Source: Christiangramia forsetii KT0803
GTDB taxonomy: Bacteria > Bacteroidota > Bacteroidia > Flavobacteriales > Flavobacteriaceae
NCBI RefSeq assembly: GCF_000060345.1
Contig: NC_008571.1
Span: forward strand, 496,001-560,000
Length of the DNA: 64,000 bases
Direction of reading: 5' to 3'
Position 1 is the stretch's first letter; every line of letters begins with the position of its first letter. A program made the translations under genes and the position numbers. Shown here piece after piece: positions 1 through 64,000 of this stretch. Under the pieces are notes generated by a model, which was given only the letters and a program-made list of their open reading frames with translations, searched no databases and had not been told where the DNA came from.

Positions 1-1
1 T

Positions 2-100
2 ATGGAGTTAAATAGCTATGTAGAGAATTTTGGATCCCATAAGTTTTATATGAATCTTGGATATATTATTAGAGGATATCATTTTTTAAAAAAGCTGTGA
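2..100 (+). CDS. C-terminal end of an unidentified protein (cut by window edge)
   Basis: An open frame enters from the left edge and ends at TGA 98-100, giving 32 residues. The tail is aromatic and basic and ends HFLKKL. Too little is present to name a family. The next gene, tRNA-Gly, has its promoter overlapping the end of this frame, so the frame probably belongs to a gene starting upstream of the window. An ATG at 2-4 is in frame but is probably internal. Confidence 0.4.
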   Translation: MELNSYVENFGSHKFYMNLGYIIRGYHFLKKL

Positions 101-105
101 TATTT

Positions 106-138
106 TTTGGATTTTGGAAAAGATTCAGATTATATTTG
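106..138 (+). promoter_or_regulatory. Promoter of tRNA-Gly
   Basis: TTTG at 106-109 and TATATTTG at 131-138 match the Bacteroidota sigma-ABfr consensus (-33 TTTG, -7 TAnnTTTG). The tRNA begins 10 bases after the -7 box. Confidence 0.65.
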
Positions 139-147
139 CAGAAGCAA

Positions 148-220
148 GCGGGAGTAGCTCAGTTGGTAGAGCGTCAGCCTTCCAAGCTGAATGTCGCCGG
201 TTCGAACCCGGTCTCCCGCT
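148..220 (+). tRNA. tRNA-Gly (anticodon TCC)
   Basis: A full cloverleaf is visible. The acceptor stem GCGGGAG pairs with CTCCCGC and the discriminator base is T. The D-arm is GCTC/GAGC. The anticodon stem TCAGC/GCTGA encloses loop CTTCCAA with TCC at 181-183. The T-arm contains TTCGAAC. CCA is not encoded. It decodes GGA and GGG glycine codons. Confidence 0.97.
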
Positions 221-222
221 CT

Positions 223-254
223 AAAAGCTTCATCAAAAGATGGAGCTTTTTTTT
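223..254 (+). terminator. Terminator after tRNA-Gly
   Basis: A 12-bp stem (223-234 with 239-250, one T.G wobble) with a 4-base loop runs straight into a T tract. Confidence 0.75.
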
Positions 255-347
255 GTTTCTGAATTTTACTGGGAGAATGGATAAAGGGAGAGAAGCCTGT
301 CCTGATCATTTCGGCCTCGTTCATTATAAACTTCGTAGAAGGGAATT

Positions 348-367
348 CGGTCTCCCGCTCTAAAAGC
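348..367 (+). repeat. Second copy of the tRNA-Gly 3' end
   Basis: The 20 bases 209-228 (end of tRNA-Gly plus eight bases beyond) recur exactly at 348-367, 139 bp downstream. A weak hairpin and T run follow the second copy. No tRNA body precedes it. It could be an attachment-site scar of a lost element, or the remnant of a tandem tRNA duplication. Confidence 0.6.
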
Positions 368-402
368 CTTAAATGTTGGGTTTTTTTTCGTTTGAATTTT
401 AG

Positions 403-480
403 ATCCTGAAACAAGTTCAGGATGACTACTCAATTTTTTATTTGTCATTTCGGAGAAGTGAAGCGACTGAGAAATTTCTT
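403..480. repeat. Dispersed REP-like repeat cluster
   Basis: A hairpin (ATCCTGAA 403-410, TTCAGGAT 416-423) is followed at about 444-480 by an imperfect element beginning GTCATTTCGGAG. Related units occur near 7.98, 45.6 and 60.8-61.3 kb, always next to or between genes. They are non-coding on both strands as far as I can read. Confidence 0.55.
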
Positions 481-573
481 TGATTGAAAGGTTTTCGCCT
501 CGCTCAAAATGGAGCAAGTTATCGGTTAGCAGCTAAAGCAGCTTATATTATTTTCAACCTAATTTCAGAAAAA

Positions 574-603
574 TAAAAAGCCGGAAGATTGAACTTCCGG
601 CTT
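574..603 (-). terminator. Terminator of rho
   Basis: A perfect 10-bp stem AAGCCGGAAG/CTTCCGGCTT (578-587 with 594-603) is followed, on the minus strand, by a T-rich run. It lies 25 bases beyond the rho stop. Confidence 0.8.
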
Positions 604-627
604 CATTAAGTAGGATTTACAGTGTTT

Positions 628-2301
628 TTAACCATTCATGGAGATTAAAAACTCTTCGTTATTTCTAGTATTCCTAATTTTATCATTAATGAATTCCATT
701 GCTTCAATAGGATTCATATCTGCAAGATATTTTCTTAATACCCACATACGTTGAATCGTGGTATCATCAAGTAAAAGATCATCTCTACGTGTACTTGAAG
801 AAACAAGATCAATTGCCGGGAATATTCTTCGGTTAGAAATTCTTCTATCTAACTGAAGTTCCATGTTCCCTGTTCCTTTGAATTCTTCAAAGATCACTTC
901 ATCCATCTTAGAACCGGTTTCAGTAAGTGCGGTAGCTATAATAGATAACGAACCTCCGTTCTCAATATTACGGGCAGCACCAAAGAATCTTTTAGGTTTG
1001 TGAAGAGCATTAGCATCTACACCACCACTTAATACTTTACCACTGGCTGGCTGAACGGTGTTATAAGCTCTTGCAAGTCTTGTAATAGAATCGAGAAGAA
1101 TTACCACATCGTGACCACATTCTACCAATCGCTTGGCTTTTTCGAGTACGATATTCGCAACTCTCACGTGCTCATGAGCTTCTTTATCAAAAGTTGAAGC
1201 CACTACTTCACCTTTTACGTTACGTTGCATATCGGTAACCTCTTCAGGTCTCTCATCGATAAGCAGTACAATTTGATAAACTTCAGGATGATTCGCTGCA
1301 ATAGCATTGGCGATATCTTTAAGTAACATCGTCTTACCTGTCTTCGGCTGAGAAACGATCATTCCACGTTGCCCTTTTCCGATAGGAGCGAAAAGATCCA
1401 TAACCCTGGTAGAAATTGAACTTTGCTTTTCAGCAAGGTTAAATTTATCCTTAGGGAAAAGCGGTGTAAGGTGTTCAAAAGAAACACGATCTCTTACAAC
1501 CTGCGGATCAAGTCCGTTAATTTTATTTATCTTAATAAGAGGAAAATATTTCTCACCTTCTTTAGGTGGTCTAATTTGTCCCTGAACCGTATCACCTGTC
1601 TTAAGGCCAAAAAGCCTGATCTGTGATTGTGATACATAAATGTCATCTGGAGAAGTAAGGTAGTTATAGTCTGAAGACCTTAGGAAACCGTAGTTGTCCT
1701 GCATAATATCCAGTACTCCTTCACTTTCTATGATCGCATCAAATTCATAATCTGGTTCGCGGTAACGGTTTCTGTTATCGCGATTCCCGTTATTTTTTTT
1801 ATGATCGTTGCGGTTATCGTTACGATTATCATTTCTGTTATCGTTGCGATTGTCACTACGATTTTCGTTGCGATTGTCATTGCGACTTTCCTTTCGGTTA
1901 TCGTTTCTGCCGCGACTATCTTTTTTAGTGTTTTGATTCCTGTCTCTACTGCTTTTATCTGGAGCAGTATTCTTTTTATCATCTTTTTGAGAAGGATGAG
2001 AAGATGAATCTTTACCTGAAGGTTTAGCTTGAGTAGGTTTTGTGCTAGTGTTGGAAGATTGCCTTGGTGGTTTCTTCTCACTACCAACCTTTGCTGGTCT
2101 TTTAGGTTTTTCCTTGGGCGGTTCCTCTTTCTTATCGGTGATAACTTCTTTTACTTTCGTAGGATTGGATGCCTGGTAATCCAGAATCTGATACACCAAA
2201 TCTAGTTTTTTCAAAGTCTTATACTTTGGAACGTTAAGCGTTTGAGCTATTTCCTTAAGTTCAGGAAGCTTTTTAGCCTTTAATTCTGAAATTTCAAACA
2301 T
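628..2301 (-). CDS. rho: Transcription termination factor Rho
   Basis: Rho is the hexameric ATP-dependent RNA translocase that ends transcription of untranslated RNA. The first ~45 residues resemble the Rho_N domain. Residues ~55-185 form a hydrophilic low-complexity insert, first rich in K, P and S, then in R, N and D with repeated RNDN tetrapeptides (DNA about 1795-1905). A cold-shock-like RNA-binding domain follows (~190-265), then the RecA-like motor with Walker A QPKTGKT near residue 320 and Walker B VVILLDS near 400. At 557 aa it is much longer than the ~420-aa E. coli protein. Such inserts are known in Bacteroidota Rho. It is transcribed alone and has its own terminator. Confidence 0.97.
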
Positions 2302-2463
2302 GAATGCGTTTAAATAATATTTTTGGATTGTTTTTAAAAACTCCTCGTGGAAGAATAAAATTTTGGAGACTTAAGTAACCAAATTTGAATGGGTTACGAA
2401 ATGTTCCTGCAATAATACAACTTTATTTTAAATTTTTAAGCAGCAATTCTAAAAAGAATCTTT

Positions 2464-2471
2464 TATTTTTG
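2464..2471 (+). promoter_or_regulatory. Promoter -7 box of the DUF4293 gene
   Basis: TATTTTTG ends 19 bases before the ATG. No clear -33 TTTG is seen. Confidence 0.45.
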
Positions 2472-2490
2472 TGCCGCAATTGCGATAAAT

Positions 2491-2901
2491 ATGCTTCAAA
2501 GAATACAAACAGTTTACTTACTTTTAGCAATTATAACGGCAGCAGGTCTTATCTTCGTATTTCCACTCTGGATAAATTCAGCAGGTGAAGAAGTACATGC
2601 CCAGGAGCAACTAATTGCTTTTGGAATGTTTTTAGGCTCTGCGGCGATTTCTTTGGTAAGTATCTTTATGTTTAAAAATAGAAAACTCCAGTTTGTGCTG
2701 GGGCGTCTAAATATAATATTGAACCTTTTTTTACTAGGAGTGTTTGTTTATTGGTCTCTAACTTTACCTGGAGAAGTAGATATTTCTGAGAAGGGTATTG
2801 GGATGTTTCTTCCTATTATTTCTATCGTTTTTATTGTTTTGGCCAATAAGGCCATCAAAAAGGACGAAGATCTCGTAAAATCTGTTGACCGATTACGATA
2901 A
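2491..2901 (+). CDS. DUF4293 family membrane protein
   Basis: This 136-aa protein has four predicted membrane helices, roughly residues 7-29, 43-61, 70-90 and 100-117, and a charged tail. The N-terminus MLQRIQTVYLL and overall layout match DUF4293, a family of unknown function found in Bacteroidota. It is probably an inner-membrane protein. It is divergent from rho, and its message ends at a shared terminator facing the phosphoesterase. I recognise the family by pattern only; nothing in the context suggests a role. Confidence 0.8.
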   Translation: MLQRIQTVYLLLAIITAAGLIFVFPLWINSAGEEVHAQEQLIAFGMFLGSAAISLVSIFMFKNRKLQFVLGRLNIILNLFLLGVFVYWSLTLPGEVDISEKGIGMFLPIISIVFIVLANKAIKKDEDLVKSVDRLR

Positions 2902-2930
2902 GCCTATAATCTTAGTAGTATTAGTGCGTG

Positions 2931-2960
2931 AAAAACCCGAAGTGAAAGCTTCGGGTTTTT
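2931..2960. terminator. Bidirectional terminator
   Basis: A perfect 12-bp stem (2931-2942 with 2949-2960) with loop TGAAAG has A and T runs on its two flanks. It sits between the convergent DUF4293 and phosphoesterase genes and can serve both. Confidence 0.85.
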
Positions 2961-2963
2961 TGA

Positions 2964-3452
2964 TTATTCCAGTTCAATAACTTCAAGATCACTAATCTCC
3001 TGCCCATTAATTTTAAATCTAAGCATAGTTCTCTTTTGATGAAATCCTTGTTTGCCGGCAGCACCGGGATTCATATGAAGCAAATTCAGGTTTTTATCAT
3101 TCATCACTTTTAAAATATGAGAATGTCCCGAAATAAATATTTTCGGAGGATTTTTTTTAATGATATCCTTGATGGGAGGGGAATACCTTCCGGGATATCC
3201 GCCAATATGAGTGATCCATACATCAACTTCTTCACACATAAATCTATTGTTTAATGGGAATTCTTTTCGAATTTCAGCATTATCAATATTGCCGTAAACA
3301 GCCTTGAGTGGTTTTATGGCCTCTAGTTTATCAATAACTTCAAGATTTCCAATATCTCCCGCATGCCAAATTTCATCAGCCTGTTCAGCATAATGAAGAA
3401 TGCGTTTATCCATATGTGAATGGGTGTCACTAAGAAGAAGGATTTTTTTCAA
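2964..3452 (-). CDS. YfcE/MJ0936-family metallophosphoesterase
   Basis: This is a small (162 aa) cytoplasmic calcineurin-like phosphodiesterase. The metal ligands are in place: D9 and H11 (SDTH), D33 (AGD), N55 (GNID), H82 (THIGG), and H110 and H112 (GHSH). The family hydrolyses phosphodiesters with two divalent metals, usually Mn2+; the natural substrate is not known here. The length is normal for YfcE-type enzymes. It stands alone, convergent with the DUF4293 gene and divergent from truA. Confidence 0.88.
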   Translation of the reverse strand: MKKILLLSDTHSHMDKRILHYAEQADEIWHAGDIGNLEVIDKLEAIKPLKAVYGNIDNAEIRKEFPLNNRFMCEEVDVWITHIGGYPGRYSPPIKDIIKKNPPKIFISGHSHILKVMNDKNLNLLHMNPGAAGKQGFHQKRTMLRFKINGQEISDLEVIELE

Positions 3453-3523
3453 ATTTCGATATTTTTAAAATTCGTTTAACAAAGGATGGTGCGGCAAAGA
3501 CTTTTTCCTTGCTATAATTGCCT

Positions 3524-3531
3524 TATCTTTG
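3524..3531 (+). promoter_or_regulatory. truA: Promoter -7 box of truA
   Basis: TATCTTTG matches TAnnTTTG. It covers the TTG at 3529 that would give the longest truA frame, which argues that translation starts further downstream. Confidence 0.55.
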
Positions 3532-3561
3532 CATTTCGCTAATATAAAAATAAAGCGGAGC

Positions 3562-4308
3562 TTGAGGTATTTTATAGAACTCTCATATTTTGGAAAAGCC
3601 TATCATGGTTGGCAAATTCAACCGAACTCTATTAGTGTTCAGGAGGTTATTGAAAAAAATCTGAGTAAGGTATTACGTTCAACTATAGAGATTGTTGGAG
3701 CAGGAAGAACAGATGCAGGTGTTCACGCTAAGCAGATGTTTGCTCATTTTGATGTTGATAGGGTTTTAGATTTAGAGCTTTTAAAGTATAAGTTGAATTC
3801 CATGCTTCCAAAAGATATTGCGATTTCAGATATATTTCCGGTAAACAAAAATGTGCATGCACGTTTTGACGCCACGTCCAGAAGCTATGAGTATCATTTA
3901 ATTCAGGAAAAAGATCCTTTTAATAGGGAATCAGCGTGGTTTCTGAAACATGAAGTTAAAATTGAGAAGATGAATATGGCGGCGGCTACTTTGAGAGGGT
4001 ACACTAATTTCAAATGTTTCTCTAAAAGTAAAACAGACGTACGAACCTATAATTGCAGAATTGACGAAGCTGAATGGAGAATGGAGGGGAATTTAATGGT
4101 TTTTCATATTACTGCCGATAGATTTTTAAGAAATATGGTTCGTGCAGTAGTAGGAACTCTTATTGAAATTGGTCAAAATAAACATCCTGTTTCTTATATG
4201 CATGAGGTTATAAAAAGTGAAGACAGGGGAAAGGCTGGAGCATCGGTACCAGCACATGGATTATACTTAACAAGGATCAAGTATCCTGAAAATATCAGAA
4301 TAGAATAG
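3562..4308 (+). CDS. truA: tRNA pseudouridine synthase A
   Basis: TruA converts uridines 38-40 of tRNA anticodon arms to pseudouridine. The motif GAGRTDAGVHA holds the catalytic Asp (residue 51 counted from this start), and the later blocks (RSYEYHL, RFLRNMVRAVVGTL) are those of the family. No ATG precedes the conserved LRYFIELSY start of the domain. The frame could be extended to a TTG at 3529, but that codon lies inside the promoter box, so I chose the TTG at 3562 (248 aa). The stop is followed at once by the ATG of the ABC transporter gene, so the two are likely co-transcribed. Confidence 0.88.
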   Translation: MRYFIELSYFGKAYHGWQIQPNSISVQEVIEKNLSKVLRSTIEIVGAGRTDAGVHAKQMFAHFDVDRVLDLELLKYKLNSMLPKDIAISDIFPVNKNVHARFDATSRSYEYHLIQEKDPFNRESAWFLKHEVKIEKMNMAAATLRGYTNFKCFSKSKTDVRTYNCRIDEAEWRMEGNLMVFHITADRFLRNMVRAVVGTLIEIGQNKHPVSYMHEVIKSEDRGKAGASVPAHGLYLTRIKYPENIRIE

Positions 4309-6075
4309 ATGGCATCAAAAACTGGAAATGCGTTCGATATGGATTTGTTTAAGCGTTTGCTTAGTTATACAAATCCCTATAAGCGAATATTTTATTTCGT
4401 AGGAGTCGCCGCAATTCTGATGTCGTTATTTGCAGTTCTAAGGCCTATCCTTTTGCAGGAAACTGTAGATGAAGCTTTAATTCCTTCAGATTTTGACAGC
4501 CTTATTTATTATGTAAGTCTAATGATGGGCGTCCTGGTTTTGGAGGTCCTATTTCAGTTCTGTTTTATATATTATGCCAACTGGCTGGGGCAGGAGGTTG
4601 TTCGTGATATTCGTGTGAAGCTCTTTAAGCATATGCTTGGCTTTAGAATGAAGTATTACGATAAATCTGCTGTGGGTAGATTGGTGACCAGAGCGGTGAG
4701 TGATATTGAAACTATTGCCAGTATCTTTAGTCAGGGATTGTTTATGATCATAAGTGATCTCCTTAAAATGTTTGTGGTTGTAGGAGTAATGTTTTATAAA
4801 AGCTGGGAATTAACTTTGCTGGTGCTAACAATTCTTCCGTTCATTATATATGCCACACGTGTATTTCAGAAGAAAATGAAACTGGCTTTTGAAGAGGTTA
4901 GAACCCAGGTAGCCAATTTAAATACTTTTGTTCAGGAGCGTATTACCGGGATGAAGATCGTTCAGCTTTTTACCAGAGAGAAGACGGAATATGCCAATTT
5001 TAAAGAGATAAACGATAAACACCGAAATGCATGGGTGAAAACGGTATGGTATAACTCCATATTTTTTCCTATTGCTGAAATGTCTACTTCCATAACTATT
5101 GGTTTGATCGTATGGTTTGGTGGTTTAAGAGTAGTAGCCGGTGATGATATGTCATTAGGTATTATTATAGCTTTTATTGAACTGTCTCAAATGTTATTCA
5201 GGCCTCTGAGGCAAATCGCAGATAAATTCAATACCCTGCAAATGGGAATGGTTGCAGCCAATCGTGTTTTCGATATTATTGATACCGAAGCAAATATTGA
5301 AGATAATGGAACTCTTGAAATTGATAATTTTAACGGAGATATCCAGTTTAAAGATGTTCGTTTTAGCTATGTGGACGATGAAGAAGTTTTAAAAGGAATT
5401 TCCTTTAAAGTAAATCCTGGAGAAACCGTAGCCATTGTTGGAGCTACCGGTGCTGGGAAATCAACCATCATTAATCTGCTTAGCCGATTCTATGAAATTG
5501 ATAGTGGTACTATCTTAGTAGATAATACCGATATTAAAGACATTAAGCTTAAATCTTTAAGAGCTCAAATAGCGGTAGTGTTACAGAACGTTTTCCTGTT
5601 CGCAGATACCGTTATGAATAATATTAATCTTGATAATCCTGATATCTCAGATGAAGATGTCATTAATGCTGCAAAACAAATCGGGATACATGAATTTATC
5701 ACCTCACTTCCAGGAGGATATTCTTATAATGTAAAGGAAAGGGGCGCCATGCTATCTTCTGGTCAGCGCCAATTAATTTCCTTCTTAAGGGCTTATGTTA
5801 GTAATCCTAGTATTCTTGTTCTGGATGAAGCAACCTCTTCCGTAGATTCCTATAGTGAACAGCTTATTCAAGATGCTACAGATAAGATTACTGAAGGTAG
5901 AACGTCTATCGTGATTGCTCACCGTCTTGCCACGATTAAAAAAGCAGATAAGATCATTGTAATGGATGAAGGTAAGATTGTTGAAATTGGTAACCATAAA
6001 GAATTACTTCAAAAAACAGATGGTTACTACAGGAAGTTGTACGAAGTGCAGTTTAAGGAAGAGGAAGCGCTTTAA
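4309..6075 (+). CDS. ABC transporter, fused permease/ATPase (MsbA/LmrA type)
   Basis: This is a half-transporter of 588 aa. Six membrane helices occupy about residues 20-310 and the nucleotide-binding domain 345-580. Walker A is GATGAGKST (~378-386), the signature is LSSGQ (~482), Walker B is ILVLDEA with its catalytic Glu, and the switch His is in AHR. The family works as a dimer exporting lipids or hydrophobic compounds across the inner membrane; the substrate cannot be read from sequence. Start and truA stop are adjacent with no gap, indicating translational coupling. Confidence 0.93.
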   Translation: MASKTGNAFDMDLFKRLLSYTNPYKRIFYFVGVAAILMSLFAVLRPILLQETVDEALIPSDFDSLIYYVSLMMGVLVLEVLFQFCFIYYANWLGQEVVRDIRVKLFKHMLGFRMKYYDKSAVGRLVTRAVSDIETIASIFSQGLFMIISDLLKMFVVVGVMFYKSWELTLLVLTILPFIIYATRVFQKKMKLAFEEVRTQVANLNTFVQERITGMKIVQLFTREKTEYANFKEINDKHRNAWVKTVWYNSIFFPIAEMSTSITIGLIVWFGGLRVVAGDDMSLGIIIAFIELSQMLFRPLRQIADKFNTLQMGMVAANRVFDIIDTEANIEDNGTLEIDNFNGDIQFKDVRFSYVDDEEVLKGISFKVNPGETVAIVGATGAGKSTIINLLSRFYEIDSGTILVDNTDIKDIKLKSLRAQIAVVLQNVFLFADTVMNNINLDNPDISDEDVINAAKQIGIHEFITSLPGGYSYNVKERGAMLSSGQRQLISFLRAYVSNPSILVLDEATSSVDSYSEQLIQDATDKITEGRTSIVIAHRLATIKKADKIIVMDEGKIVEIGNHKELLQKTDGYYRKLYEVQFKEEEAL

Positions 6076-6359
6076 ATCACATCTACGCTTCAAAAATTCA
6101 TGTTCTGTTATACGCTGGAATTTATCTCATATAGCTTAAAAAAAGGCAAGGAATATGGGGGGTAAATAATTCTGTCTAAACTTCTGATTTAAAATTCACT
6201 AATAAATAGTGTTTACTTTTAAAACATACATATTATTCATTTTTTGTAATTAATTGATGTGGATATGTTTAATATTTTGCCAATTATTGAAATGATTGAT
6301 TTTTGTTTCGACTAAAGACATTCGGAAAAAGTTAGACTAATTATTAATCTAAATCAATT

Positions 6360-7805
6360 ATGATGAAAAATTTTCTGTATCCAATTTTAAGCATGTTCTT
6401 AATTTTTACGGCATGTTCAGATGACGACGATAATATTCAAGGAAATGAAAATATGGCGGAATTTACGGTTACCATAGAAAATGTGGTTCAGCCAAAGCCT
6501 ATATTTCAAAGTGGTGTATTTAATACTCCTGTTAGTGCCGATGAGCCAGCACCATTATTTCCTGGCGATGCCTATGAATTTGAAATTGATGCCGGGCCGG
6601 TAGTTTTGCCAAACGATGGAGGTACTAGGCTTTCATTTGTGACCATGTTTGTTCAATCTAATGATTTATTTTTCGCCCCTAATGAAGAAGGAATTTCCCT
6701 GTATGGTGACGATAATGAACCAATTGGAGCCAATGGCCCTGAAGATGTAACAGATCAGGTTTTAATTTGGGATTCTGGAACTGAAGTAAATGAAATAACC
6801 GGGGGTCCAAACCAAAAGCCTCAACAGGAAGCCGATGCCGAAGACCAGGGAGAGGACGAAGATGGGGTGGTTACCCAAATTACTGCGAACGAAGATGCAG
6901 CAGGAAACTTTATTCCGGATGCAAATGAGGTTATTAAAGTAACCATAGAAAATACAGCTGATGCTAAATTTAGAGTGAGGATAGAAAACGTATCGACTTC
7001 TACTACGATTCCAACTCCGGCGCTGGGCGATGGAACTACTGCTGCTGTTCCAGTATCACCGGGTGTTTATGCGGTACATACTATGGCTGCTCCATTTTTC
7101 GTAGAAGGTGAAGCTGCTGCTAATGCAGGGCTTGCAGCGAGTGCTGAGGGTGTTGAAGATATTGCTGAAGATGGCTTTCCTATGGCCTTAGCTCAGGATA
7201 CTGAAGCAGCAACAGGCTTAATAGTTCCTTTGTCTCCAGGTGCCTGGGCTTTACATGATCAGGGTACCCGGCCACTTTATCAAATAAATGAACCAGATTT
7301 TGCAGAGGGTCTCGAAGGAATTGCTGAAGACGGAACACCAATGACGCTTGTTTCCGCCTTAAATAGCAAGGACGGTGTGACTATGGCGGCAGCTTTTAAT
7401 ACGCCTGTAGGTGCGTCCAGCCCAGGACCAATCACTCCTGGAAATAGTTACCAATTTACATTTACTGCTTCTGAAGGACAAAATTTGTCACTGGCTACAA
7501 TGTTCATTCAGAGTAATGATTGGTTTTATGCTTTTAAGCCTGAAGGAATTGCGCTATTTGAAAATGGAACTGCTATAAGTGGAGATAAGACCTCGCAAGT
7601 ATTTCTTTATGATGTAGGAACAGAAATAGATGAGTATCCAGGTGCAGGATTATTTCAGGTAATTAGGCAGCCATCTTTAAATTCTGGACCAGATGATTCT
7701 AATTCTAATGTAAGACTGGTTGACCCCGCCAATCAAAATAATGTTCAACCTGCTCAGGAAATAATTCGAATAAATATTCAAAGTTCAAGTATTGGAACTA
7801 ATTAA
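6360..7805 (+). CDS. Lipoprotein with two spondin_N-like domains
   Basis: The N-terminus is a signal peptide ending in FTAC, with the lipid-modified Cys at residue 20 followed by an SDDDD stretch, so it is probably an outer-membrane lipoprotein. Two related domains follow. Residues ~34-165 contain FTVTIENV, GVFNTPV, MFVQSNDLFFAP, EGISLY and DSGTEVNE. Residues ~205-470 contain the matching FRVRIENVS, AFNTPVG, MFIQSNDWFYAF, EGIALF and DVGTEIDE. These are marks of the spondin_N fold. An acidic linker (~165-190) separates them. The second copy carries an extra Ala/Gly-rich segment with SPGVYAVH and SPGAWALH pairs. Function unknown; surface adhesion is only a guess from the fold. It lies alone in its transcription unit. 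Confidence 0.75.
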   Translation: MMKNFLYPILSMFLIFTACSDDDDNIQGNENMAEFTVTIENVVQPKPIFQSGVFNTPVSADEPAPLFPGDAYEFEIDAGPVVLPNDGGTRLSFVTMFVQSNDLFFAPNEEGISLYGDDNEPIGANGPEDVTDQVLIWDSGTEVNEITGGPNQKPQQEADAEDQGEDEDGVVTQITANEDAAGNFIPDANEVIKVTIENTADAKFRVRIENVSTSTTIPTPALGDGTTAAVPVSPGVYAVHTMAAPFFVEGEAAANAGLAASAEGVEDIAEDGFPMALAQDTEAATGLIVPLSPGAWALHDQGTRPLYQINEPDFAEGLEGIAEDGTPMTLVSALNSKDGVTMAAAFNTPVGASSPGPITPGNSYQFTFTASEGQNLSLATMFIQSNDWFYAFKPEGIALFENGTAISGDKTSQVFLYDVGTEIDEYPGAGLFQVIRQPSLNSGPDDSNSNVRLVDPANQNNVQPAQEIIRINIQSSSIGTN

Positions 7806-7973
7806 TTAAATTATTCTTGACGGAGGAAAAAAACGGCTTCAGAAGGATTTTTAAATTCTTTTGGAGCTATTTTTTTAAGTGAAAATTGAAATAAATTTCA
7901 GACGTCAGCACCTAAGTGCATAAAATTTTAAAGTTATAAAACTGTTTACGAAGGTTGTAAGAACAAGTCTTTT

Positions 7974-7997
7974 GTCAGGTTGAGCGCAGTCGAGAAC
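7974..7997. repeat. Dispersed GAGCGCAGTCGAGA repeat
   Basis: The 14-base core at 7982-7995 recurs exactly inside icmF at 58692-58705. Similar short elements are common in intergenic DNA of flavobacteria. The rest of 7806-8094 shows no gene. Confidence 0.6.
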
Positions 7998-8094
7998 TAT
8001 TGGTCAAATACATTTAGGTTTCGACTTCCATAGATCAAAAAAACAATTGAATATGAAACTATCTACTAATCTTGAATAAATTTATTTATAAGTC

Positions 8095-8868
8095 TTAACT
8101 AAGATCTTCCTTAATTCTATCTTTCAGTTCCTCCATTGTTTCAAACATTACAAACTGTCCATCTTTAATATAAGAAGTTTGTCCCGTTTCTTCACTTACT
8201 ACCAGGGCCAAAGCATCGGTTTTTTCAGTGATTCCTACTGCGGCGCGGTGTCTTAATCCGAATCTTAGCGGAATGGATCTATCGTTTGAAACGGGTAAAA
8301 TTACCCTGGTTGCGGTAATCTTATTTTCTTCAATTACCATCGCGCCATCATGTAACGGGCTATTTTTAAAAAAAACTGATTCGAGGATTGGTTGATTCAA
8401 CTCAATCTTCATTTTATCGCCCGTATTCTTTACAAAATCCAGTTTATTATTTTTTTGAATTACTATCAAAGCACCGGTATAGGTTTTACCCATGGTTTCA
8501 CAGGCATCTATGATCGCATCTACGTCGATCTTTGAATCAAAATCATCCCTGCTAAATTTAAAACTTCTGAAAAATCTGCCCTTCTGGGTAAAATTTGTAG
8601 AACCTATCATTAGAAGGAATTTTCTAATTTCCTGCTGAAAAACAACAATTAGCGCGAAAACACCAACGCCCACAAATTCACCAAGCACGCTGCTTAGCAG
8701 CTCCATTTGTAATAATTGTGTTAATAGCCAAACGAGGTAAATTACTACAATACCAATAAAGATGTTCACAGCGGCAGTTCCACGTACAAGTTTATACACG
8801 TAGTAGAGCAGAAGGGCTACAAAAACAATATCCAGGATATCGAGAATTCGAAGATCTATGATGTCCAA
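8095..8868 (-). CDS. cdaA: Diadenylate cyclase CdaA
   Basis: CdaA makes the second messenger c-di-AMP from two ATP. Three membrane helices fill the first ~80 residues. The DAC (DisA_N) domain follows, with the catalytic DGA motif in SPLHDGAMVI near residue 172 and RHRAAVG near 204-208. The length of 257 aa is normal. It follows folP on the same strand with a 37-base gap, so the two are probably one operon, an arrangement I recall from other Bacteroidota. Neither CdaR nor GlmM is adjacent here. Confidence 0.95.
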   Translation of the reverse strand: MDIIDLRILDILDIVFVALLLYYVYKLVRGTAAVNIFIGIVVIYLVWLLTQLLQMELLSSVLGEFVGVGVFALIVVFQQEIRKFLLMIGSTNFTQKGRFFRSFKFSRDDFDSKIDVDAIIDACETMGKTYTGALIVIQKNNKLDFVKNTGDKMKIELNQPILESVFFKNSPLHDGAMVIEENKITATRVILPVSNDRSIPLRFGLRHRAAVGITEKTDALALVVSEETGQTSYIKDGQFVMFETMEELKDRIKEDLS

Positions 8869-8905
8869 ATTGCGGGGATTTTATGTAAAAATAGAAAATC
8901 TAAAA

Positions 8906-9730
8906 TTAGTTTATCAATTCACGGGTTAATTTGATGCATTCCACAGCTTCTTTTACGTCATGTACCCGTAAAATGTTAGCTCCTTTTAAAAGGGCTGCTG
9001 TATTAAGAACGCTGGTTCCATTCAAGGCATCATTTACAGAAATATCCAGTTTTTTCCATATCATACTTTTTCTTGAGACACCCATTAACAGCGGTAATTC
9101 CATGTTCTTAAGAAGTTCGAGTTTTGATAAAAGTTCAAAATTCTGATCTATATTCTTGGCAAAACCGAAACCCGGATCTATAATAATATCATGAATCCCC
9201 AGTTCTCTGGCCGCTTTAATTCTTTCTGAAAAATAAAAAAGAACATCGGTGGTTAGATCTTCATATTGGTTGAGGTCTTTCATGGTTTGCGGAGTTCCCT
9301 TCATATGCATCATAATATAAGGCACCTGATATTTGGCAATCGTCGCGAGCATATTATCGTCCAGTTTCCCTGCGGAAATATCATTGATAAGCGCCGCTCC
9401 CGCATCAATACATTTATCGGCAACTTCAGCCCTAAAAGTATCAATAGAAAGAACAGCTTCCGGAAAGTCTTTTAGAATGAGCTCAATTGCCGGGATCATT
9501 CGATTTAATTCTTCTTCAACCGATATATCTTTGGCTCCAGGTCTGGAGCTATAGGCGCCAAGATCAAGAAAAGTAGCTCCATCCGTTAGCATCTTTTCAG
9601 CATTTAAAAGGATCTCTTTTTCAGTATTTGTACGACTGCCGCTGTAAAAAGAATCTGGGGTAATATTCATAATTCCCATCACTTTTGGTTCTGAAAGATC
9701 TAGAAGTTTGCCTTTACAATTAATGAACAT
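8906..9730 (-). CDS. folP: Dihydropteroate synthase
   Basis: FolP joins p-aminobenzoate to dihydropterin pyrophosphate in folate synthesis, and is the sulfonamide target. Both signatures are present: GIMNITPDSFYSGS at residues 19-32 and FLDLGAYSSRPGA near 55-67. The C-terminal LMGVSRKS and RVHDV blocks complete the TIM-barrel enzyme. The length of 274 aa is usual. It is the first gene of the folP-cdaA unit and is divergent from the DUF1599 gene. Confidence 0.96.
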   Translation of the reverse strand: MFINCKGKLLDLSEPKVMGIMNITPDSFYSGSRTNTEKEILLNAEKMLTDGATFLDLGAYSSRPGAKDISVEEELNRMIPAIELILKDFPEAVLSIDTFRAEVADKCIDAGAALINDISAGKLDDNMLATIAKYQVPYIMMHMKGTPQTMKDLNQYEDLTTDVLFYFSERIKAARELGIHDIIIDPGFGFAKNIDQNFELLSKLELLKNMELPLLMGVSRKSMIWKKLDISVNDALNGTSVLNTAALLKGANILRVHDVKEAVECIKLTRELIN

Positions 9731-9762
9731 GGGATTCTTTAGATTTTTTGGTAGCTTAGAAA

Positions 9763-9770
9763 TAACTTTG
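9763..9770 (+). promoter_or_regulatory. Promoter -7 box of the DUF1599-DoxX unit
   Basis: TAACTTTG ends 47 bases before the ATG at 9818. A second, poorer AATATTTG lies just downstream and covers the TTG at 9785, so that TTG is an unlikely start. Confidence 0.4.
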
Positions 9771-9817
9771 ACTATCTGAAATATTTGCCCGAAATTTACG
9801 GAAATTACATCTACTTC

Positions 9818-10378
9818 ATGCAGGATACCTCAAAACAATACGACGCAGTAATTGAAGGCTGTCGCAGTTTGTTTCTAATTAAAATGAAAGATTACGGCTG
9901 TGCCTGGAGAATTTTAAGGCTGCCCTCGCTTACCGATCAAATCTTTATAAAAGCTCAGCGAATTCGTCAATTGCAGGAAAGTGAAGTGCGTAAGGTAGAC
10001 GAAGATGAAAAATCTGAATTTATCGGGATTATCAATTATTCGGTGATGGCACTTATTCAGCTGGAGAAGGGAATAGCGATTCAGCCCGATTTAAATCCTG
10101 AGGAAGCTATTAAGTTGTATGACGAGAAGGTTTCTGAAACAAAGGAGTTAATGATGAATAAGAATCATGATTATGGAGAAGCCTGGCGTGATATGAGAAT
10201 CAGCTCTCTTACAGATCTTATTATTCAGAAATTACTTCGTGTAAAGCAAATTGAAGACAATAAAGGTAAAACGCTGGTAAGTGAAGGGATTGATGCTAAT
10301 TACCAGGATATGATCAACTATTCAGTGTTTGCCATGATTCATTTCAGTGAAGCTGAAGAAAAATCTATTAGTAAATAA
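9818..10378 (+). CDS. DUF1599 family protein (internal duplication)
   Basis: A cytoplasmic helical protein of 186 aa made of two similar halves. Each half has a KM.DYG or KN.DYG block followed by AWR.(L/M)R..SLTD, a basic R..Q helix, and INYSV.A.I near its end. This is the pattern of DUF1599, whose function is not established. I chose ATG 9818 over the upstream TTG because the upstream extension is unlike the family and overlaps promoter-like sequence. The next gene starts 8 bases after the stop, so they are likely co-transcribed. Confidence 0.82.
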   Translation: MQDTSKQYDAVIEGCRSLFLIKMKDYGCAWRILRLPSLTDQIFIKAQRIRQLQESEVRKVDEDEKSEFIGIINYSVMALIQLEKGIAIQPDLNPEEAIKLYDEKVSETKELMMNKNHDYGEAWRDMRISSLTDLIIQKLLRVKQIEDNKGKTLVSEGIDANYQDMINYSVFAMIHFSEAEEKSISK

Positions 10379-10385
10379 AGTAAGG

Positions 10386-11480
10386 ATGAAAGCAATTGTA
10401 AATATCGCCAGGATTCTGGTAGGAGTTCTTTTTATTTTTTCGGGATTTATAAAACTCAATGATCCTGTTGGATTTTCCTATAAACTTCAGGAATATTTTA
10501 GCGAACCTGTATTAGATCTTCCATTTCTAATTCCTTTTGCATTGGTGATTGCGATCCTGCTTGTGATTTTTGAACTTGTCTTAGGCATCATGTTGCTTAT
10601 TGGCTATGCCAGGAAATTTACAAGCTGGAGCTTATTGCTCATGATCATCTTTTTCACGTTCCTCACTTTCTACTCGGCGTACTTTAATAAAGTTACAGAC
10701 TGTGGATGTTTTGGAGATGCAATTCCGCTTACTCCCTGGGAATCTTTTTATAAGGATATTATCTTACTTGTTTTAGTGCTAATCATCTTTTTTAATCAAA
10801 AGTTTATCAACCCCATTTTTCCTGTGAAGTATCATAAATGGGTGATCTTTGCTTCCTTTATGGCTTGCTTTGCATTTTGCTATCATGTATTGATGCACCT
10901 TCCTGTATTAGATTTTAGACCTTATAAGATTGGGAATAATATTCCTGAAAAGATGCAGTTACCGCAAGGTGCAGAAAAAGCTGAAGTAACTTACAGCTGG
11001 AAGTTTAAAATAGATGGAGAGGAAAAAATTATTAAAACGAATGGAGGTTATCCCCAGGTAGATGGAGAGTTTTTAGGCGTAGAGACTTCACAATCTGGAG
11101 AGAATGCTTTGGCTCCAATTCATGATTTTGTTATTGAAGGTAAGGAGGGAGATATTACCCAGGAGGTTCTTTCGGCAGAAAAGGTTTTGCTTATTGTAGC
11201 TTATAATCTTCGTTCAACTGAAAAGGATGGTTATGAAGCAGTGAAAGCTCTAAGTGAAAATGCCAGAAGTAAGGGATATCGTGTTATAGGTCTTACAGCT
11301 TCCGGGGAAGAGTTTCAGAATAAATTGAAAAAGGAATTCGATTTGACCTTTGATTTCTATCAAACCGATGAAACCGCCTTAAAGACTATAGTTCGCTCAA
11401 ATCCCGGTTTTTTAACCCTGGAAAAAGGAACTATCACGCAGAAAAAACACTGGTTCGACGCCTCGGATATCGAATTATAA
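10386..11480 (+). CDS. DoxX-like membrane protein, BT_3928 type
   Basis: The protein has 364 aa from the ATG at 10386; an in-frame ATG inside the preceding gene (10347) is less likely. Four to five membrane helices lie in the first ~185 residues, starting with the DoxX-type IARILVGVLFIFSGFIKL. The loop motif DCGCFGDAI.LTPW.SF, with its paired cysteines, marks the Bacteroidota BT_3928 subgroup. The C-terminal half (~185-364) is soluble and resembles a thioredoxin-like domain without CxxC. The paired Cys suggest redox work in the envelope. The exact role is unknown. Confidence 0.8.
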   Translation: MKAIVNIARILVGVLFIFSGFIKLNDPVGFSYKLQEYFSEPVLDLPFLIPFALVIAILLVIFELVLGIMLLIGYARKFTSWSLLLMIIFFTFLTFYSAYFNKVTDCGCFGDAIPLTPWESFYKDIILLVLVLIIFFNQKFINPIFPVKYHKWVIFASFMACFAFCYHVLMHLPVLDFRPYKIGNNIPEKMQLPQGAEKAEVTYSWKFKIDGEEKIIKTNGGYPQVDGEFLGVETSQSGENALAPIHDFVIEGKEGDITQEVLSAEKVLLIVAYNLRSTEKDGYEAVKALSENARSKGYRVIGLTASGEEFQNKLKKEFDLTFDFYQTDETALKTIVRSNPGFLTLEKGTITQKKHWFDASDIEL

Positions 11481-11561
11481 AGAATCAAGGCTACTTTTTA
11501 CAAAGTCCCTAAATTTTCAAGGTTTGGCTTTGGTTTAAGATGCAATCAATCCTCCTTTACT

Positions 11562-11569
11562 TATATTTG
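11562..11569 (+). promoter_or_regulatory. tpiA: Promoter -7 box of tpiA
   Basis: TATATTTG ends 63 bases before the chosen ATG and likely drives tpiA-prmA. Confidence 0.45.
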
Positions 11570-11632
11570 TTTTGAGTGCTGATATCTAGATAATATCAGC
11601 TAAAAATGAAGTATAAAACAAAATTTCAAATC

Positions 11633-12385
11633 ATGAGAGATCATATAGTTGCCGGAAACTGGAAAATGAACAATGACCTGGCAGAAACTCAAGAACTTCT
11701 AGGGAAGTTAAAACTTCAAATGGTTAAAGAACCAGAGGCTACGGTAATGGTTGCTCCATCTTTCACAAATTTATATCCAACGTTTCAATCTCTTAAGGAT
11801 ACTCCGGTAATTGTGGCTGCTCAAAATATGCATGAAAGTGAGAAAGGTGCATTTACCGGTGAAGTTTCTGCAAGTATGCTCAAAAGTATTGGAGTTACTA
11901 CGGTAATTATAGGACATAGTGAGCGAAGAGCTCTTTTTAATGAGACCAATGATATTTTGGCTAAAAAAGTACAGGCTGCTATTGAGAATGACATGACGGT
12001 GATCTTTTGTTTTGGAGAAGAATTAGAAGATCGAAAAAGCGAGAAACATTTTAATCTTGTAGAAAAGCAATTAAAGGAAAGTCTTTTTCAATTACCTCAG
12101 AGTGTCTGGAAGAATATTATTCTTGCCTATGAGCCTGTTTGGGCTATTGGTACCGGAGAAACTGCAAGTCCGGAACAAGCTCAGGAAATGCATAAACATG
12201 TAAGGGAGCTTTTAAATAAAAATGTAGGGAAAGAAGTAGCAGAAGCTACTTCAATATTATACGGTGGTAGCGTAAAACCTAACAACGCCAAAGAGATTTT
12301 TGCAAAAGAAGATGTAGACGGTGGCCTTATTGGTGGAGCAAGTCTCAATGCAGTAGACTTCCTGGAGATTGTAAATTCATTTTAG
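11633..12385 (+). CDS. tpiA: Triosephosphate isomerase
   Basis: TpiA interconverts dihydroxyacetone phosphate and glyceraldehyde 3-phosphate in the cytoplasm. The catalytic Lys lies in AGNWKMN (K11), the His in GHSERR (~97) and the Glu in AYEPVWAIGTG (~167). The phosphate-binding GGSV and GGAS loops are present near the end. The frame is open back to an ATG at 11606, but the family begins with this short lead, so I start at 11633 (250 aa). prmA follows two bases after the stop. Confidence 0.96.
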   Translation: MRDHIVAGNWKMNNDLAETQELLGKLKLQMVKEPEATVMVAPSFTNLYPTFQSLKDTPVIVAAQNMHESEKGAFTGEVSASMLKSIGVTTVIIGHSERRALFNETNDILAKKVQAAIENDMTVIFCFGEELEDRKSEKHFNLVEKQLKESLFQLPQSVWKNIILAYEPVWAIGTGETASPEQAQEMHKHVRELLNKNVGKEVAEATSILYGGSVKPNNAKEIFAKEDVDGGLIGGASLNAVDFLEIVNSF

Positions 12386-12387
12386 AA

Positions 12388-13221
12388 ATGGCTGGGAATT
12401 ACTTTGAATTTCAATTTACAATAGATCCGGTTCAGCCGGCTTCAGAGATTCTTATTGCCGAGTTGGGTTACCTGGGATTTGAAAGCTTTGTTGAAAATGA
12501 CGATGGCATCACAGCTTATATTCCGGAAGAAGAATATGAAGAAGATATTTTTGCCGGTGTTCATATTCTCCAATCAGAAGATTTTAAGATCACCTATGAT
12601 CAAAAGGAAATAGAACGAGTAAACTGGAACGAAGAGTGGGAAAAGAATTTCACTCCTATTCTTGTTGATGAGGTTTGTAGTGTTAGAGCCCCTTTTCATG
12701 AAAAGCCGGATACCGAGTTTGATATTGTTATAGAACCTAAAATGTCTTTTGGGACCGGGCATCATGCTACCACCCATATGATGATACAGCATATCCTCAA
12801 AAATAGCTGGGAAGGGAAAAGCGTTTTGGATATGGGATGCGGTACCGGTGTTCTTGCGATTCTTTCCGCTTTGAAAGGAGCGAACCAAATTGATGCTATA
12901 GATATCGATAACTGGTGCTATTTAAATACTCTTGAAAACATTACTAGAAATGATTGCGAGCATATTAATGTGGAAGAGGGAGGAGCAGAACTGCTTGAAG
13001 GACGAGAATATGATACAATCCTGGCAAATATTAACCTTAATATTTTGCTAAGAGATTTACCGATTTACGAAAAATGTTTAAAATCAAAAGGAGATTTATT
13101 TCTCAGTGGATTTTACATAGGAGATTTACCCGCCATCAAACAGGCTTGTGAAAAACTGGGCTTATACTTTGTGGAAAATTTCGAAAGGAGTGATTGGATC
13201 GCAGCAAAGTTTTCACGCTAG
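12388..13221 (+). CDS. prmA: Ribosomal protein L11 methyltransferase
   Basis: PrmA trimethylates ribosomal protein L11 using S-adenosylmethionine. The C-terminal half is a Rossmann methyltransferase with motif I VLDMGCGTGVLAI near residue 147 and an NPN-like block read here as LANINLNILL near 212. The preceding block SFGTGHHATTHM is diagnostic for PrmA. The N-terminal half is the L11-recognition domain. The length of 277 aa is typical. It is coupled to tpiA. Confidence 0.94.
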   Translation: MAGNYFEFQFTIDPVQPASEILIAELGYLGFESFVENDDGITAYIPEEEYEEDIFAGVHILQSEDFKITYDQKEIERVNWNEEWEKNFTPILVDEVCSVRAPFHEKPDTEFDIVIEPKMSFGTGHHATTHMMIQHILKNSWEGKSVLDMGCGTGVLAILSALKGANQIDAIDIDNWCYLNTLENITRNDCEHINVEEGGAELLEGREYDTILANINLNILLRDLPIYEKCLKSKGDLFLSGFYIGDLPAIKQACEKLGLYFVENFERSDWIAAKFSR

Positions 13222-13239
13222 CGTTTTTCTCATTATTTG

Positions 13240-13247
13240 TATCTTTG
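13240..13247 (+). promoter_or_regulatory. clpS: Promoter -7 box of clpS
   Basis: TATCTTTG ends 28 bases before the clpS ATG. Confidence 0.5.
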
Positions 13248-13275
13248 CGCCATGTTGAAAGAGAAATTTTAGAAG

Positions 13276-13551
13276 ATGAGTACTAAGGAAGAAGTATTAG
13301 AAGAGGTTGAAATAAAGACCAAGGACAAAAAAGAAAATGAAATTGTATTGTACAATGATGATTACAATACTTTTGATCATGTTATAGATACATTAATATA
13401 TGCTTGTGAACATACTCCAGAGCAGGCAGAACAATGTTCTATTCTTGTTCATTATAAAGGAAAGTGCACCGTAAAAACAGGCCCGTACAAAGAATTAAAG
13501 CCGAGATGTTCCAAATTATTAGATGCTGGATTGAGTGCAGAAATAATTTAG
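13276..13551 (+). CDS. clpS: ClpS, adaptor of the ClpAP/ClpCP protease
   Basis: ClpS delivers N-degron substrates to the Clp ATPase. The core has the family blocks VLYNDDYNTFDHVI (NDD near residues 27-29), a helix with ACEHTPEQAEQ, and the VHYKGKC strand. The 91-aa length and charged N-terminal tail fit. It is monocistronic with its own promoter box. The partner Clp ATPase is not in this window. Confidence 0.93.
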   Translation: MSTKEEVLEEVEIKTKDKKENEIVLYNDDYNTFDHVIDTLIYACEHTPEQAEQCSILVHYKGKCTVKTGPYKELKPRCSKLLDAGLSAEII

Positions 13552-13571
13552 ACCAAAAAATCCTTTTAAAC

Positions 13572-13602
13572 TTTTCAGATTTTAAAATAAACAATATATT
13601 TG
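13572..13602 (+). promoter_or_regulatory. Promoter of tRNA-Arg
   Basis: TTTT at 13572-13575, 19 bases, then TATATTTG at 13595-13602. The tRNA starts 37 bases after the -7 box. Confidence 0.5.
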
Positions 13603-13638
13603 CACCCGCTTTGCAAGATAGTAAAGTAATTAAAAAAA

Positions 13639-13712
13639 GGCCTTGTGGCGCAACTGAATAGCGCACCTGATTACGGCTCAGGAGGTTCCAGGTTTGAATC
13701 CTGGCAAGGTCA
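13639..13712 (+). tRNA. tRNA-Arg (anticodon ACG)
   Basis: Acceptor GGCCTTG pairs with CAAGGTC (one G.T), discriminator A. The D-arm is GCGC/GCGC. The anticodon stem CCTGA/TCAGG encloses loop TTACGGC with ACG at 13673-13675. The T-arm CCAGG/CCTGG has loop TTTGAAT. A34 is presumably deaminated to inosine to read CGN. The 3' end is an insertion target: an exact copy is found 17.6 kb downstream. Confidence 0.96.
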
Positions 13713-13713
13713 C
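13688..13713 (+). repeat. attL-like direct repeat (tRNA-Arg 3' end)
   Basis: These 26 bases (T-arm, 3' acceptor strand, discriminator and one base beyond) are identical to 31268-31293. Repeats of a tRNA 3' end flanking accessory genes are the classic product of tyrosine-integrase insertion. Confidence 0.88.
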
Positions 13714-13736
13714 TCTTAATATTAATAATTATTATC

Positions 13737-13772
13737 AAAACCGCGCAAATCTTAGGATTAGCGCGGTTTTTT
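13737..13772 (+). terminator. Terminator downstream of tRNA-Arg
   Basis: A 10-bp stem (13737-13746 with 13761-13770, AAAACCGCGC/GCGCGGTTTT) is followed by further Ts. It lies inside the island side of attL, so it came with the island. Confidence 0.75.
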
Positions 13773-13908
13773 AGGTTTTGGTCTTTCAATTCATTTGATA
13801 TGATTTGAATTAAAATGATAACTAGAAGACACCTAAATTTTTAAAAGACACCTTAGGTATCTTTTGAAGAGAATTTAAGCTGAACTGCATAGTTGATTTG
13901 ACTTTATC

Positions 13909-14827
13909 TAATTAACTCGAGTTTCCTATTTTAAAATACATTTATCAACCTGAAATGCCATAACGAACAAGATGAGTTTAAGGATAAACCCGTTAGACGT
14001 TACAGCATTTATATGTCTTGGCATCAATGCGCTGATCTGGCTGATGGTTGTTTCTATCCTTTTTCTCATATGTTCTTTGGTAAAGGCTACGGCAGGAATA
14101 TCCTTTCGCTTTAAATTTGATTTCCTACTAATCTACAGATCCGCTTGTTCGGCCTCTCTGAATATATCCTCAACCTCGTAGTTGGTATACCCACTATCAC
14201 CGAAAAGGGAATTCTCTGATGGCAGGTCATGGTACATCTTCATGAGTATCTGTGAGTCGTGCTCAGCATCTTCCACCAGGTACATCTCCACCGGAATGCC
14301 ATCTGCAGTTGCACCTTAACACCATAAAAATATTCTCGTTAGGAGCCATTGTAGCCCCTGTATTTCTCGTCTTTGAAGAGTTTGCAACGGCTAATCCTTA
14401 TATTAAGACAAGCCTTGACAGGGAAGGAGTCAATGATATATTCCATCTCACAACAATTATTTGAATATCCCGCCTATTCGTAAAAGGATGAACATCAAGG
14501 TTTCTTTTAGTTTGCAAAGGCGTTTTGTAAAATCACTCTTTTTGATGACCTCTTCGATAATGTGCTGCGCATATAATCCAGTGTCAAGAACTGCTTGCCC
14601 CGGAAATAAAGGGCAGAAACCAAATCCGTTGTAATGATTTGGTCATCGGTGAATATCCAGTTATTGTGCTTTTTGTGATTCATTTATTTTAGCAGATCGC
14701 CAATCAAACAATAAATTGCAATAACTTATTATGGAGCATAATAAGTATATTTTGAAGTTAGATATTTCAAAATTAACGACTTATTTTATGCTCCTCTTTT
14801 TATTTTTCAGGAAACTCGAGTTAATTA
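13909..14827. mobile_element. Decayed IS982-like insertion sequence
   Basis: The 919-bp segment is bounded by perfect 19-bp inverted repeats: 13909-13927 and 14809-14827, each containing ACTCGAGT. Size, inverted repeats and the transposase relics on the minus strand fit the IS982 family. An additional inner inverted repeat (GGAGCATAATAAGT near 14732 and its near-complement near 14780) lies at the promoter end. Confidence 0.75.
13926..14683 (-). pseudogene. IS982-like transposase, frameshifted
   Basis: Minus-strand reading starts MNHKKHNNWIFTDDQ at 14683. It changes frame several times and meets stop codons. Recognisable later blocks are EMYLVEDAEHDSQIL, SLFGDSGYTNYEVED, then RKRIETTISQIS and HINAVTSNGF before a TAG at 13926-13928. 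These match the DDE domain order of IS982 transposases. With at least two frameshifts and internal stops it cannot make an active enzyme. Confidence 0.75.
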
Positions 14828-14913
14828 ATTGATAGGTGTGTAGGCACAGGAGAATATTTCAAAAAGCAGATTTATAAAGTTATTTTTTTGTTTGATGGCT
14901 TTTTAAGATATTA

Positions 14914-15105
14914 AAGTGTCAGGGGTTTCTCCCCTGGTTATTGGCTCAAAAACCGTTTATAGTCCCTGTCCCAGGAACAATCAAACTCCATAACCTAGAA
15001 GAAGATCTTGGAGCGCTTGATATTCAATTTTCCGAAGAAGAATTGAAGGAATTCCGTGATCAATTTTCAAAGATAAATTTAATAGATAATAGAACAACTT
15101 ATTAA
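14914..15105 (+). pseudogene. Aldo/keto reductase, C-terminal fragment
   Basis: The frame reads WLLAQKPFIVPVPGT, then KLHNLEEDLGALDIQFSEEE, and ends at TAA 15103-15105. This is the NADPH-binding end of a YakC/AKR-type aldo/keto reductase. The ~270 upstream residues are absent, and upstream of the WLLAQ block the frame is lost. The nearby IS relic probably accompanied the deletion. No start codon or promoter is evident. The remaining sequence between 14828 and 15215 shows nothing else. Confidence 0.75.
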
Positions 15106-15215
15106 TTATATAAGGATCACTAGAATTCATTATTCTTAAATTTTCACATATCTCTAACGGAATGAGACGTACAATTAAAGTATCTTATCCAATACTTCCT
15201 TTTAATAAATAAATT

Positions 15216-16016
15216 ATGAATGATCTTGAAAAATGGAGAGAGAATTTAGATTCCCATGATCTAACCAAAGATGAGGAATTTATCTTCGACCAAATTGGTT
15301 TAAATGGTACAAACAGAAGAAAGTTTTTAAAACAAATGTCTGCTGCTAGTTTAAGTATATGGGCATCATCCTATTTTACTTCAGAACTTTTTGCGAAGAC
15401 AATGAAAGACCTTCCCGAAAATCCTGAGGTTTTATGGAATGAGATTAAGGTAAATCTTCGTGTGAATAATACAGTAAAGCCATTGACGATCGATTCTAGA
15501 ACCACCTTACTCGATGCTTTAAGAGAACGTCTTGCGCTTACTGGTACTAAAAAAGGCTGTGATCATGGTCAATGTGGGGCCTGTACCATACTGATAGATG
15601 GGAAGCGGAAATTATCCTGCTTAACCCTCGCAGCTACCTGCGAAGAAAAAGAGATCACTACTGTAGAAGGACTGGCAAACGGAAGCGAACTACATCCATT
15701 GCAACAAGCATTTCTGAAACATGATGGTTTCCAGTGTGGTTATTGTACTCCTGGGCAGATTTGTTCTTCTGTTGCTCTCTTAGAAGAAGCCAAAAATGGG
15801 GAAGCTAGTTATGTTACAGAAGATTTTAAGTCGGTAAAAAATAATTTAAAGCTTTCAGAAGAAGAGATTCGAGAAAGAATGTCTGGAAATATCTGTCGTT
15901 GCGGTGCTTACAATAATATCGTTCAGGCTTTCAAGGAAGTTCATTCTGGGGATGATGAGATGCCAACCTGGGAGTTTGCTACGAAAGAGCAAATGGAAAA
16001 AGCTAAAAATGCCTAG
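15216..16016 (+). CDS. paoA: PaoA/YagT-like [2Fe-2S] subunit of aldehyde oxidoreductase
   Basis: This is the iron-sulfur subunit of a three-part molybdenum hydroxylase of the xanthine oxidase family. A twin-arginine motif NRRKFLK (R34-R35) plus a hydrophobic stretch predicts Tat export of the folded complex. The plant-type cluster uses C115, C120, C123 and C135 (GCDHGQCGAC...C). The second cluster uses C174, C177, C227 and C229 (CGYC, CRC). A long acidic lead precedes the Tat motif, which is unusual. The length is 266 aa. It starts a run with the FAD subunit 26 bases later. Assignment to PaoABC rather than another XDH family member rests on the neighbour's extra Cys set. Confidence 0.87.
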   Translation: MNDLEKWRENLDSHDLTKDEEFIFDQIGLNGTNRRKFLKQMSAASLSIWASSYFTSELFAKTMKDLPENPEVLWNEIKVNLRVNNTVKPLTIDSRTTLLDALRERLALTGTKKGCDHGQCGACTILIDGKRKLSCLTLAATCEEKEITTVEGLANGSELHPLQQAFLKHDGFQCGYCTPGQICSSVALLEEAKNGEASYVTEDFKSVKNNLKLSEEEIRERMSGNICRCGAYNNIVQAFKEVHSGDDEMPTWEFATKEQMEKAKNA

Positions 16017-16042
16017 ATCGATATCAGCAAAAAAATAAAATT

Positions 16043-17029
16043 ATGAGACCATTTACATATACAGACGTTGAAAATAAAGACCAGGCTTTAAACGCATATA
16101 CAGAAACCTCGCATTATCTTGGTGGAGGTACCAATTTGGTAGACCTTATGAAGGAAGATGTCGAAAGACCAGACCAGCTGATAGATCTGCAAAAACTCGA
16201 TTATAAAAAAATAACTTCAAACGAAAATGGCGGACTCACCTTAGGTTCCTTACTAAGTAATTCTGAGACCGCTAATCATCCGGAAATCAGAAAGAAATAT
16301 CCTTTGCTTTCTATGGCAATGCTTTCCGCTGCTACGGCACAAATAAGGAACATGGCTACTAATGGAGGCAACCTATTGCAAAGTACCCGATGTCCCTATT
16401 TTTATGAAACATCAATGCCCTGTAATAAACGGGAACCAGGATCTGGATGTGGAGCACTAGATGGGATGAATGGATTACATGCGATTTTTGGTTATAGTGA
16501 TAAATGTATCGCCGTGAATCCTTCAGATATGAATGTAGCATTGGCAGCAATAGGGGCAGAGGTTGAAGTTTTTAAGCCTAACGGTGATTCCAGGATGATA
16601 CCGTTTTCAGATTTCCATAGGTTACCAGGGGATCAGCCTCAGAAGGATAACAATCTGGAGCCCGGGGAATTGATCACCGCTATACATCTTTCTGATCCGG
16701 TATTTTCAGACCACTATTATTATCTCAAAATTCGTGAACGTTCAAGTTATGCTTTTGCGTTGATTTCAGTTGCGGTAGGTTTACAGATCAAAGGAGGAAC
16801 GATTACGAAAACAGGCCTTGCCATGGGTGGTGTAGCTCATAAGCCCTGGAAATTGACCAAAGCTGAGGAATTTTTGGCGGGAAAAGCGGCTACCCTCACA
16901 AACTTTGAAAAAGCAGCTGATCTGGCTATGCGGGAGGCAAAACCATTTGAAGATAATAAGTATAAAGTTGAGATGGGCAAAAAGGCGATAGTCAGAGCAC
17001 TATCTCAAGCTTTTGAAAGAAAAATTTAA
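16043..17029 (+). CDS. paoB: PaoB/YagS-like FAD subunit with extra Fe-S cysteines
   Basis: This FAD-binding subunit (328 aa) passes electrons from the iron-sulfur subunit to the acceptor. The FAD motifs are YLGGGTNLVDLM (25-36) and TAQIRNMATNGGNLLQ (98-113). An insert holds C117, C127, C136 and C155 (RCPYF, PCNKR, GCGALDG, KCIAV), the pattern of the additional [4Fe-4S] cluster known in E. coli PaoB. The C-terminal CO_deh_flav_C domain is present from about 215. The next gene follows after 25 bases. Confidence 0.9.
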   Translation: MRPFTYTDVENKDQALNAYTETSHYLGGGTNLVDLMKEDVERPDQLIDLQKLDYKKITSNENGGLTLGSLLSNSETANHPEIRKKYPLLSMAMLSAATAQIRNMATNGGNLLQSTRCPYFYETSMPCNKREPGSGCGALDGMNGLHAIFGYSDKCIAVNPSDMNVALAAIGAEVEVFKPNGDSRMIPFSDFHRLPGDQPQKDNNLEPGELITAIHLSDPVFSDHYYYLKIRERSSYAFALISVAVGLQIKGGTITKTGLAMGGVAHKPWKLTKAEEFLAGKAATLTNFEKAADLAMREAKPFEDNKYKVEMGKKAIVRALSQAFERKI

Positions 17030-17054
17030 TCTACTCTTAAAACGAAAACATATT

Positions 17055-19232
17055 ATGAAGACTTTAAATGAAACTGGAGTAGGTAAAGCTATTGATAGGG
17101 TAGAAGGTCATCTAAAGGTTACGGGGATGGCCAAATATGCTTCAGAATTCCCTGTAGAAAATAAGGTTTATGGGCAGGGGATCAATAGTACAATTGCTAA
17201 AGGCGAAATTCTGTCTATAGATACTTCTGAAGCTGAAAATCTACCAGGTGTTCTTAAGGTCATAACCTATAAGAATGCAGAAAAATTAAAAACTTTTGAA
17301 GAAGAAATGCCGCCGCTTTGGCCCGATGTTATTGCACCGGTTTTACAGACTAATAAAGTACATTATTATGGAGAATATGTTGGCTTCGTAGTAGCTGAAA
17401 CTTTTGAGATTGCTCAACATGCTGCCAGGCTTGTTAAATTTGAATATAAGAAGGATCATGATGCTGCCATTAATTTTGAAGAAAACAAATCGAAGGCATA
17501 TAAGCCAACGGAGTCTTCAGATTATTCCAGGGGAAATATAGAGCAGGGAATGAGCGAGGCAGATGTTAAAGTTGAAGAAACTTATACAACAGCAATGGAA
17601 CATCACCATCCCATGGAACTTCATGCTGTAATTGCTTCCTGGGATAATGGAAAATTAACAGCTTATTCTAGTCAGCAAATGATTGATGCTAATGTTACGG
17701 CTTTAGCAAATACTTTTCAAATTCCCAAAGAGAACGTAAGAATTATTGCCGCTTTTGTAGGAGGAGGGTTTGGCTCAAAGTTAAATATTGAACGGCATGT
17801 CGTCATGGCTTCAATGGCCTCACAAATGGTTAGAAAACCGGTTCAAGCAACGGTGACGAGGCAACAGATGTTTACTAATACCGGGTTTCGTCAATTTAAC
17901 GAGCAAAAAATGCGTATAGGCGCAAAAAAAGACGGAAAATTGACGGCTCTTTCTCATGATACGATCTCTCATACGAGTACCACTCAGCAGTATCAGGAAT
18001 CTTGTGGATTCGTTTCAAAAATGTTATATAATGTGGCAAATAATTCGATTAAGCATCGGTTGATTCCTATGAACCTGCAAACCCCTTTTGCGATGAGGGC
18101 CCCTGGTGAGGCTACAGGCAGTTTTGCGCTCGAATGCGCTATGGATGAGATGGCCTATAAATTGAATATGGATCCAATCGAATTCAGGGTGAAAAATGAT
18201 ACTCAAACGGATCTAAGCGAAAACAAGCCTTTTTCATCGAGACTATTTGTAGAATGTTTAAGGATTGGGGCTGAAAAATTTGGTTGGGAAAATCGAAAAA
18301 AGGAACCTCGCACCAATACGAATGGAAACTGGTTGATAGGACATGGGGTAAGTGCAGCTTCAAGAAAGGCACCATATCAAAAGACGTCTGCTAAAGTTAT
18401 TATAGAACTAGCTGGCGGAGAGCCTACTGCAACCATAAAAATGGATGCGACAGATATTGGTACCGGATCGTATACAATCATTGCACAAACTGTTTCTGAA
18501 TATCTGGGCATACGGGTAGAGCAGGTAAATGTTGAGATAGGAGATTCAGAATTTCCCAAAACACCCGGCTCCGGTGGCTCCTGGGGTGCCGCTTCTTATT
18601 GCAACGGAGCCAGGGCTGCATGTGAAAATGTAATTTCTGAATTAAAAAATAAATTAAACCTTGCAGAAACTGAAGAAGTCTCAATTGGAGATCTTTTGAA
18701 AAGAAATGATCTTACAAAATATGAGGCTACCGGAACTGCAGAACCATCAGAGGAATTTAAAAAACATTCGGTGTTTTCCTTTGGAGCAAATTTTACAGAA
18801 GTGTGGGTAGATAAGGATACTGGAATGTGGAAAATCAAAAGAATGGTGAATGTAGGTTCAGCTGGAAAAATTTTAAATCCTAAAACGGCATACGGGCAAA
18901 TTATTGGGGGCTTAACTATGGGTGCAGGCATGGTAATAGCAGAACAGTCTAAAATAGAACCTAATTTTGGTAACTTCATTACCCGTACTTTAGCAGATTA
19001 CCATGTACCGGTCAATCTGGATATGGCAAATATCGATGTCATCTTTTTACCAGAAGATGATAAGATTGCTAATAAAATGGGCGTAAAAGGAATTGGTGAA
19101 TTGGGAATTACCAGTGTAGCTGCCTCTATAGCCAATGCTATTTTTAACGCTACAGGAAAAAGAATGAGATCACTTCCAATAACTCCGGAAAAGCTAATAG
19201 AAGCACCGATAGAAAAACAAATAGAAACATAG
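17055..19232 (+). CDS. paoC: PaoC/YagR-like molybdopterin-binding catalytic subunit
   Basis: The large subunit (725 aa) carries the Mo-cofactor and oxidises the substrate, probably an aldehyde. Cofactor-contact motifs are visible: GGGFGSKL, FAMRAPGEATGSFALE, GSGGSWGAAS, and GVKGIGELGITSVAAS with the catalytic Glu at residue 682. No signal peptide is seen, so it would be carried out with the Tat-bearing small subunit. The frame is open back to 17013 within paoB, but the ATG at 17055 gives the expected N-terminus. The substrate is not deducible. Confidence 0.9.
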   Translation: MKTLNETGVGKAIDRVEGHLKVTGMAKYASEFPVENKVYGQGINSTIAKGEILSIDTSEAENLPGVLKVITYKNAEKLKTFEEEMPPLWPDVIAPVLQTNKVHYYGEYVGFVVAETFEIAQHAARLVKFEYKKDHDAAINFEENKSKAYKPTESSDYSRGNIEQGMSEADVKVEETYTTAMEHHHPMELHAVIASWDNGKLTAYSSQQMIDANVTALANTFQIPKENVRIIAAFVGGGFGSKLNIERHVVMASMASQMVRKPVQATVTRQQMFTNTGFRQFNEQKMRIGAKKDGKLTALSHDTISHTSTTQQYQESCGFVSKMLYNVANNSIKHRLIPMNLQTPFAMRAPGEATGSFALECAMDEMAYKLNMDPIEFRVKNDTQTDLSENKPFSSRLFVECLRIGAEKFGWENRKKEPRTNTNGNWLIGHGVSAASRKAPYQKTSAKVIIELAGGEPTATIKMDATDIGTGSYTIIAQTVSEYLGIRVEQVNVEIGDSEFPKTPGSGGSWGAASYCNGARAACENVISELKNKLNLAETEEVSIGDLLKRNDLTKYEATGTAEPSEEFKKHSVFSFGANFTEVWVDKDTGMWKIKRMVNVGSAGKILNPKTAYGQIIGGLTMGAGMVIAEQSKIEPNFGNFITRTLADYHVPVNLDMANIDVIFLPEDDKIANKMGVKGIGELGITSVAASIANAIFNATGKRMRSLPITPEKLIEAPIEKQIET

Positions 19233-19380
19233 ATTCATGATGAATATCATGATCTTAAAATTTCCACTTTTAAATTTATACTTAATGGCATTCAGAAATT
19301 TATTATTCTCAAAAGCCATTTTATCTGTTTAAACTAAAAAATTTCTTAAATTCAAAGAATAAAAATATATCCAGTGTACC

Positions 19381-19845
19381 ATGGCGACATTCAACATTAC
19401 AATCAACGGGAAGGAAAAGACTATAGAAGCAGATCCATCAACTCCATTGCTTTGGATTTTAAGAGATCATTTAAAATTGGTGGGCACTAAATATGGCTGC
19501 GGAATTTCGCAATGTGGGGCCTGTACTGTTCATTTTAATGGTTCTGCAGTAAGATCGTGTCAACTTCCAATTTCTTCGGCGGCCGATAATGAGATCACTA
19601 CTATCGAAGGTTTATCGGAAAATGGAGACCATCCGGTACAGCAGGCCTGGTTGGAAATAGATGTGCCTCAATGTGGGTATTGCCAGGCAGGACAGATCAT
19701 GTCTGCGTCAGCATTGTTGAAACGTAATCCAAGCCCTAGTGACAGGGAAATTGAGAACGCCATGGATGGTAATATTTGCCGCTGTGGAACCTATACTAGA
19801 ATTAAAGCCGCCATTAAGAAAGCCTCAAATACTGAAATTGTATAA
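19381..19845 (+). CDS. IorA-like [2Fe-2S] subunit of a second molybdenum hydroxylase
   Basis: This 154-aa protein has two [2Fe-2S] clusters: C40, C45, C48 and C60 ([10 protein letters not shown]...C), then C98, C101, C133 and C135 (CGYC, CRC). It matches the small subunit of isoquinoline 1-oxidoreductase type enzymes, which lack an FAD subunit and pass electrons to cytochromes. It has no Tat signal. The 148-base gap before it suggests its own promoter. The catalytic partner starts 28 bases downstream. The [2Fe-2S] folds of this gene and paoA are related but not recent copies. Confidence 0.9.
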
Positions 19846-19873
19846 GCTTCAGTTAAATTAAAAAGACATAGAG

Positions 19874-22150
19874 ATGACTAAAATAAAAACAGGAATAGGA
19901 AGAAGGTCTTTCATAAAAAGTGTTTCGGTTGCTGGAGGTGGATTAATCATTGGTTTCAACTGGATGGCATGTAAAGGACCAACAGAAGAAGGCAGCGAAG
20001 AACTGGCAATGCAAATGCCAGATGAATGGTTTGAGCTAAACGGATATTTGAAAATAGGAGATAATGGAATTGTCACTATTTATTCTCCAAATCCGGAAAT
20101 CGGTCAGAACGTGAAAACTTCCATGCCTATGATCGTAGCCGAAGAACTGGATGTAGACTGGAATAATGTGGTTGTGGAGCAAGCTCCACTTAATACCGAA
20201 GTTTTTACAAGGCAATTGGCAGGTGGGAGTCAGTCTATTCGCCAGGGATGGGAATCACTAAGAACCGCCGGGGCAACCGCAAGAAAAATGCTATTAATTG
20301 CTGCGGCAAAACAATGGGAAGTTCCTGTTTCAGAGCTTTCCGTAGAAAACGGAGTGATAAAGCATAAAGGCAGCGATAAAACTATTGGATATGGAGATAT
20401 TGCTAAAGCTGCCGCCCAGGTAGAGGTGCCCGAAGAGATTGAATTAAAGGATAATGATAATTTTAAAATAATTGGTACCTCTCGCAAAAATGTGGATGCG
20501 AAAAAGATAGTTACCGGCCAGCCATTATATGGATTGGATACTTATAAAGACGGAATGCTTATCGCCATGATCGTGCAGCCACCTGCCTTTGGAATGGAGT
20601 TCAAAACTATGGATGCTGAGAAGGTGAAAGAAATGCCAGGAATAAAAGATATTTTCACCATAGATACCTACCCGGAAGACATGGAGAAGGAATGGAGCGA
20701 TGTAGCCGCTTTTTCCAAATTGGTAGTTTTAGTTGGAGAAACTACCTGGCAGGTCATGCAGGCAAAAAAGGCCTTAAAAGTAGAATGGGATTTAAACCCT
20801 GAGCTCACAAAGGAAATTGAAATTCTCGAGAAGTCGGCGGGAATGGATGATGCAAGCGGATTAGAGAGTACCGATATTCATGCCACTTTAATGGCCGATG
20901 TAGGTTCTAAACAATCTGAAGTAGTAAGAAAAGATGGGGATCCAGAAAAAGCTTTTAAAAATGCAGCGCGAGTAATTGAACGTTCGTATACCTGTCCTTT
21001 TCTGGCGCATAACTGTATGGAGCCTATGAACTTCTTTGCTGATGTTAGTGGAGGGAAGGCAGAATTATTAGGACCAATTCAGACCCCAGAATATGCTGAA
21101 AAAAGCATTAATAAACGATTGGGTTTAGAACTTGAAGATATTGATGTTCAAATGACTCGAATGGGGGGCGGATTTGGTCGTAGACTTTATGGTCACTTTT
21201 TAGTAGAAGCAGCAGTGATTTCAGAAAAAATGGGTAAGCCTATTAAATTGGTGTACTCTCGTGAAGATGATATGACCAACGGAGTATACCGTCCGGCCTA
21301 TCATGTAACTTATCGTGCTGCTCTTGACGCAAATAATAAGCTTACAGCTTTTCATATAAATGCGGGAGGTATTCCTGAGAGTCCATTATTTGCCAATCGT
21401 TTTCCGGCAGGTGCGATAGATAATTATTTAGCAGAAAGCTGGACATTGAATTCCAATATATCTATAGGAGCGTTTAGAGCGCCACGTTCAAATTTTATTG
21501 CGGGTGCAGAACAGTCATTTTTAGATGAACTGGCTGAAGAAATGGGCAAAGATCCTATTCAATTTAGATTGGAGATGCTGGATCGGGCAAAGAAAGATCC
21601 TGTAGGGGAAGAAAACGATTACGATGCTGCAAGATATGCCGGAGTTTTGGAACTTGCTCGGGATAAGTCAGGCTGGGATAAAGGAAATTCATCATTGAGT
21701 CGTGGAGTTTCAGCCTATTACTGTCACAATTCTTACGTTGCCCAAATCCTTGATATGTCAGTAGAAGGAAATGAGCCTCTAATAGATAAAGTCACCTGTG
21801 CGGTTGACTGTGGAATTGTAGTGAATCCCGATGCCGCCAAAAATATGGTTGAAGGAGGAACGATTGATGGGATTGGACATGCACTTTATAGTGAAATGGC
21901 TTTTAAAGATGGGAAGCCGCAACAAAGCAATTTTGATACTTATAAATTAATTAGACATAAACAGGCTCCTAAAAGTATAGAGGTATATTTTGTAGACAAT
22001 GGAATCGATCCCACGGGATTAGGAGAGCCTCCATTTCCTCCCATTCAGGGAGCTTTGGCAAATGCGCTTTATAAAGCTACTGGGAAGAGGTTTTACAAGC
22101 AGCCATTTATCAATGAGTTACAGACTATAGAGTCTGAATTGAAAACTTAG
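19874..22150 (+). CDS. IorB-like molybdopterin-binding catalytic subunit, Tat-exported
   Basis: This 758-aa catalytic subunit has an N-terminal Tat motif GRRSFIK (R10-R11) and then a hydrophobic region followed by WMAC, so it may also be lipid-anchored at the Cys. Cofactor motifs include MGGGFGRRLYG, GAFRAPRSNF and, near the end, GLGEPPFPPIQGALANA, where the catalytic Glu lies in GLGEPPFPP. The order of blocks is that of IorB/nicotinate-dehydrogenase type enzymes. The true substrate (N-heterocycle or aldehyde) is unknown. It would act in the periplasm with the IorA-like subunit. No cytochrome c partner is encoded nearby. Confidence 0.9.
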   Translation: MTKIKTGIGRRSFIKSVSVAGGGLIIGFNWMACKGPTEEGSEELAMQMPDEWFELNGYLKIGDNGIVTIYSPNPEIGQNVKTSMPMIVAEELDVDWNNVVVEQAPLNTEVFTRQLAGGSQSIRQGWESLRTAGATARKMLLIAAAKQWEVPVSELSVENGVIKHKGSDKTIGYGDIAKAAAQVEVPEEIELKDNDNFKIIGTSRKNVDAKKIVTGQPLYGLDTYKDGMLIAMIVQPPAFGMEFKTMDAEKVKEMPGIKDIFTIDTYPEDMEKEWSDVAAFSKLVVLVGETTWQVMQAKKALKVEWDLNPELTKEIEILEKSAGMDDASGLESTDIHATLMADVGSKQSEVVRKDGDPEKAFKNAARVIERSYTCPFLAHNCMEPMNFFADVSGGKAELLGPIQTPEYAEKSINKRLGLELEDIDVQMTRMGGGFGRRLYGHFLVEAAVISEKMGKPIKLVYSREDDMTNGVYRPAYHVTYRAALDANNKLTAFHINAGGIPESPLFANRFPAGAIDNYLAESWTLNSNISIGAFRAPRSNFIAGAEQSFLDELAEEMGKDPIQFRLEMLDRAKKDPVGEENDYDAARYAGVLELARDKSGWDKGNSSLSRGVSAYYCHNSYVAQILDMSVEGNEPLIDKVTCAVDCGIVVNPDAAKNMVEGGTIDGIGHALYSEMAFKDGKPQQSNFDTYKLIRHKQAPKSIEVYFVDNGIDPTGLGEPPFPPIQGALANALYKATGKRFYKQPFINELQTIESELKT

Positions 22151-22159
22151 TTTTTTTTC

Positions 22160-22495
22160 ATGAAGCAGATCCGCATAAAGTGCTGGGTAGAAGATGAAGG
22201 AGAAAAGTTATTTGGTCCTGGACCCAATGAATTGATCAAAAAAATTCATAAGGAAGGCTCGCTATCAAAAGCTGCTGTAGTAATGAATATGTCTTATAAA
22301 AAGGCATGGGATCTGATACAAAGATTAAATCAGCATTCTGAAAAACCATTGGTGATTTTGAAAAAAGGAGGTTCCCACGGAGGTGGAGCAGAAGTTACTG
22401 CTAATGGTTTAGAAGTAGTAGCTGAATATGACAGATTGGAAAAAGAAATTACTGATCTAATAAGTCGACAGGATTTACTTAAATTATTAAAATAG
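22160..22495 (+). CDS. ModE-type winged-helix regulator (DNA-binding domain only)
   Basis: At 111 aa this has the ModE N-terminal HTH pattern: a GPGPNELIKKIHKEGSLSKAA helix-turn-helix, then MSYKKAWDLIQRLN and a glycine-rich wing KKGGSHGGGAEVT. It lacks the two MOP molybdate-binding repeats of full ModE. Such stand-alone proteins are often found beside molybdoenzyme genes. It may regulate the island in response to something other than molybdate bound directly, or use a partner. It begins 9 bases after the iorB-like stop. Confidence 0.83.
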   Translation: MKQIRIKCWVEDEGEKLFGPGPNELIKKIHKEGSLSKAAVVMNMSYKKAWDLIQRLNQHSEKPLVILKKGGSHGGGAEVTANGLEVVAEYDRLEKEITDLISRQDLLKLLK

Positions 22496-22572
22496 CTTTT
22501 AAGCTAGTCATTATTTATTGCCTGATTAAATTTACCATGCGATATATATACAAATACATAACGCTTTCTTAA

Positions 22573-23727
22573 ATGCCTGCTAAAAAGAAGATATACCTGG
22601 ATTACAATGCCAGCACACCTGTGGATCCTAGAGTGGTTAAAGAAATGTTGCCATATTTTACCGAAAAATTTGGAAACCTAAGTAGTGACCATGCTTTTGG
22701 ATGGGACGCAGCTGAAGCTGTAGAAAATTCTAGAGAACAGATTTCCAGGTTGGCTAATTGTAAGCCAACAGAACTTACTTATACTTCTGGAGCAACAGAA
22801 GCTGCAAATCTTGCATTATTCGGGTTTTGCCAAAAAAATAAAAATAAGGGGGATCATATTATTAGCTGTAAAACAGAACATAAAGCGATTTTGGATACAT
22901 TGGGGGCTTTAGAAAATAGAGGTTTTAAGATTACTTATCTTAATGTTGATGGAGACGGAAATATCGATCTAAAGGAACTGGAAAATTCGATTACTGCTGA
23001 AACAATCCTGGTTTGCCTGATGCTGGCTAATAATGAAACCGGGTTTATTCATCCACTTAAAAAAATTGCTCAGATAACCCATGCTAAGAATGTTTGTATA
23101 ATGAGCGATATTACGCAGGCGGTTGGGAAAATTCCGATTGATTTAAAGGATCTGAATATTGATATGGCAATTTTTTCATCGCATAAAATTTATGGTCCTA
23201 AGGGTGTTGGCGCACTATATATATCCAAGAAGAATAAGATACACTTGGATCCTCATGAATTTGGTGGCGGTCAGGAGCGGGGCTTACGTCCCGGAACTCT
23301 GAATGTCCCAGCTATCGTGGGCTTTGGGAAAGCTGCTGAAATTGTTTTTTTTGAAATGAATTCAGATTCCAGGAGATTACTTGAATTGCGAAATAAATTG
23401 GAAACACTTTTATTAAAAATTGAAGGAGCGGAGATTAATTCAAAAGAAGCAAATCGATTACCGAATACCACAAATATTAGCTTCAAAAATATCGAGGGAA
23501 GCCAGATATTTCGAAGACTGAATATGCTCGCTGTTTCACGAGGTTCAGCCTGTACGGCAAATACTGTCCAGCCTTCTCATGTGTTATTGGCGATGGGTGT
23601 AACAGGAGAACAGGCATTAGCATCTTTGCGCATAAGCCTTGGAAAACTTACGAGTTTAGAAGATATAGAATTTGCAGTTGCCGAAATTACTAAAACAATT
23701 GAACAGCTTAAAACCGCAACCGCATGA
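22573..23727 (+). CDS. Cysteine desulfurase (NifS/IscS-like)
   Basis: This 384-aa PLP enzyme takes sulfur from cysteine. The N-terminal LDYNAS.PVDP, the PLP Lys K205 in SSHKIYGPKG, and the catalytic Cys C327 in SRGSACTAN with HVL after it are all in place. Because it overlaps xdhC by four bases and lies inside a cofactor operon, the likely duty is supplying the sulfido ligand of the Mo-cofactor through XdhC, or persulfide for MoaD thiocarboxylation through the rhodanese domain downstream. General Fe-S assembly is also possible. It is likely distinct from a housekeeping SufS, which I cannot check here. Confidence 0.9.
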   Translation: MPAKKKIYLDYNASTPVDPRVVKEMLPYFTEKFGNLSSDHAFGWDAAEAVENSREQISRLANCKPTELTYTSGATEAANLALFGFCQKNKNKGDHIISCKTEHKAILDTLGALENRGFKITYLNVDGDGNIDLKELENSITAETILVCLMLANNETGFIHPLKKIAQITHAKNVCIMSDITQAVGKIPIDLKDLNIDMAIFSSHKIYGPKGVGALYISKKNKIHLDPHEFGGGQERGLRPGTLNVPAIVGFGKAAEIVFFEMNSDSRRLLELRNKLETLLLKIEGAEINSKEANRLPNTTNISFKNIEGSQIFRRLNMLAVSRGSACTANTVQPSHVLLAMGVTGEQALASLRISLGKLTSLEDIEFAVAEITKTIEQLKTATA

Positions 23728-24878
23728 GAGAATTGGATGTGATTGTCGCTCAATATAATACTCTGAAAAGGGCTGGAACCGAAAGTGTTTTAGCTACGGT
23801 GGTCCATGTTGAAGGTTCTTCTTACCGAAGAGCGGGAGCAAGAATGTTGGTTGATGAATTCGGCAATATTACCGGAGCTATCAGTGGTGGCTGCCTGGAA
23901 GGAGATGCACTAAGAAAAGCTCTTCATGCCATGCATCAGCAGAAAAACAAACTGGTGACTTACGATACTAGCGAGGAAGATGATGCCTTAATTGGAGCGC
24001 AATTAGGATGTAACGGGATCATTCAGGTTCTTTTTGAATATTTAGATTTTAAGAATGAGTTTAATCCTTGCGAAATACTTAAAACTCTTATTTCCAAGGA
24101 TCAGAAACTGGCGATCGTAGTACAATTCAATTTAGATAAATCACAGGATCAGCCGGGAACGAAATTTTTCATCAATGAAGATTTACAATTAAGTGGTGAA
24201 AAACCTGAAAAGCAAGTCCTGGATCTAATTATTAAAGAAGGTGAATTGAGCCTTAAGAATGATAAACCACACTTTGCTGAGATTTCTATTAAAGACAAAA
24301 CCCACCATTTTTTTATTCAGAATTATAAGCCACCGGTGAAGTTAGTACTTGTTGGTGCCGGGAATGATGCGCAGATCCTGGCTCAGCAAACTGAATTACT
24401 TGGTTGGGATGTAATTGTGACCGATGGGCGCCCAACTCACGCAAATAAGGAACGTTTTGCCAGTTCCTGCCAGGTAATTGTTTCTAAACCTGAAGAAACC
24501 TTATCGAATATCAGGATCGATGCCCTTACTTGTTTTGTTTTGATGAGTCATAACTACAACTATGATCTGGCTGTATTAAAATTATTAATGAATAAAAATG
24601 AAATTCCATATATCGGAATATTGGGTCCACGAAAGAAGTTTGAAAGAATGCGGACCGACCTGCGCAAGGAAGGTTTTGAGTTAAATGCTGATCGGTTGGT
24701 CAAAATTCATGCTCCGGTGGGATTGGAAATAGGAGCTGAAACCCCTGCAGAGATCGGACTTTCTATTTTAGCTGAGATTCAATCGGTTTTGACTGGCAAG
24801 AGCGCAAGGCCATTGAAGCAAAAGGAAACTCCTATCCACGATAAAAAAGAAAATCACTTTAAAGAAATTCAGCTTTGA
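23724..24878 (+). CDS. xdhC: XdhC/CoxI family Mo-cofactor chaperone
   Basis: XdhC/PaoD proteins bind the molybdenum cofactor, protect its sulfido ligand and insert it into hydroxylases. The N-terminal XdhC_CoxI domain is clear (VLATVVHVEGSSYRRAGARM, GAISGGCLEG). The C-terminal Rossmann domain (~210-345) reads LVLVGAGNDAQILA and ends in HAPVGLEIGAETPAEIGLSIL. The length of 384 aa is usual for the fused form. ATG overlaps the desulfurase stop by 4 bases, and the MocA-like gene overlaps its own stop, so translation is coupled on both sides. Confidence 0.92.
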   Translation: MRELDVIVAQYNTLKRAGTESVLATVVHVEGSSYRRAGARMLVDEFGNITGAISGGCLEGDALRKALHAMHQQKNKLVTYDTSEEDDALIGAQLGCNGIIQVLFEYLDFKNEFNPCEILKTLISKDQKLAIVVQFNLDKSQDQPGTKFFINEDLQLSGEKPEKQVLDLIIKEGELSLKNDKPHFAEISIKDKTHHFFIQNYKPPVKLVLVGAGNDAQILAQQTELLGWDVIVTDGRPTHANKERFASSCQVIVSKPEETLSNIRIDALTCFVLMSHNYNYDLAVLKLLMNKNEIPYIGILGPRKKFERMRTDLRKEGFELNADRLVKIHAPVGLEIGAETPAEIGLSILAEIQSVLTGKSARPLKQKETPIHDKKENHFKEIQL

Positions 24879-25480
24879 TAGGGAATAAGAAAATAGGAGT
24901 TTTGATCCTGGCAGCAGGTGCTTCCAGTAGACTCGGGTTTCCGAAGCAATTGGTGGAGTTTAAAGGAAAAGCTTTGTTACAGCGTATGATGGAGCTGGTT
25001 AACTCTTTATCTTTTGACTCAAATATTTTGGTGCTTGGATCAAGTGCAGAAAAAATCAGATCCCAGGTTAAACCGGGAAATGTAAAAGTAATTGTGAATG
25101 AAAACTGGGAAGAAGGAATGGCTTCCAGTATAAAGTTCGGTTTAACCAAAACCTTGGAAAATGAAAAGAAATTAGACCATTTACTTATCCTGCTTTCAGA
25201 TCAGGCATTGGTATCAAAAGAACAAATTCAAGAATTAATAGACCTTCAGATAAATAAAAATAGCAGTGCCACTTTTTCAGAATATGATGGAGATATTGGA
25301 GTTCCGGCGATTTTCTCAAGCAGTTTATTTTCAGATTTACAAAAACTGAAAGGAGATCATGGAGCTAAAAAAATGATTTATAAGAAAGGGTTTCAATATG
25401 AGACTCTAAAATTAAATGAGGCGAACTTTGATGTGGATACTAAGAATGATGTGGAATTATTAAAGAAGATGGAAGAATGA
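24875..25480 (+). CDS. mocA: MocA-like molybdopterin cytidylyltransferase
   Basis: The protein has 201 aa with the nucleotidyltransferase signature LAAGASSRLGFPKQLVEFKGKALLQ, and LILLSDQ for the metal-binding Asp. MocA attaches CMP to the Mo-cofactor, the form used by PaoABC-type enzymes, which fits the two hydroxylases here. MobA (GMP) is the alternative, but MocA-like blocks such as GDHGAKK are present. The start is a TTG at 24875 overlapping the xdhC TGA (24876-24878). No ATG lies near the conserved N-terminus, so this unusual start is probably real. Confidence 0.85.
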   Translation: MIGNKKIGVLILAAGASSRLGFPKQLVEFKGKALLQRMMELVNSLSFDSNILVLGSSAEKIRSQVKPGNVKVIVNENWEEGMASSIKFGLTKTLENEKKLDHLLILLSDQALVSKEQIQELIDLQINKNSSATFSEYDGDIGVPAIFSSSLFSDLQKLKGDHGAKKMIYKKGFQYETLKLNEANFDVDTKNDVELLKKMEE

Positions 25481-25713
25481 AACTCACTTTAAGATATTTT
25501 GGTATGATCGCAGAAGCTACCGGTAGAACCGAAGAAGTTCTGAATGTTTCAGATCAAATCACTTTATACGATCTCAAAGATCAGCAAATAAAAAAATATA
25601 AAATTCAAGATCCTGAAGCTGTTCAGCTTGCCATAAATCAGGATTTGAATTTGAAATCAGAACTAAAAGAAGGTGATGAAGTAGCATTTTTGCCGCCATT
25701 CGCAGGAGGATAA
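25477..25713 (+). CDS. moaD: MoaD, small subunit of molybdopterin synthase
   Basis: A 78-aa ubiquitin-fold sulfur carrier ending in PPFAGG. The C-terminal Gly is adenylated by MoeB and then thiocarboxylated to supply dithiolene sulfur. LRYFGMIAEATG at the start and GDEVAFLPP before the tail are typical. It overlaps the MocA-like gene by 4 bases and shares a base with the next ATG. MoaE lies two genes down. Confidence 0.93.
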   Translation: MKLTLRYFGMIAEATGRTEEVLNVSDQITLYDLKDQQIKKYKIQDPEAVQLAINQDLNLKSELKEGDEVAFLPPFAGG

Positions 25714-26723
25714 TGAGATACGACAGACAAATAACCTTAGATGAAGTTGGAGATTCCGGACAGGAAAAACTCAGCAATAGCAGTGTGCTCATAATTGGTG
25801 TGGGCGGACTTGGTTGCCCTGCTGCACAATATCTTGTGGGAGCAGGTATTGGAAAGATCGCATTGATGGATCACGATAAAGTTTCCATCAGCAATTTGCA
25901 TCGCCAAGTTTTATATAATGAGAATGATATTGGAAGATCGAAAGCTATGGTTAGTCAGGAAAAACTGCAGCAATTAAATAGTGAGATCGAAATAGTTGCC
26001 ATTGATGAAGCTCTGAGTATTGAAAATGCAGAAAAGCTTTTTAGTCAATATGATCTTATCCTTGACGGAACGGATAATTTTGAGACCAAATACCTTATCA
26101 ATGATGCCTGTATTTTAGCTAATAAACCCTGGGTTTATGCTTCGATCTATAAAAATGAAGGTCAGTTATCTGTTTTTAATTATCAAAATGGACCATCGTA
26201 TAGATGTCTTTTTCCTAAGACTACCAGAAACAATGTGAGTTGTGAAGCCACAGGTGTTCTGGGAGTAGTTCCAGGAATCTTTGGAATGCTTCAGGCGATG
26301 GAAGTTTTAAAGATTCTATTAGGAGTTGGAAATTTGCTTTCCGGAAAACTGAAAATATCCAATTTGCTAATTGGTTCAGAACAAATTATGAATATTCAGA
26401 AAAGGGAAAAAGAAATCGAAAAGATCAGGGAAAGTGGAATTATTCCGGTGATAATTGAATGTAAGATCAATGACAATACAAGACTATATCTAGATATCCG
26501 TGAAATTTTTGAGCAACCCAAGATCACTTCAGAAAAAGTGATACAAATACCGATGAGTGATCTAGATGAAAGACTTTGGGAAATTCCGAAAGAAGAAGAG
26601 ATTTTCGTCTTTTGCCAGTCTGGTAAACGAAGTAAGAAAATAGTAGACCTATTGAAAGCCGAATACGGTTTCGAGAATCTAAACAATGTAGAAGGAGGGA
26701 TAGAAACAATAATATATGGATAA
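25713..26723 (+). CDS. MoeB/ThiF-like adenylyltransferase fused to rhodanese, zinc cysteines missing
   Basis: This 336-aa E1-like enzyme should activate the MoaD C-terminus. Visible are the nucleotide loop GVGGLGCPAAQYL (~29-41), the DGTDNFETKYLIND block, and the conserved Cys C177 in VSCEATGVLG. A C-terminal rhodanese domain has its active Cys C301 in FCQSGKRS. The usual CxxC zinc pairs are not intact: the first reads SYRC where CYRC is expected, and the later pair is absent. The fusion would let one protein adenylate MoaD and deliver sulfur. It overlaps moaE by 8 bases. Confidence 0.87.
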   Translation: MRYDRQITLDEVGDSGQEKLSNSSVLIIGVGGLGCPAAQYLVGAGIGKIALMDHDKVSISNLHRQVLYNENDIGRSKAMVSQEKLQQLNSEIEIVAIDEALSIENAEKLFSQYDLILDGTDNFETKYLINDACILANKPWVYASIYKNEGQLSVFNYQNGPSYRCLFPKTTRNNVSCEATGVLGVVPGIFGMLQAMEVLKILLGVGNLLSGKLKISNLLIGSEQIMNIQKREKEIEKIRESGIIPVIIECKINDNTRLYLDIREIFEQPKITSEKVIQIPMSDLDERLWEIPKEEEIFVFCQSGKRSKKIVDLLKAEYGFENLNNVEGGIETIIYG

Positions 26724-27159
26724 GAATAAACCAAAAAAAGTATTTGTACAGGGCGCAATTCCCCCAGAAAAGATTGCGACTTCCATTGCGAACCATCAGT
26801 CTAAAACTAACATTGGTGCGCATAGCATCTTTTTAGGTCAGATTCGAGCAGATAAAACTGATGGAAAAACAGTGAGCGCTATCCATTATTCAGCATACGA
26901 GGAAATGGCAGAGAATGTCTTTCATGAGATAAGAGAAGCGGCCTTTTTAAGATTTAATATTACTTGTGCGCATATCTATCATAGTCTAGGCGAAGTGAAA
27001 ACCGGGGAAATATGTCTTTTTGTATTTACATCTTCGGCACATAGAAAGATTGCCATAGAAGCCTGCAATTATTTTGTAGAAGAGATCAAGGCTAATGTGC
27101 CAATTTTCGGGAAAGAGATTTTTGAAGATGAAACCCATCAATGGAAAGTTAATAAATAA
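26716..27159 (+). CDS. moaE: MoaE, large subunit of molybdopterin synthase
   Basis: MoaE converts cyclic pyranopterin monophosphate to molybdopterin using MoaD thiocarboxylate. Family blocks include GAHSIFLGQIRAD, HYSAYEEMAE, IYHSLGEVKTGEICLFV, the AHRKIAIEAC helix, and the active-site Lys region VPIFGKEIF. The 147-aa length is usual. ATG overlaps the moeB-like gene and its stop touches the moaCB start. Confidence 0.94.
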   Translation: MDKNKPKKVFVQGAIPPEKIATSIANHQSKTNIGAHSIFLGQIRADKTDGKTVSAIHYSAYEEMAENVFHEIREAAFLRFNITCAHIYHSLGEVKTGEICLFVFTSSAHRKIAIEACNYFVEEIKANVPIFGKEIFEDETHQWKVNK

Positions 27160-28055
27160 TGGTTGATATTACCCATAAGATAAATACGTTGAGAGAAGCG
27201 ACCGCGATTGCAATCGTACGAACTTCCAGCGAAGAAACGATCAAGGCAATCCAGAGAAACAGCGTTCCGAAGGGGAATGTATTTGAAATGGCTAAAGCTG
27301 CAGGTTTACTTGGGGTTAAGAAAACTCCAGATCTTTTACCAGATTGCCATCCGATGCCTATAGAATATACTGGAATTGAATACGAGATCAACGGACACGA
27401 GATCAAGATCTCTATGACCGTTAAAACTATTTACAAGACAGGCGTAGAGGTTGAAGCAATGCATGGAGCCAGTATCGTGGCCTTGACGATTTATGACATG
27501 CTAAAACCAATTGATAAGAATGTCGAAATAGGTACGATCAAACTTCAGCAGAAAAAGGGCGGAAAATCTTCTTATAAAATAGATGCCGAAGGGCTTACTG
27601 CAAAAGTAGTGGTGTGTTCAGATACTATTTCCAAAGGAAAAGGAAAAGATAAAGCCGGGAAAGCGATCGTTTCCAAATTGGAAGAATTAGGTATTAAAGC
27701 TGAAAAGGTCATCATTCCAGATGAAGCAGAAGAAATCACTTCAGCCTTAATTAAAGCAGAGACCGAGTTGGTTATTTTCACCGGTGGCACGGGCGTTGGT
27801 CCACGGGATGTAACGCCTGAAACCATTGAATCGTTACTGGATCTTCGGTTAAAAGGAGTGGAGGAGCAAATGCGGAATTATGGTCAGCAGCGCATGCCAT
27901 ATGCGATGTTATCAAGATCTGTTGCGGGGATTGTAAAAGACAAAGTTGTGCTAGCGTTGCCGGGATCAACGAAAGGAGCTGCAGAATGCATGGATGCGAT
28001 ATTTCCACATGTATTGCACATTTTTAAAGTGATAGAAGGAAAAAGACATGATTGA
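27159..28055 (+). CDS. moaCB: MoaC-MoaB fusion protein
   Basis: Two enzymes in one 298-aa chain. Residues 1-~148 are MoaC, which forms cyclic pyranopterin monophosphate: DITHK at the start, DLLPDCHPMPI, VEVEAMHGASIVALTIYDM, and KGGKSS. Residues ~150-298 are MoaB/MogA-like, which adenylates molybdopterin before Mo insertion: VVCSDTISKGKGKDKAG, FTGGTGVGPRDVTPE, and LPGSTKGA. MoaC-MoaB fusions are known in some bacteria. The fusion links an early and a late step. moaA overlaps its 3' end by 8 bases. Confidence 0.93.
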   Translation: MVDITHKINTLREATAIAIVRTSSEETIKAIQRNSVPKGNVFEMAKAAGLLGVKKTPDLLPDCHPMPIEYTGIEYEINGHEIKISMTVKTIYKTGVEVEAMHGASIVALTIYDMLKPIDKNVEIGTIKLQQKKGGKSSYKIDAEGLTAKVVVCSDTISKGKGKDKAGKAIVSKLEELGIKAEKVIIPDEAEEITSALIKAETELVIFTGGTGVGPRDVTPETIESLLDLRLKGVEEQMRNYGQQRMPYAMLSRSVAGIVKDKVVLALPGSTKGAAECMDAIFPHVLHIFKVIEGKRHD

Positions 28056-29040
28056 AGAGAAAAAGCAAATAGTAGATAATTTTGGACGAAAACATACCTA
28101 TCTCAGGATTTCCCTGACCGACAGGTGTAATCTTCGATGTTTTTACTGTATGCCGGAGGAAGGGATCGAGCTGATGGAGAAATCCAGTATAATGACCATC
28201 GAAGAAATCATTGAACTCGCTACCAAATTCAGAGATTTGGGGGTGGATACGATTCGACTAACCGGTGGCGAGCCCTTGGTGCGTAAGAATTTTGGATACC
28301 TGGTGGAGGAATTGGCAAAACTGGGTGTGACCTTAAAGATCACCACCAACGGAATTATGTTAGATAGATACCTGGAACTTTTTCAGAAGATAGGTTTGAA
28401 AAAGATCAATCTTAGCCTGGATACTTTGAATAAAGCAAGATCGGTTTTTATTACCAAGCGTGATTACTTTGATCGTATCTGGAAAAATATTCAGCAGGCA
28501 TTGGAAATGGATATGGAAGTGAAGCTGAATATTGTCCTCATCAAAACTGTGAATGACAAAGAGATCAATGATTTTATTGAGCTCACCAAACATAAAAACC
28601 TGACCGTTAAATTTATTGAATTCATGCCATTTAAAGGTAATAAATGGGACTGGAGTAAAGGAGTGGGGAAACAGGAAATTCTGGATACTATTTCTGAAAA
28701 GTTTGGAAGTATTAAGGAACTGGAAAACCCGAAACATAGTACATCTACCAATTTTAAAGTTCCGGGACATGTGGGGAATTTTGCCATTGTAAGTACGATC
28801 ACCAATCCATTTTGCAGTGAATGCAATCGTATTCGGGTGACGGCCGACGGGAAGATGAAGAACTGTCTTTTTGCCAATTCTGAGACCGATCTGCTTACGC
28901 CACTTCGGAATGGGGAGAAAATGGAAGAGTTGATTATAAATGCGATCAAAACCAAAAAATATTCCCGTGACGGGATGGATGTAAAAATGGATGCCGATCA
29001 CTATGAAAATAACCGTTCAATGATCTCAATAGGTGGATAA
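28048..29040 (+). CDS. moaA: GTP 3',8-cyclase MoaA
   Basis: MoaA, a radical SAM enzyme, opens Mo-cofactor synthesis from GTP. The SAM cluster uses C27, C31 and C34 (CNLRCFYC). The GTP-side cluster uses C256, C259 and C273 (CSECNRIRVTADG...C). The chain ends in the required ISIGG tail (330 aa). It overlaps both neighbours: 8 bases with moaCB, and its stop shares a base with the moeA ATG. Confidence 0.96.
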   Translation: MIEEKKQIVDNFGRKHTYLRISLTDRCNLRCFYCMPEEGIELMEKSSIMTIEEIIELATKFRDLGVDTIRLTGGEPLVRKNFGYLVEELAKLGVTLKITTNGIMLDRYLELFQKIGLKKINLSLDTLNKARSVFITKRDYFDRIWKNIQQALEMDMEVKLNIVLIKTVNDKEINDFIELTKHKNLTVKFIEFMPFKGNKWDWSKGVGKQEILDTISEKFGSIKELENPKHSTSTNFKVPGHVGNFAIVSTITNPFCSECNRIRVTADGKMKNCLFANSETDLLTPLRNGEKMEELIINAIKTKKYSRDGMDVKMDADHYENNRSMISIGG

Positions 29041-30206
29041 TGGTAAGAATTGAAGAGGCTATAAAGATCATTCAAGATCAGGATATTAAATTGAAAACTG
29101 AAATTAGAAAACTTATTAATTGTCTTGGATTTTCCATTTCCGAAGATTTTGTCGCGCCTTTCGCCATGCCTTCTTTCGATAATTCTGCGATGGATGGTTA
29201 TGCCTTATGCGGAATCATTCAAGAATATAAAATTGTTGGTGAAGTTGCTGCTGGAAACATAAGTGAGATCGATTTGAAAGAAGGCGAGGCCGTGCGGATC
29301 TTTACCGGGGCAAAAGTTCCAGAAAACACGACCGCCGTGATGATGCAGGAAAAGGCCAAAGTAAATGGCGATAAATTGATCCTGGAGGAGCAACCAAAAG
29401 AAGGGCAGAGTATTCGGAGGAAAGGTGGGCAACTGGAAGAAGGTCAGCTGGTTTTTGAAAAAGGTTATGCGATCACTCCCGCAGGAATTGGGATGATAGC
29501 AAGCCTGGGAATTGAAAAAGTAGAGGTCTATAAAAAACCGGTCATCAATTTGATCACCACGGGGGATGAACTGATTACTCCCGGAAAATTTAAAAAGGAA
29601 GGACAGATCTACGAATCCAATAGCTATGCGCTGGCAGTTGCATGTGAGCAATTCGGATTTCCTGTACAACATAGATTACAGATCGAGGACAATTTTGAAT
29701 CCATAAAATCTGGAATAAAAAAATCTATTGAAAATACTGATATTCTAATCCTTTCCGGCGGAATTTCAGTAGGAGACTATGATTTTGTAAAACAGGCGCT
29801 TGAAGAAAATGGAGTAGAGGAGCAGTTTTATAAAGTGTTTCAGAAACCTGGGAAACCATTGTTTTTCGGAAGAAAAGAAAATAAATTTGTTTTTGCACTC
29901 CCAGGAAACCCGGCCTCTTCGCTAAGTTGTTTTTATATCTATGTGTTACCATTTCTTCAAAAATTCAGTGGTTTTCAAGAATGCGGATTACCAAAATATT
30001 CTTTTTCCATAAGTCATGATTTTGAAAACAGATCAGATCGGCCTTCGTTTCTAAAAGCGAAAGTCATTAACGATAATGTTCAAATTCTGGATGGGCAGGG
30101 TTCTTCGATGATACAGTCGATGGCAAAAGGTAATGCTCTGGCTTTTATAGATGCTGAAACTTCAGCAAAAAAAGGAGATCAAATTGATTGTTATTTAATT
30201 TCATAG
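29040..30206 (+). CDS. moeA: Molybdopterin molybdenumtransferase MoeA
   Basis: MoeA inserts molybdate into adenylylated molybdopterin. The four-domain layout is visible: PSFDNSAMDGYAL early (~42-54), GEAVRIFTGAKVPENTTAVMMQE (~82-104), the MoCF domain with TTGDELITPG (~176) and ILSGGISVGDYDFVKQ (~237), and FALPGNPASSLSCFYIYVLP (~285-304). The 388-aa length is normal. The TSUP permease follows after one base. Confidence 0.95.
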   Translation: MVRIEEAIKIIQDQDIKLKTEIRKLINCLGFSISEDFVAPFAMPSFDNSAMDGYALCGIIQEYKIVGEVAAGNISEIDLKEGEAVRIFTGAKVPENTTAVMMQEKAKVNGDKLILEEQPKEGQSIRRKGGQLEEGQLVFEKGYAITPAGIGMIASLGIEKVEVYKKPVINLITTGDELITPGKFKKEGQIYESNSYALAVACEQFGFPVQHRLQIEDNFESIKSGIKKSIENTDILILSGGISVGDYDFVKQALEENGVEEQFYKVFQKPGKPLFFGRKENKFVFALPGNPASSLSCFYIYVLPFLQKFSGFQECGLPKYSFSISHDFENRSDRPSFLKAKVINDNVQILDGQGSSMIQSMAKGNALAFIDAETSAKKGDQIDCYLIS

Positions 30207-30207
30207 G

Positions 30208-30963
30208 ATGCCCTTAGAATATTTGCCTGTCATTTTTTTCTTTATCGCGTTGTTCTATAGTTCGGTTGGTTTTGGCGGCGGATCCAGTTACCTGGCCATT
30301 TTGAGCCTTTTTTTAACCGACTTCTACGAAATTCGGTCAACTGCCTTAATTTTGAATATTTGTGTGGTCACAATTGGTACAATTATATTCATAAAAAATA
30401 ACGTCTTAAAGCCCAAACTGATCTGGCCTTTTTTTATTTTTAGTTTTCCCATGGCTTATCTGGGTGCTATGGTAAAATTATCTGAAACTGTATTTTTTCT
30501 GATTTTGGGAAGTGCGCTGATACTAGCAGGAATTTTTATGATCTTGAAATTTGTAAATAGTAAACTTGAATCCCAGGAATTTTCATATCTGAAGAAGTTT
30601 GCATTGGGAGGAAGCATTGGGTTACTTTCGGGTATTTCCGGAATTGGTGGCGGTATATTTTTATCTCCGTTTTTGAACCTGTTAAAATGGAAAGATCCCA
30701 GAACAATAGCTTCGCTAGCTTCAGTATTTATTCTGGTGAATTCCATAGCGGGAGTTGTAGGCCTGAAAGTAGCCGGAACTTTTCGGTTGGATTATCATCT
30801 GGTAGTACAACTAATTATCGGGGTAGCTTTTGGCGGAAGTATAGGTTCTTACCTTTCAAATAAAAAGTTTGACCTGAAATTACTGCGAATTCTAACCGCT
30901 ATTTTGGTTTTTTATGTAGGCGTCAGACTGGTGTTATTTAACGGTTTTGGAGTACGTATTTAA
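30208..30963 (+). CDS. TSUP (TauE/SafE) family permease
   Basis: This 251-aa membrane protein has about eight helices and the two family repeats marked SSVGFGGGSSYLAI near the start and ISGIGGGIFLSPFL in the middle (~147-160). TSUP proteins move sulfur-containing or organic anions such as sulfite and sulfoacetate. As last gene of the cofactor operon, one base after moeA, it may export a by-product or import a sulfur or oxyanion. Whether it could carry molybdate is speculation, although no modABC is seen. Confidence 0.85.
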   Translation: MPLEYLPVIFFFIALFYSSVGFGGGSSYLAILSLFLTDFYEIRSTALILNICVVTIGTIIFIKNNVLKPKLIWPFFIFSFPMAYLGAMVKLSETVFFLILGSALILAGIFMILKFVNSKLESQEFSYLKKFALGGSIGLLSGISGIGGGIFLSPFLNLLKWKDPRTIASLASVFILVNSIAGVVGLKVAGTFRLDYHLVVQLIIGVAFGGSIGSYLSNKKFDLKLLRILTAILVFYVGVRLVLFNGFGVRI

Positions 30964-31267
30964 AATATTTCATTCAAGTATAAAGTTAATAGAACAGTAG
31001 GATGACTAATTTCAAAATGTTAATTATCAGTAGTTGAGAAATAAACTTTAAATATCAACATTTATAGAACCGAGCAATAAATCAAACTTCTCATTCCATA
31101 TGAACTTATAATTTAACATACCTTGTCGGAGTTTTCTTATAACTAAAATAACGTGTATTTTTTTCAAATTGAAGTGATATACACTTATATAAGCTCAAAT
31201 TTAAAGATGCCTAAAAGTTACCTTATATATAAATCTTATAACCTCCTTCAGTTAGAGGATACGTAAC
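30964..31267. other. Gap between TSUP gene and attR
   Basis: AT-rich DNA with no frame I can assign on either strand. Just before attR, about 31249-31267, the bases GTTAGAGGATACGTAA could be the decayed body of a tRNA-Arg copy, with ACG at 31261-31263. No integrase relic was recognised. Confidence 0.5.
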
Positions 31268-31293
31268 CCAGGTTTGAATCCTGGCAAGGTCAC
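31268..31293 (+). repeat. attR-like direct repeat (tRNA-Arg 3' end)
   Basis: Identical over 26 bases to 13688-13713. No intact tRNA precedes it, so the functional tRNA is at the left end. Confidence 0.88.
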
Positions 31294-31296
31294 AAG

Positions 31297-31338
31297 AATA
31301 AAAAGATCTGTAGTCACTACTGCACGTCTTTTTATTTT
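31297..31338 (+). terminator. Hairpin after attR, probably the original tRNA-Arg terminator
   Basis: A perfect 10-bp outer stem AATAAAAAGA/TCTTTTTATT (31297-31306 with 31327-31336) encloses a small GTAG/CTAC stem, and T-rich sequence follows. It would have ended the tRNA transcript before insertion. Confidence 0.55.
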
Positions 31339-31460
31339 AAATAAGTCTTTTAAGAGTCTATAAAATTTGAATAATCCTGAGATTAACCAAATTTACTTTC
31401 GGTATAAAATGGAAGGTTAAAAGGTAGTATGACGAAAATAGGAATCATTCCTCAGAATAA

Positions 31461-31489
31461 AAAAAGGATGTCGTAGGGACATCCTTTTT
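31461..31489 (-). terminator. Terminator of the M57 protease gene
   Basis: A 12-bp stem (31461-31472 with 31478-31489, AAAAAGGATGTC/GACATCCTTTTT). On the minus strand the U-tract side faces away from the gene stop. Confidence 0.75.
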
Positions 31490-31524
31490 AAGTTTGGCTT
31501 TTCTAACAATTTAATACTTGAGAA

Positions 31525-32376
31525 TTAGTATAGATACTCCAAAGCAACTTCATCATAGTATCCAAAGTTTCCAGATTCTGAAGAACTGAAACAAGACAGC
31601 ATTACAGAGTTGGAGTCATATCCAGTTGGGGTTCCGGGAATATGTACAGCTCCATCAGGATTAGCACTTTCTCCGCTCTGACCACAACTCTGACGGCTAA
31701 ACCAGTCTGTATGGCGCATTCCTAGAGTGTGACCCATCTCATGTGTCATCACGTGCTCATTTGTAGCGGTGCTGTAATTTTCCATTCCGCTGTAAATTTG
31801 GATGAATTTATATGGATTTCCGTTACTTGGAAAGCCGGCTACACCACCTGCCTGGCCATTTTGAGTTTGGTAAACCACAATATCGTAAGCCTGATAATTG
31901 GTTCCAAAAGTTAGGGTGAAATTAAGTCCAATGTTAAGTGCATTATAATTATTTACAGCACGTTGTAGGGCAGATCTTTGCTTAGACGTTAAACCCTGTC
32001 CAGCGCCTCCGGTGTATCCAATAACATTAACGTTTCTTGGGCTACTTACAAGGTTGTAGGTGCGGTACTGCTTGTTGGTGATATCTCCAGGTTCCATTTC
32101 TGAAAGAGTCTCCTGACTCATTAAAATATCTCCTTCAATTTGGAAAACCGATTCGCTTTCACCGTTTAGATTTTTTTGCGTAATAACTTCAATATGTTTA
32201 GAGTTAAAATTAAGTTCTTTCACTTTTTCTCTAACCGCATCTGTTACTACTAATTCCTGGTCGGCTTTTGCAACATCATTTTCTACGGTTGCTTTGTTTC
32301 CTGCTTCTTCTTTCTGGCAGGAAGTGATGCTTAATGAAGTAGCAATCACAGATAAAAATAGAAATCTTTTAATCAT
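31525..32376 (-). CDS. M57-type (HEIGH) zinc metalloprotease lipoprotein
   Basis: A 283-aa secreted protease. The signal peptide ends in SITSC (Cys20, lipobox). A propeptide-like region covers ~25-110. The zinc site HEMGHTLGMRH spans 212-222 with the third ligand H222, and TDW follows, as in the dual-action HEIGH/M57 group. C231 and another Cys near 265 could form a disulfide. It may act at the cell surface. It diverges from the small lipoprotein and kinase genes, and an operator-like box (32446-32460) sits upstream of its promoter box. Confidence 0.86.
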   Translation of the reverse strand: MIKRFLFLSVIATSLSITSCQKEEAGNKATVENDVAKADQELVVTDAVREKVKELNFNSKHIEVITQKNLNGESESVFQIEGDILMSQETLSEMEPGDITNKQYRTYNLVSSPRNVNVIGYTGGAGQGLTSKQRSALQRAVNNYNALNIGLNFTLTFGTNYQAYDIVVYQTQNGQAGGVAGFPSNGNPYKFIQIYSGMENYSTATNEHVMTHEMGHTLGMRHTDWFSRQSCGQSGESANPDGAVHIPGTPTGYDSNSVMLSCFSSSESGNFGYYDEVALEYLY

Positions 32377-32405
32377 AATGTATTGTTTTGGGTTATTAAT
32401 GAAGC

Positions 32406-32413
32406 CAAAACTA
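32406..32413 (-). promoter_or_regulatory. Promoter -7 box of the M57 protease gene
   Basis: On the minus strand it reads TAGTTTTG (TAnnTTTG). It lies 29 bases upstream of the ATG. No -33 TTTG is seen at the usual distance, as expected of an activator-dependent promoter. Confidence 0.55.
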
Positions 32414-32445
32414 GTTTGATACCTGTTGAATATCTAAAAATTTAC

Positions 32446-32460
32446 CATACAAAGTGTAAG
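32446..32460 (-). promoter_or_regulatory. Operator-like box upstream of M57 gene
   Basis: Minus strand CTTACACTTTGTATG, an imperfect palindrome. It matches the box at 32583-32597 in 13 of 15 positions. It is separated by exactly 32 bases from the -7 box at 32406-32413. Confidence 0.5.
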
Positions 32461-32582
32461 TCTAAAATATCAACATATGATTTAAATTTTTGTAGGTTTA
32501 GCTTTTATATGGGATGACGAGCACCTTCTGGGCATCATTTTTTTATTCTCTTGAATCCAAAACTTCTAAAGTATGTTTTTAG

Positions 32583-32597
32583 CTTACATTTTGTAAG
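32583..32597 (+). promoter_or_regulatory. Operator-like palindrome upstream of small lipoprotein gene
   Basis: CTTACATTTTGTAAG is a perfect inverted repeat (CTTACA-TTT-TGTAAG), extended by G/C on each side. It is exactly 32 bases upstream of the -7 box at 32630-32637, the same spacing as its partner on the other strand. A likely binding site of the response regulator encoded at 34989. Confidence 0.55.
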
Positions 32598-32629
32598 CAT
32601 TATGAATAGTCTACTTAAATACTAGATTA

Positions 32630-32637
32630 TAGATTTG
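32630..32637 (+). promoter_or_regulatory. Promoter -7 box of the small lipoprotein gene
   Basis: TAGATTTG (TAnnTTTG), without a good -33 element. The predicted start of transcription leaves a leader of about 115 bases before the ATG at 32760. Confidence 0.5.
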
Positions 32638-32759
32638 GGATGCTTTATTTTTAAATTTCTATTTTGAATTTTATATCATTATTAAACATGATAAAGAACT
32701 TTAAGAAGAACGTTTAATAAATGAAGTCTAAACATTAATTTATAACTAAAACTTGAACT

Positions 32760-32933
32760 ATGATAACCAAAACTAAAATCTTATTCGCTATTGTTTTATG
32801 TAGCGCAGCTTTTATTTCCTGTGAACCGGAAGCTTTACCTGAACAGGAGATAATTACAAAAGTTTCTGATGATATAGATCCAGTAGGCACCGGGAATGAA
32901 CAAAATGATGAAGAGCATCGAGGAGAAGATTAA
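32760..32933 (+). CDS. Small acidic lipoprotein, 57 aa
   Basis: ATG 32760 to TAA 32931-32933. The sequence opens MITKTKILFAIVLCSAAFISCE, a lipoprotein signal with Cys21 in the lipobox, followed by a strongly acidic tail (EPEALPEQE, DDIDPVG, NDEEHRGED). A terminator follows within 25 bases, so this is a complete small transcription unit. It lies between two operator-like boxes and a TPR histidine kinase. It could be a secreted signal, a sensor accessory or an inhibitor of the divergent protease. I recognise no family. Confidence 0.75.
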   Translation: MITKTKILFAIVLCSAAFISCEPEALPEQEIITKVSDDIDPVGTGNEQNDEEHRGED

Positions 32934-32955
32934 CACTTGAATAAATATAATATCG

Positions 32956-32981
32956 AACCCTGGTTTTCCGGGGTTTTTTAT
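32956..32981 (+). terminator. Terminator after the small lipoprotein gene
   Basis: Stem AACCCTGG/CCGGGGTT (32956-32963 with 32968-32975) followed by a T run. It could attenuate reading into the kinase gene. Confidence 0.7.
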
Positions 32982-33043
32982 TTTAGCTTTCTGAATAACA
33001 AATTATTTCTATCAGCATTAGATTTTTTATACTCTTAGCTACA

Positions 33044-35002
33044 ATGTTAGTCTTTTCCTGTTCAGGTTCAGAGGAGAGACAGATCGATACATCTACACAA
33101 AAAAGTTTTGATTCTATTAAGGTTTATATAATTCAGAATAACTTGGGTCCGCTTGAGGTGGATAGTTTATTGAAAACTATAACATTAGATTCTGTTAGGT
33201 TAAACCTGCTTCAAGATTTATCTCTCCATTATTTATTATTAGAGAACGACTCAACTAAGTTTAGACTTTATAATAAACGGACGAGCAAATTATCTCAAAA
33301 TTTCGATTTCAAGAAAATAGAAGCCGATTCTTACTGGGATTTAGGTTTTTTCTTTACTAAGAGAAACATATTAGATAGTGCTTACTTAAATTACTACAGA
33401 GCCTATAAATTATATAGATCAGAAGAACAAAATGACCTTGCTGGTAAGATGTTACTGAATATGGCTATCTCACAGGAAAAGGTTAAGGACTACTTAGGGA
33501 GCGAAATAACGACCGTAGAATCCCTCAAAATTTTACCTGCAGATCAAAAAAAACAGATATATAGGGCATATAATAATCTTGCAGTAGTGGCCAATGGACT
33601 CGAAAATTATAGCCAGGCATTAAAATATCATGAAAGAGCATTAGAAATAGCGCAGTCTATAAATGATAAAAAATTGATTGCCCAATCATTAAATAATAAA
33701 GGTTTCGTATATCAAAATATGGGTCATTTTGGACAGGCACTGATTGAATTTAAAAGGGCTATAGTAATTGAAGACCTAAAAAAACTGGATATTCAGCTTT
33801 TTGCAATTGTTTTAGAAAATATATCATTTACCGAGCTGAAATTAGGAAGGCATGATAATTTTTTAAAAACTTCTGATTATGTTTTAAAAATCCGAGACAG
33901 TTTAAAACACGAAACAGGAATTATAGCTAGTAAGATTAACCGAGCTCAATATTTCAGTAAAATTAGTGATACCGTAAAAACAATACAGCTTCTTGAAGAG
34001 GCTAAATATTTATCCAAGTCAATAAAAAGTACTAAATATGAATTGAGGTCACTAAAGGAATTAGCTGAAATTGATAGAATAAATTCTACTGAATATTTGA
34101 AGGAGTTTATTGCGATAAATGATAGTCTTTTAAAAGAAGAGCGATCTATACGTAACAAGTTTGCGCGTATTCGTTATGAGACAGATCAATATATTGAAGA
34201 AACCGAATTGCTGAGTCAGCAAAAATTCTGGATTTCTATAACAGCACTGATTACTACCTGTGGATTAATTCTCCTTTATTATTATAGAGAACAATACAAT
34301 AAGTTCAAGAAATTAAGATTGCAAAAGGAACAACAGGAATCTAATGAAAGAATTTATAATCTTTTGCTAAATCAACAAACTAAACTGGAAGAGGGGCGTC
34401 AGGAGGAACGAAAACGAATTTCAGGGGATCTTCACGATGGTATTCTGGGAAGATTATTTGGTACTAGAATGGGGCTTGGTTTTTTAAAACCATACGCTAA
34501 TTCAAATAGAATAGATGACTACTTACTGGAGCTTCAGAATATTGAGAAAGACATTAGAAATATAAGCCATAATCTATCTACAGATATTTCTGATTCATCT
34601 GAGAGTTTTCATAATTTAATTGATCAATTGGTTAAAGAAAAGAACGAGATTTCAAAGATTTCCTTTAATTATCACTTCGAGGAAAGTTTTGATTTTGATC
34701 AAATATCTAATGACGTAAAGATCAATTTGTATAGATTAGTTCAGGAATGTTTGCAAAATGCAATTAAACATTCTAAAGCTAAAAATGTTTTTGTTACTTT
34801 TCGTTCGGCCCAAAATTTCTTGTATCTAACTATAGAAGATGATGGACAGGGATTTGATATCAAAAAGAAGAAAAAAGGTATAGGTTTGAGTAATATGAAG
34901 TTTCGAGTACATAAATTAGGAGGAAATATGAATTTAAAATCTTCTGGGCAGGGAACAAGCTTTATTTTTAAAATAGCGATCTTGAAAGATGAAACAGTTT
35001 AA
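33044..35002 (+). CDS. TPR-containing sensor histidine kinase (NarL-type)
   Basis: Residues ~60-350 are tetratricopeptide-like repeats (AYNNLAVVANGLENYSQALKYH and others), expected in the periplasm. A membrane helix lies at ~396-416. HisKA_3 has its phospho-acceptor H464 in RISGDLHDGILG, and the HATPase domain has QECLQNAIKHS, DDGQGFD and GIGLSNMKFR. From ATG 33044 (652 aa) the leader MLVFSC is too short for export. In frame upstream, from about 33005, lies ISIRFFILLATMLVFSC, a good lipoprotein signal, but with only ATT/ATC start candidates after the TAA at 32996. Either a rare start is used or the true start codon has mutated. The response regulator overlaps by 14 bases. Confidence 0.87.
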   Translation: MLVFSCSGSEERQIDTSTQKSFDSIKVYIIQNNLGPLEVDSLLKTITLDSVRLNLLQDLSLHYLLLENDSTKFRLYNKRTSKLSQNFDFKKIEADSYWDLGFFFTKRNILDSAYLNYYRAYKLYRSEEQNDLAGKMLLNMAISQEKVKDYLGSEITTVESLKILPADQKKQIYRAYNNLAVVANGLENYSQALKYHERALEIAQSINDKKLIAQSLNNKGFVYQNMGHFGQALIEFKRAIVIEDLKKLDIQLFAIVLENISFTELKLGRHDNFLKTSDYVLKIRDSLKHETGIIASKINRAQYFSKISDTVKTIQLLEEAKYLSKSIKSTKYELRSLKELAEIDRINSTEYLKEFIAINDSLLKEERSIRNKFARIRYETDQYIEETELLSQQKFWISITALITTCGLILLYYYREQYNKFKKLRLQKEQQESNERIYNLLLNQQTKLEEGRQEERKRISGDLHDGILGRLFGTRMGLGFLKPYANSNRIDDYLLELQNIEKDIRNISHNLSTDISDSSESFHNLIDQLVKEKNEISKISFNYHFEESFDFDQISNDVKINLYRLVQECLQNAIKHSKAKNVFVTFRSAQNFLYLTIEDDGQGFDIKKKKKGIGLSNMKFRVHKLGGNMNLKSSGQGTSFIFKIAILKDETV

Positions 35003-35660
35003 AGTTCTTATAATTGATGATCATCCATTAATAGCGAATGCTTATCAGCAGGCTTTGGAGGAAGTGTTCATTAAGTCTGATTTAGAGTTGAATACAATAT
35101 TCGCCACGACTATTGATGAGGCCCACGAAATTATTGAAGACCCCAATACATTTGATAGAATTGATATTGTTTTTCTTGATATTAGGCTCCCAAAAGGGAA
35201 AAATCTTAAAATAATATCAGGGGAAGATTTGGGTATTTTGATGAGAAAAAAATATCCAAAAAAGAAACTTGTTGTTGCTACCACGTTTAATGATAATTAC
35301 AGGATTCATAGCATTCTGAAGAATATAGATCCAGATGGATTTCTTGTAAAAAATGATCTTACTCCGGCAGAGTTGGTATGTGCTATCCAGGTGCTTCTTT
35401 CAGAACCACCTTTTTATAGTAAAACTGTTTTGAAAATGTTGCGAAAGCAGATTAGTGATGAAGCTCTGTTAGATCATACAGATCGTAGATTACTATATGA
35501 AATTTCAATTGGTACTAAAATGAAAGAGTTACCAAATATATTGCCACTTTCAAAGGCAGGAATTGAACGTAGAAAGCGTAACCTGAGACTTGTGTTTGAG
35601 GTAGAAAATGGTTCAGATAGAGATTTGGTGTTTCAGGCTAAAGAGCGGGGATTTATTTAG
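34989..35660 (+). CDS. Response regulator, REC domain plus HTH-like output
   Basis: The REC domain (~1-140) has the acidic pair D10-D11, phospho-acceptor D64 (FLDIRLP), T/S switch near T98 and K121. The C-terminal ~70 residues (TDRRLLYEISIGTKMKELPNILPLSKAGIERRKRNLRLVF) resemble a LuxR/FixJ-type HTH, though divergent. It overlaps the kinase gene and is surely its partner. The palindromic boxes at 32446 and 32583 are natural candidate targets. 223 aa. It ends before a strong terminator. Confidence 0.88.
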   Translation: MKQFKVLIIDDHPLIANAYQQALEEVFIKSDLELNTIFATTIDEAHEIIEDPNTFDRIDIVFLDIRLPKGKNLKIISGEDLGILMRKKYPKKKLVVATTFNDNYRIHSILKNIDPDGFLVKNDLTPAELVCAIQVLLSEPPFYSKTVLKMLRKQISDEALLDHTDRRLLYEISIGTKMKELPNILPLSKAGIERRKRNLRLVFEVENGSDRDLVFQAKERGFI

Positions 35661-35741
35661 CTGAAAAACGCTATTCAAATTAATAGGTTTTAGATTTTTA
35701 TCTGAATTTCATCAAGTTATTCTTTTATAACTCAATTAAAA

Positions 35742-35769
35742 AAAGCAGCTTCTTTTCTGAAGCTGCTTT
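35742..35769. terminator. Bidirectional terminator
   Basis: A perfect 11-bp stem (35742-35752 with 35759-35769) with loop TTTTCT, between convergent genes, with A and T runs on its sides. Confidence 0.85.
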
Positions 35770-35793
35770 AATCTTTTTGGCTGATGAGTTACA

Positions 35794-38700
35794 TTAGAAA
35801 ATATAGCGTAAACCAACTTGTGCCTGCCATCTTGATTGAAGGCTAAAATCATTGGTAAAAGTTCTATTTTGGTCTCCAAAGGTGTAAACAGGAGAATTAT
35901 TCTCATCGATGCTTACCCCAATTGGCTGGTCATTCACAGGAATTTCAATTACTCCCCAATCAGAATTTAATAGGTTGCCAAAATTAAGGATATCAAGACT
36001 TAACTGGATAGTATTTGTCTTTTCCCCAACCTTGAAGTTATAATCCTGAAGTATTTTTACGTCCCAGCGACCTTTCCAGGGGCTAAGAATATCATATTTC
36101 CCAGCATATTCGCCGCGTTTATCACTAAGGTAATCGTCTTGCTGAATAAACTGCTCAAATGCCTGTCTCTGCGCATCTTGTTCAGTTGAACTTCCTGTAA
36201 ATCTATATTGTTCAAGTTCAGATTGAGTAGGAATATAAATAAGATCATTCAAAACAGATCCGTCATTATTGATGTCTCCTGAATAAGTATAAGAGAACCT
36301 GCCTCCCTGAGCATATTCATAAAAAGCACCAATAGAAGTACTCCAACGATTGTCTTTTCCATAGTTGAATACTTTATTCAACTGCCCAACAATTCTATGT
36401 TTGTCGCCGTATCTTGAAGGAGTACTTACCGCTCTGTTAACATTCCCTAACGCAGGATTTCTATCGTATGCATCACTTGAAATTTCAGCGTCGATAGAAC
36501 TTGCATCTTCTGATTCCAGGTAATTATAGGCTATACTAGCATAAAAATCTTTTTCAAAACTCTTAGCTAGTTTAACAGACCAGTTGAAAGAGTATCCAAC
36601 ATCTGTATTAGTAAATACATATGCGTTTGTAACTCCTCCAAATTCATTTAAGGCTCTGTCACTATCAAGATAAACAGGACGGCTGTCAACTCCATTTAAG
36701 GTTCCAGATGGTGTTGAAAGTCCGTAATTTCTTACCATCTGGCCATTGATGTCTTTTGTGTAAATAATATCTGTCGTTGCTACAAGACCATTTTCAAATC
36801 TATAATCGGCTCCCAAACTGTTTCTCCAAACCTGTGGAAATTTAAAATCTGGTGCAGTAGTTTGATAGAAGAAGAAGGCGGGATTAGCAACCTGGTTTCC
36901 TATCCATACAAATGGAAGTCTACCTGTAAATATTCCGGTTCCTCCTCGTAATTGCAGCTGGTTGTTACCCATTACATCCCAATTAAACCCTAATCTTGGT
37001 GACCATAATAAGTCGTTAGAAGGAAGTTCAAGACTATTTAGCATTACTTCATCTCCATCTTCATCAAAATAGGTAATGCCTGGCTGGTAATCGCCATCAG
37101 GGAAAGTCCCACCAGCAAGACGGTCTATATTTTCCTGGATTTTATCTTTAGTATCAAAATATAGAGGTTTATCTACACGAAGACCATAAGTAAAGGTAAA
37201 ATCATCTGTAATTTTCCATTTATCCTGAGCATAAAAAGCAAGTTGACCAACATTGGTTTCAGCTAGAGCCCAACTGTCATTTGCATTATTGGAGTCGAAA
37301 ATGTTTTGTGCGTTATTAAGAGCAGCTTCAACAGTCCCATTGTTGATTCCTTCTTCAAAAGAACCTCCAGGATTGTTAGGATCTATTCTAACGCTGGTAA
37401 AAGCATCAAAGAAAGTGCTAACAGGACCAGTTCCTTGATCTGGATTTCCAGCAAAATCATAAGCTCCAAGGTTGAAAGAGTTATCAAAATCAAATCTCTC
37501 AAAACTACCACCAAATGTGAAGGTATGATTACCTGATACAATGTTTAAGTTGTTGGTGATCTGGTAAACGTTTTGTTCTAATCTGTTATTGATAGAGAAA
37601 GGTTCATGACCTGCAACGATATATCTAACTCCGTTTTTCTGAATGTTGATAGGTGGAGCAGGAGCGGAGAAAGGATCACGACTGTCATCAAAGAAAGTAT
37701 AACCAGCCTGAAATTTATTCGAAATATTATTTCCAAAATTAGAGTTTAATTCTACTAACCAGGAGTTAATTTTATTATTGATGGTATATCCAGAATTTCT
37801 AAACTGAAGCGTTGTAAAGTCTGGGCCTCTTCTCCCAATCGCTTCCGGGTTTGCAGGAAGATCTCTTGAAGCATCAAGAAAATTATAAATGAAAGCTAAC
37901 CGATGTTTTTGGTTAATATTCCAGTCTAATTTTACAATTCCTTTTGTAGAACCTGTTTCATGCGTATAGCCTTCATATGCTCCGGTTTCATAACCTAAAG
38001 AAGATAATTGATTAGATACATAATCAAGATCTTCAGCAGTAACTCTGGAAACATTAGACCCGGTTAGGCCTGGTCTATTTGCTAAAAAGTTAGAACCAAG
38101 GTCTTCTCGGTCATCCATTTCAAAATTTGCAAATACAAATAGTTTATTTTTAATAATTGGAGCACCAATACTAACTCCATATTGCGCTTGCTTAAGGTCT
38201 GGAACGACAATATCATCACCTCCTACTTTATCTCCAGTCATATCTTCATTTCGGAAAAAACCATAAACTGTTCCCTTAATTTCATTTGTACCGCTTTTAG
38301 TTACAGCGTTCACAGAAGCGCCAGTAAAACCAGCTTGAGTGACGTCGTATGGAGCTGTAGAAACCTGAATTTGGTCTATGGCATCTAATGAAACAGGTTG
38401 CGCATTTGTTTGCCCTCCGGGTGTTGCAGCATCAAGCCCAAATGGGTTGTTGAAAATTGATCCATCAAGGCTAAAGTTATTGAATTGATCATTTCTACCT
38501 CCAAAAGATCCATTACTGGAAGCTGTTGGTTCTAATCTATAAAAATCTGAAGCCGACCTTGATATGGTAGGTAAAGTCTTTAATTCTCTTCTGCCTACAT
38601 TAGTTTCAGCACCAGTACGATCACTATTGATTATCTGGTTTTTAGAGGCATTAATCACCACAGCATCAAGTTGTGTAGCATCAGAAACCATTTCAATTTC

Positions 38701-39009
38701 TACGTTGTAGGTTTGTCCAAGATTTAATTCTACTCCCTCCAATATAGAAGTTTTGAAGCCAACGTAGCTTACAGAAATTTTATACGGTCCGCCAACTCTT
38801 AGGTTTAAAAGGTTAAAGCCTCCATCAAAATTGGTGACAGCTCCATAAGTTGTTCCAGTAGGTGTGTGAACAGCTGTAACATTTGCTCCCGGAAGTGGCG
38901 TATCCCCTTCGTAAAAAACATCTCCACTAATCTCAGCGGTTGTGACCTGAGCTTCGGCTGTTACAATGTTTAAAATTGCTACTGTAAATAGTAGTAATAG
39001 TCGTTTCAT
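35794..39009 (-). CDS. Oar-like TonB-dependent outer-membrane receptor
   Basis: A 1071-aa outer-membrane protein. A signal peptide ends near TAEAQ (residue 20). A carboxypeptidase-regulatory-like domain (~25-110, GDVFYEGDTPLPGANVTA, YVGFKT) is followed by a plug (~130-250) and a beta-barrel ending in an aromatic residue (QVGLRYIF). This is the Oar/CarboxypepD_reg arrangement, not SusC: no SusD is adjacent, and the barrel has no obvious nutrient assignment. Substrate unknown. It is monocistronic, with a -7 box at 39048-39055. Confidence 0.9.
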   Translation of the reverse strand: MKRLLLLFTVAILNIVTAEAQVTTAEISGDVFYEGDTPLPGANVTAVHTPTGTTYGAVTNFDGGFNLLNLRVGGPYKISVSYVGFKTSILEGVELNLGQTYNVEIEMVSDATQLDAVVINASKNQIINSDRTGAETNVGRRELKTLPTISRSASDFYRLEPTASSNGSFGGRNDQFNNFSLDGSIFNNPFGLDAATPGGQTNAQPVSLDAIDQIQVSTAPYDVTQAGFTGASVNAVTKSGTNEIKGTVYGFFRNEDMTGDKVGGDDIVVPDLKQAQYGVSIGAPIIKNKLFVFANFEMDDREDLGSNFLANRPGLTGSNVSRVTAEDLDYVSNQLSSLGYETGAYEGYTHETGSTKGIVKLDWNINQKHRLAFIYNFLDASRDLPANPEAIGRRGPDFTTLQFRNSGYTINNKINSWLVELNSNFGNNISNKFQAGYTFFDDSRDPFSAPAPPINIQKNGVRYIVAGHEPFSINNRLEQNVYQITNNLNIVSGNHTFTFGGSFERFDFDNSFNLGAYDFAGNPDQGTGPVSTFFDAFTSVRIDPNNPGGSFEEGINNGTVEAALNNAQNIFDSNNANDSWALAETNVGQLAFYAQDKWKITDDFTFTYGLRVDKPLYFDTKDKIQENIDRLAGGTFPDGDYQPGITYFDEDGDEVMLNSLELPSNDLLWSPRLGFNWDVMGNNQLQLRGGTGIFTGRLPFVWIGNQVANPAFFFYQTTAPDFKFPQVWRNSLGADYRFENGLVATTDIIYTKDINGQMVRNYGLSTPSGTLNGVDSRPVYLDSDRALNEFGGVTNAYVFTNTDVGYSFNWSVKLAKSFEKDFYASIAYNYLESEDASSIDAEISSDAYDRNPALGNVNRAVSTPSRYGDKHRIVGQLNKVFNYGKDNRWSTSIGAFYEYAQGGRFSYTYSGDINNDGSVLNDLIYIPTQSELEQYRFTGSSTEQDAQRQAFEQFIQQDDYLSDKRGEYAGKYDILSPWKGRWDVKILQDYNFKVGEKTNTIQLSLDILNFGNLLNSDWGVIEIPVNDQPIGVSIDENNSPVYTFGDQNRTFTNDFSLQSRWQAQVGLRYIF

Positions 39010-39047
39010 GTTTGATTGTGTTGTGTTAAATAAACTTTAAATTTTCG

Positions 39048-39055
39048 CAAAAATA
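39048..39055 (-). promoter_or_regulatory. Promoter -7 box of the Oar-like receptor gene
   Basis: On the minus strand it reads TATTTTTG, 38 bases upstream of the ATG. Confidence 0.5.
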
Positions 39056-39414
39056 GTATTTCCTTTTTATCTGCCATATTATTTCAATGTGAATTTAACA
39101 ATTAGATTTAATTTTAAAAGTCTAATAAACAGGTGTTTGTGTTTTTGGTGATTAATCAGCTAAATTTATATGAAATTGAAATTTCACTATTAATTAAGGT
39201 TCTTTTTTCAAAAAGTAAAATTAATCCCTAATTTTTTTCTTGTCTTTTAACAGTAAACAGTGGACTTCAGAATAGTTATTTTCTCATAGATTTTTTAATT
39301 TTCATACTTTAATGATTTTCAGAAACAATGGGTATAGCACAAAAACTTAGGTTTAATTATCGCGAATCAATTTTTACGAGATTCCATTCAGTTTAATATC
39401 TTTAAAAATAAAAA
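39056..39414. other. Intergenic region upstream of DUF2461
   Basis: About 360 bases of AT-rich DNA between divergent units. A TATCTTTA near 39400, one base off the -7 consensus, may serve the DUF2461 gene. No gene, hairpin or repeat stands out. Confidence 0.4.
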
Positions 39415-40068
39415 ATGAGCTTTTGTAAATTGTTTGGATTTCTACGGGATCTCAATAAGAATAACCATAAGGAATGGATGGATGAACATAGAAAAGAATA
39501 TTATGAAGTAAGAGATTTCTATATAGAATGGCTAAATCAATTAGATATAAAATTAGCTAAGGTAGATCCTGATTACTCGCCAACAACAGGAAAACAGGCG
39601 ATTAATAGAATTAATAATAATCTTCTTTTTCATCCAAATAAGCCGGTATATAAAGATCATTTTGGAGCTGGTTTGGATAAGGAAAAAGGGAAAGGTGATT
39701 TTTACATTCATATAGGGATAAATGAAAGTTTTGTGGCTGGAGGATTATACAAGCCTAAAAAGGAAATGCTTGATAGTATTAGAGCTGCAATAGATTATAA
39801 CGGTGAAAAATTTAAGAAGATCCTAAATAAAAAATCATTTAAAAATACTTTTGGAGAGCTGATGGAGGATGAAAAATTAAAAACTTCGCCAAAAGCTTAT
39901 TCTAAGGATCACGAGCATATAGACCTTTTGAGAAATAAGAGTTTTGCGGTAATGCATTCCCTTACCCATAAAGAAATTGTAAATGATGATTTTCAAGAGC
40001 AGCTTATTGAAATTTATAAGGAAATGCTACCTTTCCGAAATTACCTGAATAATGCAGTAACTGTTTAA
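39415..40068 (+). CDS. DUF2461 family protein
   Basis: A 217-aa soluble protein. The family features are LNKNNHKEWMDEHRKEYYE near the start, then NRINNNLLFHPNKPVYKDHFGAGL and FYIHIGINESFVAGGLYKP in the middle. DUF2461 proteins are widespread in Bacteroidota and fungi and have no settled role. It is followed by apt after nine bases and probably co-transcribed. Confidence 0.85.
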   Translation: MSFCKLFGFLRDLNKNNHKEWMDEHRKEYYEVRDFYIEWLNQLDIKLAKVDPDYSPTTGKQAINRINNNLLFHPNKPVYKDHFGAGLDKEKGKGDFYIHIGINESFVAGGLYKPKKEMLDSIRAAIDYNGEKFKKILNKKSFKNTFGELMEDEKLKTSPKAYSKDHEHIDLLRNKSFAVMHSLTHKEIVNDDFQEQLIEIYKEMLPFRNYLNNAVTV

Positions 40069-40077
40069 AAGTAATAG

Positions 40078-40593
40078 ATGGAATTAAAATCTTATGTGAG
40101 GGAAATAGCAGATTTTCCAAAAAAAGGAGTAAGTTATAAAGATATTACTCCTCTTCTGCTAGATCCTGAAGCGATGCGACTGGCCGTAAAACTTTTTATG
40201 AAAAACTTACCTCATGGTAAAATTGATAAAGTAGTTGGAATAGAATCTCGTGGTTTTTTCTTCGCTACAATGCTGGCAGAAAAGTTAAATGCTGGATTCA
40301 TACCCGTTCGTAAGCCCGGAAAACTACCTCACAGGACTCATAAGGAAAATTATGATCTGGAATATGGAAGTGATTCCTTAGAGATACATGAAGATGCTAT
40401 TAAAAAGGGAGAAAAGGTTTTACTGCATGATGATGTACTTGCCACTGGAGGAACTGCCGCTGCAACCTGTAAATTAATTGAAAAGTGTGGTGGAGAGATC
40501 GTTCAGTGTAACTTCCTGGTTGAACTCGAATTTTTAAAGGGTGTAGATAAGCTGAAGGGGTATGATGTATGTTCTTTAATTAAATACTCTTAA
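40078..40593 (+). CDS. apt: Adenine phosphoribosyltransferase
   Basis: Apt salvages adenine to AMP using PRPP. The PRPP-binding loop is VLLHDDVLATGGTAAA (~118-133), the flap region has ESRGFFFATMLAEKL, and the purine-specific RKPGKLPH is present. 171 aa, typical size. Its stop codon overlaps that of the small gene on the other strand by two bases. Confidence 0.95.
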   Translation: MELKSYVREIADFPKKGVSYKDITPLLLDPEAMRLAVKLFMKNLPHGKIDKVVGIESRGFFFATMLAEKLNAGFIPVRKPGKLPHRTHKENYDLEYGSDSLEIHEDAIKKGEKVLLHDDVLATGGTAAATCKLIEKCGGEIVQCNFLVELEFLKGVDKLKGYDVCSLIKYS

Positions 40594-40742
40594 TCCAAAG
40601 CATTTTTTGTAACCCATAATTTCCATCCAATAAGAGCCATTTGAACTTTACTGGCCTTTTGAAGGTCCAATCCTTTTTTGGAATAACTAGGCAAAACCGC
40701 CTTATTAAATTTGGAAAGTGCTTTAAAAAATTTTTTCTTCAT
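40590..40742 (-). CDS. Small conserved-looking basic protein, 50 aa
   Basis: The minus-strand frame starts at ATG 40742-40740 and ends in a TAA that overlaps the apt stop. The product is basic and runs from MKKKFFKALSKFNKAVLPSY to WVTKNALD, with KASKVQMALIGWKLW in between. I recall very similar ~50-residue proteins in many flavobacteria, sometimes labelled SsrA-binding protein without good reason; that memory is the main support. No membrane helix or known motif. The full length without stops and the protein-like composition suggest it is real. Confidence 0.7.
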   Translation of the reverse strand: MKKKFFKALSKFNKAVLPSYSKKGLDLQKASKVQMALIGWKLWVTKNALD

Positions 40743-40809
40743 TTGCAGGATTTCCTCTAAATGTAATAAAAATTAGATTCAGATGAAATCCCACCTATGA
40801 TAATTGCTA

Positions 40810-42894
40810 TTAAAACTGGCCTTTTGAAGCTTTGTTGCTAATCACGATTCCGCCATCTTTAGATAGACCAATAAGTATTGTTCTTAATCCATCAGAATCA
40901 TTAAGTGTGGACGATACGTTTTGACCTTCTTTCTCTCCTGAAATAGAAATACTGGTAATTTCTCCGCCCTCATTTCTTTCTATCCCCGAAAACTTCACTT
41001 TTATACCAAGATTTTTTTCGATTTTCATCTCAATATCTTTAAGGTTAACATCAGAAGTATTACTGGAAATAGCATAAAATCGTGGATCTTTTGATATTTT
41101 TTCTTCATTACCAACATAACTTTTCGTGAAAATTTGAATAGCTCCATTTTCAGCCTTTTTACCATACTTATCGGTAGCATTTTCACCTTTTAGAACAATC
41201 ATTGAGCTTATGTCGGAAGGGCTGATGGTATTTAAATCAAAACTCTCATCAACTGCAATACCATTTATTATATAAATGGGCTCTCCTCCATTCTGTGAGA
41301 TGATCTTAACCCTTGATTTGTCAGAATTAATTATCGGCATATCTCCAGATGATTCAAATTCTATAGATTTCGAATTCTCGGTTCTATAAAGTCCCCCGTT
41401 TTTATTAGAAAGTGAACCAGTTCCTCTCTTTCCGACAACATATACATTATCAGAATTAGACTCAGTCCTGGATTCCCAGACTCTTAGATTACTATTATGG
41501 GTAATTGCACCTTGGCCTCGGACCGTACTCTTACCAGAATTTAAGCTCATGAAATTTGGTTTTCCATTATCTCCCACCATGATATACTTACCAGTAAATT
41601 CATCACGACTTTTGATATTTTTCATTTCTTTGTTGAAATTCCTAATCACCTTTGCGTCGGGTATGATAATAATACCATTTTTAGCGTCCTTACCGTAACG
41701 GTTTACAGCTTTATCACCAATAAGAATTTCAAATTTGGAGTTTATGGCAATATATTTATTCTTGAGTTTTGATGCCTCAATACTTTTTCCATTCAGTAAA
41801 TAGAGAGGATTATTACCAAGATCAGAAAGATGGATTTTGTGAGTTTGAGTTGTTCGTACTGTAGATCGGCTAATTTCAGGAGATTCTTTTATTTCAACTT
41901 CAATTTCTTCAGGAGTTTCCGGAGCTTCTTCTGTTTCAGTCTTTTTTTCAATTTCGGTTTCTGCCATCTCTCGAGCTTCAGGTTCTTTAGTCGCTTCATT
42001 ACTTTCCTGAGCTCTTTCTTGTGATACAACCTGTGCTTCCGTCTTAACATTGAAAAGTAACATAAAAGCGAGAATAAGAGGAATTACCAGGCTTAATTTC
42101 CAGGTCGGACTTTGGTTTGATGATTTTTTGTTTAACATAAGAATTCGTTTTTTGATGAATGATTGATAAAAATGATTAGTAAGTGCCGGTTTGAGATTGG
42201 CTATTGAGACTTTTACCAGCGCATGCTGATATTCTTTTATTTGTGTTGCATTGTTTACTGTCTCCCGGTCGGCAATAAACTCCAGGTTTTGTTCAACCGA
42301 TTTCTTGTATAACCAGGCAAACGGATTAAACCATAGAATACAACTCACGAAGTTTACAAAAAGAATGTCTGCAGAGTGTAGTTGCTTTGCATGTACTTTT
42401 TCGTGCTCAAGAATAAGTTCTAAATCTTTACCGGAATGTTTATCAGGATTAAAAACTATGTAATTGAAGAACGAAAAGGGTAATTGATTTTCAGCTATTT
42501 CCAGATATTTCAAACCTGACTTTTTATAAAATTTATTTGATTTGAGGATTCTTAAAACAGCGCTTAGCTGAAGAGTAAGACGAAGGATGAAGAAACCTGT
42601 AATAATTAAATAGATCACGCCTGCAATATGCCACCAATCTATTGGTGTTTCTATTGGGATTTGAGACAGCTCTGATGGATTTGCAACAAAACTATAAGAT
42701 TGTAGATCCTGCTGGATATATACTTTTCTGGTAAAATATATAGCAGGTAGGATTGCTGCAGTGAATAATCCAGAAAGCAAATACCTTCTATTTAACTGGA
42801 ATGTAGTTTCCTTTTTGAGCAGAAATAAATAACTCAGATAGAAAATTCCAACCAGGGCAGATGCTTTTAAAATATAAATTAAGAAGCTTTCCAT
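40810..42894 (-). CDS. M56/BlaR1-type membrane metallopeptidase with repeated plug-like C-terminus
   Basis: A 694-aa sensor-type protein. N-terminal helices (~1-55, 88-115, 185-205) carry the M56 zinc motif H164-E-K-V-H168 with a downstream EFIADRE. A final helix (~263-285) leads out to an acidic linker (~290-345, many TE/PE). Two or three ~80-residue repeats follow, each containing a phrase such as NRYGKDAKNGIIII or DKYGKKAENGAIQIF, which resembles the TonB receptor plug. The M56 domain would cleave the BlaI-like repressor encoded upstream and overlapping by one base. The stimulus is unlikely to be restricted to beta-lactams. Confidence 0.85.
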   Translation of the reverse strand: MESFLIYILKASALVGIFYLSYLFLLKKETTFQLNRRYLLSGLFTAAILPAIYFTRKVYIQQDLQSYSFVANPSELSQIPIETPIDWWHIAGVIYLIITGFFILRLTLQLSAVLRILKSNKFYKKSGLKYLEIAENQLPFSFFNYIVFNPDKHSGKDLELILEHEKVHAKQLHSADILFVNFVSCILWFNPFAWLYKKSVEQNLEFIADRETVNNATQIKEYQHALVKVSIANLKPALTNHFYQSFIKKRILMLNKKSSNQSPTWKLSLVIPLILAFMLLFNVKTEAQVVSQERAQESNEATKEPEAREMAETEIEKKTETEEAPETPEEIEVEIKESPEISRSTVRTTQTHKIHLSDLGNNPLYLLNGKSIEASKLKNKYIAINSKFEILIGDKAVNRYGKDAKNGIIIIPDAKVIRNFNKEMKNIKSRDEFTGKYIMVGDNGKPNFMSLNSGKSTVRGQGAITHNSNLRVWESRTESNSDNVYVVGKRGTGSLSNKNGGLYRTENSKSIEFESSGDMPIINSDKSRVKIISQNGGEPIYIINGIAVDESFDLNTISPSDISSMIVLKGENATDKYGKKAENGAIQIFTKSYVGNEEKISKDPRFYAISSNTSDVNLKDIEMKIEKNLGIKVKFSGIERNEGGEITSISISGEKEGQNVSSTLNDSDGLRTILIGLSKDGGIVISNKASKGQF

Positions 42895-43256
42895 TATTTC
42901 TTTTCATTTTCAATAATGTCTAGAATTTCCCTTAATTCGTCGGCACTTATTTTTTCCTCCTTTGCGAAATAAGAAACCACATTTTTAAAAGAATTGTCGA
43001 AAAACCGTTTTGTAGCCATATTCATAAACTGCTTTCGGTACTTTTCTTTACTTACTACAGGGAAGTACTGATGGGTTTTGCCAAAGGCTTTGTACGAAAC
43101 ATATCCCTTTTCTTCAAGATTTCTTATGATGGTAGAAACCGTATTGTAATGTAATTTTTGATCTTTTAGTTTAGGGATAACTTCCTTGACAAATGCTTTT
43201 TCCAGATCCCATAGAACTCGCATGATTTCTTCCTCTTTATTGGTTAATTTTTCCAT
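42894..43256 (-). CDS. BlaI/MecI-family transcriptional repressor
   Basis: A 120-aa winged-helix repressor. LTNKEEEIMRVLWDL begins the HTH, and YNTVSTIIRNLEEKGYVSYKAFGKTHQYFPVVSKE is the recognition helix and wing. The C-terminal helices dimerise. In this family the repressor is cleaved when its M56 partner senses a signal. The partner follows at once (one-base overlap). It is the first gene of a two-gene operon with promoter box 43285-43292. Confidence 0.93.
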   Translation of the reverse strand: MEKLTNKEEEIMRVLWDLEKAFVKEVIPKLKDQKLHYNTVSTIIRNLEEKGYVSYKAFGKTHQYFPVVSKEKYRKQFMNMATKRFFDNSFKNVVSYFAKEEKISADELREILDIIENEKK

Positions 43257-43284
43257 AGAGATTAGATATTATAATTTTTGTTTT

Positions 43285-43292
43285 CAAATATA
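43285..43292 (-). promoter_or_regulatory. Promoter -7 box of the blaI-M56 operon
   Basis: Minus strand TATATTTG, 28 bases upstream of the BlaI-like ATG. Confidence 0.55.
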
Positions 43293-43326
43293 ACGAAAAA
43301 AATAGTTTTAAAACTACATAAATAGT

Positions 43327-44345
43327 TTAAATATTGATTTGATAATTCAAAGGAACCATTTTTGAGATTCTTGAAAAGCCCATGAAGCCACTAAAAGTCA
43401 TAGCGGTTGTAGGAGAGAAGTTTCCGTAATCATCGATTATAAAATTTTTATCAAAAACAATTTTACTCCAATGCTGGCGATCATATCTAATTCTAACAAA
43501 TTTGCCTAGTGGTTCCACCTGTGTATAATCAGATAAGCTATCTAACTTGAAAATATCTTCTCTTAAAATATTTTTATGATCCCTATATAATTCAAAATCC
43601 TGATCTTCTAAAACCCCATTTTTTAGAGAGCGCATAAAATGTAAGCTGGATCCCAAATATGCTCGTTTCCGCTTTCGTAGTATTCTATTGGGAATTTTCT
43701 TGCTTAATTCTTAAAGTAGCTTGTACCCGCATAGTAGACTGAAACCGGCCATTCTCTTTCGTTTTCATCAGTTTTAAATTGTACATTGAAATCAACAAGG
43801 TTATAATTTATTATATATCCCAAATCACTATTTTCAATAATCAACTCTTTATCGGCAGATGCAAACAGAATATTCTTTGAAGGACTATATCGTAGGTTTA
43901 AATCATCCTGGTTACGTATTTTGCAATTATCGGCACTGCGATCACTTCCTAAAAACTGTTGTCTAAAGATCCTTAACTTTTTTTCTCTGGACCAGGGATC
44001 AGCTTCTAGGTAGACGGTCTCTAAACTTTCCTTCTTTTCTTTAATATAAACCTTAAAACTTTTTCCTGAATATTGAGAGATGTTAGCAATTTTAATTGGT
44101 TCGAAACCAATGGAGCTTATGATCATATTGGCTTGAAAACTTTTCTTTAAGTTTAAGCTGAATCTTCCATCATCGCGGGTAGAAGTTCCTATACTGGTAC
44201 CGTCTAAATAAACCGAAGCCCCAAAAACAGCTGTTGAATCTTTGGCGTTATAAACATTTCCGGAAATTTTTAACTGGGCAAATGTTGGAATAGAGAAAAG
44301 TATAAAAAAAATAAATAGAGATCGGGATAGTAGTGCTTTGGCCAT
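43327..44345 (-). pseudogene. Carboxypeptidase-regulatory-like exported protein, broken by a frameshift
   Basis: The first part (44345 to 43704) has a signal peptide ending PTFAQ, a CarboxypepD_reg-like domain (GNVYNAKDSTAVFGASVYLDG) and a tail ending YYAGTSYFKN and a stop. Reading on in the next frame gives ELSKKIPNRIL and then, to 43327, RAYLGSSLHFMRSLKNGVLEDQDF and a continuous ~110-residue end. Restoring one A in the AAG near 43713 joins them into a single ~330-aa protein. So one base has been lost, unless it is a sequencing error. Intact relatives are exported beta-rich proteins of unknown role in Bacteroidota. Confidence 0.8.
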
Positions 44346-44442
44346 GCCTTAAATTATGTAACTACAATTATAGTTAATTCAAATTTCCTTTCCTATTCGT
44401 TAGATTTAAGTTTAATGTTATCTTCGCTAAAAATTAATTTTT

Positions 44443-45387
44443 ATGAGCATTGTTTACTTACTCATAGGTTTTGTGTTGTTGGTAATAGGAGGGGAGTTTT
44501 TGGTACGATCATCGGTAGCACTTTCTCTTAAATTGAATATTTCCAGAATGGTAATAGGACTAACGGTAGTTTCTTTTGCCACTTCTGCTCCTGAATTGCT
44601 GGTAAGTTTGCAAGCTGCGGTAGATGGTTTTTCTGATATCTCCCTCGGAAATGTAATAGGATCTAACATTGCTAATATTGGTTTGGTTTTAGGGTTGACC
44701 GCATTGGTTTCTCCGTTGATGGTAGACCGGGATTTTTACAGGATTAACTGGCCGGTAATGATGATTTTTTCTATTGTCCTCTACTTTTTTCTGTTGAGTA
44801 ATAATGAATTATCAAGGATCGAAGGTGGCGCCTTACTGCTTGGTCTGGCAGCTTATCTCTTTATATTAATTAAACGTTCGCGACGAAAAGATAAGGTGGT
44901 TGTTGAAGAAGTAGATGAGTCGTTGCGCCAGGTTCGTGGCTTTAAAATGACAATATGGCTTCTAATTGGAATTTTTGCACTTTGGGGTGGTTCTGAACTT
45001 TTGGTGAAAGGAGCTGTAGACCTGGCAACTCAGTTAGGGATTAGCGAACGTGTTGTATCTGTAACGATCATCGCCGTGGGCACCAGTGTTCCTGAACTTG
45101 CAGCTTCATTAATTGCCGCTATGAAAAAGGAGAAAGCAATTTCATTAGGAAACTTAATAGGATCTAATATTTTCAATATAGCCTCTGTACTTGGACTAAC
45201 AGCATTAGTAAAACCCATAGTAGTACAATCATCAGCAATTCTTACAAATGATATGTTCTGGATGTTGGGGATCGCTTTTATTCTTTTGCCAATGCTTTTA
45301 ATCCCGAAGATGTCTGAGATGGGTAGAAAAGAGGGCTTCGCTTTAATTGTGGGGTATTCAGTTTTTATCGTGCTTACCATTACCTAA
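44443..45387 (+). CDS. CaCA-family cation/calcium antiporter (YrbG-like)
   Basis: A 314-aa inner-membrane protein with ten helices. The two alpha repeats read FATSAPELLVSLQAA with GNVIGSNIANIGLVLGLTAL, and GTSVPELAASLIAA with GNLIGSNIFNIASVLGLTAL; their acidic residues bind the cation. The family exchanges Ca2+ for Na+ or K+. It is monocistronic. Helices and repeats are complete and the length is normal. Confidence 0.92.
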   Translation: MSIVYLLIGFVLLVIGGEFLVRSSVALSLKLNISRMVIGLTVVSFATSAPELLVSLQAAVDGFSDISLGNVIGSNIANIGLVLGLTALVSPLMVDRDFYRINWPVMMIFSIVLYFFLLSNNELSRIEGGALLLGLAAYLFILIKRSRRKDKVVVEEVDESLRQVRGFKMTIWLLIGIFALWGGSELLVKGAVDLATQLGISERVVSVTIIAVGTSVPELAASLIAAMKKEKAISLGNLIGSNIFNIASVLGLTALVKPIVVQSSAILTNDMFWMLGIAFILLPMLLIPKMSEMGRKEGFALIVGYSVFIVLTIT

Positions 45388-45593
45388 AATAAGACTGGGA
45401 AATATAAACTCATAATTTTTTCCTTCAGTATTAATATGCCTGGTTCACTTTTCTGATAGTTATTTTTCGGATGATTTTCAATATCAGTTTACAAACGTAG
45501 CGTTTGAAATGGTCTATGATCTTTCCAATACTTTCATTATGTCTTTTTAATTCAAATTATTCTGAAAGTACTATAAAATCATAAATGGCGTCA

Positions 45594-45690
45594 TTCTGTC
45601 CCGATAACTATCGGGATTGTTTCAGAATCTCATAAAACTAAGAATCATTAAGATTGCTTGAGAACCTGAAATAAATTCAGGTTGACGAAA
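45594..45690. repeat. Dispersed hairpin repeats
   Basis: CCCGAT-AACT-ATCGGG (45600-45615) and AACCTGAA-ATAAA-TTCAGGTT (45663-45683). The second resembles ATCCTGAA...TTCAGGAT at 403-423 and a similar hairpin near 61320. Confidence 0.6.
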
Positions 45691-46047
45691 CAACGATAGG
45701 ACAAAACCGGATATCCAATTCTAAAATTATCTTCAGTTTTTCGCAGAATGTATTTTATCATTAGTAATTCAACTTTTAAGAATATTTAGAGTTGAAAAAC
45801 GGTTCTTTTCAGTTTTGTAATCATATAGTATTGTAATTCAGTTTTTTGAGATGCTATTTATCATTTCTACTGATTTTTGTTGGATAAAAATTCAATATAG
45901 AAGTATTACGCCGCAAATTATTCCTGAATCATTTTGGTTTTATTTAACTTATATTTAAAAACTCATAAAAATTAGGGGGTGTTTTTAATAATATCACATT
46001 TATTTGTTATAAGACCCCTGATTTAGATAGGTTAATAAAAATTTTTT

Positions 46048-46055
46048 TAAATTTG
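46048..46055 (+). promoter_or_regulatory. glnA: Promoter -7 box of glnA
   Basis: TAAATTTG, 37 bases before the ATG. Confidence 0.45.
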
Positions 46056-46092
46056 TCACTTGAATTTTTAAAAATTAAATACTACAGTATAT

Positions 46093-48282
46093 ATGTCAAC
46101 TTTACGATTTCAAGCTTTAAAAGAAGCTCTAAACAGAAAACCAGTTAAGATTACAGAACCTGCAAGAAGGTCTGAGATCTTTTCAAGCAATGTCTTTAAT
46201 GAAACGGTAATGAGACAGTTTCTTACCAAAGAGGCTTATGAGAATGTGACAGAAGCTATGCGTACGGGGAGGAAAATTGACCGTAACGTAGCCGATCATA
46301 TTTCTACCGGAATGAAAGAATGGGCTATTTCTAAAGGAGTTACTCATTATACTCACTGGTTCCAGCCATTAACAGGAACTACTGCAGAAAAACATGATTC
46401 TTTCTTTGAGCCCTTGGGCGATGGTCTTGCGATTGAAAAATTTGGCGGTGGCCAGTTAGTACAACAGGAACCGGATGCTTCCAGTTTTCCTAGTGGAGGA
46501 ATAAGAAATACTTTTGAAGCTCGTGGTTATACTGCATGGGATCCAACTTCTCCTGCTTTTATATGGGGAACAACCCTGTGTATTCCAACGATATTTGTTT
46601 CATATACTGGAGAAGCACTGGATAATAAGACTCCATTATTAAGAGCACTTCAGTCTATTGATAGTGCAGCTACGAATGTTGTAAAATATTTTGATAAAAA
46701 TGTAAAGAAAGTAAATGCTACTCTTGGATGGGAGCAGGAATACTTTCTTATTGATTCTGCTCTTGTAGCTTCAAGACCAGATATAACTCTTACAGGAAGA
46801 ACGCTACTTGGGCATTCTCCTGCAAAAGGACAACAATTAGACGATCATTACTTCGGATCAATTCCTTCAAGAGCTATCGCCTTTATGATGGATCTTGAGA
46901 TAGAATGTATGAAATTGGGTATACCTGTAAAAACACGTCACAACGAAGTAGCGCCAAATCAGTTTGAGCTGGCACCTATATTCGAAGAGGCAAACCTGGC
47001 GGTAGATCACAATTCCTTGATAATGGATGTGATGAAGAAAGTTGGGGAAAGACATCATTTGAGTGTGTTAATGCATGAAAAGCCATTTGCCGGAATCAAT
47101 GGTAGTGGTAAGCATAATAACTGGTCTTTAGCAACAGATACGGGTACAAATTTGCTTTCTCCAGGTTCAACTCCAATGAAAAACCTGCAGTTTCTTACTT
47201 TTTTTATAAACACGATTAAAGCGGTTTATGATAATGAAGAATTATTGAGGGCATGTATCGCTAGTGCATCTAACGACCATCGTTTAGGGGCAAATGAAGC
47301 TCCACCAGCTATTATTTCAGTTTTCATTGGTTCTCAATTAACGAAAGTACTGGATGAACTTGAAAAAGTTACTGATGGCAAACTTTCTCCACAAGAGAAA
47401 ACAGACCTTAAGTTAAATGTAGTTGGTAAGATTCCGGAAATTCTTCGTGATAATACAGATAGAAACCGTACTTCTTCTTTTGCCTTTACCGGAAATAAAT
47501 TTGAATTTCGTGCAGTAGGTTCTCTTGCCAATTGTGCAAATGCGATGACAGTACTTAATAGTATCGTTGCTAAACAACTTAAAGATTTTAAAGTTGAAGT
47601 AGATAAGCTTATTAAGGATAAGAAAATGAAAAAGGATGATGCTATCTTCAATGTTCTTAGAGAATACATCAAGAAATCCAAGAAAATTAGATTTGAGGGT
47701 GATGGTTATGGAGAAGCCTGGGAGAAAGAAGCAGAGAAGCGTGGTTTGAGTAATAACCGTACAACTCCACAGGCACTAAAAGCCCAGGTTAGCAAAAAAG
47801 CTTTTAAATTATATGAAGAGCTTGGAGTAATGAACAAGGTGGAAGTTGAAGCTCGTCACGAGATTGAACTTGAGGAGTACACCATGAGGATCCAGATTGA
47901 AGGTCGAATTATTGGAGATATTGCGAGGAATCATGTGATCCCAACAGCGGTACGCTATCAAAATCTTTTAATTGAAAACGTACGCGGACTTAAGGAGATC
48001 TACGCCGAAGATTTTACCAGACATGCCAAGGAGCAACTGGAGATTATAGAAAGTATTTCTGCTCATATCGCCGGAATCAATTCTAATGTAAACGCAATGA
48101 TCGAAGCTCGTAAAGTTGCTAATAAGATTGAAGATGATGCAGAGAAAAAAGCATTTTCTTATTGTGATAATGTGAAACCTTATTTTGAAGAAATAAGATA
48201 CCATTGTGATAAACTGGAATTATTAGTTGATGATGAACTTTGGCCATTGGCTAAATACAGAGAGTTGCTTTTTACGAAGTAA
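46093..48282 (+). CDS. glnA: Glutamine synthetase type III
   Basis: A 729-aa GSIII (GlnN) forming glutamine from glutamate, ammonia and ATP; it works as a dodecamer. Diagnostic blocks are THWFQPLTGTTAEKHDSF (~98-115), GWEQEYFLID (~214-223), KTRHNEVAPNQFELAPIF (~278-295), HEKPFAGINGSGKHNNWS (~331-348) and DRNRTSSFAFTGNKFEFRA (~455-473). GSIII is the main form in Bacteroidota. Monocistronic with a strong terminator. Confidence 0.97.
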   Translation: MSTLRFQALKEALNRKPVKITEPARRSEIFSSNVFNETVMRQFLTKEAYENVTEAMRTGRKIDRNVADHISTGMKEWAISKGVTHYTHWFQPLTGTTAEKHDSFFEPLGDGLAIEKFGGGQLVQQEPDASSFPSGGIRNTFEARGYTAWDPTSPAFIWGTTLCIPTIFVSYTGEALDNKTPLLRALQSIDSAATNVVKYFDKNVKKVNATLGWEQEYFLIDSALVASRPDITLTGRTLLGHSPAKGQQLDDHYFGSIPSRAIAFMMDLEIECMKLGIPVKTRHNEVAPNQFELAPIFEEANLAVDHNSLIMDVMKKVGERHHLSVLMHEKPFAGINGSGKHNNWSLATDTGTNLLSPGSTPMKNLQFLTFFINTIKAVYDNEELLRACIASASNDHRLGANEAPPAIISVFIGSQLTKVLDELEKVTDGKLSPQEKTDLKLNVVGKIPEILRDNTDRNRTSSFAFTGNKFEFRAVGSLANCANAMTVLNSIVAKQLKDFKVEVDKLIKDKKMKKDDAIFNVLREYIKKSKKIRFEGDGYGEAWEKEAEKRGLSNNRTTPQALKAQVSKKAFKLYEELGVMNKVEVEARHEIELEEYTMRIQIEGRIIGDIARNHVIPTAVRYQNLLIENVRGLKEIYAEDFTRHAKEQLEIIESISAHIAGINSNVNAMIEARKVANKIEDDAEKKAFSYCDNVKPYFEEIRYHCDKLELLVDDELWPLAKYRELLFTK

Positions 48283-48306
48283 TTCTTGTTAAACTGAATT
48301 TCGAAA

Positions 48307-48333
48307 AAAAGCCACGCTAAAAACGTGGCTTTT
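48307..48333 (+). terminator. Terminator of glnA
   Basis: 10-bp stem AAAAGCCACG/CGTGGCTTTT (48307-48316 with 48324-48333), 24 bases past the stop. Confidence 0.85.
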
Positions 48334-48379
48334 TATATTTAAAAATACCTGATTTTTTATCAGAAGTGTTTAAACTAAT

Positions 48380-48387
48380 TATCTTTG
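48380..48387 (+). promoter_or_regulatory. purM: Promoter -7 box of purM
   Basis: TATCTTTG, 19 bases before the ATG. Confidence 0.5.
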
Positions 48388-48406
48388 AAAACTCTAAGTA
48401 AAAGTC

Positions 48407-49588
48407 ATGAGCAAAGAAGTAAGTAAGCGATATTCTGGAAGAGGTGTTTCTGCAGGGAAAGAAGATGTGCATAATGCGATTAAAAATGTAGATAAAGGTC
48501 TTTTTCCAAAGGCTTTTTGTAAGATCGTTCCAGATCACTTAACAGGCAGCGAAGATCATTGTTTGATTATGCATGCCGATGGTGCCGGCACGAAATCTTC
48601 TTTAGCCTACATGTACTGGAAAGAAACCGGGAATATTTCTGTTTGGAAAGGAATTGCTCAGGACGCTCTTATTATGAATATAGATGATCTACTTTGTGTG
48701 GGTGCGACAGATAATATTCTGCTTTCTTCTACCATTGGCAGAAATAAGAACCTTATTCCGGGGGAAGTCATTTCTGCAATTATTAATGGAACAGAAGAAT
48801 TGATTTCAGAATTAAAAGATTTTGGGGTTGAAATTCATTCTACCGGTGGTGAAACTGCAGATGTTGGTGATCTTGTTAGAACTATTATAGTAGATTCTAC
48901 GGTTACAGCGAGAATGCCTAGAAACAGAGTGATCGATAATGCGAATATTAAGCCGGGGAACGTAATCGTAGGCTTATCCTCCTCTGGTCAGGCATCTTAT
49001 GAAAGGGAATATAACGGTGGGATGGGTAGTAACGGATTGACTTCTGCTCGTCACGATGTTTTCTCAAAGATTCTAGCTGAAAAATTTCCGGAAAGTTTCG
49101 ATAGTTCAATTCCCGAGGAATTGGTGTATTCCGGAACTAAAAAACTTACCGATTCGGTGGAAAACAGTCCGGTAGATGCCGGTAAACTGGTGCTTTCTCC
49201 AACCAGGACGTATGCACCCATCGTTAAAAAGATCCTGAGTAAGATTGGGAGTGAAAAAATTGACGGAATGGTGCATTGTAGCGGTGGAGCTCAAACAAAA
49301 ATTCTTCATTTCGTAGATAAGAATCATATTATCAAAGATGATCTCTTTGAAACTCCTCCTTTATTTAAACTCATCCAACAGGAAAGTAAAACAGATTGGA
49401 AGGAAATGTACCAGGTTTTTAATATGGGACATCGTATGGAACTTTATGTAGATGAAAGTATTGCTACTGAAATTATCCAAATTTCAAAGTCCTTTAATGT
49501 AGACGCGAAAATTATTGGTAGAGTAGAAGCTTCAGAAACTAAAAAGCTGACAATAAAAAGTACTCACGGGAATTTTGAATACCGTTAA
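48407..49588 (+). CDS. purM: Phosphoribosylformylglycinamidine cyclo-ligase (AIR synthase)
   Basis: PurM closes the imidazole ring in purine synthesis (FGAM to AIR). Recognisable blocks are SGRGVSAGKEDVHNAI at the start, HADGAGTKSSLAY (~56-68), IAQDALIMNIDDLLCVGA (~84-101), STGGETADVGDLVRT (~145-159) and the substrate-side QVFNMGHRMEL near 345. The 393-aa length and divergent C-terminus match the Bacteroidota subtype rather than the ~345-aa E. coli form. It stands alone. Confidence 0.93.
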   Translation: MSKEVSKRYSGRGVSAGKEDVHNAIKNVDKGLFPKAFCKIVPDHLTGSEDHCLIMHADGAGTKSSLAYMYWKETGNISVWKGIAQDALIMNIDDLLCVGATDNILLSSTIGRNKNLIPGEVISAIINGTEELISELKDFGVEIHSTGGETADVGDLVRTIIVDSTVTARMPRNRVIDNANIKPGNVIVGLSSSGQASYEREYNGGMGSNGLTSARHDVFSKILAEKFPESFDSSIPEELVYSGTKKLTDSVENSPVDAGKLVLSPTRTYAPIVKKILSKIGSEKIDGMVHCSGGAQTKILHFVDKNHIIKDDLFETPPLFKLIQQESKTDWKEMYQVFNMGHRMELYVDESIATEIIQISKSFNVDAKIIGRVEASETKKLTIKSTHGNFEYR

Positions 49589-49667
49589 ATAAAATTTTTA
49601 ATTAACCTTTTTAATTGGAATTTTAGAGTTTCATTTACAGGATTGATAGTTTAATAGCAATGTTCTA

Positions 49668-50354
49668 ATGAAATTCTGGCTAAACCTTTTGATGGGTTTT
49701 CTTATCGCTGCCAATTTTCTGGCTATATATTTTCTGGATGAGTATGTAGACAGGTGGTTTAGATTTGGAGCAACCTTTCTCTTTCTGCTCATTTATATCT
49801 TAAAATACTTCTCAAATTATCGCCTGTTATTTATTTTTTTACTACTTGCCCTCTGTGATGGGCTGCTTGTGTATTACGAAATTCCCTTTTTAAAGAAAAT
49901 AATTTATACAGTAAGAATTCTGGCCTATCTCAATATTATCCTGTTGATAGCGCCTTCCCTTTCAAAGTTGAAATTGAACCTGTTTACTGTCCTAATCTCA
50001 ATTTTTATAATAACTATAGATATCTACCTTCTGCATGAAATGGCGAAATCTTTGCCGAAAAGCGATCAGAATCCAATATTCATAATCTTATTTTATTTGT
50101 TGGGGATTACTTCTTTAGCAATTGCTGCAGTTAGTATGTCGTACTTAAATAGATATGCGAACAAAGCTGGTTTTTACCTGGTGATCGTTTCTTTTGGATT
50201 AATACTCTCTGATATTTTCTTTTATAATGCCTACTATCTGGATTTTGAAGAATTTTATTATTTAGATAGGCTGGCAAATATTATTGCAATAAGTTTTCTG
50301 CTGGCGTTTGGTTCCACGCAAAAAATTACTGGTTCAGAGGCTAATATATCCTAA
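49668..50354 (+). CDS. YhhN-like membrane protein, first of two paralogues
   Basis: A 228-aa protein of about eight membrane helices. The end RYANKAGFYLVIVSFGLILSDIFFYNAYYLDFEEFYYLDRLANIIAISFL matches the second paralogue at 51416 almost block by block (SFYFTAATLFLVFSDI, YYLEFYEFYYPDRFFYILGIAGL). It resembles the YhhN/TMEM86 lysoplasmalogenase family, but I cannot see the catalytic residues with confidence. It overlaps the ABC ATPase gene on the opposite strand by 21 bases. Confidence 0.65.
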   Translation: MKFWLNLLMGFLIAANFLAIYFLDEYVDRWFRFGATFLFLLIYILKYFSNYRLLFIFLLLALCDGLLVYYEIPFLKKIIYTVRILAYLNIILLIAPSLSKLKLNLFTVLISIFIITIDIYLLHEMAKSLPKSDQNPIFIILFYLLGITSLAIAAVSMSYLNRYANKAGFYLVIVSFGLILSDIFFYNAYYLDFEEFYYLDRLANIIAISFLLAFGSTQKITGSEANIS

Positions 50355-50984
50355 TTGCTGAAGTTCGGAAGAATCCTCTATAAATCTGGAACAGCCATCC
50401 TTAATAAAATATAGAGTATCTGTGATTTCAATTAGATCGTTATATAGATGATCGGTTATAATAATTGCTTTATTTTCTTTTTCCAGTAGCAGTTCTTTTT
50501 TAATGATTTCTATATACAGTGGAGTTAAATGTGTAAAAGGTTCATCCAGCAGAACAAGATCACCCTCAGATTTAATGCTTAACCAGATAGCGATAAGCCT
50601 TCGCTCACCGCCAGATAATTGGGCAAGGGTGTAATTATGATATTTTTTGAAACTTGGAAATTTCTCTACAATACTCTGCCAGGAAACACCATAAATTCTG
50701 AATAACTTACTGAGTTTAATGGTATTTGGCAGAAAATCGGTTTGAGACAATAGCTTTACTTTTTTTATGGAATAAAGTTTTTTTAAGGTAGCTTTTTTAT
50801 CTATTCGAATTAGTTTATTGGTGCAGGCCAGGTTTCCGAAGAAAATTTTTAACAGACTGGTTTTACCACAACCATTACTTCCTAAGATACCCGTTATTTT
50901 ACCGGTTTCCGCTTTTAAATATATTCCGTAGAGAATTTGTTTATCCTTATAACTTAATTCAACATTATCCAGTTCAAAGATCAT
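50334..50984 (-). CDS. ABC transporter ATP-binding protein
   Basis: A 216-aa stand-alone ATPase. Walker A GSNGCGKTSLL (~35-45), signature LAQLSGGERRLIA (~125-137), Walker B LVLLDEPFTHL (~146-156), and the switch His in ITDHL. It overlaps the small membrane protein gene upstream by 4 bases, so together they probably form a compact ABC module. It is short and the Q-loop region reads LLSQTDF. The substrate is unknown. Confidence 0.87.
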   Translation of the reverse strand: MIFELDNVELSYKDKQILYGIYLKAETGKITGILGSNGCGKTSLLKIFFGNLACTNKLIRIDKKATLKKLYSIKKVKLLSQTDFLPNTIKLSKLFRIYGVSWQSIVEKFPSFKKYHNYTLAQLSGGERRLIAIWLSIKSEGDLVLLDEPFTHLTPLYIEIIKKELLLEKENKAIIITDHLYNDLIEITDTLYFIKDGCSRFIEDSSELQQLGYISL

Positions 50985-51334
50985 AAAACAAGTTTGCTGA
51001 TTTTAAAAATTATAATGTTCAATAAAAAATCAAAGAACAGGCAATACCCGAATATGGCGACTGGGGTAAGTCCGAAATTCTTATAAAAAAGCAATTGGTC
51101 TTTAGATTCTATAAATTGATAATACATAAAAATTAAGCCTATCAAAAATATCTTGATACACAAGATTGCTTCTATAGGATAACGCAAGAGACTAAGAAGA
51201 ACACTCAGTCCAAATGAACTAATAATCAATTTTCTGTAAAAAAGAAATGTGAGTTTTGTTCTAAAAGCAAGTTTCATTAAAAGCCTCATAAAAGTGAATT
51301 TAAGGAAAATATTAAAACCCAGTGGAATTGTCAT
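50981..51334 (-). CDS. Small membrane protein, likely partner of the ABC ATPase
   Basis: A 117-aa hydrophobic protein with three or four membrane helices (~36-55, 57-72, 92-112) and basic residues in the first 35. It starts the unit and is translationally coupled to the ATPase. It is much shorter than usual ABC permeases, so it may work as a multimer or need a second subunit. The start could also be one of the internal ATGs (residues 16 or 20). No family recognised. Confidence 0.55.
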   Translation of the reverse strand: MTIPLGFNIFLKFTFMRLLMKLAFRTKLTFLFYRKLIISSFGLSVLLSLLRYPIEAILCIKIFLIGLIFMYYQFIESKDQLLFYKNFGLTPVAIFGYCLFFDFLLNIIIFKISKLVL

Positions 51335-51415
51335 AATTCTATAGAACTGCCAATTGGATAGAAATCGTTACTTTGTAAGGCAATCTTATGAAAACCATAT
51401 TGTAAAGTGTTTCGT

Positions 51416-52141
51416 ATGTTTGCTACAACCAAAAGAACTAAGATTTTGCCCAAGTCATTTCTATCAGCAATCATTGCCATATTGCTAGTAGCTAATTTCT
51501 ATATCATTTTCGCATATGATCTGGAATTAAGCCGCTGGGCCCGTTTAATAAGTACTTTTGTTCTCTTTATTGTTTTAGTTTGGCAGGGAACATTTAGCAA
51601 AAGAATGTTGGCAGCATTTTTTCTCCTGTTAATCTCAGATTTAGGATTATTTAATTATGAAGATCCACTTACCAATGCCGGAACTTTTCTTGTGAGAATT
51701 TCTGCTTATCTGCTATTGGTCTTTGTGGTCACGCCGGAGTTGAAAAATCTGCAAACTAATTTATTTCAGAAAATTTTATTTATCGTTGTTTTTTTTCTGA
51801 ATCTCGGAATGCTTTATCTATTGGTAGATATGATTCCGTACCAATATATGTACCCCGGCTTGAATATTCTTTTCTATGCATACGGAATCTCGATGATCAC
51901 TATGGTAATCACTGCGATCTCTTATAGTAACAGATATTCTGATACAACTTCCTTTTATTTTACCGCGGCGACGCTCTTTCTGGTGTTTTCTGATATTACC
52001 TCATTTATTGCGTATTATCTGGAATTTTATGAATTTTACTATCCTGATAGATTTTTCTATATTCTGGGGATTGCAGGTCTTGTAAAATTTGCTTCTTTTG
52101 CCAGAAGCCACAAGCCTGTTGCAGAATTAGAAAGCCTTTAA
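51416..52141 (+). CDS. YhhN-like membrane protein, second paralogue
   Basis: A 241-aa protein of about eight helices, clearly related to the gene at 49668 (shared ELSRWARLISTFVLF/DRWFRFGATFLF, DLGLFNYEDPL/DGLLVYYEIPF and the same C-terminal YYPDRFFYI block). A GTG at 51407 extends the frame by three residues; I prefer the ATG. It is divergent from the ABC pair. It may represent a family duplication split by insertion of that pair. Function unknown; lysoplasmalogenase-like activity is only a possibility. Confidence 0.65.
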   Translation: MFATTKRTKILPKSFLSAIIAILLVANFYIIFAYDLELSRWARLISTFVLFIVLVWQGTFSKRMLAAFFLLLISDLGLFNYEDPLTNAGTFLVRISAYLLLVFVVTPELKNLQTNLFQKILFIVVFFLNLGMLYLLVDMIPYQYMYPGLNILFYAYGISMITMVITAISYSNRYSDTTSFYFTAATLFLVFSDITSFIAYYLEFYEFYYPDRFFYILGIAGLVKFASFARSHKPVAELESL

Positions 52142-52172
52142 AGCTTTCTATAAAATTTCAGGCAAATTATCG

Positions 52173-52180
52173 TAAATTTG
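52173..52180 (+). promoter_or_regulatory. prfA: Promoter -7 box of prfA
   Basis: TAAATTTG, 24 bases before the ATG. Confidence 0.5.
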
Positions 52181-52204
52181 CTATCCTAAATTCAGTAGTA
52201 TTAT

Positions 52205-53281
52205 ATGATTGAGAGACTTAATATCGTAAAGCAACGGTTTGATGAGGTGAACGATTTGATTATTCAGCCGGATGTAATATCAGACCAGAAGCGATATATT
52301 GAATTAAATAAAGAATATAAGGACCTTCGGGCTTTGATGGACGAGCGTGAAAAATATATCAGTATCACTGATAATATTCAGGAAGCTGAAGAGATCATTT
52401 CAGACGGAAGTGATCCTGAAATGACTGAAATGGCAAAGCTTCAGCTAGATGAGGCTAAGGGCCAACTTCCAGCACTTGAAGATAAGATAAGGATGATGCT
52501 TATTCCTAAAGATCCTGAAGATGGAAAGAATATCGTGATGGAGATTCGTGCCGGTACAGGAGGGGATGAAGCAAGTATTTTTGCGGGTGACCTATACCGT
52601 ATGTATACCAAATATGTTGAAGGTAGAGGTTGGAGTCATAATATTGTTGATTTTAGCGAAGGAACCAGTGGAGGATTCAAGGAGATGATATTTGAAGTTT
52701 CTGGAGATGATGTTTATGGCACCATGAAGTTTGAAGCCGGTGTGCATCGGGTACAACGTGTTCCTCAAACCGAAACTCAGGGGCGTGTTCATACCTCCGC
52801 AGCAACTGTGATGGTTTTACCGGAAGCTGAAGAATTTGACGTGGAGATAGATCCAAAAGAGGTGAGAATAGATTACTTCTGTTCTTCAGGACCTGGCGGA
52901 CAGTCGGTAAACACAACCTATTCTGCAGTAAGGCTTACCCATGAGCCAACAGGTCTGGTAGCACAGTGTCAGGATCAAAAATCGCAGCATAAGAACAAGG
53001 AAAAGGCATTTCGAGTACTTCGTTCAAGATTGTACGAAATGGAACTTGCTAAAAAGATGGAAGCAGATGCGGCCAAGAGAAATAGCATGGTTTCCAGTGG
53101 AGACCGTAGTGCGAAGATCAGGACCTATAACTATGCGCAAAGCCGTGTTACCGATCACCGTATAAACCTAACGCTGTACGACCTTTCTAATATCATTAAC
53201 GGGGATATTCAGAAGATTATCGATGAGTTACAACTCGCTGAAAATACAGAAAAGTTAAAAGAGAATTCAGATACTATTTAG
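52205..53281 (+). CDS. prfA: Peptide chain release factor 1
   Basis: RF1 reads UAA and UAG and hydrolyses peptidyl-tRNA. The GGQ motif is at 231-233 in [10 protein letters not shown]. The recognition domain contains [17 protein letters not shown], where the RF1-type codon-reading tripeptide region lies. The C-terminal [15 protein letters not shown] and [20 protein letters not shown] are family blocks. 358 aa. The stop is followed directly by a heptamer array and then pyrF. Confidence 0.95.
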
Positions 53282-53284
53282 TAA

Positions 53285-53396
53285 AGTGAAAAGTGAAAAG
53301 TGGAGAGTGAAGAGTGAAGAGTGAAGAGTGAAGAGTGAAGAGTGAAGAGTGAAGAGTGAAGAGTGAAGAGTGAAGAGTGAAGAGTGAAGAGTGAAA
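53285..53396. repeat. Heptamer array 1 (AGTGAAG, 16 units)
   Basis: 112 bases: AGTGAAA twice, AGTGGAG, then twelve perfect AGTGAAG, then one AGTGAAA. It begins 3 bases past the prfA stop. No hairpin forms, since one strand is all purine plus T. The unit length of 7 is not a multiple of 3 and the array is non-coding. It is open on the minus strand only because heptamers of this composition have no stop codons. Confidence 0.95.
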
Positions 53397-53440
53397 AGTT
53401 GTGAACAAAGTTTTCTGGGCTATGATTAAAATTTTATTTT

Positions 53441-53538
53441 CTGATAACTGATAACTGATAACTGATAACTGATAACTGATAACTGATAACTGATAACTGA
53501 TAACTGATAACTGATAACTGATAACTGATAACTGATAA
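53441..53538. repeat. Heptamer array 2 (CTGATAA, 14 units)
   Basis: Exactly 98 bases, 14 perfect copies, ending one base before the pyrF ATG at 53540. It therefore makes up the whole pyrF leader close to the start codon. It is separated by 44 bases from array 1, which has a different unit. Such arrays change copy number by slippage. Confidence 0.95.
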
Positions 53539-53539
53539 C

Positions 53540-54358
53540 ATGACATCACAGGAGCTTACCGAACAAATACTTAAAAAGCAATCCTTTCTATGTGTGGGTT
53601 TAGATACCGATCTTGATAAGATACCCACGTATTTACTTTCAGAAAAAGATCCTGTTTTCAGTTTTAATAAGGCGATTATTGATGCTACCCATCAATATTG
53701 TGTAGCCTACAAGCCAAATATTGCATTTTATGAAGCTATTGGTGTTGATGGCTGGAAAGCACTGAAAAAAACAATAGAATATTTGCATGCTGAATATCCA
53801 GATCTGTACACAATTGCAGATGCAAAGCGTGGTGATATTGGGAATACTTCGCGAATGTATGCCAAAGCTTTTTTTGAGGATCTCGGCTTCGATTCTATTA
53901 CGGTAGCGCCTTATATGGGGAAGGATTCTGTGGAGCCATTTCTTGAGTTCACTAATAAACATACCATTTTACTGGCTTTGACTTCTAATGAAGGTGCCTT
54001 TGATTTTCAGACTTTGAAAACAGGCGATAAAGAACTTTATAAAAAGGTTATTGAAACTTCAAAGAACTGGCAGAATTCTGAAAACCTAATGTATGTAGTT
54101 GGCGCTACCAAAGCTGAATATCTGGCCGAAATAAGAAAAATTATTCCGGAGAATTTCCTGTTGGTACCGGGTGTTGGAGCACAAGGTGGTAGCCTGGAAG
54201 AAGTTTGTAAATATGGTATGACCAAAAACGTGGGACTACTTATAAACTCCTCCAGAAAAATTATTTACGCTTCAGATTCCTCAAATTTTGCAGAAATTGC
54301 AGGCGCTAAGGCGGAAGCTATGCAAAATCAAATGGCTTCGGAACTCGAAAAACTATAA
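53540..54358 (+). CDS. pyrF: Orotidine 5'-phosphate decarboxylase (type 2 PyrF)
   Basis: PyrF makes UMP from OMP. The active-site block reads [10 protein letters not shown] (~94-103), with the catalytic Lys and Asp. The long form (272 aa) with [14 protein letters not shown] at the start and [13 protein letters not shown] is typical of the PyrF group in Bacteroidota. The leader is built of heptamer repeats and lacks a recognisable ribosome-binding site. The BtuF-like gene follows 9 bases after the stop. Confidence 0.95.
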
Positions 54359-54367
54359 CTTCATATT

Positions 54368-55141
54368 ATGCAGATTCAGGATCAGTTAGGAAGAACAATT
54401 GAACTGAAAGAAACTCCAAAGAAAATTATTTCTCTTGTCCCCAGCCAGACAGAACTTCTTGTTGATCTTGGTTTGGAGAAATCTATTGTTGGAATCACTC
54501 ATTTCTGTGTACATCCAACATATCTAAAGCGGGTTAAAAAGAGTGTTGGGGGAACCAAGAAGGTGAACTTTAGGAAAGTTAGGGAGCTGGAACCCGATAT
54601 TATTCTTTGTAATAAAGAAGAAAACACAAAAGAAATGGTAGAGGAACTGGAGAAAATCGCACCGGTTCATGTATCTGATGTGGCCAGCCTAACTGATTCA
54701 TACAGTCTTATAGAACAATATGGTAAGATCTTTAATTGTTCATCCCTGGCAAAAACACTTGTCAGTTCTATAGAAAAAAAAGAGAATTCTTTAAGGGAGT
54801 TAGTCGCTAATTCTCCAATACAGGATGTCGCCTATTTTATCTGGAATGAACCATTGATGGTTGCTGGAAATAAAACTTTTATAAATGAGATGTTGAAGTT
54901 GAACAATTTCAGGAATGTTTATAAAAAGGAGAGATATCCGGAAACTAATCTACAGGAATTAAAAGCCTTTCGTGTTGATCTTTGTTTATTATCATCAGAA
55001 CCTTTTCCTTTTAAGGAAGAACATAGAGCAAAATTTGAAAAATTTGCCGGTAAGGTGAAAATAGTGGATGGGGAATATTTTAGCTGGTATGGAAGCCGGC
55101 TATTGGAAGCAATGGATTATTTCAAGCAGTTTCACGTTTAG
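54368..55141 (+). CDS. BtuF/FepB-like periplasmic-binding-protein fold, no signal peptide
   Basis: A 257-aa two-lobe protein of the helical-backbone metal-receptor type: PKKIISLVPSQTELLVDLGLEKSIVGITHFCVHP at the start, then ELEPDIILCNKEEN and VAYFIWNEPLMVAGNKTFINEML. This is the fold of cobalamin and siderophore binding proteins. It starts directly with the domain, so no export signal is seen, unlike BtuF. It may be cytoplasmic or have another role. It is probably co-transcribed with pyrF. The overlap with the small minus-strand gene is 20 bases. Confidence 0.82.
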   Translation: MQIQDQLGRTIELKETPKKIISLVPSQTELLVDLGLEKSIVGITHFCVHPTYLKRVKKSVGGTKKVNFRKVRELEPDIILCNKEENTKEMVEELEKIAPVHVSDVASLTDSYSLIEQYGKIFNCSSLAKTLVSSIEKKENSLRELVANSPIQDVAYFIWNEPLMVAGNKTFINEMLKLNNFRNVYKKERYPETNLQELKAFRVDLCLLSSEPFPFKEEHRAKFEKFAGKVKIVDGEYFSWYGSRLLEAMDYFKQFHV

Positions 55142-55319
55142 CCTCGATCATATCGCAATTCATTCTTCGTAACTCGGCTAAAATTTTTCTGGCTCTATTA
55201 TTTAATTGATCACTTTTCTCTTTATCAATTAAAGCGATTTTATAAGCTCGATGCATCAACCTTGAATATTTGCTGCATAAGAGCTCTTCTCTGGTTTTAT
55301 TTTCAAAGATTCTAAACAT
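55122..55319 (-). CDS. Small Lacal_2735-like protein, 65 aa
   Basis: A short charged helical protein beginning MFRIFENKTREELLCSKYSRLM and continuing with DKEKSDQLNNRARKILAEL. It resembles the Lacal_2735 family of flavobacteria (MFGLFKKKSE-type start and an alpha-helical hairpin). Function unknown. The frame overlaps the BtuF-like gene end by 20 bases on the opposite strand. The match is from memory only. Confidence 0.65.
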   Translation of the reverse strand: MFRIFENKTREELLCSKYSRLMHRAYKIALIDKEKSDQLNNRARKILAELRRMNCDMIEAKRETA

Positions 55320-55479
55320 AGGGAGTTTTGTATTCTCTAATTCGACATTAAATCATTTTCACATTACAAACTTAAGGTAGCATTAGCTTAGAATGTTATA
55401 AAAAGCAGTTAAGCTTATTGTAAAAAAGAAGCGATTCTTAGCAATAACTGTTAAAAAATTAAATATTGTAAGAAAAATA

Positions 55480-56184
55480 TTATTTATCCTGAAGCGCAAA
55501 TACTTTTTGTAAAAGATCTGTAGTCCTGGCAGATAAGGTATTTCTTATATCTTTTTCTTCTTGTGCGATCATCACAAAAACTCCGTCAAGTGCTTCATTT
55601 GTTACATAATCTGGAAGATCTGGATTTACATTTGAAGTGATTGGCAACGAATTGTATTTCTGAATAATATTTTTCCATACCTGAGTTGCACCAACCTTAT
55701 CCAGAGAATTGCTAATAATAGGATTGAACCTGGTATACAGTTCCTGCTGGGTTCTACCTGAAAGATATTGGGTTGCAGCATCATCAGAACCTAGTAAAAT
55801 ATTTCTTGCATCAGCAAAAGTTATTTTTGTTACTGCATCTGCAAAAACCGGTATAGCTTCGCTCACAGCGTCTTCTGCAGCTCGGTTAAGAACTTTTAGG
55901 CCTTCATCTGCTAAAGCGTCTAAACCAACATCCCGCAAGGTTTTATCAACTTTCTGAAGTTCCGGAGGGAGGCTAATCCTTACCAATTCATTACTAAAAA
56001 AACCATTTTCTTTAGCCAGGTTCGTTACTTCTTTGTCAATACCAAATTGTAAAGCCTGCTTTAGACCGGAGTTAATTTCAGAATTGCTTACTCCGTATTC
56101 CTGCGGTAATTGAGAGGCAATTTGCTGTAATTCAGCACAGGAAGTTAATACGAGAATACTGGCAAAAGCGATGATCTTTTTCAT
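55480..56184 (-). CDS. DUF4197 lipoprotein
   Basis: A 234-aa lipoprotein whose signal peptide runs MKKIIAFASILVLTSCAE (lipobox Cys16). The body is helical: INSGLKQALQFGIDKEVTNLAKENGFFSNELVRISLPPEL (~36-75) and DARNILLGSDDAATQYL are typical of DUF4197, of unknown role. The frame could be extended to 56217, but the promoter box at 56200-56207 lies in that extension, so I take the ATG at 56184. It is transcribed alone. Confidence 0.85.
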   Translation of the reverse strand: MKKIIAFASILVLTSCAELQQIASQLPQEYGVSNSEINSGLKQALQFGIDKEVTNLAKENGFFSNELVRISLPPELQKVDKTLRDVGLDALADEGLKVLNRAAEDAVSEAIPVFADAVTKITFADARNILLGSDDAATQYLSGRTQQELYTRFNPIISNSLDKVGATQVWKNIIQKYNSLPITSNVNPDLPDYVTNEALDGVFVMIAQEEKDIRNTLSARTTDLLQKVFALQDK

Positions 56185-56199
56185 TTTGAGTAGTTTTTT

Positions 56200-56207
56200 C
56201 AAATATA
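56200..56207 (-). promoter_or_regulatory. Promoter -7 box of the DUF4197 gene
   Basis: Minus strand TATATTTG, 15 bases upstream of the chosen ATG. It would fall inside the longer frame. Confidence 0.5.
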
Positions 56208-56280
56208 GACTCTCCAATTAAAAGTATTTCTTATGAATAGTTATAATAATACTAAAACTTAAAAGGTTTATAAGCTGGAA

Positions 56281-57132
56281 TTAAGTAAAAACAACCGTCC
56301 TGTTATTATACACAAGTGTTTTTCTTTCCAGGTGTAGTTTGATTCCCCTGGCAAGAACTATTTTTTCCAGATCTCTTCCTTTTAAGATGAGGTCCTTTAC
56401 CGAATGGCTATGAGAAATTCTGGTAATATCTTGTTCAATAATAGGTCCTGCATCCAATTCATCAGTCACATAATGGCTGGTTGCGCCAATTATTTTCACT
56501 CCTCTTTTATAAGCAAAATGATATGGTTTCGCTCCGGCAAAAGCTGGTAGAAAGGAATGGTGAATATTAATAATCTGGTTGGGAAATCTTTTGATCAGAT
56601 TTCCGGAGATAATTTGCATATAACGAGCCAGAACGATAAAATCTATATTTTCCTTTTTCAACAATTCCAGTTGCTGGGTTTCAGCTTCTTCCTTTTTATC
56701 TTTTAATACCGGGATATGGTAGAAAGGAATATTGAAACTTTTAGCCACGGGTTCTAAATCTTTATGATTACTTAGAATTAACGGAATAATCACATTAAGT
56801 TCACCAGATCTGTACCTTCCTAAAATGTCATATAAACAATGATCATACTTAGATACTAAAATGGCCATTTTTAGCTTAGATTCAGCTCCGAACATATGCC
56901 AGGACATTTTATAGGGATTACCAAGATCCTTTTTGAAATGCGCTTTGACATCATCAAAACTTATCTGATGATTAAATTCGCATTCCAGGCGCATAAAAAA
57001 GGTTTGATTTTCTAAGTCCACATATTGGTCTATATAGATTATATTACCTTTACGCTGATGAAAAAAGGAGGTGACTGCGGCTATAATCCCGGAAGTATCC
57101 GGGCAATGGATAAGCAATGTAAGTTTTGGCAT
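56281..57132 (-). CDS. purU: Formyltetrahydrofolate deformylase
   Basis: PurU releases formate from 10-formyl-THF, feeding purine synthesis and one-carbon balance. An ACT domain (~1-80, TLLIHCPDTSGIIAAVTSFF) precedes the formyltransferase-like domain with NIHHSFLPAFAGAKPYHFAYKRGVKIIGATSHYVTDELDAGPIIEQD; the active-site Asn, His and Asp lie in these blocks. 283 aa is normal. It is divergent from icmF. Confidence 0.94.
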   Translation of the reverse strand: MPKLTLLIHCPDTSGIIAAVTSFFHQRKGNIIYIDQYVDLENQTFFMRLECEFNHQISFDDVKAHFKKDLGNPYKMSWHMFGAESKLKMAILVSKYDHCLYDILGRYRSGELNVIIPLILSNHKDLEPVAKSFNIPFYHIPVLKDKKEEAETQQLELLKKENIDFIVLARYMQIISGNLIKRFPNQIINIHHSFLPAFAGAKPYHFAYKRGVKIIGATSHYVTDELDAGPIIEQDITRISHSHSVKDLILKGRDLEKIVLARGIKLHLERKTLVYNNRTVVFT

Positions 57133-57273
57133 GCAACATATTTTGCAGACTAAAATTAAACATTTCCAACTAGTTAGATTGGCATTCGATTAATTTTATA
57201 CTATCCTCAAAGAAGGCGGCTAACTTTTACAATTTTCGTAAATTGCAGCTCCAAAAAATACTTAGAATTAGAA

Positions 57274-60200
57274 ATGGAACAACAAAATCCTTATAAACCT
57301 GAAAATAAAATAAGAATTGTAACCGCCGCTTCCCTATTTGACGGGCATGATGCCGCGATTAACATCATGCGCCGAATTATTCAGGCAACCGGTGTTGAGG
57401 TAATTCACCTTGGCCATGACCGTAGTGTGGAAGAGGTTGTGAATTGTGCAATTCAGGAAGATGCTCAGGCCATTGCAATGACTTCTTATCAAGGCGGGCA
57501 TACCGAGTATTTTAAATATATGTATGATCTACTCAATGAGAAAGGTGCCGGACACATCAAGATCTTTGGTGGTGGAGGCGGAGTAATCCTGCCAGATGAG
57601 ATCAAAGAATTGATGGATTATGGGATAGATCGTATTTATGCCCCAGATGATGGTAGAGAAATGGGACTGCAGGGCATGATCAACGATATGATCAAGAGGG
57701 TTGATAATGAAGTTCCATCTTTACAGGAGCCTGAAAAAGTTCAGGAAAACTTGAAGAATAAAAATGTAAATACAATTTCAAGACTTATTTCTCTTGCAGA
57801 AAACAGGCATGAGGAATTTAAAAATTTCTTCGATAAAGAATCTTTTAAAACCCAAAATCCACCTGTGTTGGGTATTACCGGTACTGGTGGTTCAGGTAAG
57901 TCCAGCCTGGTAGATGAACTTGTTCGTCGCTTCCTGGTTGATTTCCCGGATAAACATATTGGAATAGTTTCCGTAGATCCTTCTAAGAAAAAAACCGGAG
58001 GCGCTCTTTTGGGAGATAGAATTCGAATGAATTCTATTAATCACGAGCGTGTGTATATGCGCTCTCTGGCAACAAGACAGGCGAATTTGGCCCTTTCGAA
58101 ATATGTGGCGGAGGCCGTAGATGTACTTAAAGCGGCTAATTACGATCTAATTATTCTGGAAACATCAGGAATTGGACAGAGTGATACCGAAATTTTAGAT
58201 CATTCAGATGTTTCTCTATATGTGATGACTCCTGAATTTGGTGCAGCTACACAGCTGGAGAAAATTGATATGCTTGATTTTGCCGATTTAGTGGCAATCA
58301 ATAAATTCGATAAACGTGGAGCTCAGGATGCGTTAAGAGATGTGAAAAAGCAATATCAGCGTAATCACCAATTATGGCATTCAGATGCTGAAACACTTCC
58401 TGTTTTCGGGACTATCGCCTCACAGTTCAATGATCCCGGGATGAATACGCTTTATAAAAGCATCATGGATGAAGTGGATGAAAAGACCAAATCCGGACTT
58501 TCCTCGACTTTCGAAATTTCCGAAGAAATGAGCGAAAAGATCTTTGTGATTCCACCAAAACGTACTCGTTATCTTTCTGAAATCGCTGAAAATAATAGAG
58601 GTTATGATGAAAAAGCAAATGCTCAGGTGGATGTTGCCCAAAGGCTTTACGGAATTTATAAGACCATACTTTCTGTAGCTAATATTACGTCGAGCGCAGT
58701 CGAGACGTCTTATCTTGACAAAAATGGCCTGGATGCAGATGAGATCATGGAACAAGTTCAGAATGACGATAATCACGATTTTTTAAAATTGCTTTTTGCT
58801 GAATTTGATAAGACCAAGATGGATCTTGATCCGTACAACTGGGAAATGATCCTGGCCTGGAACGATAAAGTGACCAAATACAGGGAACCCGTTTATAGTT
58901 TTAAGGTGCGCGATAAAGAGATCAAGATCGATACTCATACAGAATCACTTTCTCATACCCAGATTCCAAAAGTAGCCTTACCAAAATATAAGGCCTGGGG
59001 AGATATTCTTTTGTGGTGTCTTCAGGAGAATGTGCCGGGAGAATTTCCGTATACCGCAGGACTTTATCCTTTCAAAAGAACAGGAGAAGATCCAACAAGA
59101 ATGTTTGCAGGCGAAGGCGGACCGGAAAGAACAAACAGGCGTTTTCATTATGTAAGTAAAGGCTTGCCTGCGAAACGTCTTTCTACAGCATTCGATTCGG
59201 TAACGCTTTACGGAAACGATCCGGATCACAGGCCGGATATCCACGGAAAAATTGGTAATTCCGGGGTTTCAATTTGTTGCCTGGATGACGCGAAGAAATT
59301 ATATTCAGGTTTTGATCTTGCAGATGCGATGACTTCGGTTAGTATGACCATAAACGGTCCTGCGCCAATGTTACTTGGATTTTTTATGAATGCAGCCATA
59401 GATCAGAATTGTGAAAAGTACATTAAAGAAAACGGACTTGAAGATAAAGTGGAAGCAAAGCTAAAAGAGCTTTATGACAACAATGATATAGATCGTCCCT
59501 CTTATAAAGGAGAGCTTCCGGAAGGAAACGATGGTCTTGGATTGATGCTTTTAGGTTTGACTGGGGACCAGATTTTACCGAAGGATGTTTATGAAAAGAT
59601 AAAAATTGAAACCATAAATGTGGTTCGTGGAACCGTGCAGGCAGATATTTTAAAAGAAGATCAGGCGCAGAACACCTGTATTTTCTCTACTGAATTTGCC
59701 TTGAGATTAATGGGGGATGTTCAGGAATATTTCATTGAAGAAAAAGTAAGGAACTTCTATTCCGTTTCAATTTCAGGATATCATATTGCGGAAGCAGGTG
59801 CAAATCCAATTACTCAGTTAGCATTTACTTTAGCTAATGGCTTTACCTATGTAGAATACTATTTAAGCCGCGGAATGGATATCAACAAATTCGGTCCGAA
59901 TTTATCATTCTTCTTTTCCAACGGGGTAGATCCGGAATATGCGGTAATTGGCCGTGTTGCCAGGAGAATCTGGTCTAAAGCATTGAAGCATAAATATGGG
60001 GCGAATTCCCGGGCTCAAATGCTGAAATATCATATTCAGACTTCAGGAAGATCTTTACATGCGCAGGAAATCGATTTTAACGATATAAGAACCACACTTC
60101 AGGCGCTTTATGCGATCTATGACAACTGTAATTCCTTGCATACAAATGCGTATGACGAGGCGATTACAACTCCTACCGAGGCTTCCGTAAGAAGAGCGAT

Positions 60201-60726
60201 GGCTATTCAGCTTATTATCAATAAAGAGTTAGGTCTTACCAAGAATGAGAATCCAATTCAGGGTTCATTTATTATTGAAGAACTTACAGATCTTGTAGAA
60301 GAAGCTGTACTTACTGAATTTGATAGAATTACTGAAAGAGGAGGGGTTCTTGGAGCGATGGAAACTATGTACCAGCGTGGTAAGATCCAGGAGGAAAGTC
60401 TTTATTATGAAACTTTAAAACATAATGGGGATTATCCGATTATCGGGGTAAATACATTTTTGAGTTCTACCGGATCTCCAACAGTTACTCCGGGTGAGGT
60501 GATTAGGGCTACAGAAGAAGAAAAGGAACATCAGATTAAAACTTTAGAGACCTTGCATAAGGCAAAAGAATCTAAGGCTGATGCAACTCTGGAGAAGATT
60601 AAAAAAGCTGCGGTAAATAATGAGAATCTTTTCGAAGAATTGATGGAAGCTACCAAAGTGTGCTCCCTGGGGCAGATTACCTATGCTTTATTTGAAGTAG
60701 GAGGACAGTACAGAAGAAATATGTAA
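57274..60726 (+). CDS. icmF: IcmF, fused B12-dependent acyl-CoA mutase
   Basis: At 1150 aa it joins a B12-binding domain (FDGHDAAI 22-29 with axial H25, and LGHDRS), a MeaI-like G-protein chaperone (P-loop GTGGSGKSS ~203-211) and a mutase TIM barrel with [28 protein letters not shown] (~600). IcmF converts isobutyryl-CoA and n-butyryl-CoA. The single-chain form fits IcmF rather than the two-chain methylmalonyl-CoA mutase. The linker at residues 472-479 is encoded by a copy of a dispersed repeat. It has its own terminator. Confidence 0.93.
58687..58709. repeat. Copy of the dispersed repeat core inside icmF
   Basis: The imperfect palindrome with GAGCGCAGTCGAGA (58692-58705) matches 7982-7995 exactly. 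It encodes TSSAVETS in the icmF linker between G-protein and mutase domains, in a frame without stops, so the gene remains intact. Confidence 0.75.
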
Positions 60727-61361
60727 GCAGATCGCCGGCTTTTCAGAATGAAATGAATGAAAAGCCGTGCAGGCTGCTTATCCTGAAATTTATTTTCAGG
60801 ATCTCATACTTATAGCTATTCACATGTATCTCCCGATGAGCGCAGCGTAATCGGGATCTAATTTTTTTTTAAAGAATCTTTAGGGAAAACAAAAATTTTA
60901 TAGAGAGTGATAGTTTAATTTAAACCTCACAGATTTTAAAAATCTGTGGGGTTTTTTATTATTGAACGATAGGATAGGTCAAATGGTTATTAAGATAGGG
61001 ACAGCGCAACCTGGCTCCTTTTTTCGAAAATGGATATATTTATTGGGCGAAAAAGCTTACCTGAGGTCGAATTATTTATCTCGATGAGCGTACTGGTGTA
61101 GCTAAGAGCTGATTTCCGAAATTTGTCATTCAGAACGAAGCGATAGCGGAGTGAGGAATCTCTTATAAAACAAAAAATTTCTTAAGAGCCAGAATTAAAA
61201 TCGGGTTATAAATGAACACCTGAATTCTGAAAGCCAGGAAGCTATCTAAAGAGTTTATATTTCGTCAAGCTGAACTTGTTTCAGCTTCTAATTAATGCTG
61301 AAATTTATTGGTTAGGATCCTGGAATAAATTCAGGATGACCGGTTTCAAACTTCTGAAAAC
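60727..61361. other. Intergenic region downstream of icmF with several repeats
   Basis: Over 600 bases without a gene. Hairpin-type repeats lie at 60781-60856 (TCCTGAAA...TTTCAGGA, then CCCGAT...ATCGGG) and 61263-61338 (AGCTGAA...TTCAGCT and a TCCTGGAATAAATTCAGGA-like unit). A GTCATTCAGAACGAAGCG-type element is at 61124-61165. These resemble the ones at 403-480 and 45.6 kb. Confidence 0.6.
60923..60956 (+). terminator. Terminator downstream of icmF
   Basis: A long stem (60923-60937 with 60939-60953, one mismatch) followed by a T run. It is 197 bases past the stop, so an earlier hairpin near 60730-60780 may be the first stop signal. Confidence 0.7.
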
Positions 61362-61841
61362 TTAATTATTATTCTCAATTTTTCTTTTTAAACGTTGAAT
61401 CGCGCGGTAAACTGTCATATCTGACACTTTATAATTCTCAGCTATTTTAGAAATAGGAATTCCTTTTGAGTGGCTTACAAATGCTGAATAAGTTTGATCT
61501 TTAGTTAGCTTACTTGATTTAAGATCATTCTCGAACTTTCTTTCTTTGGTAATTATATGAGTTTTGTTCCAATAAAGATTGTCCGGATGTAGGTTTTCTA
61601 TATTTCCATCTTTGTAGGTAGCATAATGGCGCCCTTCCGGCATCGGTTCACCATATGTTTCGAGTATTAATTTAGGAACTGAATATTGAGAACGGTTAAA
61701 ACTAACCTTTTTCATCAGTTTCCCTGTTTTACCCTTGTGGATCTTGATATTAAGTAATTTTCCTTTGTATTTTATTTTAGATCCATCCGCTTTAATCTGT
61801 AGACCCTCAAAATTAGGATGCGTTTTCCAATGATCACTCAT
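61362..61841 (-). CDS. NUMOD4/HNH-derived protein with C-terminal HTH
   Basis: A 159-aa protein. The N-terminal half (~1-90) looks like the NUMOD4/HNH homing-endonuclease region (WKTHPNFEGLQI, then YGEPMPEGRHYATYKDGNIENLHPDNLYW). The HNH core normally begins with NH or DH; here it reads ATYKDG, so the catalytic His seems lost. The C-terminal ~50 residues carry an HTH (KGIPISKIAENYKVSDMTVYRAIQRL) like that of resolvases. It is probably a DNA-binding protein derived from a homing nuclease. Its location between repeat-rich stretches could be historical. Confidence 0.65.
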   Translation of the reverse strand: MSDHWKTHPNFEGLQIKADGSKIKYKGKLLNIKIHKGKTGKLMKKVSFNRSQYSVPKLILETYGEPMPEGRHYATYKDGNIENLHPDNLYWNKTHIITKERKFENDLKSSKLTKDQTYSAFVSHSKGIPISKIAENYKVSDMTVYRAIQRLKRKIENNN

Positions 61842-62136
61842 TTTTTAATAACTAAAGTTGAACTTCAATTTTTAAATTTCCCGGTGAAGTTGGCAGCAAA
61901 GATAGTGAATTATCAATCAAGATGTAATACATAGCAATCGATGGGATAAAGGTTTAGAAATTATATTGTAATATTTCGAAATCCAGATTTGAAGTCGAGT
62001 GGAAAATTATCAGGCAGATTGTAACATTAAGGTTGAAGTTTATTCTGATTTCTATAATATAATTCTACTTCTCAAAAAATAAATAAAAATGAAATTAAAA
62101 AAGGTATTTAGAAAACTATTTGGAATTAGAAACCAA

Positions 62137-62535
62137 TTATAAGGTTAACCTCCAGACTTGTTGAAGCTTTCTGAACTTTTTAATTTCTCTTCTAAGAAGC
62201 CCCACAAACTCACGGCCATTACTATTGGTGAACTCGAGTTTTTCGCAATTCATGGATAGTCTGTCGGTTAGGCGTCCTACCGCTATGATATATTGAGTTC
62301 TGGCTTCCTGAAAAAATTCATTTTCCGCTTTCGTGATATTCGGAATAAGGGAATTGGAATAGCGTATAATATCTCCTGTAAAATAAACAGATTTGTCTTC
62401 GTTTCCATTCTCATTCAATACAGCCAGATCAGGAACTAAATAATCCGAAATATGTTTAGAAATCTGCATGATCTCGCGAGCCTTTGTATATAAGGCTTGT
62501 CGAGGATGCTCTGCACTTTCAGAAAAATATTTCAT
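62137..62535 (-). CDS. Hypothetical helical protein, 132 aa
   Basis: A soluble, helical and charged product (KAREIMQISKHISDYLVPDL, AENEFFQEARTQYIIAVGRL, LRREIKKFRKLQQVW). It has no signal or membrane segment. It resembles a small four-helix-type protein but I cannot assign a family. It is divergent from the Lrp gene; the 118-base gap between them is AT-rich. Real coding is likely from the composition. Confidence 0.6.
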   Translation of the reverse strand: MKYFSESAEHPRQALYTKAREIMQISKHISDYLVPDLAVLNENGNEDKSVYFTGDIIRYSNSLIPNITKAENEFFQEARTQYIIAVGRLTDRLSMNCEKLEFTNSNGREFVGLLRREIKKFRKLQQVWRLTL

Positions 62536-62652
62536 AGCTGTTTAAATTCACCTCTAAATTAATATCAAATACGAGTTAATATATTTAATATTTAAAGTAA
62601 AAAATATAATTATCTTTAAATATTAAATAAGAATTTATAATATACTTTAATA

Positions 62653-63105
62653 ATGTCTATAGATAAATTAAACTGGAAGATCCTCGAAGAACTTCAGAAA
62701 AATGCAAGAATCTCCTTTTCAGAAATAGGAAGAAAAGTTGGTCTTACTTCTCCGGCAGTTGCAGAAAGAGTCAAGAAAATGGAAGATTCCGGCATAATCA
62801 ATTCCTATAAAGTAAATATTTCTCCTCAGAAGACGGGGTATCAATTAAGAGCAGTGATTACACTCAGGGCTTTTACGGGAAGATTAAAAGCATTTCTTGA
62901 AACAGTTAAGACATTTAAAGAGGTCATTAATTGCTATCGTATTACTGGAAATGAAAATATAATTATGGAGGTGATACTTCATGACCAGATGCATCTTGAA
63001 AAACTTATTGACCGACTAATTACTTACGGAGAGACAAGAACGCATATTATACTTTCTAATGTAATAGAAGATGCTCCAATTAAACAGCGTATAGGTGATT
63101 TCTAA
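62653..63105 (+). CDS. Lrp/AsnC-family transcriptional regulator
   Basis: A 150-aa regulator. The N-terminal HTH is LDKLNWKILEELQKNARISFSEIGRKVGLTSPAVAERVKKME (~3-45, read as IDKLNWK). The RAM ligand domain (~65-145) has TGNENIIMEVILHD and a trailing RTHIILSNVIED. Family members respond to amino acids. It is monocistronic, and the target may be the divergent 132-aa gene, by position only. Confidence 0.93.
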   Translation: MSIDKLNWKILEELQKNARISFSEIGRKVGLTSPAVAERVKKMEDSGIINSYKVNISPQKTGYQLRAVITLRAFTGRLKAFLETVKTFKEVINCYRITGNENIIMEVILHDQMHLEKLIDRLITYGETRTHIILSNVIEDAPIKQRIGDF

Positions 63106-63312
63106 AGCTTGATCTTATAAGGTGCTTTCCTTTGATTTTTGAAACATCAAATTTGCTGGATTAGATGTTAAAATCGGCAATTTTTCATCCTGATATTAAC
63201 ACCTAATTACCAACTAATTTTTTTTTAGTTAAAATCAAATTAATTGTAATTTTCTTATGAATAACACGTCTAATCTGTACTTAAATTTGTATCAAAGAAA
63301 GTTAAAGAAATC

Positions 63313-63510
63313 ATGAAAAAGAAAACCTTATTATTTTTAGTTTTAGCATTGGTTACAGGAGTTGTTGGATTCACCGGATTGTCTTTTGACGGTATTGAGG
63401 TGATTCGAGTAATGTTCTTGATTTTTGCGGACTTACTGGTAATTTCTTTAATGGCTAAATTGTTCTTCCCTGATAAGCCAGGAATGAAATATCAGCCAGT
63501 AAAAAAATAA
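63313..63510 (+). CDS. Small membrane protein, 65 aa
   Basis: Two hydrophobic stretches (~4-22 LLFLVLALVTGVVGFTGL, ~31-53 VIRVMFLIFADLLVISLMAKLFF) flank a short loop. DUF1328-like features are partial (VVGFTGLSFDGIEVIRVMFLIF), so it may belong to that small-membrane-protein type. It has its own terminator, suggesting a real gene. Function unknown. Confidence 0.6.
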   Translation: MKKKTLLFLVLALVTGVVGFTGLSFDGIEVIRVMFLIFADLLVISLMAKLFFPDKPGMKYQPVKK

Positions 63511-63538
63511 TAAACCTATTATAATATAATTGGTAATG

Positions 63539-63568
63539 AACCCGGAGTTTTGACTTCGGGTTTTTTTA
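63539..63568 (+). terminator. Terminator after the 65-aa membrane protein gene
   Basis: Stem AACCCGGAG/CTTCGGGTT (63539-63547 with 63554-63562, one wobble) plus T run. Confidence 0.8.
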
Positions 63569-63617
63569 TGGAATAATTTATGATGCAATTCCTATATTTA
63601 AGCTTATTATTTAAATT

Positions 63618-64000
63618 ATGAAAAGACTTCTACTAGCAGTTTTCACCATCTTAATTTGTACTAATTTATCCTCACAGGAGTTTAGAGTTGTAAAGGGGGG
63701 AGTCACAGATTCGTTACCTATAGCAGCTGGAATTTCTGATACCTATGCGCTTTATACCCCATCAGATTATTCTCCCGAGAAAAAATGGCCTGTTATTTTT
63801 GTTTTTGATCCAAAGGGTAGGGGAGCAACCACTGCAAATTTATTTAGAGCAGCTGCAGAAGACCAAAAATATCTTATAGCCTCTTCAAATATTAATCTTA
63901 AATCTAAACCTATAGATACAATCATTAGTACTGCAAGATCCATGATGAATGAAGTTTTAAATTCATTTCCCATAGATCCGGCAATGGTTTATACAGCAGG
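63618..64000 (+). CDS. Alpha/beta hydrolase, 5' part (cut by window edge)
   Basis: ATG 63618 starts MKRLLLAVFTILICTNLSSQEF, a signal peptide, so the product is exported. The next part (ALYTPSDYSPEKKWPVIFVFDPKGRG) matches the start of esterase or PHB-depolymerase-like hydrolases. The catalytic triad lies beyond the window. 127 residues are visible. Confidence 0.7.
   Translation, partial: MKRLLLAVFTILICTNLSSQEFRVVKGGVTDSLPIAAGISDTYALYTPSDYSPEKKWPVIFVFDPKGRGATTANLFRAAAEDQKYLIASSNINLKSKPIDTIISTARSMMNEVLNSFPIDPAMVYTA

Follow-up and report, generated by a model that had tools for sequence, protein, structure and literature searches.

A decayed tRNA-Arg-integrated island with molybdenum cargo in Christiangramia forsetii, probably the remnant of an integrative element

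The 64,000-nucleotide stretch of C. forsetii KT0803 DNA analysed here (the window) contains a 17.6-kb segment that begins at the 3' end of an intact tRNA-Arg(ACG) and ends at a second copy of that 3' end (Table 1). G000 denotes the C. forsetii genome under study and the other G-numbers denote genomes of its Christiangramia congeners, the genus also being named Gramella. All package genes between the repeats lie on the plus strand and comprise two molybdenum hydroxylases, ten cofactor-related functions and one TauE-family gene. An earlier reading of the sequence alone had proposed two molybdenum hydroxylases and eight cofactor functions in one direction; the hydroxylases and the common direction stand, but ten cofactor functions are counted. 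The ORF list used an 80-aa minimum, below which MoaD falls. The genes of the bacterial molybdenum cofactor (Moco) pathway, moaA, moaC, moaD, moaE, moeB, moeA and a mogA/moaB-type gene, are all present. The second hydroxylase is assigned to its family by its domains, and Ior is the name that we take it to bear. Both hydroxylases are probably exported, as judged from their twin-arginine motifs. No relaxase or type IV secretion families were found among the 15 island ORFs (Pfam) and MoaD, and the segment thus does not qualify as an ICE.

Table 1. Features of the island and its borders (positions within the window)
Feature	Position	Strand	Evidence or remark
tRNA-Arg(ACG), intact, attachment site (attB/attL side)	13639..13713	+	ARAGORN; single copy in 20/20 congener loci
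Left 26-bp repeat (tRNA 3' end)	13688..13713	+	
Element-like left tail with terminator hairpin	13714..13908	.	Resembles G021 tail between tRNA-Arg and integrase
IS relic, perfect 19-bp terminal inverted repeats, broken transposase-like frames	13909..14827	-	Single copy in genome
Aldo/keto reductase C-terminal fragment	14902..15108	+	PF00248 (Pfam) at E 3.2e-4, short of the gathering score
PaoA-like 2Fe-2S subunit, twin-arginine motif NRRKFLK near N-terminus (by eye)	15216..16016	+	Pfam, NCBIfam
PaoB-like FAD subunit	16043..17029	+	Pfam
PaoC-like molybdenum subunit	17013..19232	+	Pfam, NCBIfam
IorA-like 2Fe-2S subunit	19381..19845	+	Domains (Pfam, NCBIfam)
IorB-like molybdenum subunit, N-terminal twin-arginine motif GRRSFIK (by eye)	19874..22150	+	Pfam, NCBIfam
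Short ModE-like HTH protein, DNA-binding part only	22160..22495	+	TIGR00637, 77.6 bits, below cut-off 98.5
NifS-like class-V aminotransferase, may donate sulfur for Mo=S	22573..23727	+	Pfam
XdhC-family cofactor chaperone	23724..24878	+	Pfam above gathering score; best NCBIfam match below cut-off
MocA-like cytidylyltransferase	24875..25480	+	Best match TIGR03310, 129.5 bits, below cut-off 186.45
MoaD, ThiS-family sulfur carrier, 78 aa	25477..25713	+	Pfam
MoeB-rhodanese, contains mosaic break	25713..26723	+	Pfam, NCBIfam
MoaE	26716..27159	+	Pfam
Fused MoaC/MoaB	27159..28055	+	NF002947, 399 bits, above cut-off
MoaA	28048..29040	+	Pfam; sole full-length copy in G000 genome
MoeA	29040..30206	+	Pfam
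TauE/SafE-family membrane protein	30208..30963	+	Pfam; adjoins moeA in 15/15 congener clusters
Right 26-bp repeat, attR-like	31268..31293	+	
Terminator-like hairpin and T-run after right repeat (by eye); proposed displaced tRNA tail	31294..31338	+	No congener match
M57 peptidase gene, first chromosomal gene past the island	31525..32376	-	Also downstream of same tRNA in G016, G008

The repeat, CCAGGTTTGAATCCTGGCAAGGTCAC, constitutes the final 26 bases of tRNA-Arg(ACG). Its exact copies at both borders and the lack of a second intact tRNA had both been claimed from the sequence and are borne out, ARAGORN calling no tRNA at the right copy; the sole other tRNA that it calls within the window is a tRNA-Gly (148–221). 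A single intact tRNA whose 3' end recurs as a direct repeat at each border is the arrangement of a tRNA-integrated island. In a census of the 24 Christiangramia genomes, the 14-base pattern CCTGSCRAGGTCAC was matched in 22 and was present twice in six (G000, G010, G018, G023, G021 and G001). Both copies lie at the tRNA-Arg locus itself in the first four of these, while the second copy of G021 is on a separate contig and that of G001 is a match where ARAGORN calls no tRNA. The reversed pattern, used as a control, gave one match in the 24 genomes. Based on this comparison and on the exact 26-bp copy, a chance origin of the repeat was ruled out.

The same tRNA-Arg is directly followed by tyrosine integrases in G021, G023 and G010 (split in two frames). 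These integrases, with Pfam Phage_integrase and Arm domains, were first recognised by reading and then confirmed by Pfam, a pattern search having flagged none. Distal copies of the tRNA end are present in five congeners (23 bp in G021, 17 in G018, 14 in G023 and G010, 13 in G008). Past the distal copy, the sequences of G008, G010, G018 and G021 match a tail that another species has immediately downstream of the tRNA, with best scores of 65, 43, 43 and 76, respectively (0 of 1000 shuffles each), which is the empty-site pattern in four of the five cases; the distal tail of G023 gave weak scores of 26–28 (0–1 of 1000 shuffles). The G018 copy, 108 bp downstream of the tRNA, looks like an insertion scar because the tail beyond it resembles the one directly following the tRNA in G014. 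The molybdenum package is missing from the site in all 20 congener loci read (4.6–18 kb after the tRNA; all congeners other than G011, G019 and G020), so that its presence there is sporadic among close relatives. Two congeners have a nitrate-assimilation and cofactor module at the same tRNA. Insertion at a tRNA site used by tyrosine integrases, as the sequence-only reading had suggested, is well supported by the congener integrases and the distal tRNA-end copies.

At the left junction, the tail of the island gives an in-register local alignment with the integrase-side tail of G021 (score 56, 0 of 500 shuffles), a likeness to one genome, which is a MAG, over about 73 aligned bases; of the other 19 congener tails, none scored above every one of its shuffles. 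It is noted that the G007 tail resembles that of G021 and not that of G000. Two features that the earlier reading does not mention, a relic of an IS and a fragment of a reductase, separate the left repeat from the first hydroxylase gene. The transposase of the relic was recognised by eye only, its two fragments giving no Pfam match at E 0.01. Aldo/keto reductase relatives are found near iorAB in nine of the 80 named loci, and G007 has a full frame of this kind about 2.6 kb upstream of iorA; this is consistent with truncation of the package on that side.

Past the right repeat, positions 31294–31455 gave no match at score 26 or more to the congener tails, so the displaced-tail test, which works for four congener copies, fails for G000. 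No clean empty site of the kind predicted for relatives was found: the package is absent from the tRNA in the loci read, but no congener tail corresponds to the sequence from 31294 onward. C. sediminis was considered as a clean empty site and rejected, about 3.4 kb separating its tRNA from M57; this stretch holds two ORFs, one regulator-like and one kinase-like, and homology with G000 resumes only at 31456. Comparison of the island right end with the right ends of the G021, G010 and G023 elements gave nothing above shuffles. Repeated arm (integrase-binding) sequence, of which the G021 element has one, was likewise not found above shuffles at both ends of the island.

The GC content of the island is 0.391, compared to 0.352–0.387 in 17 blocks, and both GC and codon usage are only slightly off. 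This small difference does not show foreignness because the clusters of 11 of 13 relatives are also GC-richer than their own flanks (the borders being a rough cut in five of the 13); composition was dropped as proof of foreign origin. A search for the integrase relics that the island might hold, using three congener integrases, found no integrase or convincing fragment in it. The best match had an E of 0.073 over the window and falls inside a hydroxylase gene, and the best in the gaps had an E of 0.40. With no integrase inside, the island can be no more than an immobile remnant that has decayed.

Nor is the cluster peculiar to G000, as 16 of 23 congeners have MoaA orthologs. Its flanks were read in 15 congeners; in every one it is surrounded by other genes, and these stretches contain neither tRNA-Arg nor the repeat core. 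C. sediminis, the nearest to G000 in a small species tree, has the package at a different place; when that site was searched in G000, its acyl-CoA-dehydrogenase part was unmatched. The right flank of the G012 cluster matched G000 only at two separate places. Among 978 plasmid records with IorB-like proteins, none reached 60% identity. Because many relatives keep the same set elsewhere, the package looks like a shared, exchanged set and not a new invention.

The island is also a mosaic, its 5' part being recently shared with C. sediminis up to a break near 25,800. Identity to C. sediminis at fourfold sites is 70–77% from iorA to mocA versus 30–42% from moeB to tauE. The corresponding values for core genes are 32% for clpS, 47% for prmA, 55% for tim (partial) and 84% for rpoB. 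The recent kinship is judged against these few core genes, of which rpoB itself reaches 84%. In trees that used 13 of the 80 named loci, the 3' half groups with Gillisia/Subsaximicrobium (98); the divergent clusters of Gramella jeungdoensis and G004 were removed before a second 3'-half tree was built. AU tests rejected neither a tree that has the 3' half inside the genus (p 0.126) nor one that places it with C. sediminis (p 0.11), and a donor outside the genus was not retained for this half. G000 stands alone on its own branch in the hydroxylase tree, and no starred set of the species tree contains it. The package passes between species by recombination, and probably between genera. The idea of a fixed island that delivered the capability in one step accordingly survives in its insertion part; the single step is doubtful because of the mosaic, and the package is found elsewhere in the genus.

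We conclude that the segment is a decayed tRNA-integrated metabolic island, and consider it probable that it is the remnant of an integrative element in tRNA-Arg(ACG) that had molybdenum cargo and has lost its integrase. Such an element would have entered the 3' end of the tRNA gene via a tyrosine recombinase, the crossover rebuilding an intact tRNA on the left and leaving the 26-bp copy of its end on the right. The integrase would have been lost since; at the place expected for its gene there are now the IS relic and the reductase fragment. As cargo, the element itself would have carried a molybdenum package that belongs to marine Flavobacteriaceae. In this package, moaA, moaC/B, moaD, moaE, moeB and moeA would serve synthesis of the cofactor, mocA its cytidylation and XdhC as its chaperone, with a NifS-like sulfur donor, a ModE-like regulator and two hydroxylases for which export and enzyme function are predicted.

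The repeats and the left tail could instead be the scar of an older, unrelated element, with the package entering later by homologous or IS-linked recombination. The package occupies several congener places without tRNA-Arg or the repeat core and therefore also moves by other means, and the mosaic cargo, the left junction with its IS relic and reductase fragment, and a right end unlike any known element end would all be in keeping with two steps. However, the 15 ORFs and MoaD are all package genes, no element gene is recognised beside the package, and the remaining ORFs of at least 80 aa in 15216–30963 lie antisense over package genes. This nested history, needing two events at one site, appears unlikely to us.

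An inherited package might also have shifted to the tRNA within the chromosome without any outside element, the tRNA-end copy coming along. The package is common in the genus, and the flanks of the C. sediminis site exist in G000, about 10.5 kb apart, while G000 has no second moaA. Nevertheless, such a shift leaves the exact duplication of the tRNA 3' end at a congener integrase site unexplained, and interspecies exchange is favoured by the fact that the closer C. sediminis kinship is confined to half of the package; we regard it as very improbable. Hardly any credence can be given to a partial tRNA duplication, or chance, beside a package that was always at its present place, which is contradicted by the 20 congener loci without the package and by the CCTGSCRAGGTCAC census; the short nearby copy in G018, which would offer a precedent, itself has the look of a scar left by insertion.

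The remnant of an integrative element thus being the preferred reading, the locus suggests that, for a costly trait needing about ten cofactor genes, enzyme and cofactor pathway spread together while parts are swapped by recombination. The package can occupy a tRNA docking site that holds other cargo in congeners, including a second molybdenum package, for nitrate assimilation. How molybdate enters these cells is a further point. ModA was detected in none of the 24 genomes, so that no dedicated molybdate ABC importer is recognised, and the BPD_transp_1 (PF00528) ABC permease gave no match in G000; molybdate uptake is therefore a concrete, testable gap in these marine bacteria. We suggest, tentatively and as the less probable case, that the TauE/SafE-family protein encoded next to moeA may be an undescribed molybdate importer where ABC-type importers are missing, a reading for which ModA and PF00528 were the carriers covered, SulP, MOT1-type and other secondary carriers lying outside it. 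TauE was also detected within the divergent Moco clusters of Gramella jeungdoensis and a Dokdonia MAG, which favours this reading. Against it, inspection by eye showed no TauE-like gene in the G004 and G009 nitrate-type Moco cluster, and the protein could equally well have a role involving sulfur compounds.

A literature search found no publication titled on the island, which leaves absence unproven as subscription journals were mostly beyond reach. In the accessible portion of one report, an operon of Gramella forsetii that encodes XdhC and two putative molybdoenzymes together with Moco genes, the same described content as that of the island, is given as an example of XdhC function, and that portion has no mention of tRNA repeats, relocation or a mosaic (PMC2997495). 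The first hydroxylase is like PaoABC, the E. coli periplasmic aldehyde oxidoreductase whose cofactor is MCD, in its 2Fe-2S, FAD and molybdenum subunits and its twin-arginine motif. For two subunits the top NCBIfam matches are PaoA and PaoC (the FAD subunit being outside this comparison), at 273 of 322 bits and 720 of 1180 bits, respectively, which is below equivalog level. The nitrate respiration conjugative element (NCE) of Thermus is similarly a mobile region with a molybdoenzyme system; it differs in that the enzyme is a respiratory nitrate reductase, and cofactor genes are unmentioned in the part of the source available (PMC6282519). Closer at hand, the available text of two papers describes ICEEaIII, an ICE of Flavobacteriia reported in tRNA-Arg-ACG among others, and the Riemerella 50K island, with 19-bp repeats beside a tRNA (PMC8694125, PMC9745183). 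As far as described there, these islands and ICEs of Flavobacteriia resemble the C. forsetii island in having an integrase site at a tRNA and cargo between the ends, and the Riemerella island in having direct repeats on both flanks, whereas the C. forsetii island is without integrase or transfer genes and its cargo is a metabolic package that many congeners carry at different loci.

The last 26 bases of the tRNA-Arg(ACG) gene of C. forsetii KT0803 (genome G000, a single contig of 3,798,465 bases, with the window at C1:496001-560000) recur exactly at the far end of the island, confirming the repeat described in the sequence-only reading. Both hydroxylases of the island carry twin-arginine motifs (NRRKFLK and GRRSFIK, read by eye), and MoaA is present as a single full-length copy in the genome.

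Features of the island, its borders and the related G004 locus (window coordinates unless a contig is named)
Feature	Location	Strand	Remark
tRNA-Arg(ACG)	13639-13713		last 26 bases repeated
Left tail, 195 bases			first feature after left repeat
IS relic, perfect 19-bp inverted repeats	13909-14827		follows left tail
Aldo/keto reductase fragment			between IS relic and PaoABC-like hydroxylase
PaoABC-like, then IorAB-like hydroxylase			3' of reductase fragment
Short ModE-like protein, NifS-like, XdhC, MocA, MoaD			after IorAB-like hydroxylase
MoeB-rhodanese, MoaE, MoaC/MoaB, MoaA, MoeA, TauE-like (last)			after MoaD
Distal 26-bp tRNA-end copy	31268-31293		exact
M57 peptidase gene	31525-32376	-	downstream of tRNA
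Nitrate/nitrite assimilation module with own Mo-cofactor (Moco) genes	G004:C18:9600-29500		

The tRNA locus was located in the congeners through PrmA, encoded just upstream, and 20 congener loci were taken. Each has one tRNA-Arg(ACG), and the sequence 3' of it differs strongly between species. A tyrosine integrase gene directly follows the tRNA in three congeners, G021, G023 and G010, with the G010 copy split in two frames. No second 26-bp copy with up to four mismatches was found in the 20 loci within the 4.6 to 18 kb read after the tRNA. Shorter tRNA-end copies are found downstream at 108 bp in G018, 9,846 bp in G023, 11,261 bp in G010 and 13,870 bp in G008, and a 23-bp copy in G021 is located on another contig. 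The distal tails of G008, G010, G018 and G021, with their terminators, resemble the tail directly 3' of the tRNA in another species (best scores 65, 43, 43 and 76, respectively; 0 of 1000 shuffles each); for G023 the scores were no higher than 26-28 (0-1 of 1000 shuffles). This is what insertion of an element into the 3' end of the tRNA would be expected to leave, the former tail being displaced beyond the distal copy. The tRNA-Arg(ACG) of Christiangramia (formerly Gramella) is a genus-wide docking site. An operon for a cbb3 oxidase (metal ATPase, COX1-FixO fusion, FixP; G021:C25 10380-19537) stands directly before the G021 distal copy and so may be cargo of the G021 integrase element, although the contig of the operon does not join that of the integrase.

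The same tRNA is followed in G004 by genes for a NirB-like protein, DUF4202, a NarX-like kinase, a regulator and an MFS transporter, next by a nitrate-reductase-type molybdopterin enzyme and a nitrite/sulfite-reductase-like protein, and then by moaA, moaCB, moaE, moeB, a tetrapyrrole methylase, a MobA-like protein, moeA and ABC-transporter-like genes, as named from Pfam domains, BLAST to the island, or reading. At this tRNA G009 carries a comparable set. The module is a second molybdenum package; no distal tRNA-end repeat was found there, so it is at most a putative insertion.

We consider it likely that the C. forsetii island is a decayed integrative element. Counted from the tRNA, its left tail and the tail on the integrase side in G021 align in register, with a score of 56 where the highest of 500 shuffles reached 36; of the 19 other congener tails, none scored above all of its shuffles. 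A terminator-like hairpin opens the right tail, and M57, the gene that comes next on the chromosome, also lies downstream of the tRNA in C. sediminis (G016) and in G008, in the latter about 220 bases beyond the distal copy. The right tail is matched in no congener, with no match at a score of 26 or more to any congener tRNA tail, and the right end does not resemble the three integrase elements of G021, G023 and G010. An integrase relic, which the sequence-only reading had thought worth seeking, did not turn up when the island was searched. The reductase kind of the left-end fragment occurs near iorAB in 9 of 80 named loci, and G007 has a full reductase frame upstream of iorA, in the same orientation and about 2.6 kb away. 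With such kin near iorAB elsewhere, the island's left border appears to run through the surroundings of the package itself. Downstream of the tRNA in C. forsetii, C. sediminis and G008, M57 is on the minus strand; in 11 of the 20 congener loci it is instead on the opposite strand and separates clpS from the tRNA.

The package is not private to C. forsetii: the same gene order stands among other genes in all 15 congeners whose surroundings were read. That order, iorAB-modE-nifS-xdhC-mocA-moeB-moaE-moaCB-moaA-moeA-tauE, occurs in several different neighbourhoods; in the BLAST calls some short or divergent genes (moaD and a ModE, for example) went uncalled in some clusters. MoaA orthologs of 82-92% identity are present in 16 of 23 congeners; G002, G004 and G009 have only a divergent MoaA (52% or less), and none was found in G005, G010, G015 and the incomplete G020. 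In G023 moaA is read in two overlapping frames (G023:C1 about 442,270-443,260), which suggests a frameshift. The PaoABC-like genes vary in position, before iorA in G006 (a relic in C. sediminis) and after tauE in seven congeners. Scans of 30 stretches from congeners and of 80 named loci found neither tRNA-Arg nor the repeat core. The C. forsetii order is also found in Gillisia hiemivivida, Gillisia sp. CAL575 and Subsaximicrobium. Next to its cluster, G021 also has an additional and divergent iorA/iorB pair (about 58-61%; G021:C59 10422-14209), whose iorB is on the opposite strand.

The island is a mosaic: its identity to C. sediminis is 82-95% from about 19,050 to 25,800 of the window and 66-81% beyond. 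Fourfold-degenerate sites are 70-77% identical from iorA to mocA and 30-42% from moeB to tauE, compared with core-gene values of 32% for clpS, 47% for prmA, 55% for tim (partial) and 84% for the conserved rpoB. In trees, which agree with this split, the 5' part groups with C. sediminis (support 100) and the 3' part with Gillisia and Subsaximicrobium (support 98), though neither alternative could be rejected by AU test (p 0.11 and 0.126). The split identity and the trees indicate that parts of the package were probably exchanged between species.

A search for ModA matched 0 of 24 genomes, against 11 of 14 controls. For PF00528, an ABC permease family, the C. forsetii genome (3.8 Mb, 99.95% complete) unexpectedly had no match, and all 14 controls had one. 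The tauE-like gene adjoins moeA in 15 of 15 clusters. A role of its product in molybdate import is a guess, and the protein may just as well act with sulfur compounds. A comparative paper describes TSUP, the wider family of TauE, as poorly characterised and as predicted movers of sulfur-based molecules (PMC5840216).

The interest of the island lies in the comparison, which shows an exchanged enzyme-plus-cofactor package sitting in a genus-wide docking site. Islands integrated at a tRNA are an already known kind, of which this one is a new, decayed example. For ICEEaIII of Elizabethkingia, tRNA-Arg-ACG is named among the possible insertion sites (PMC8694125).
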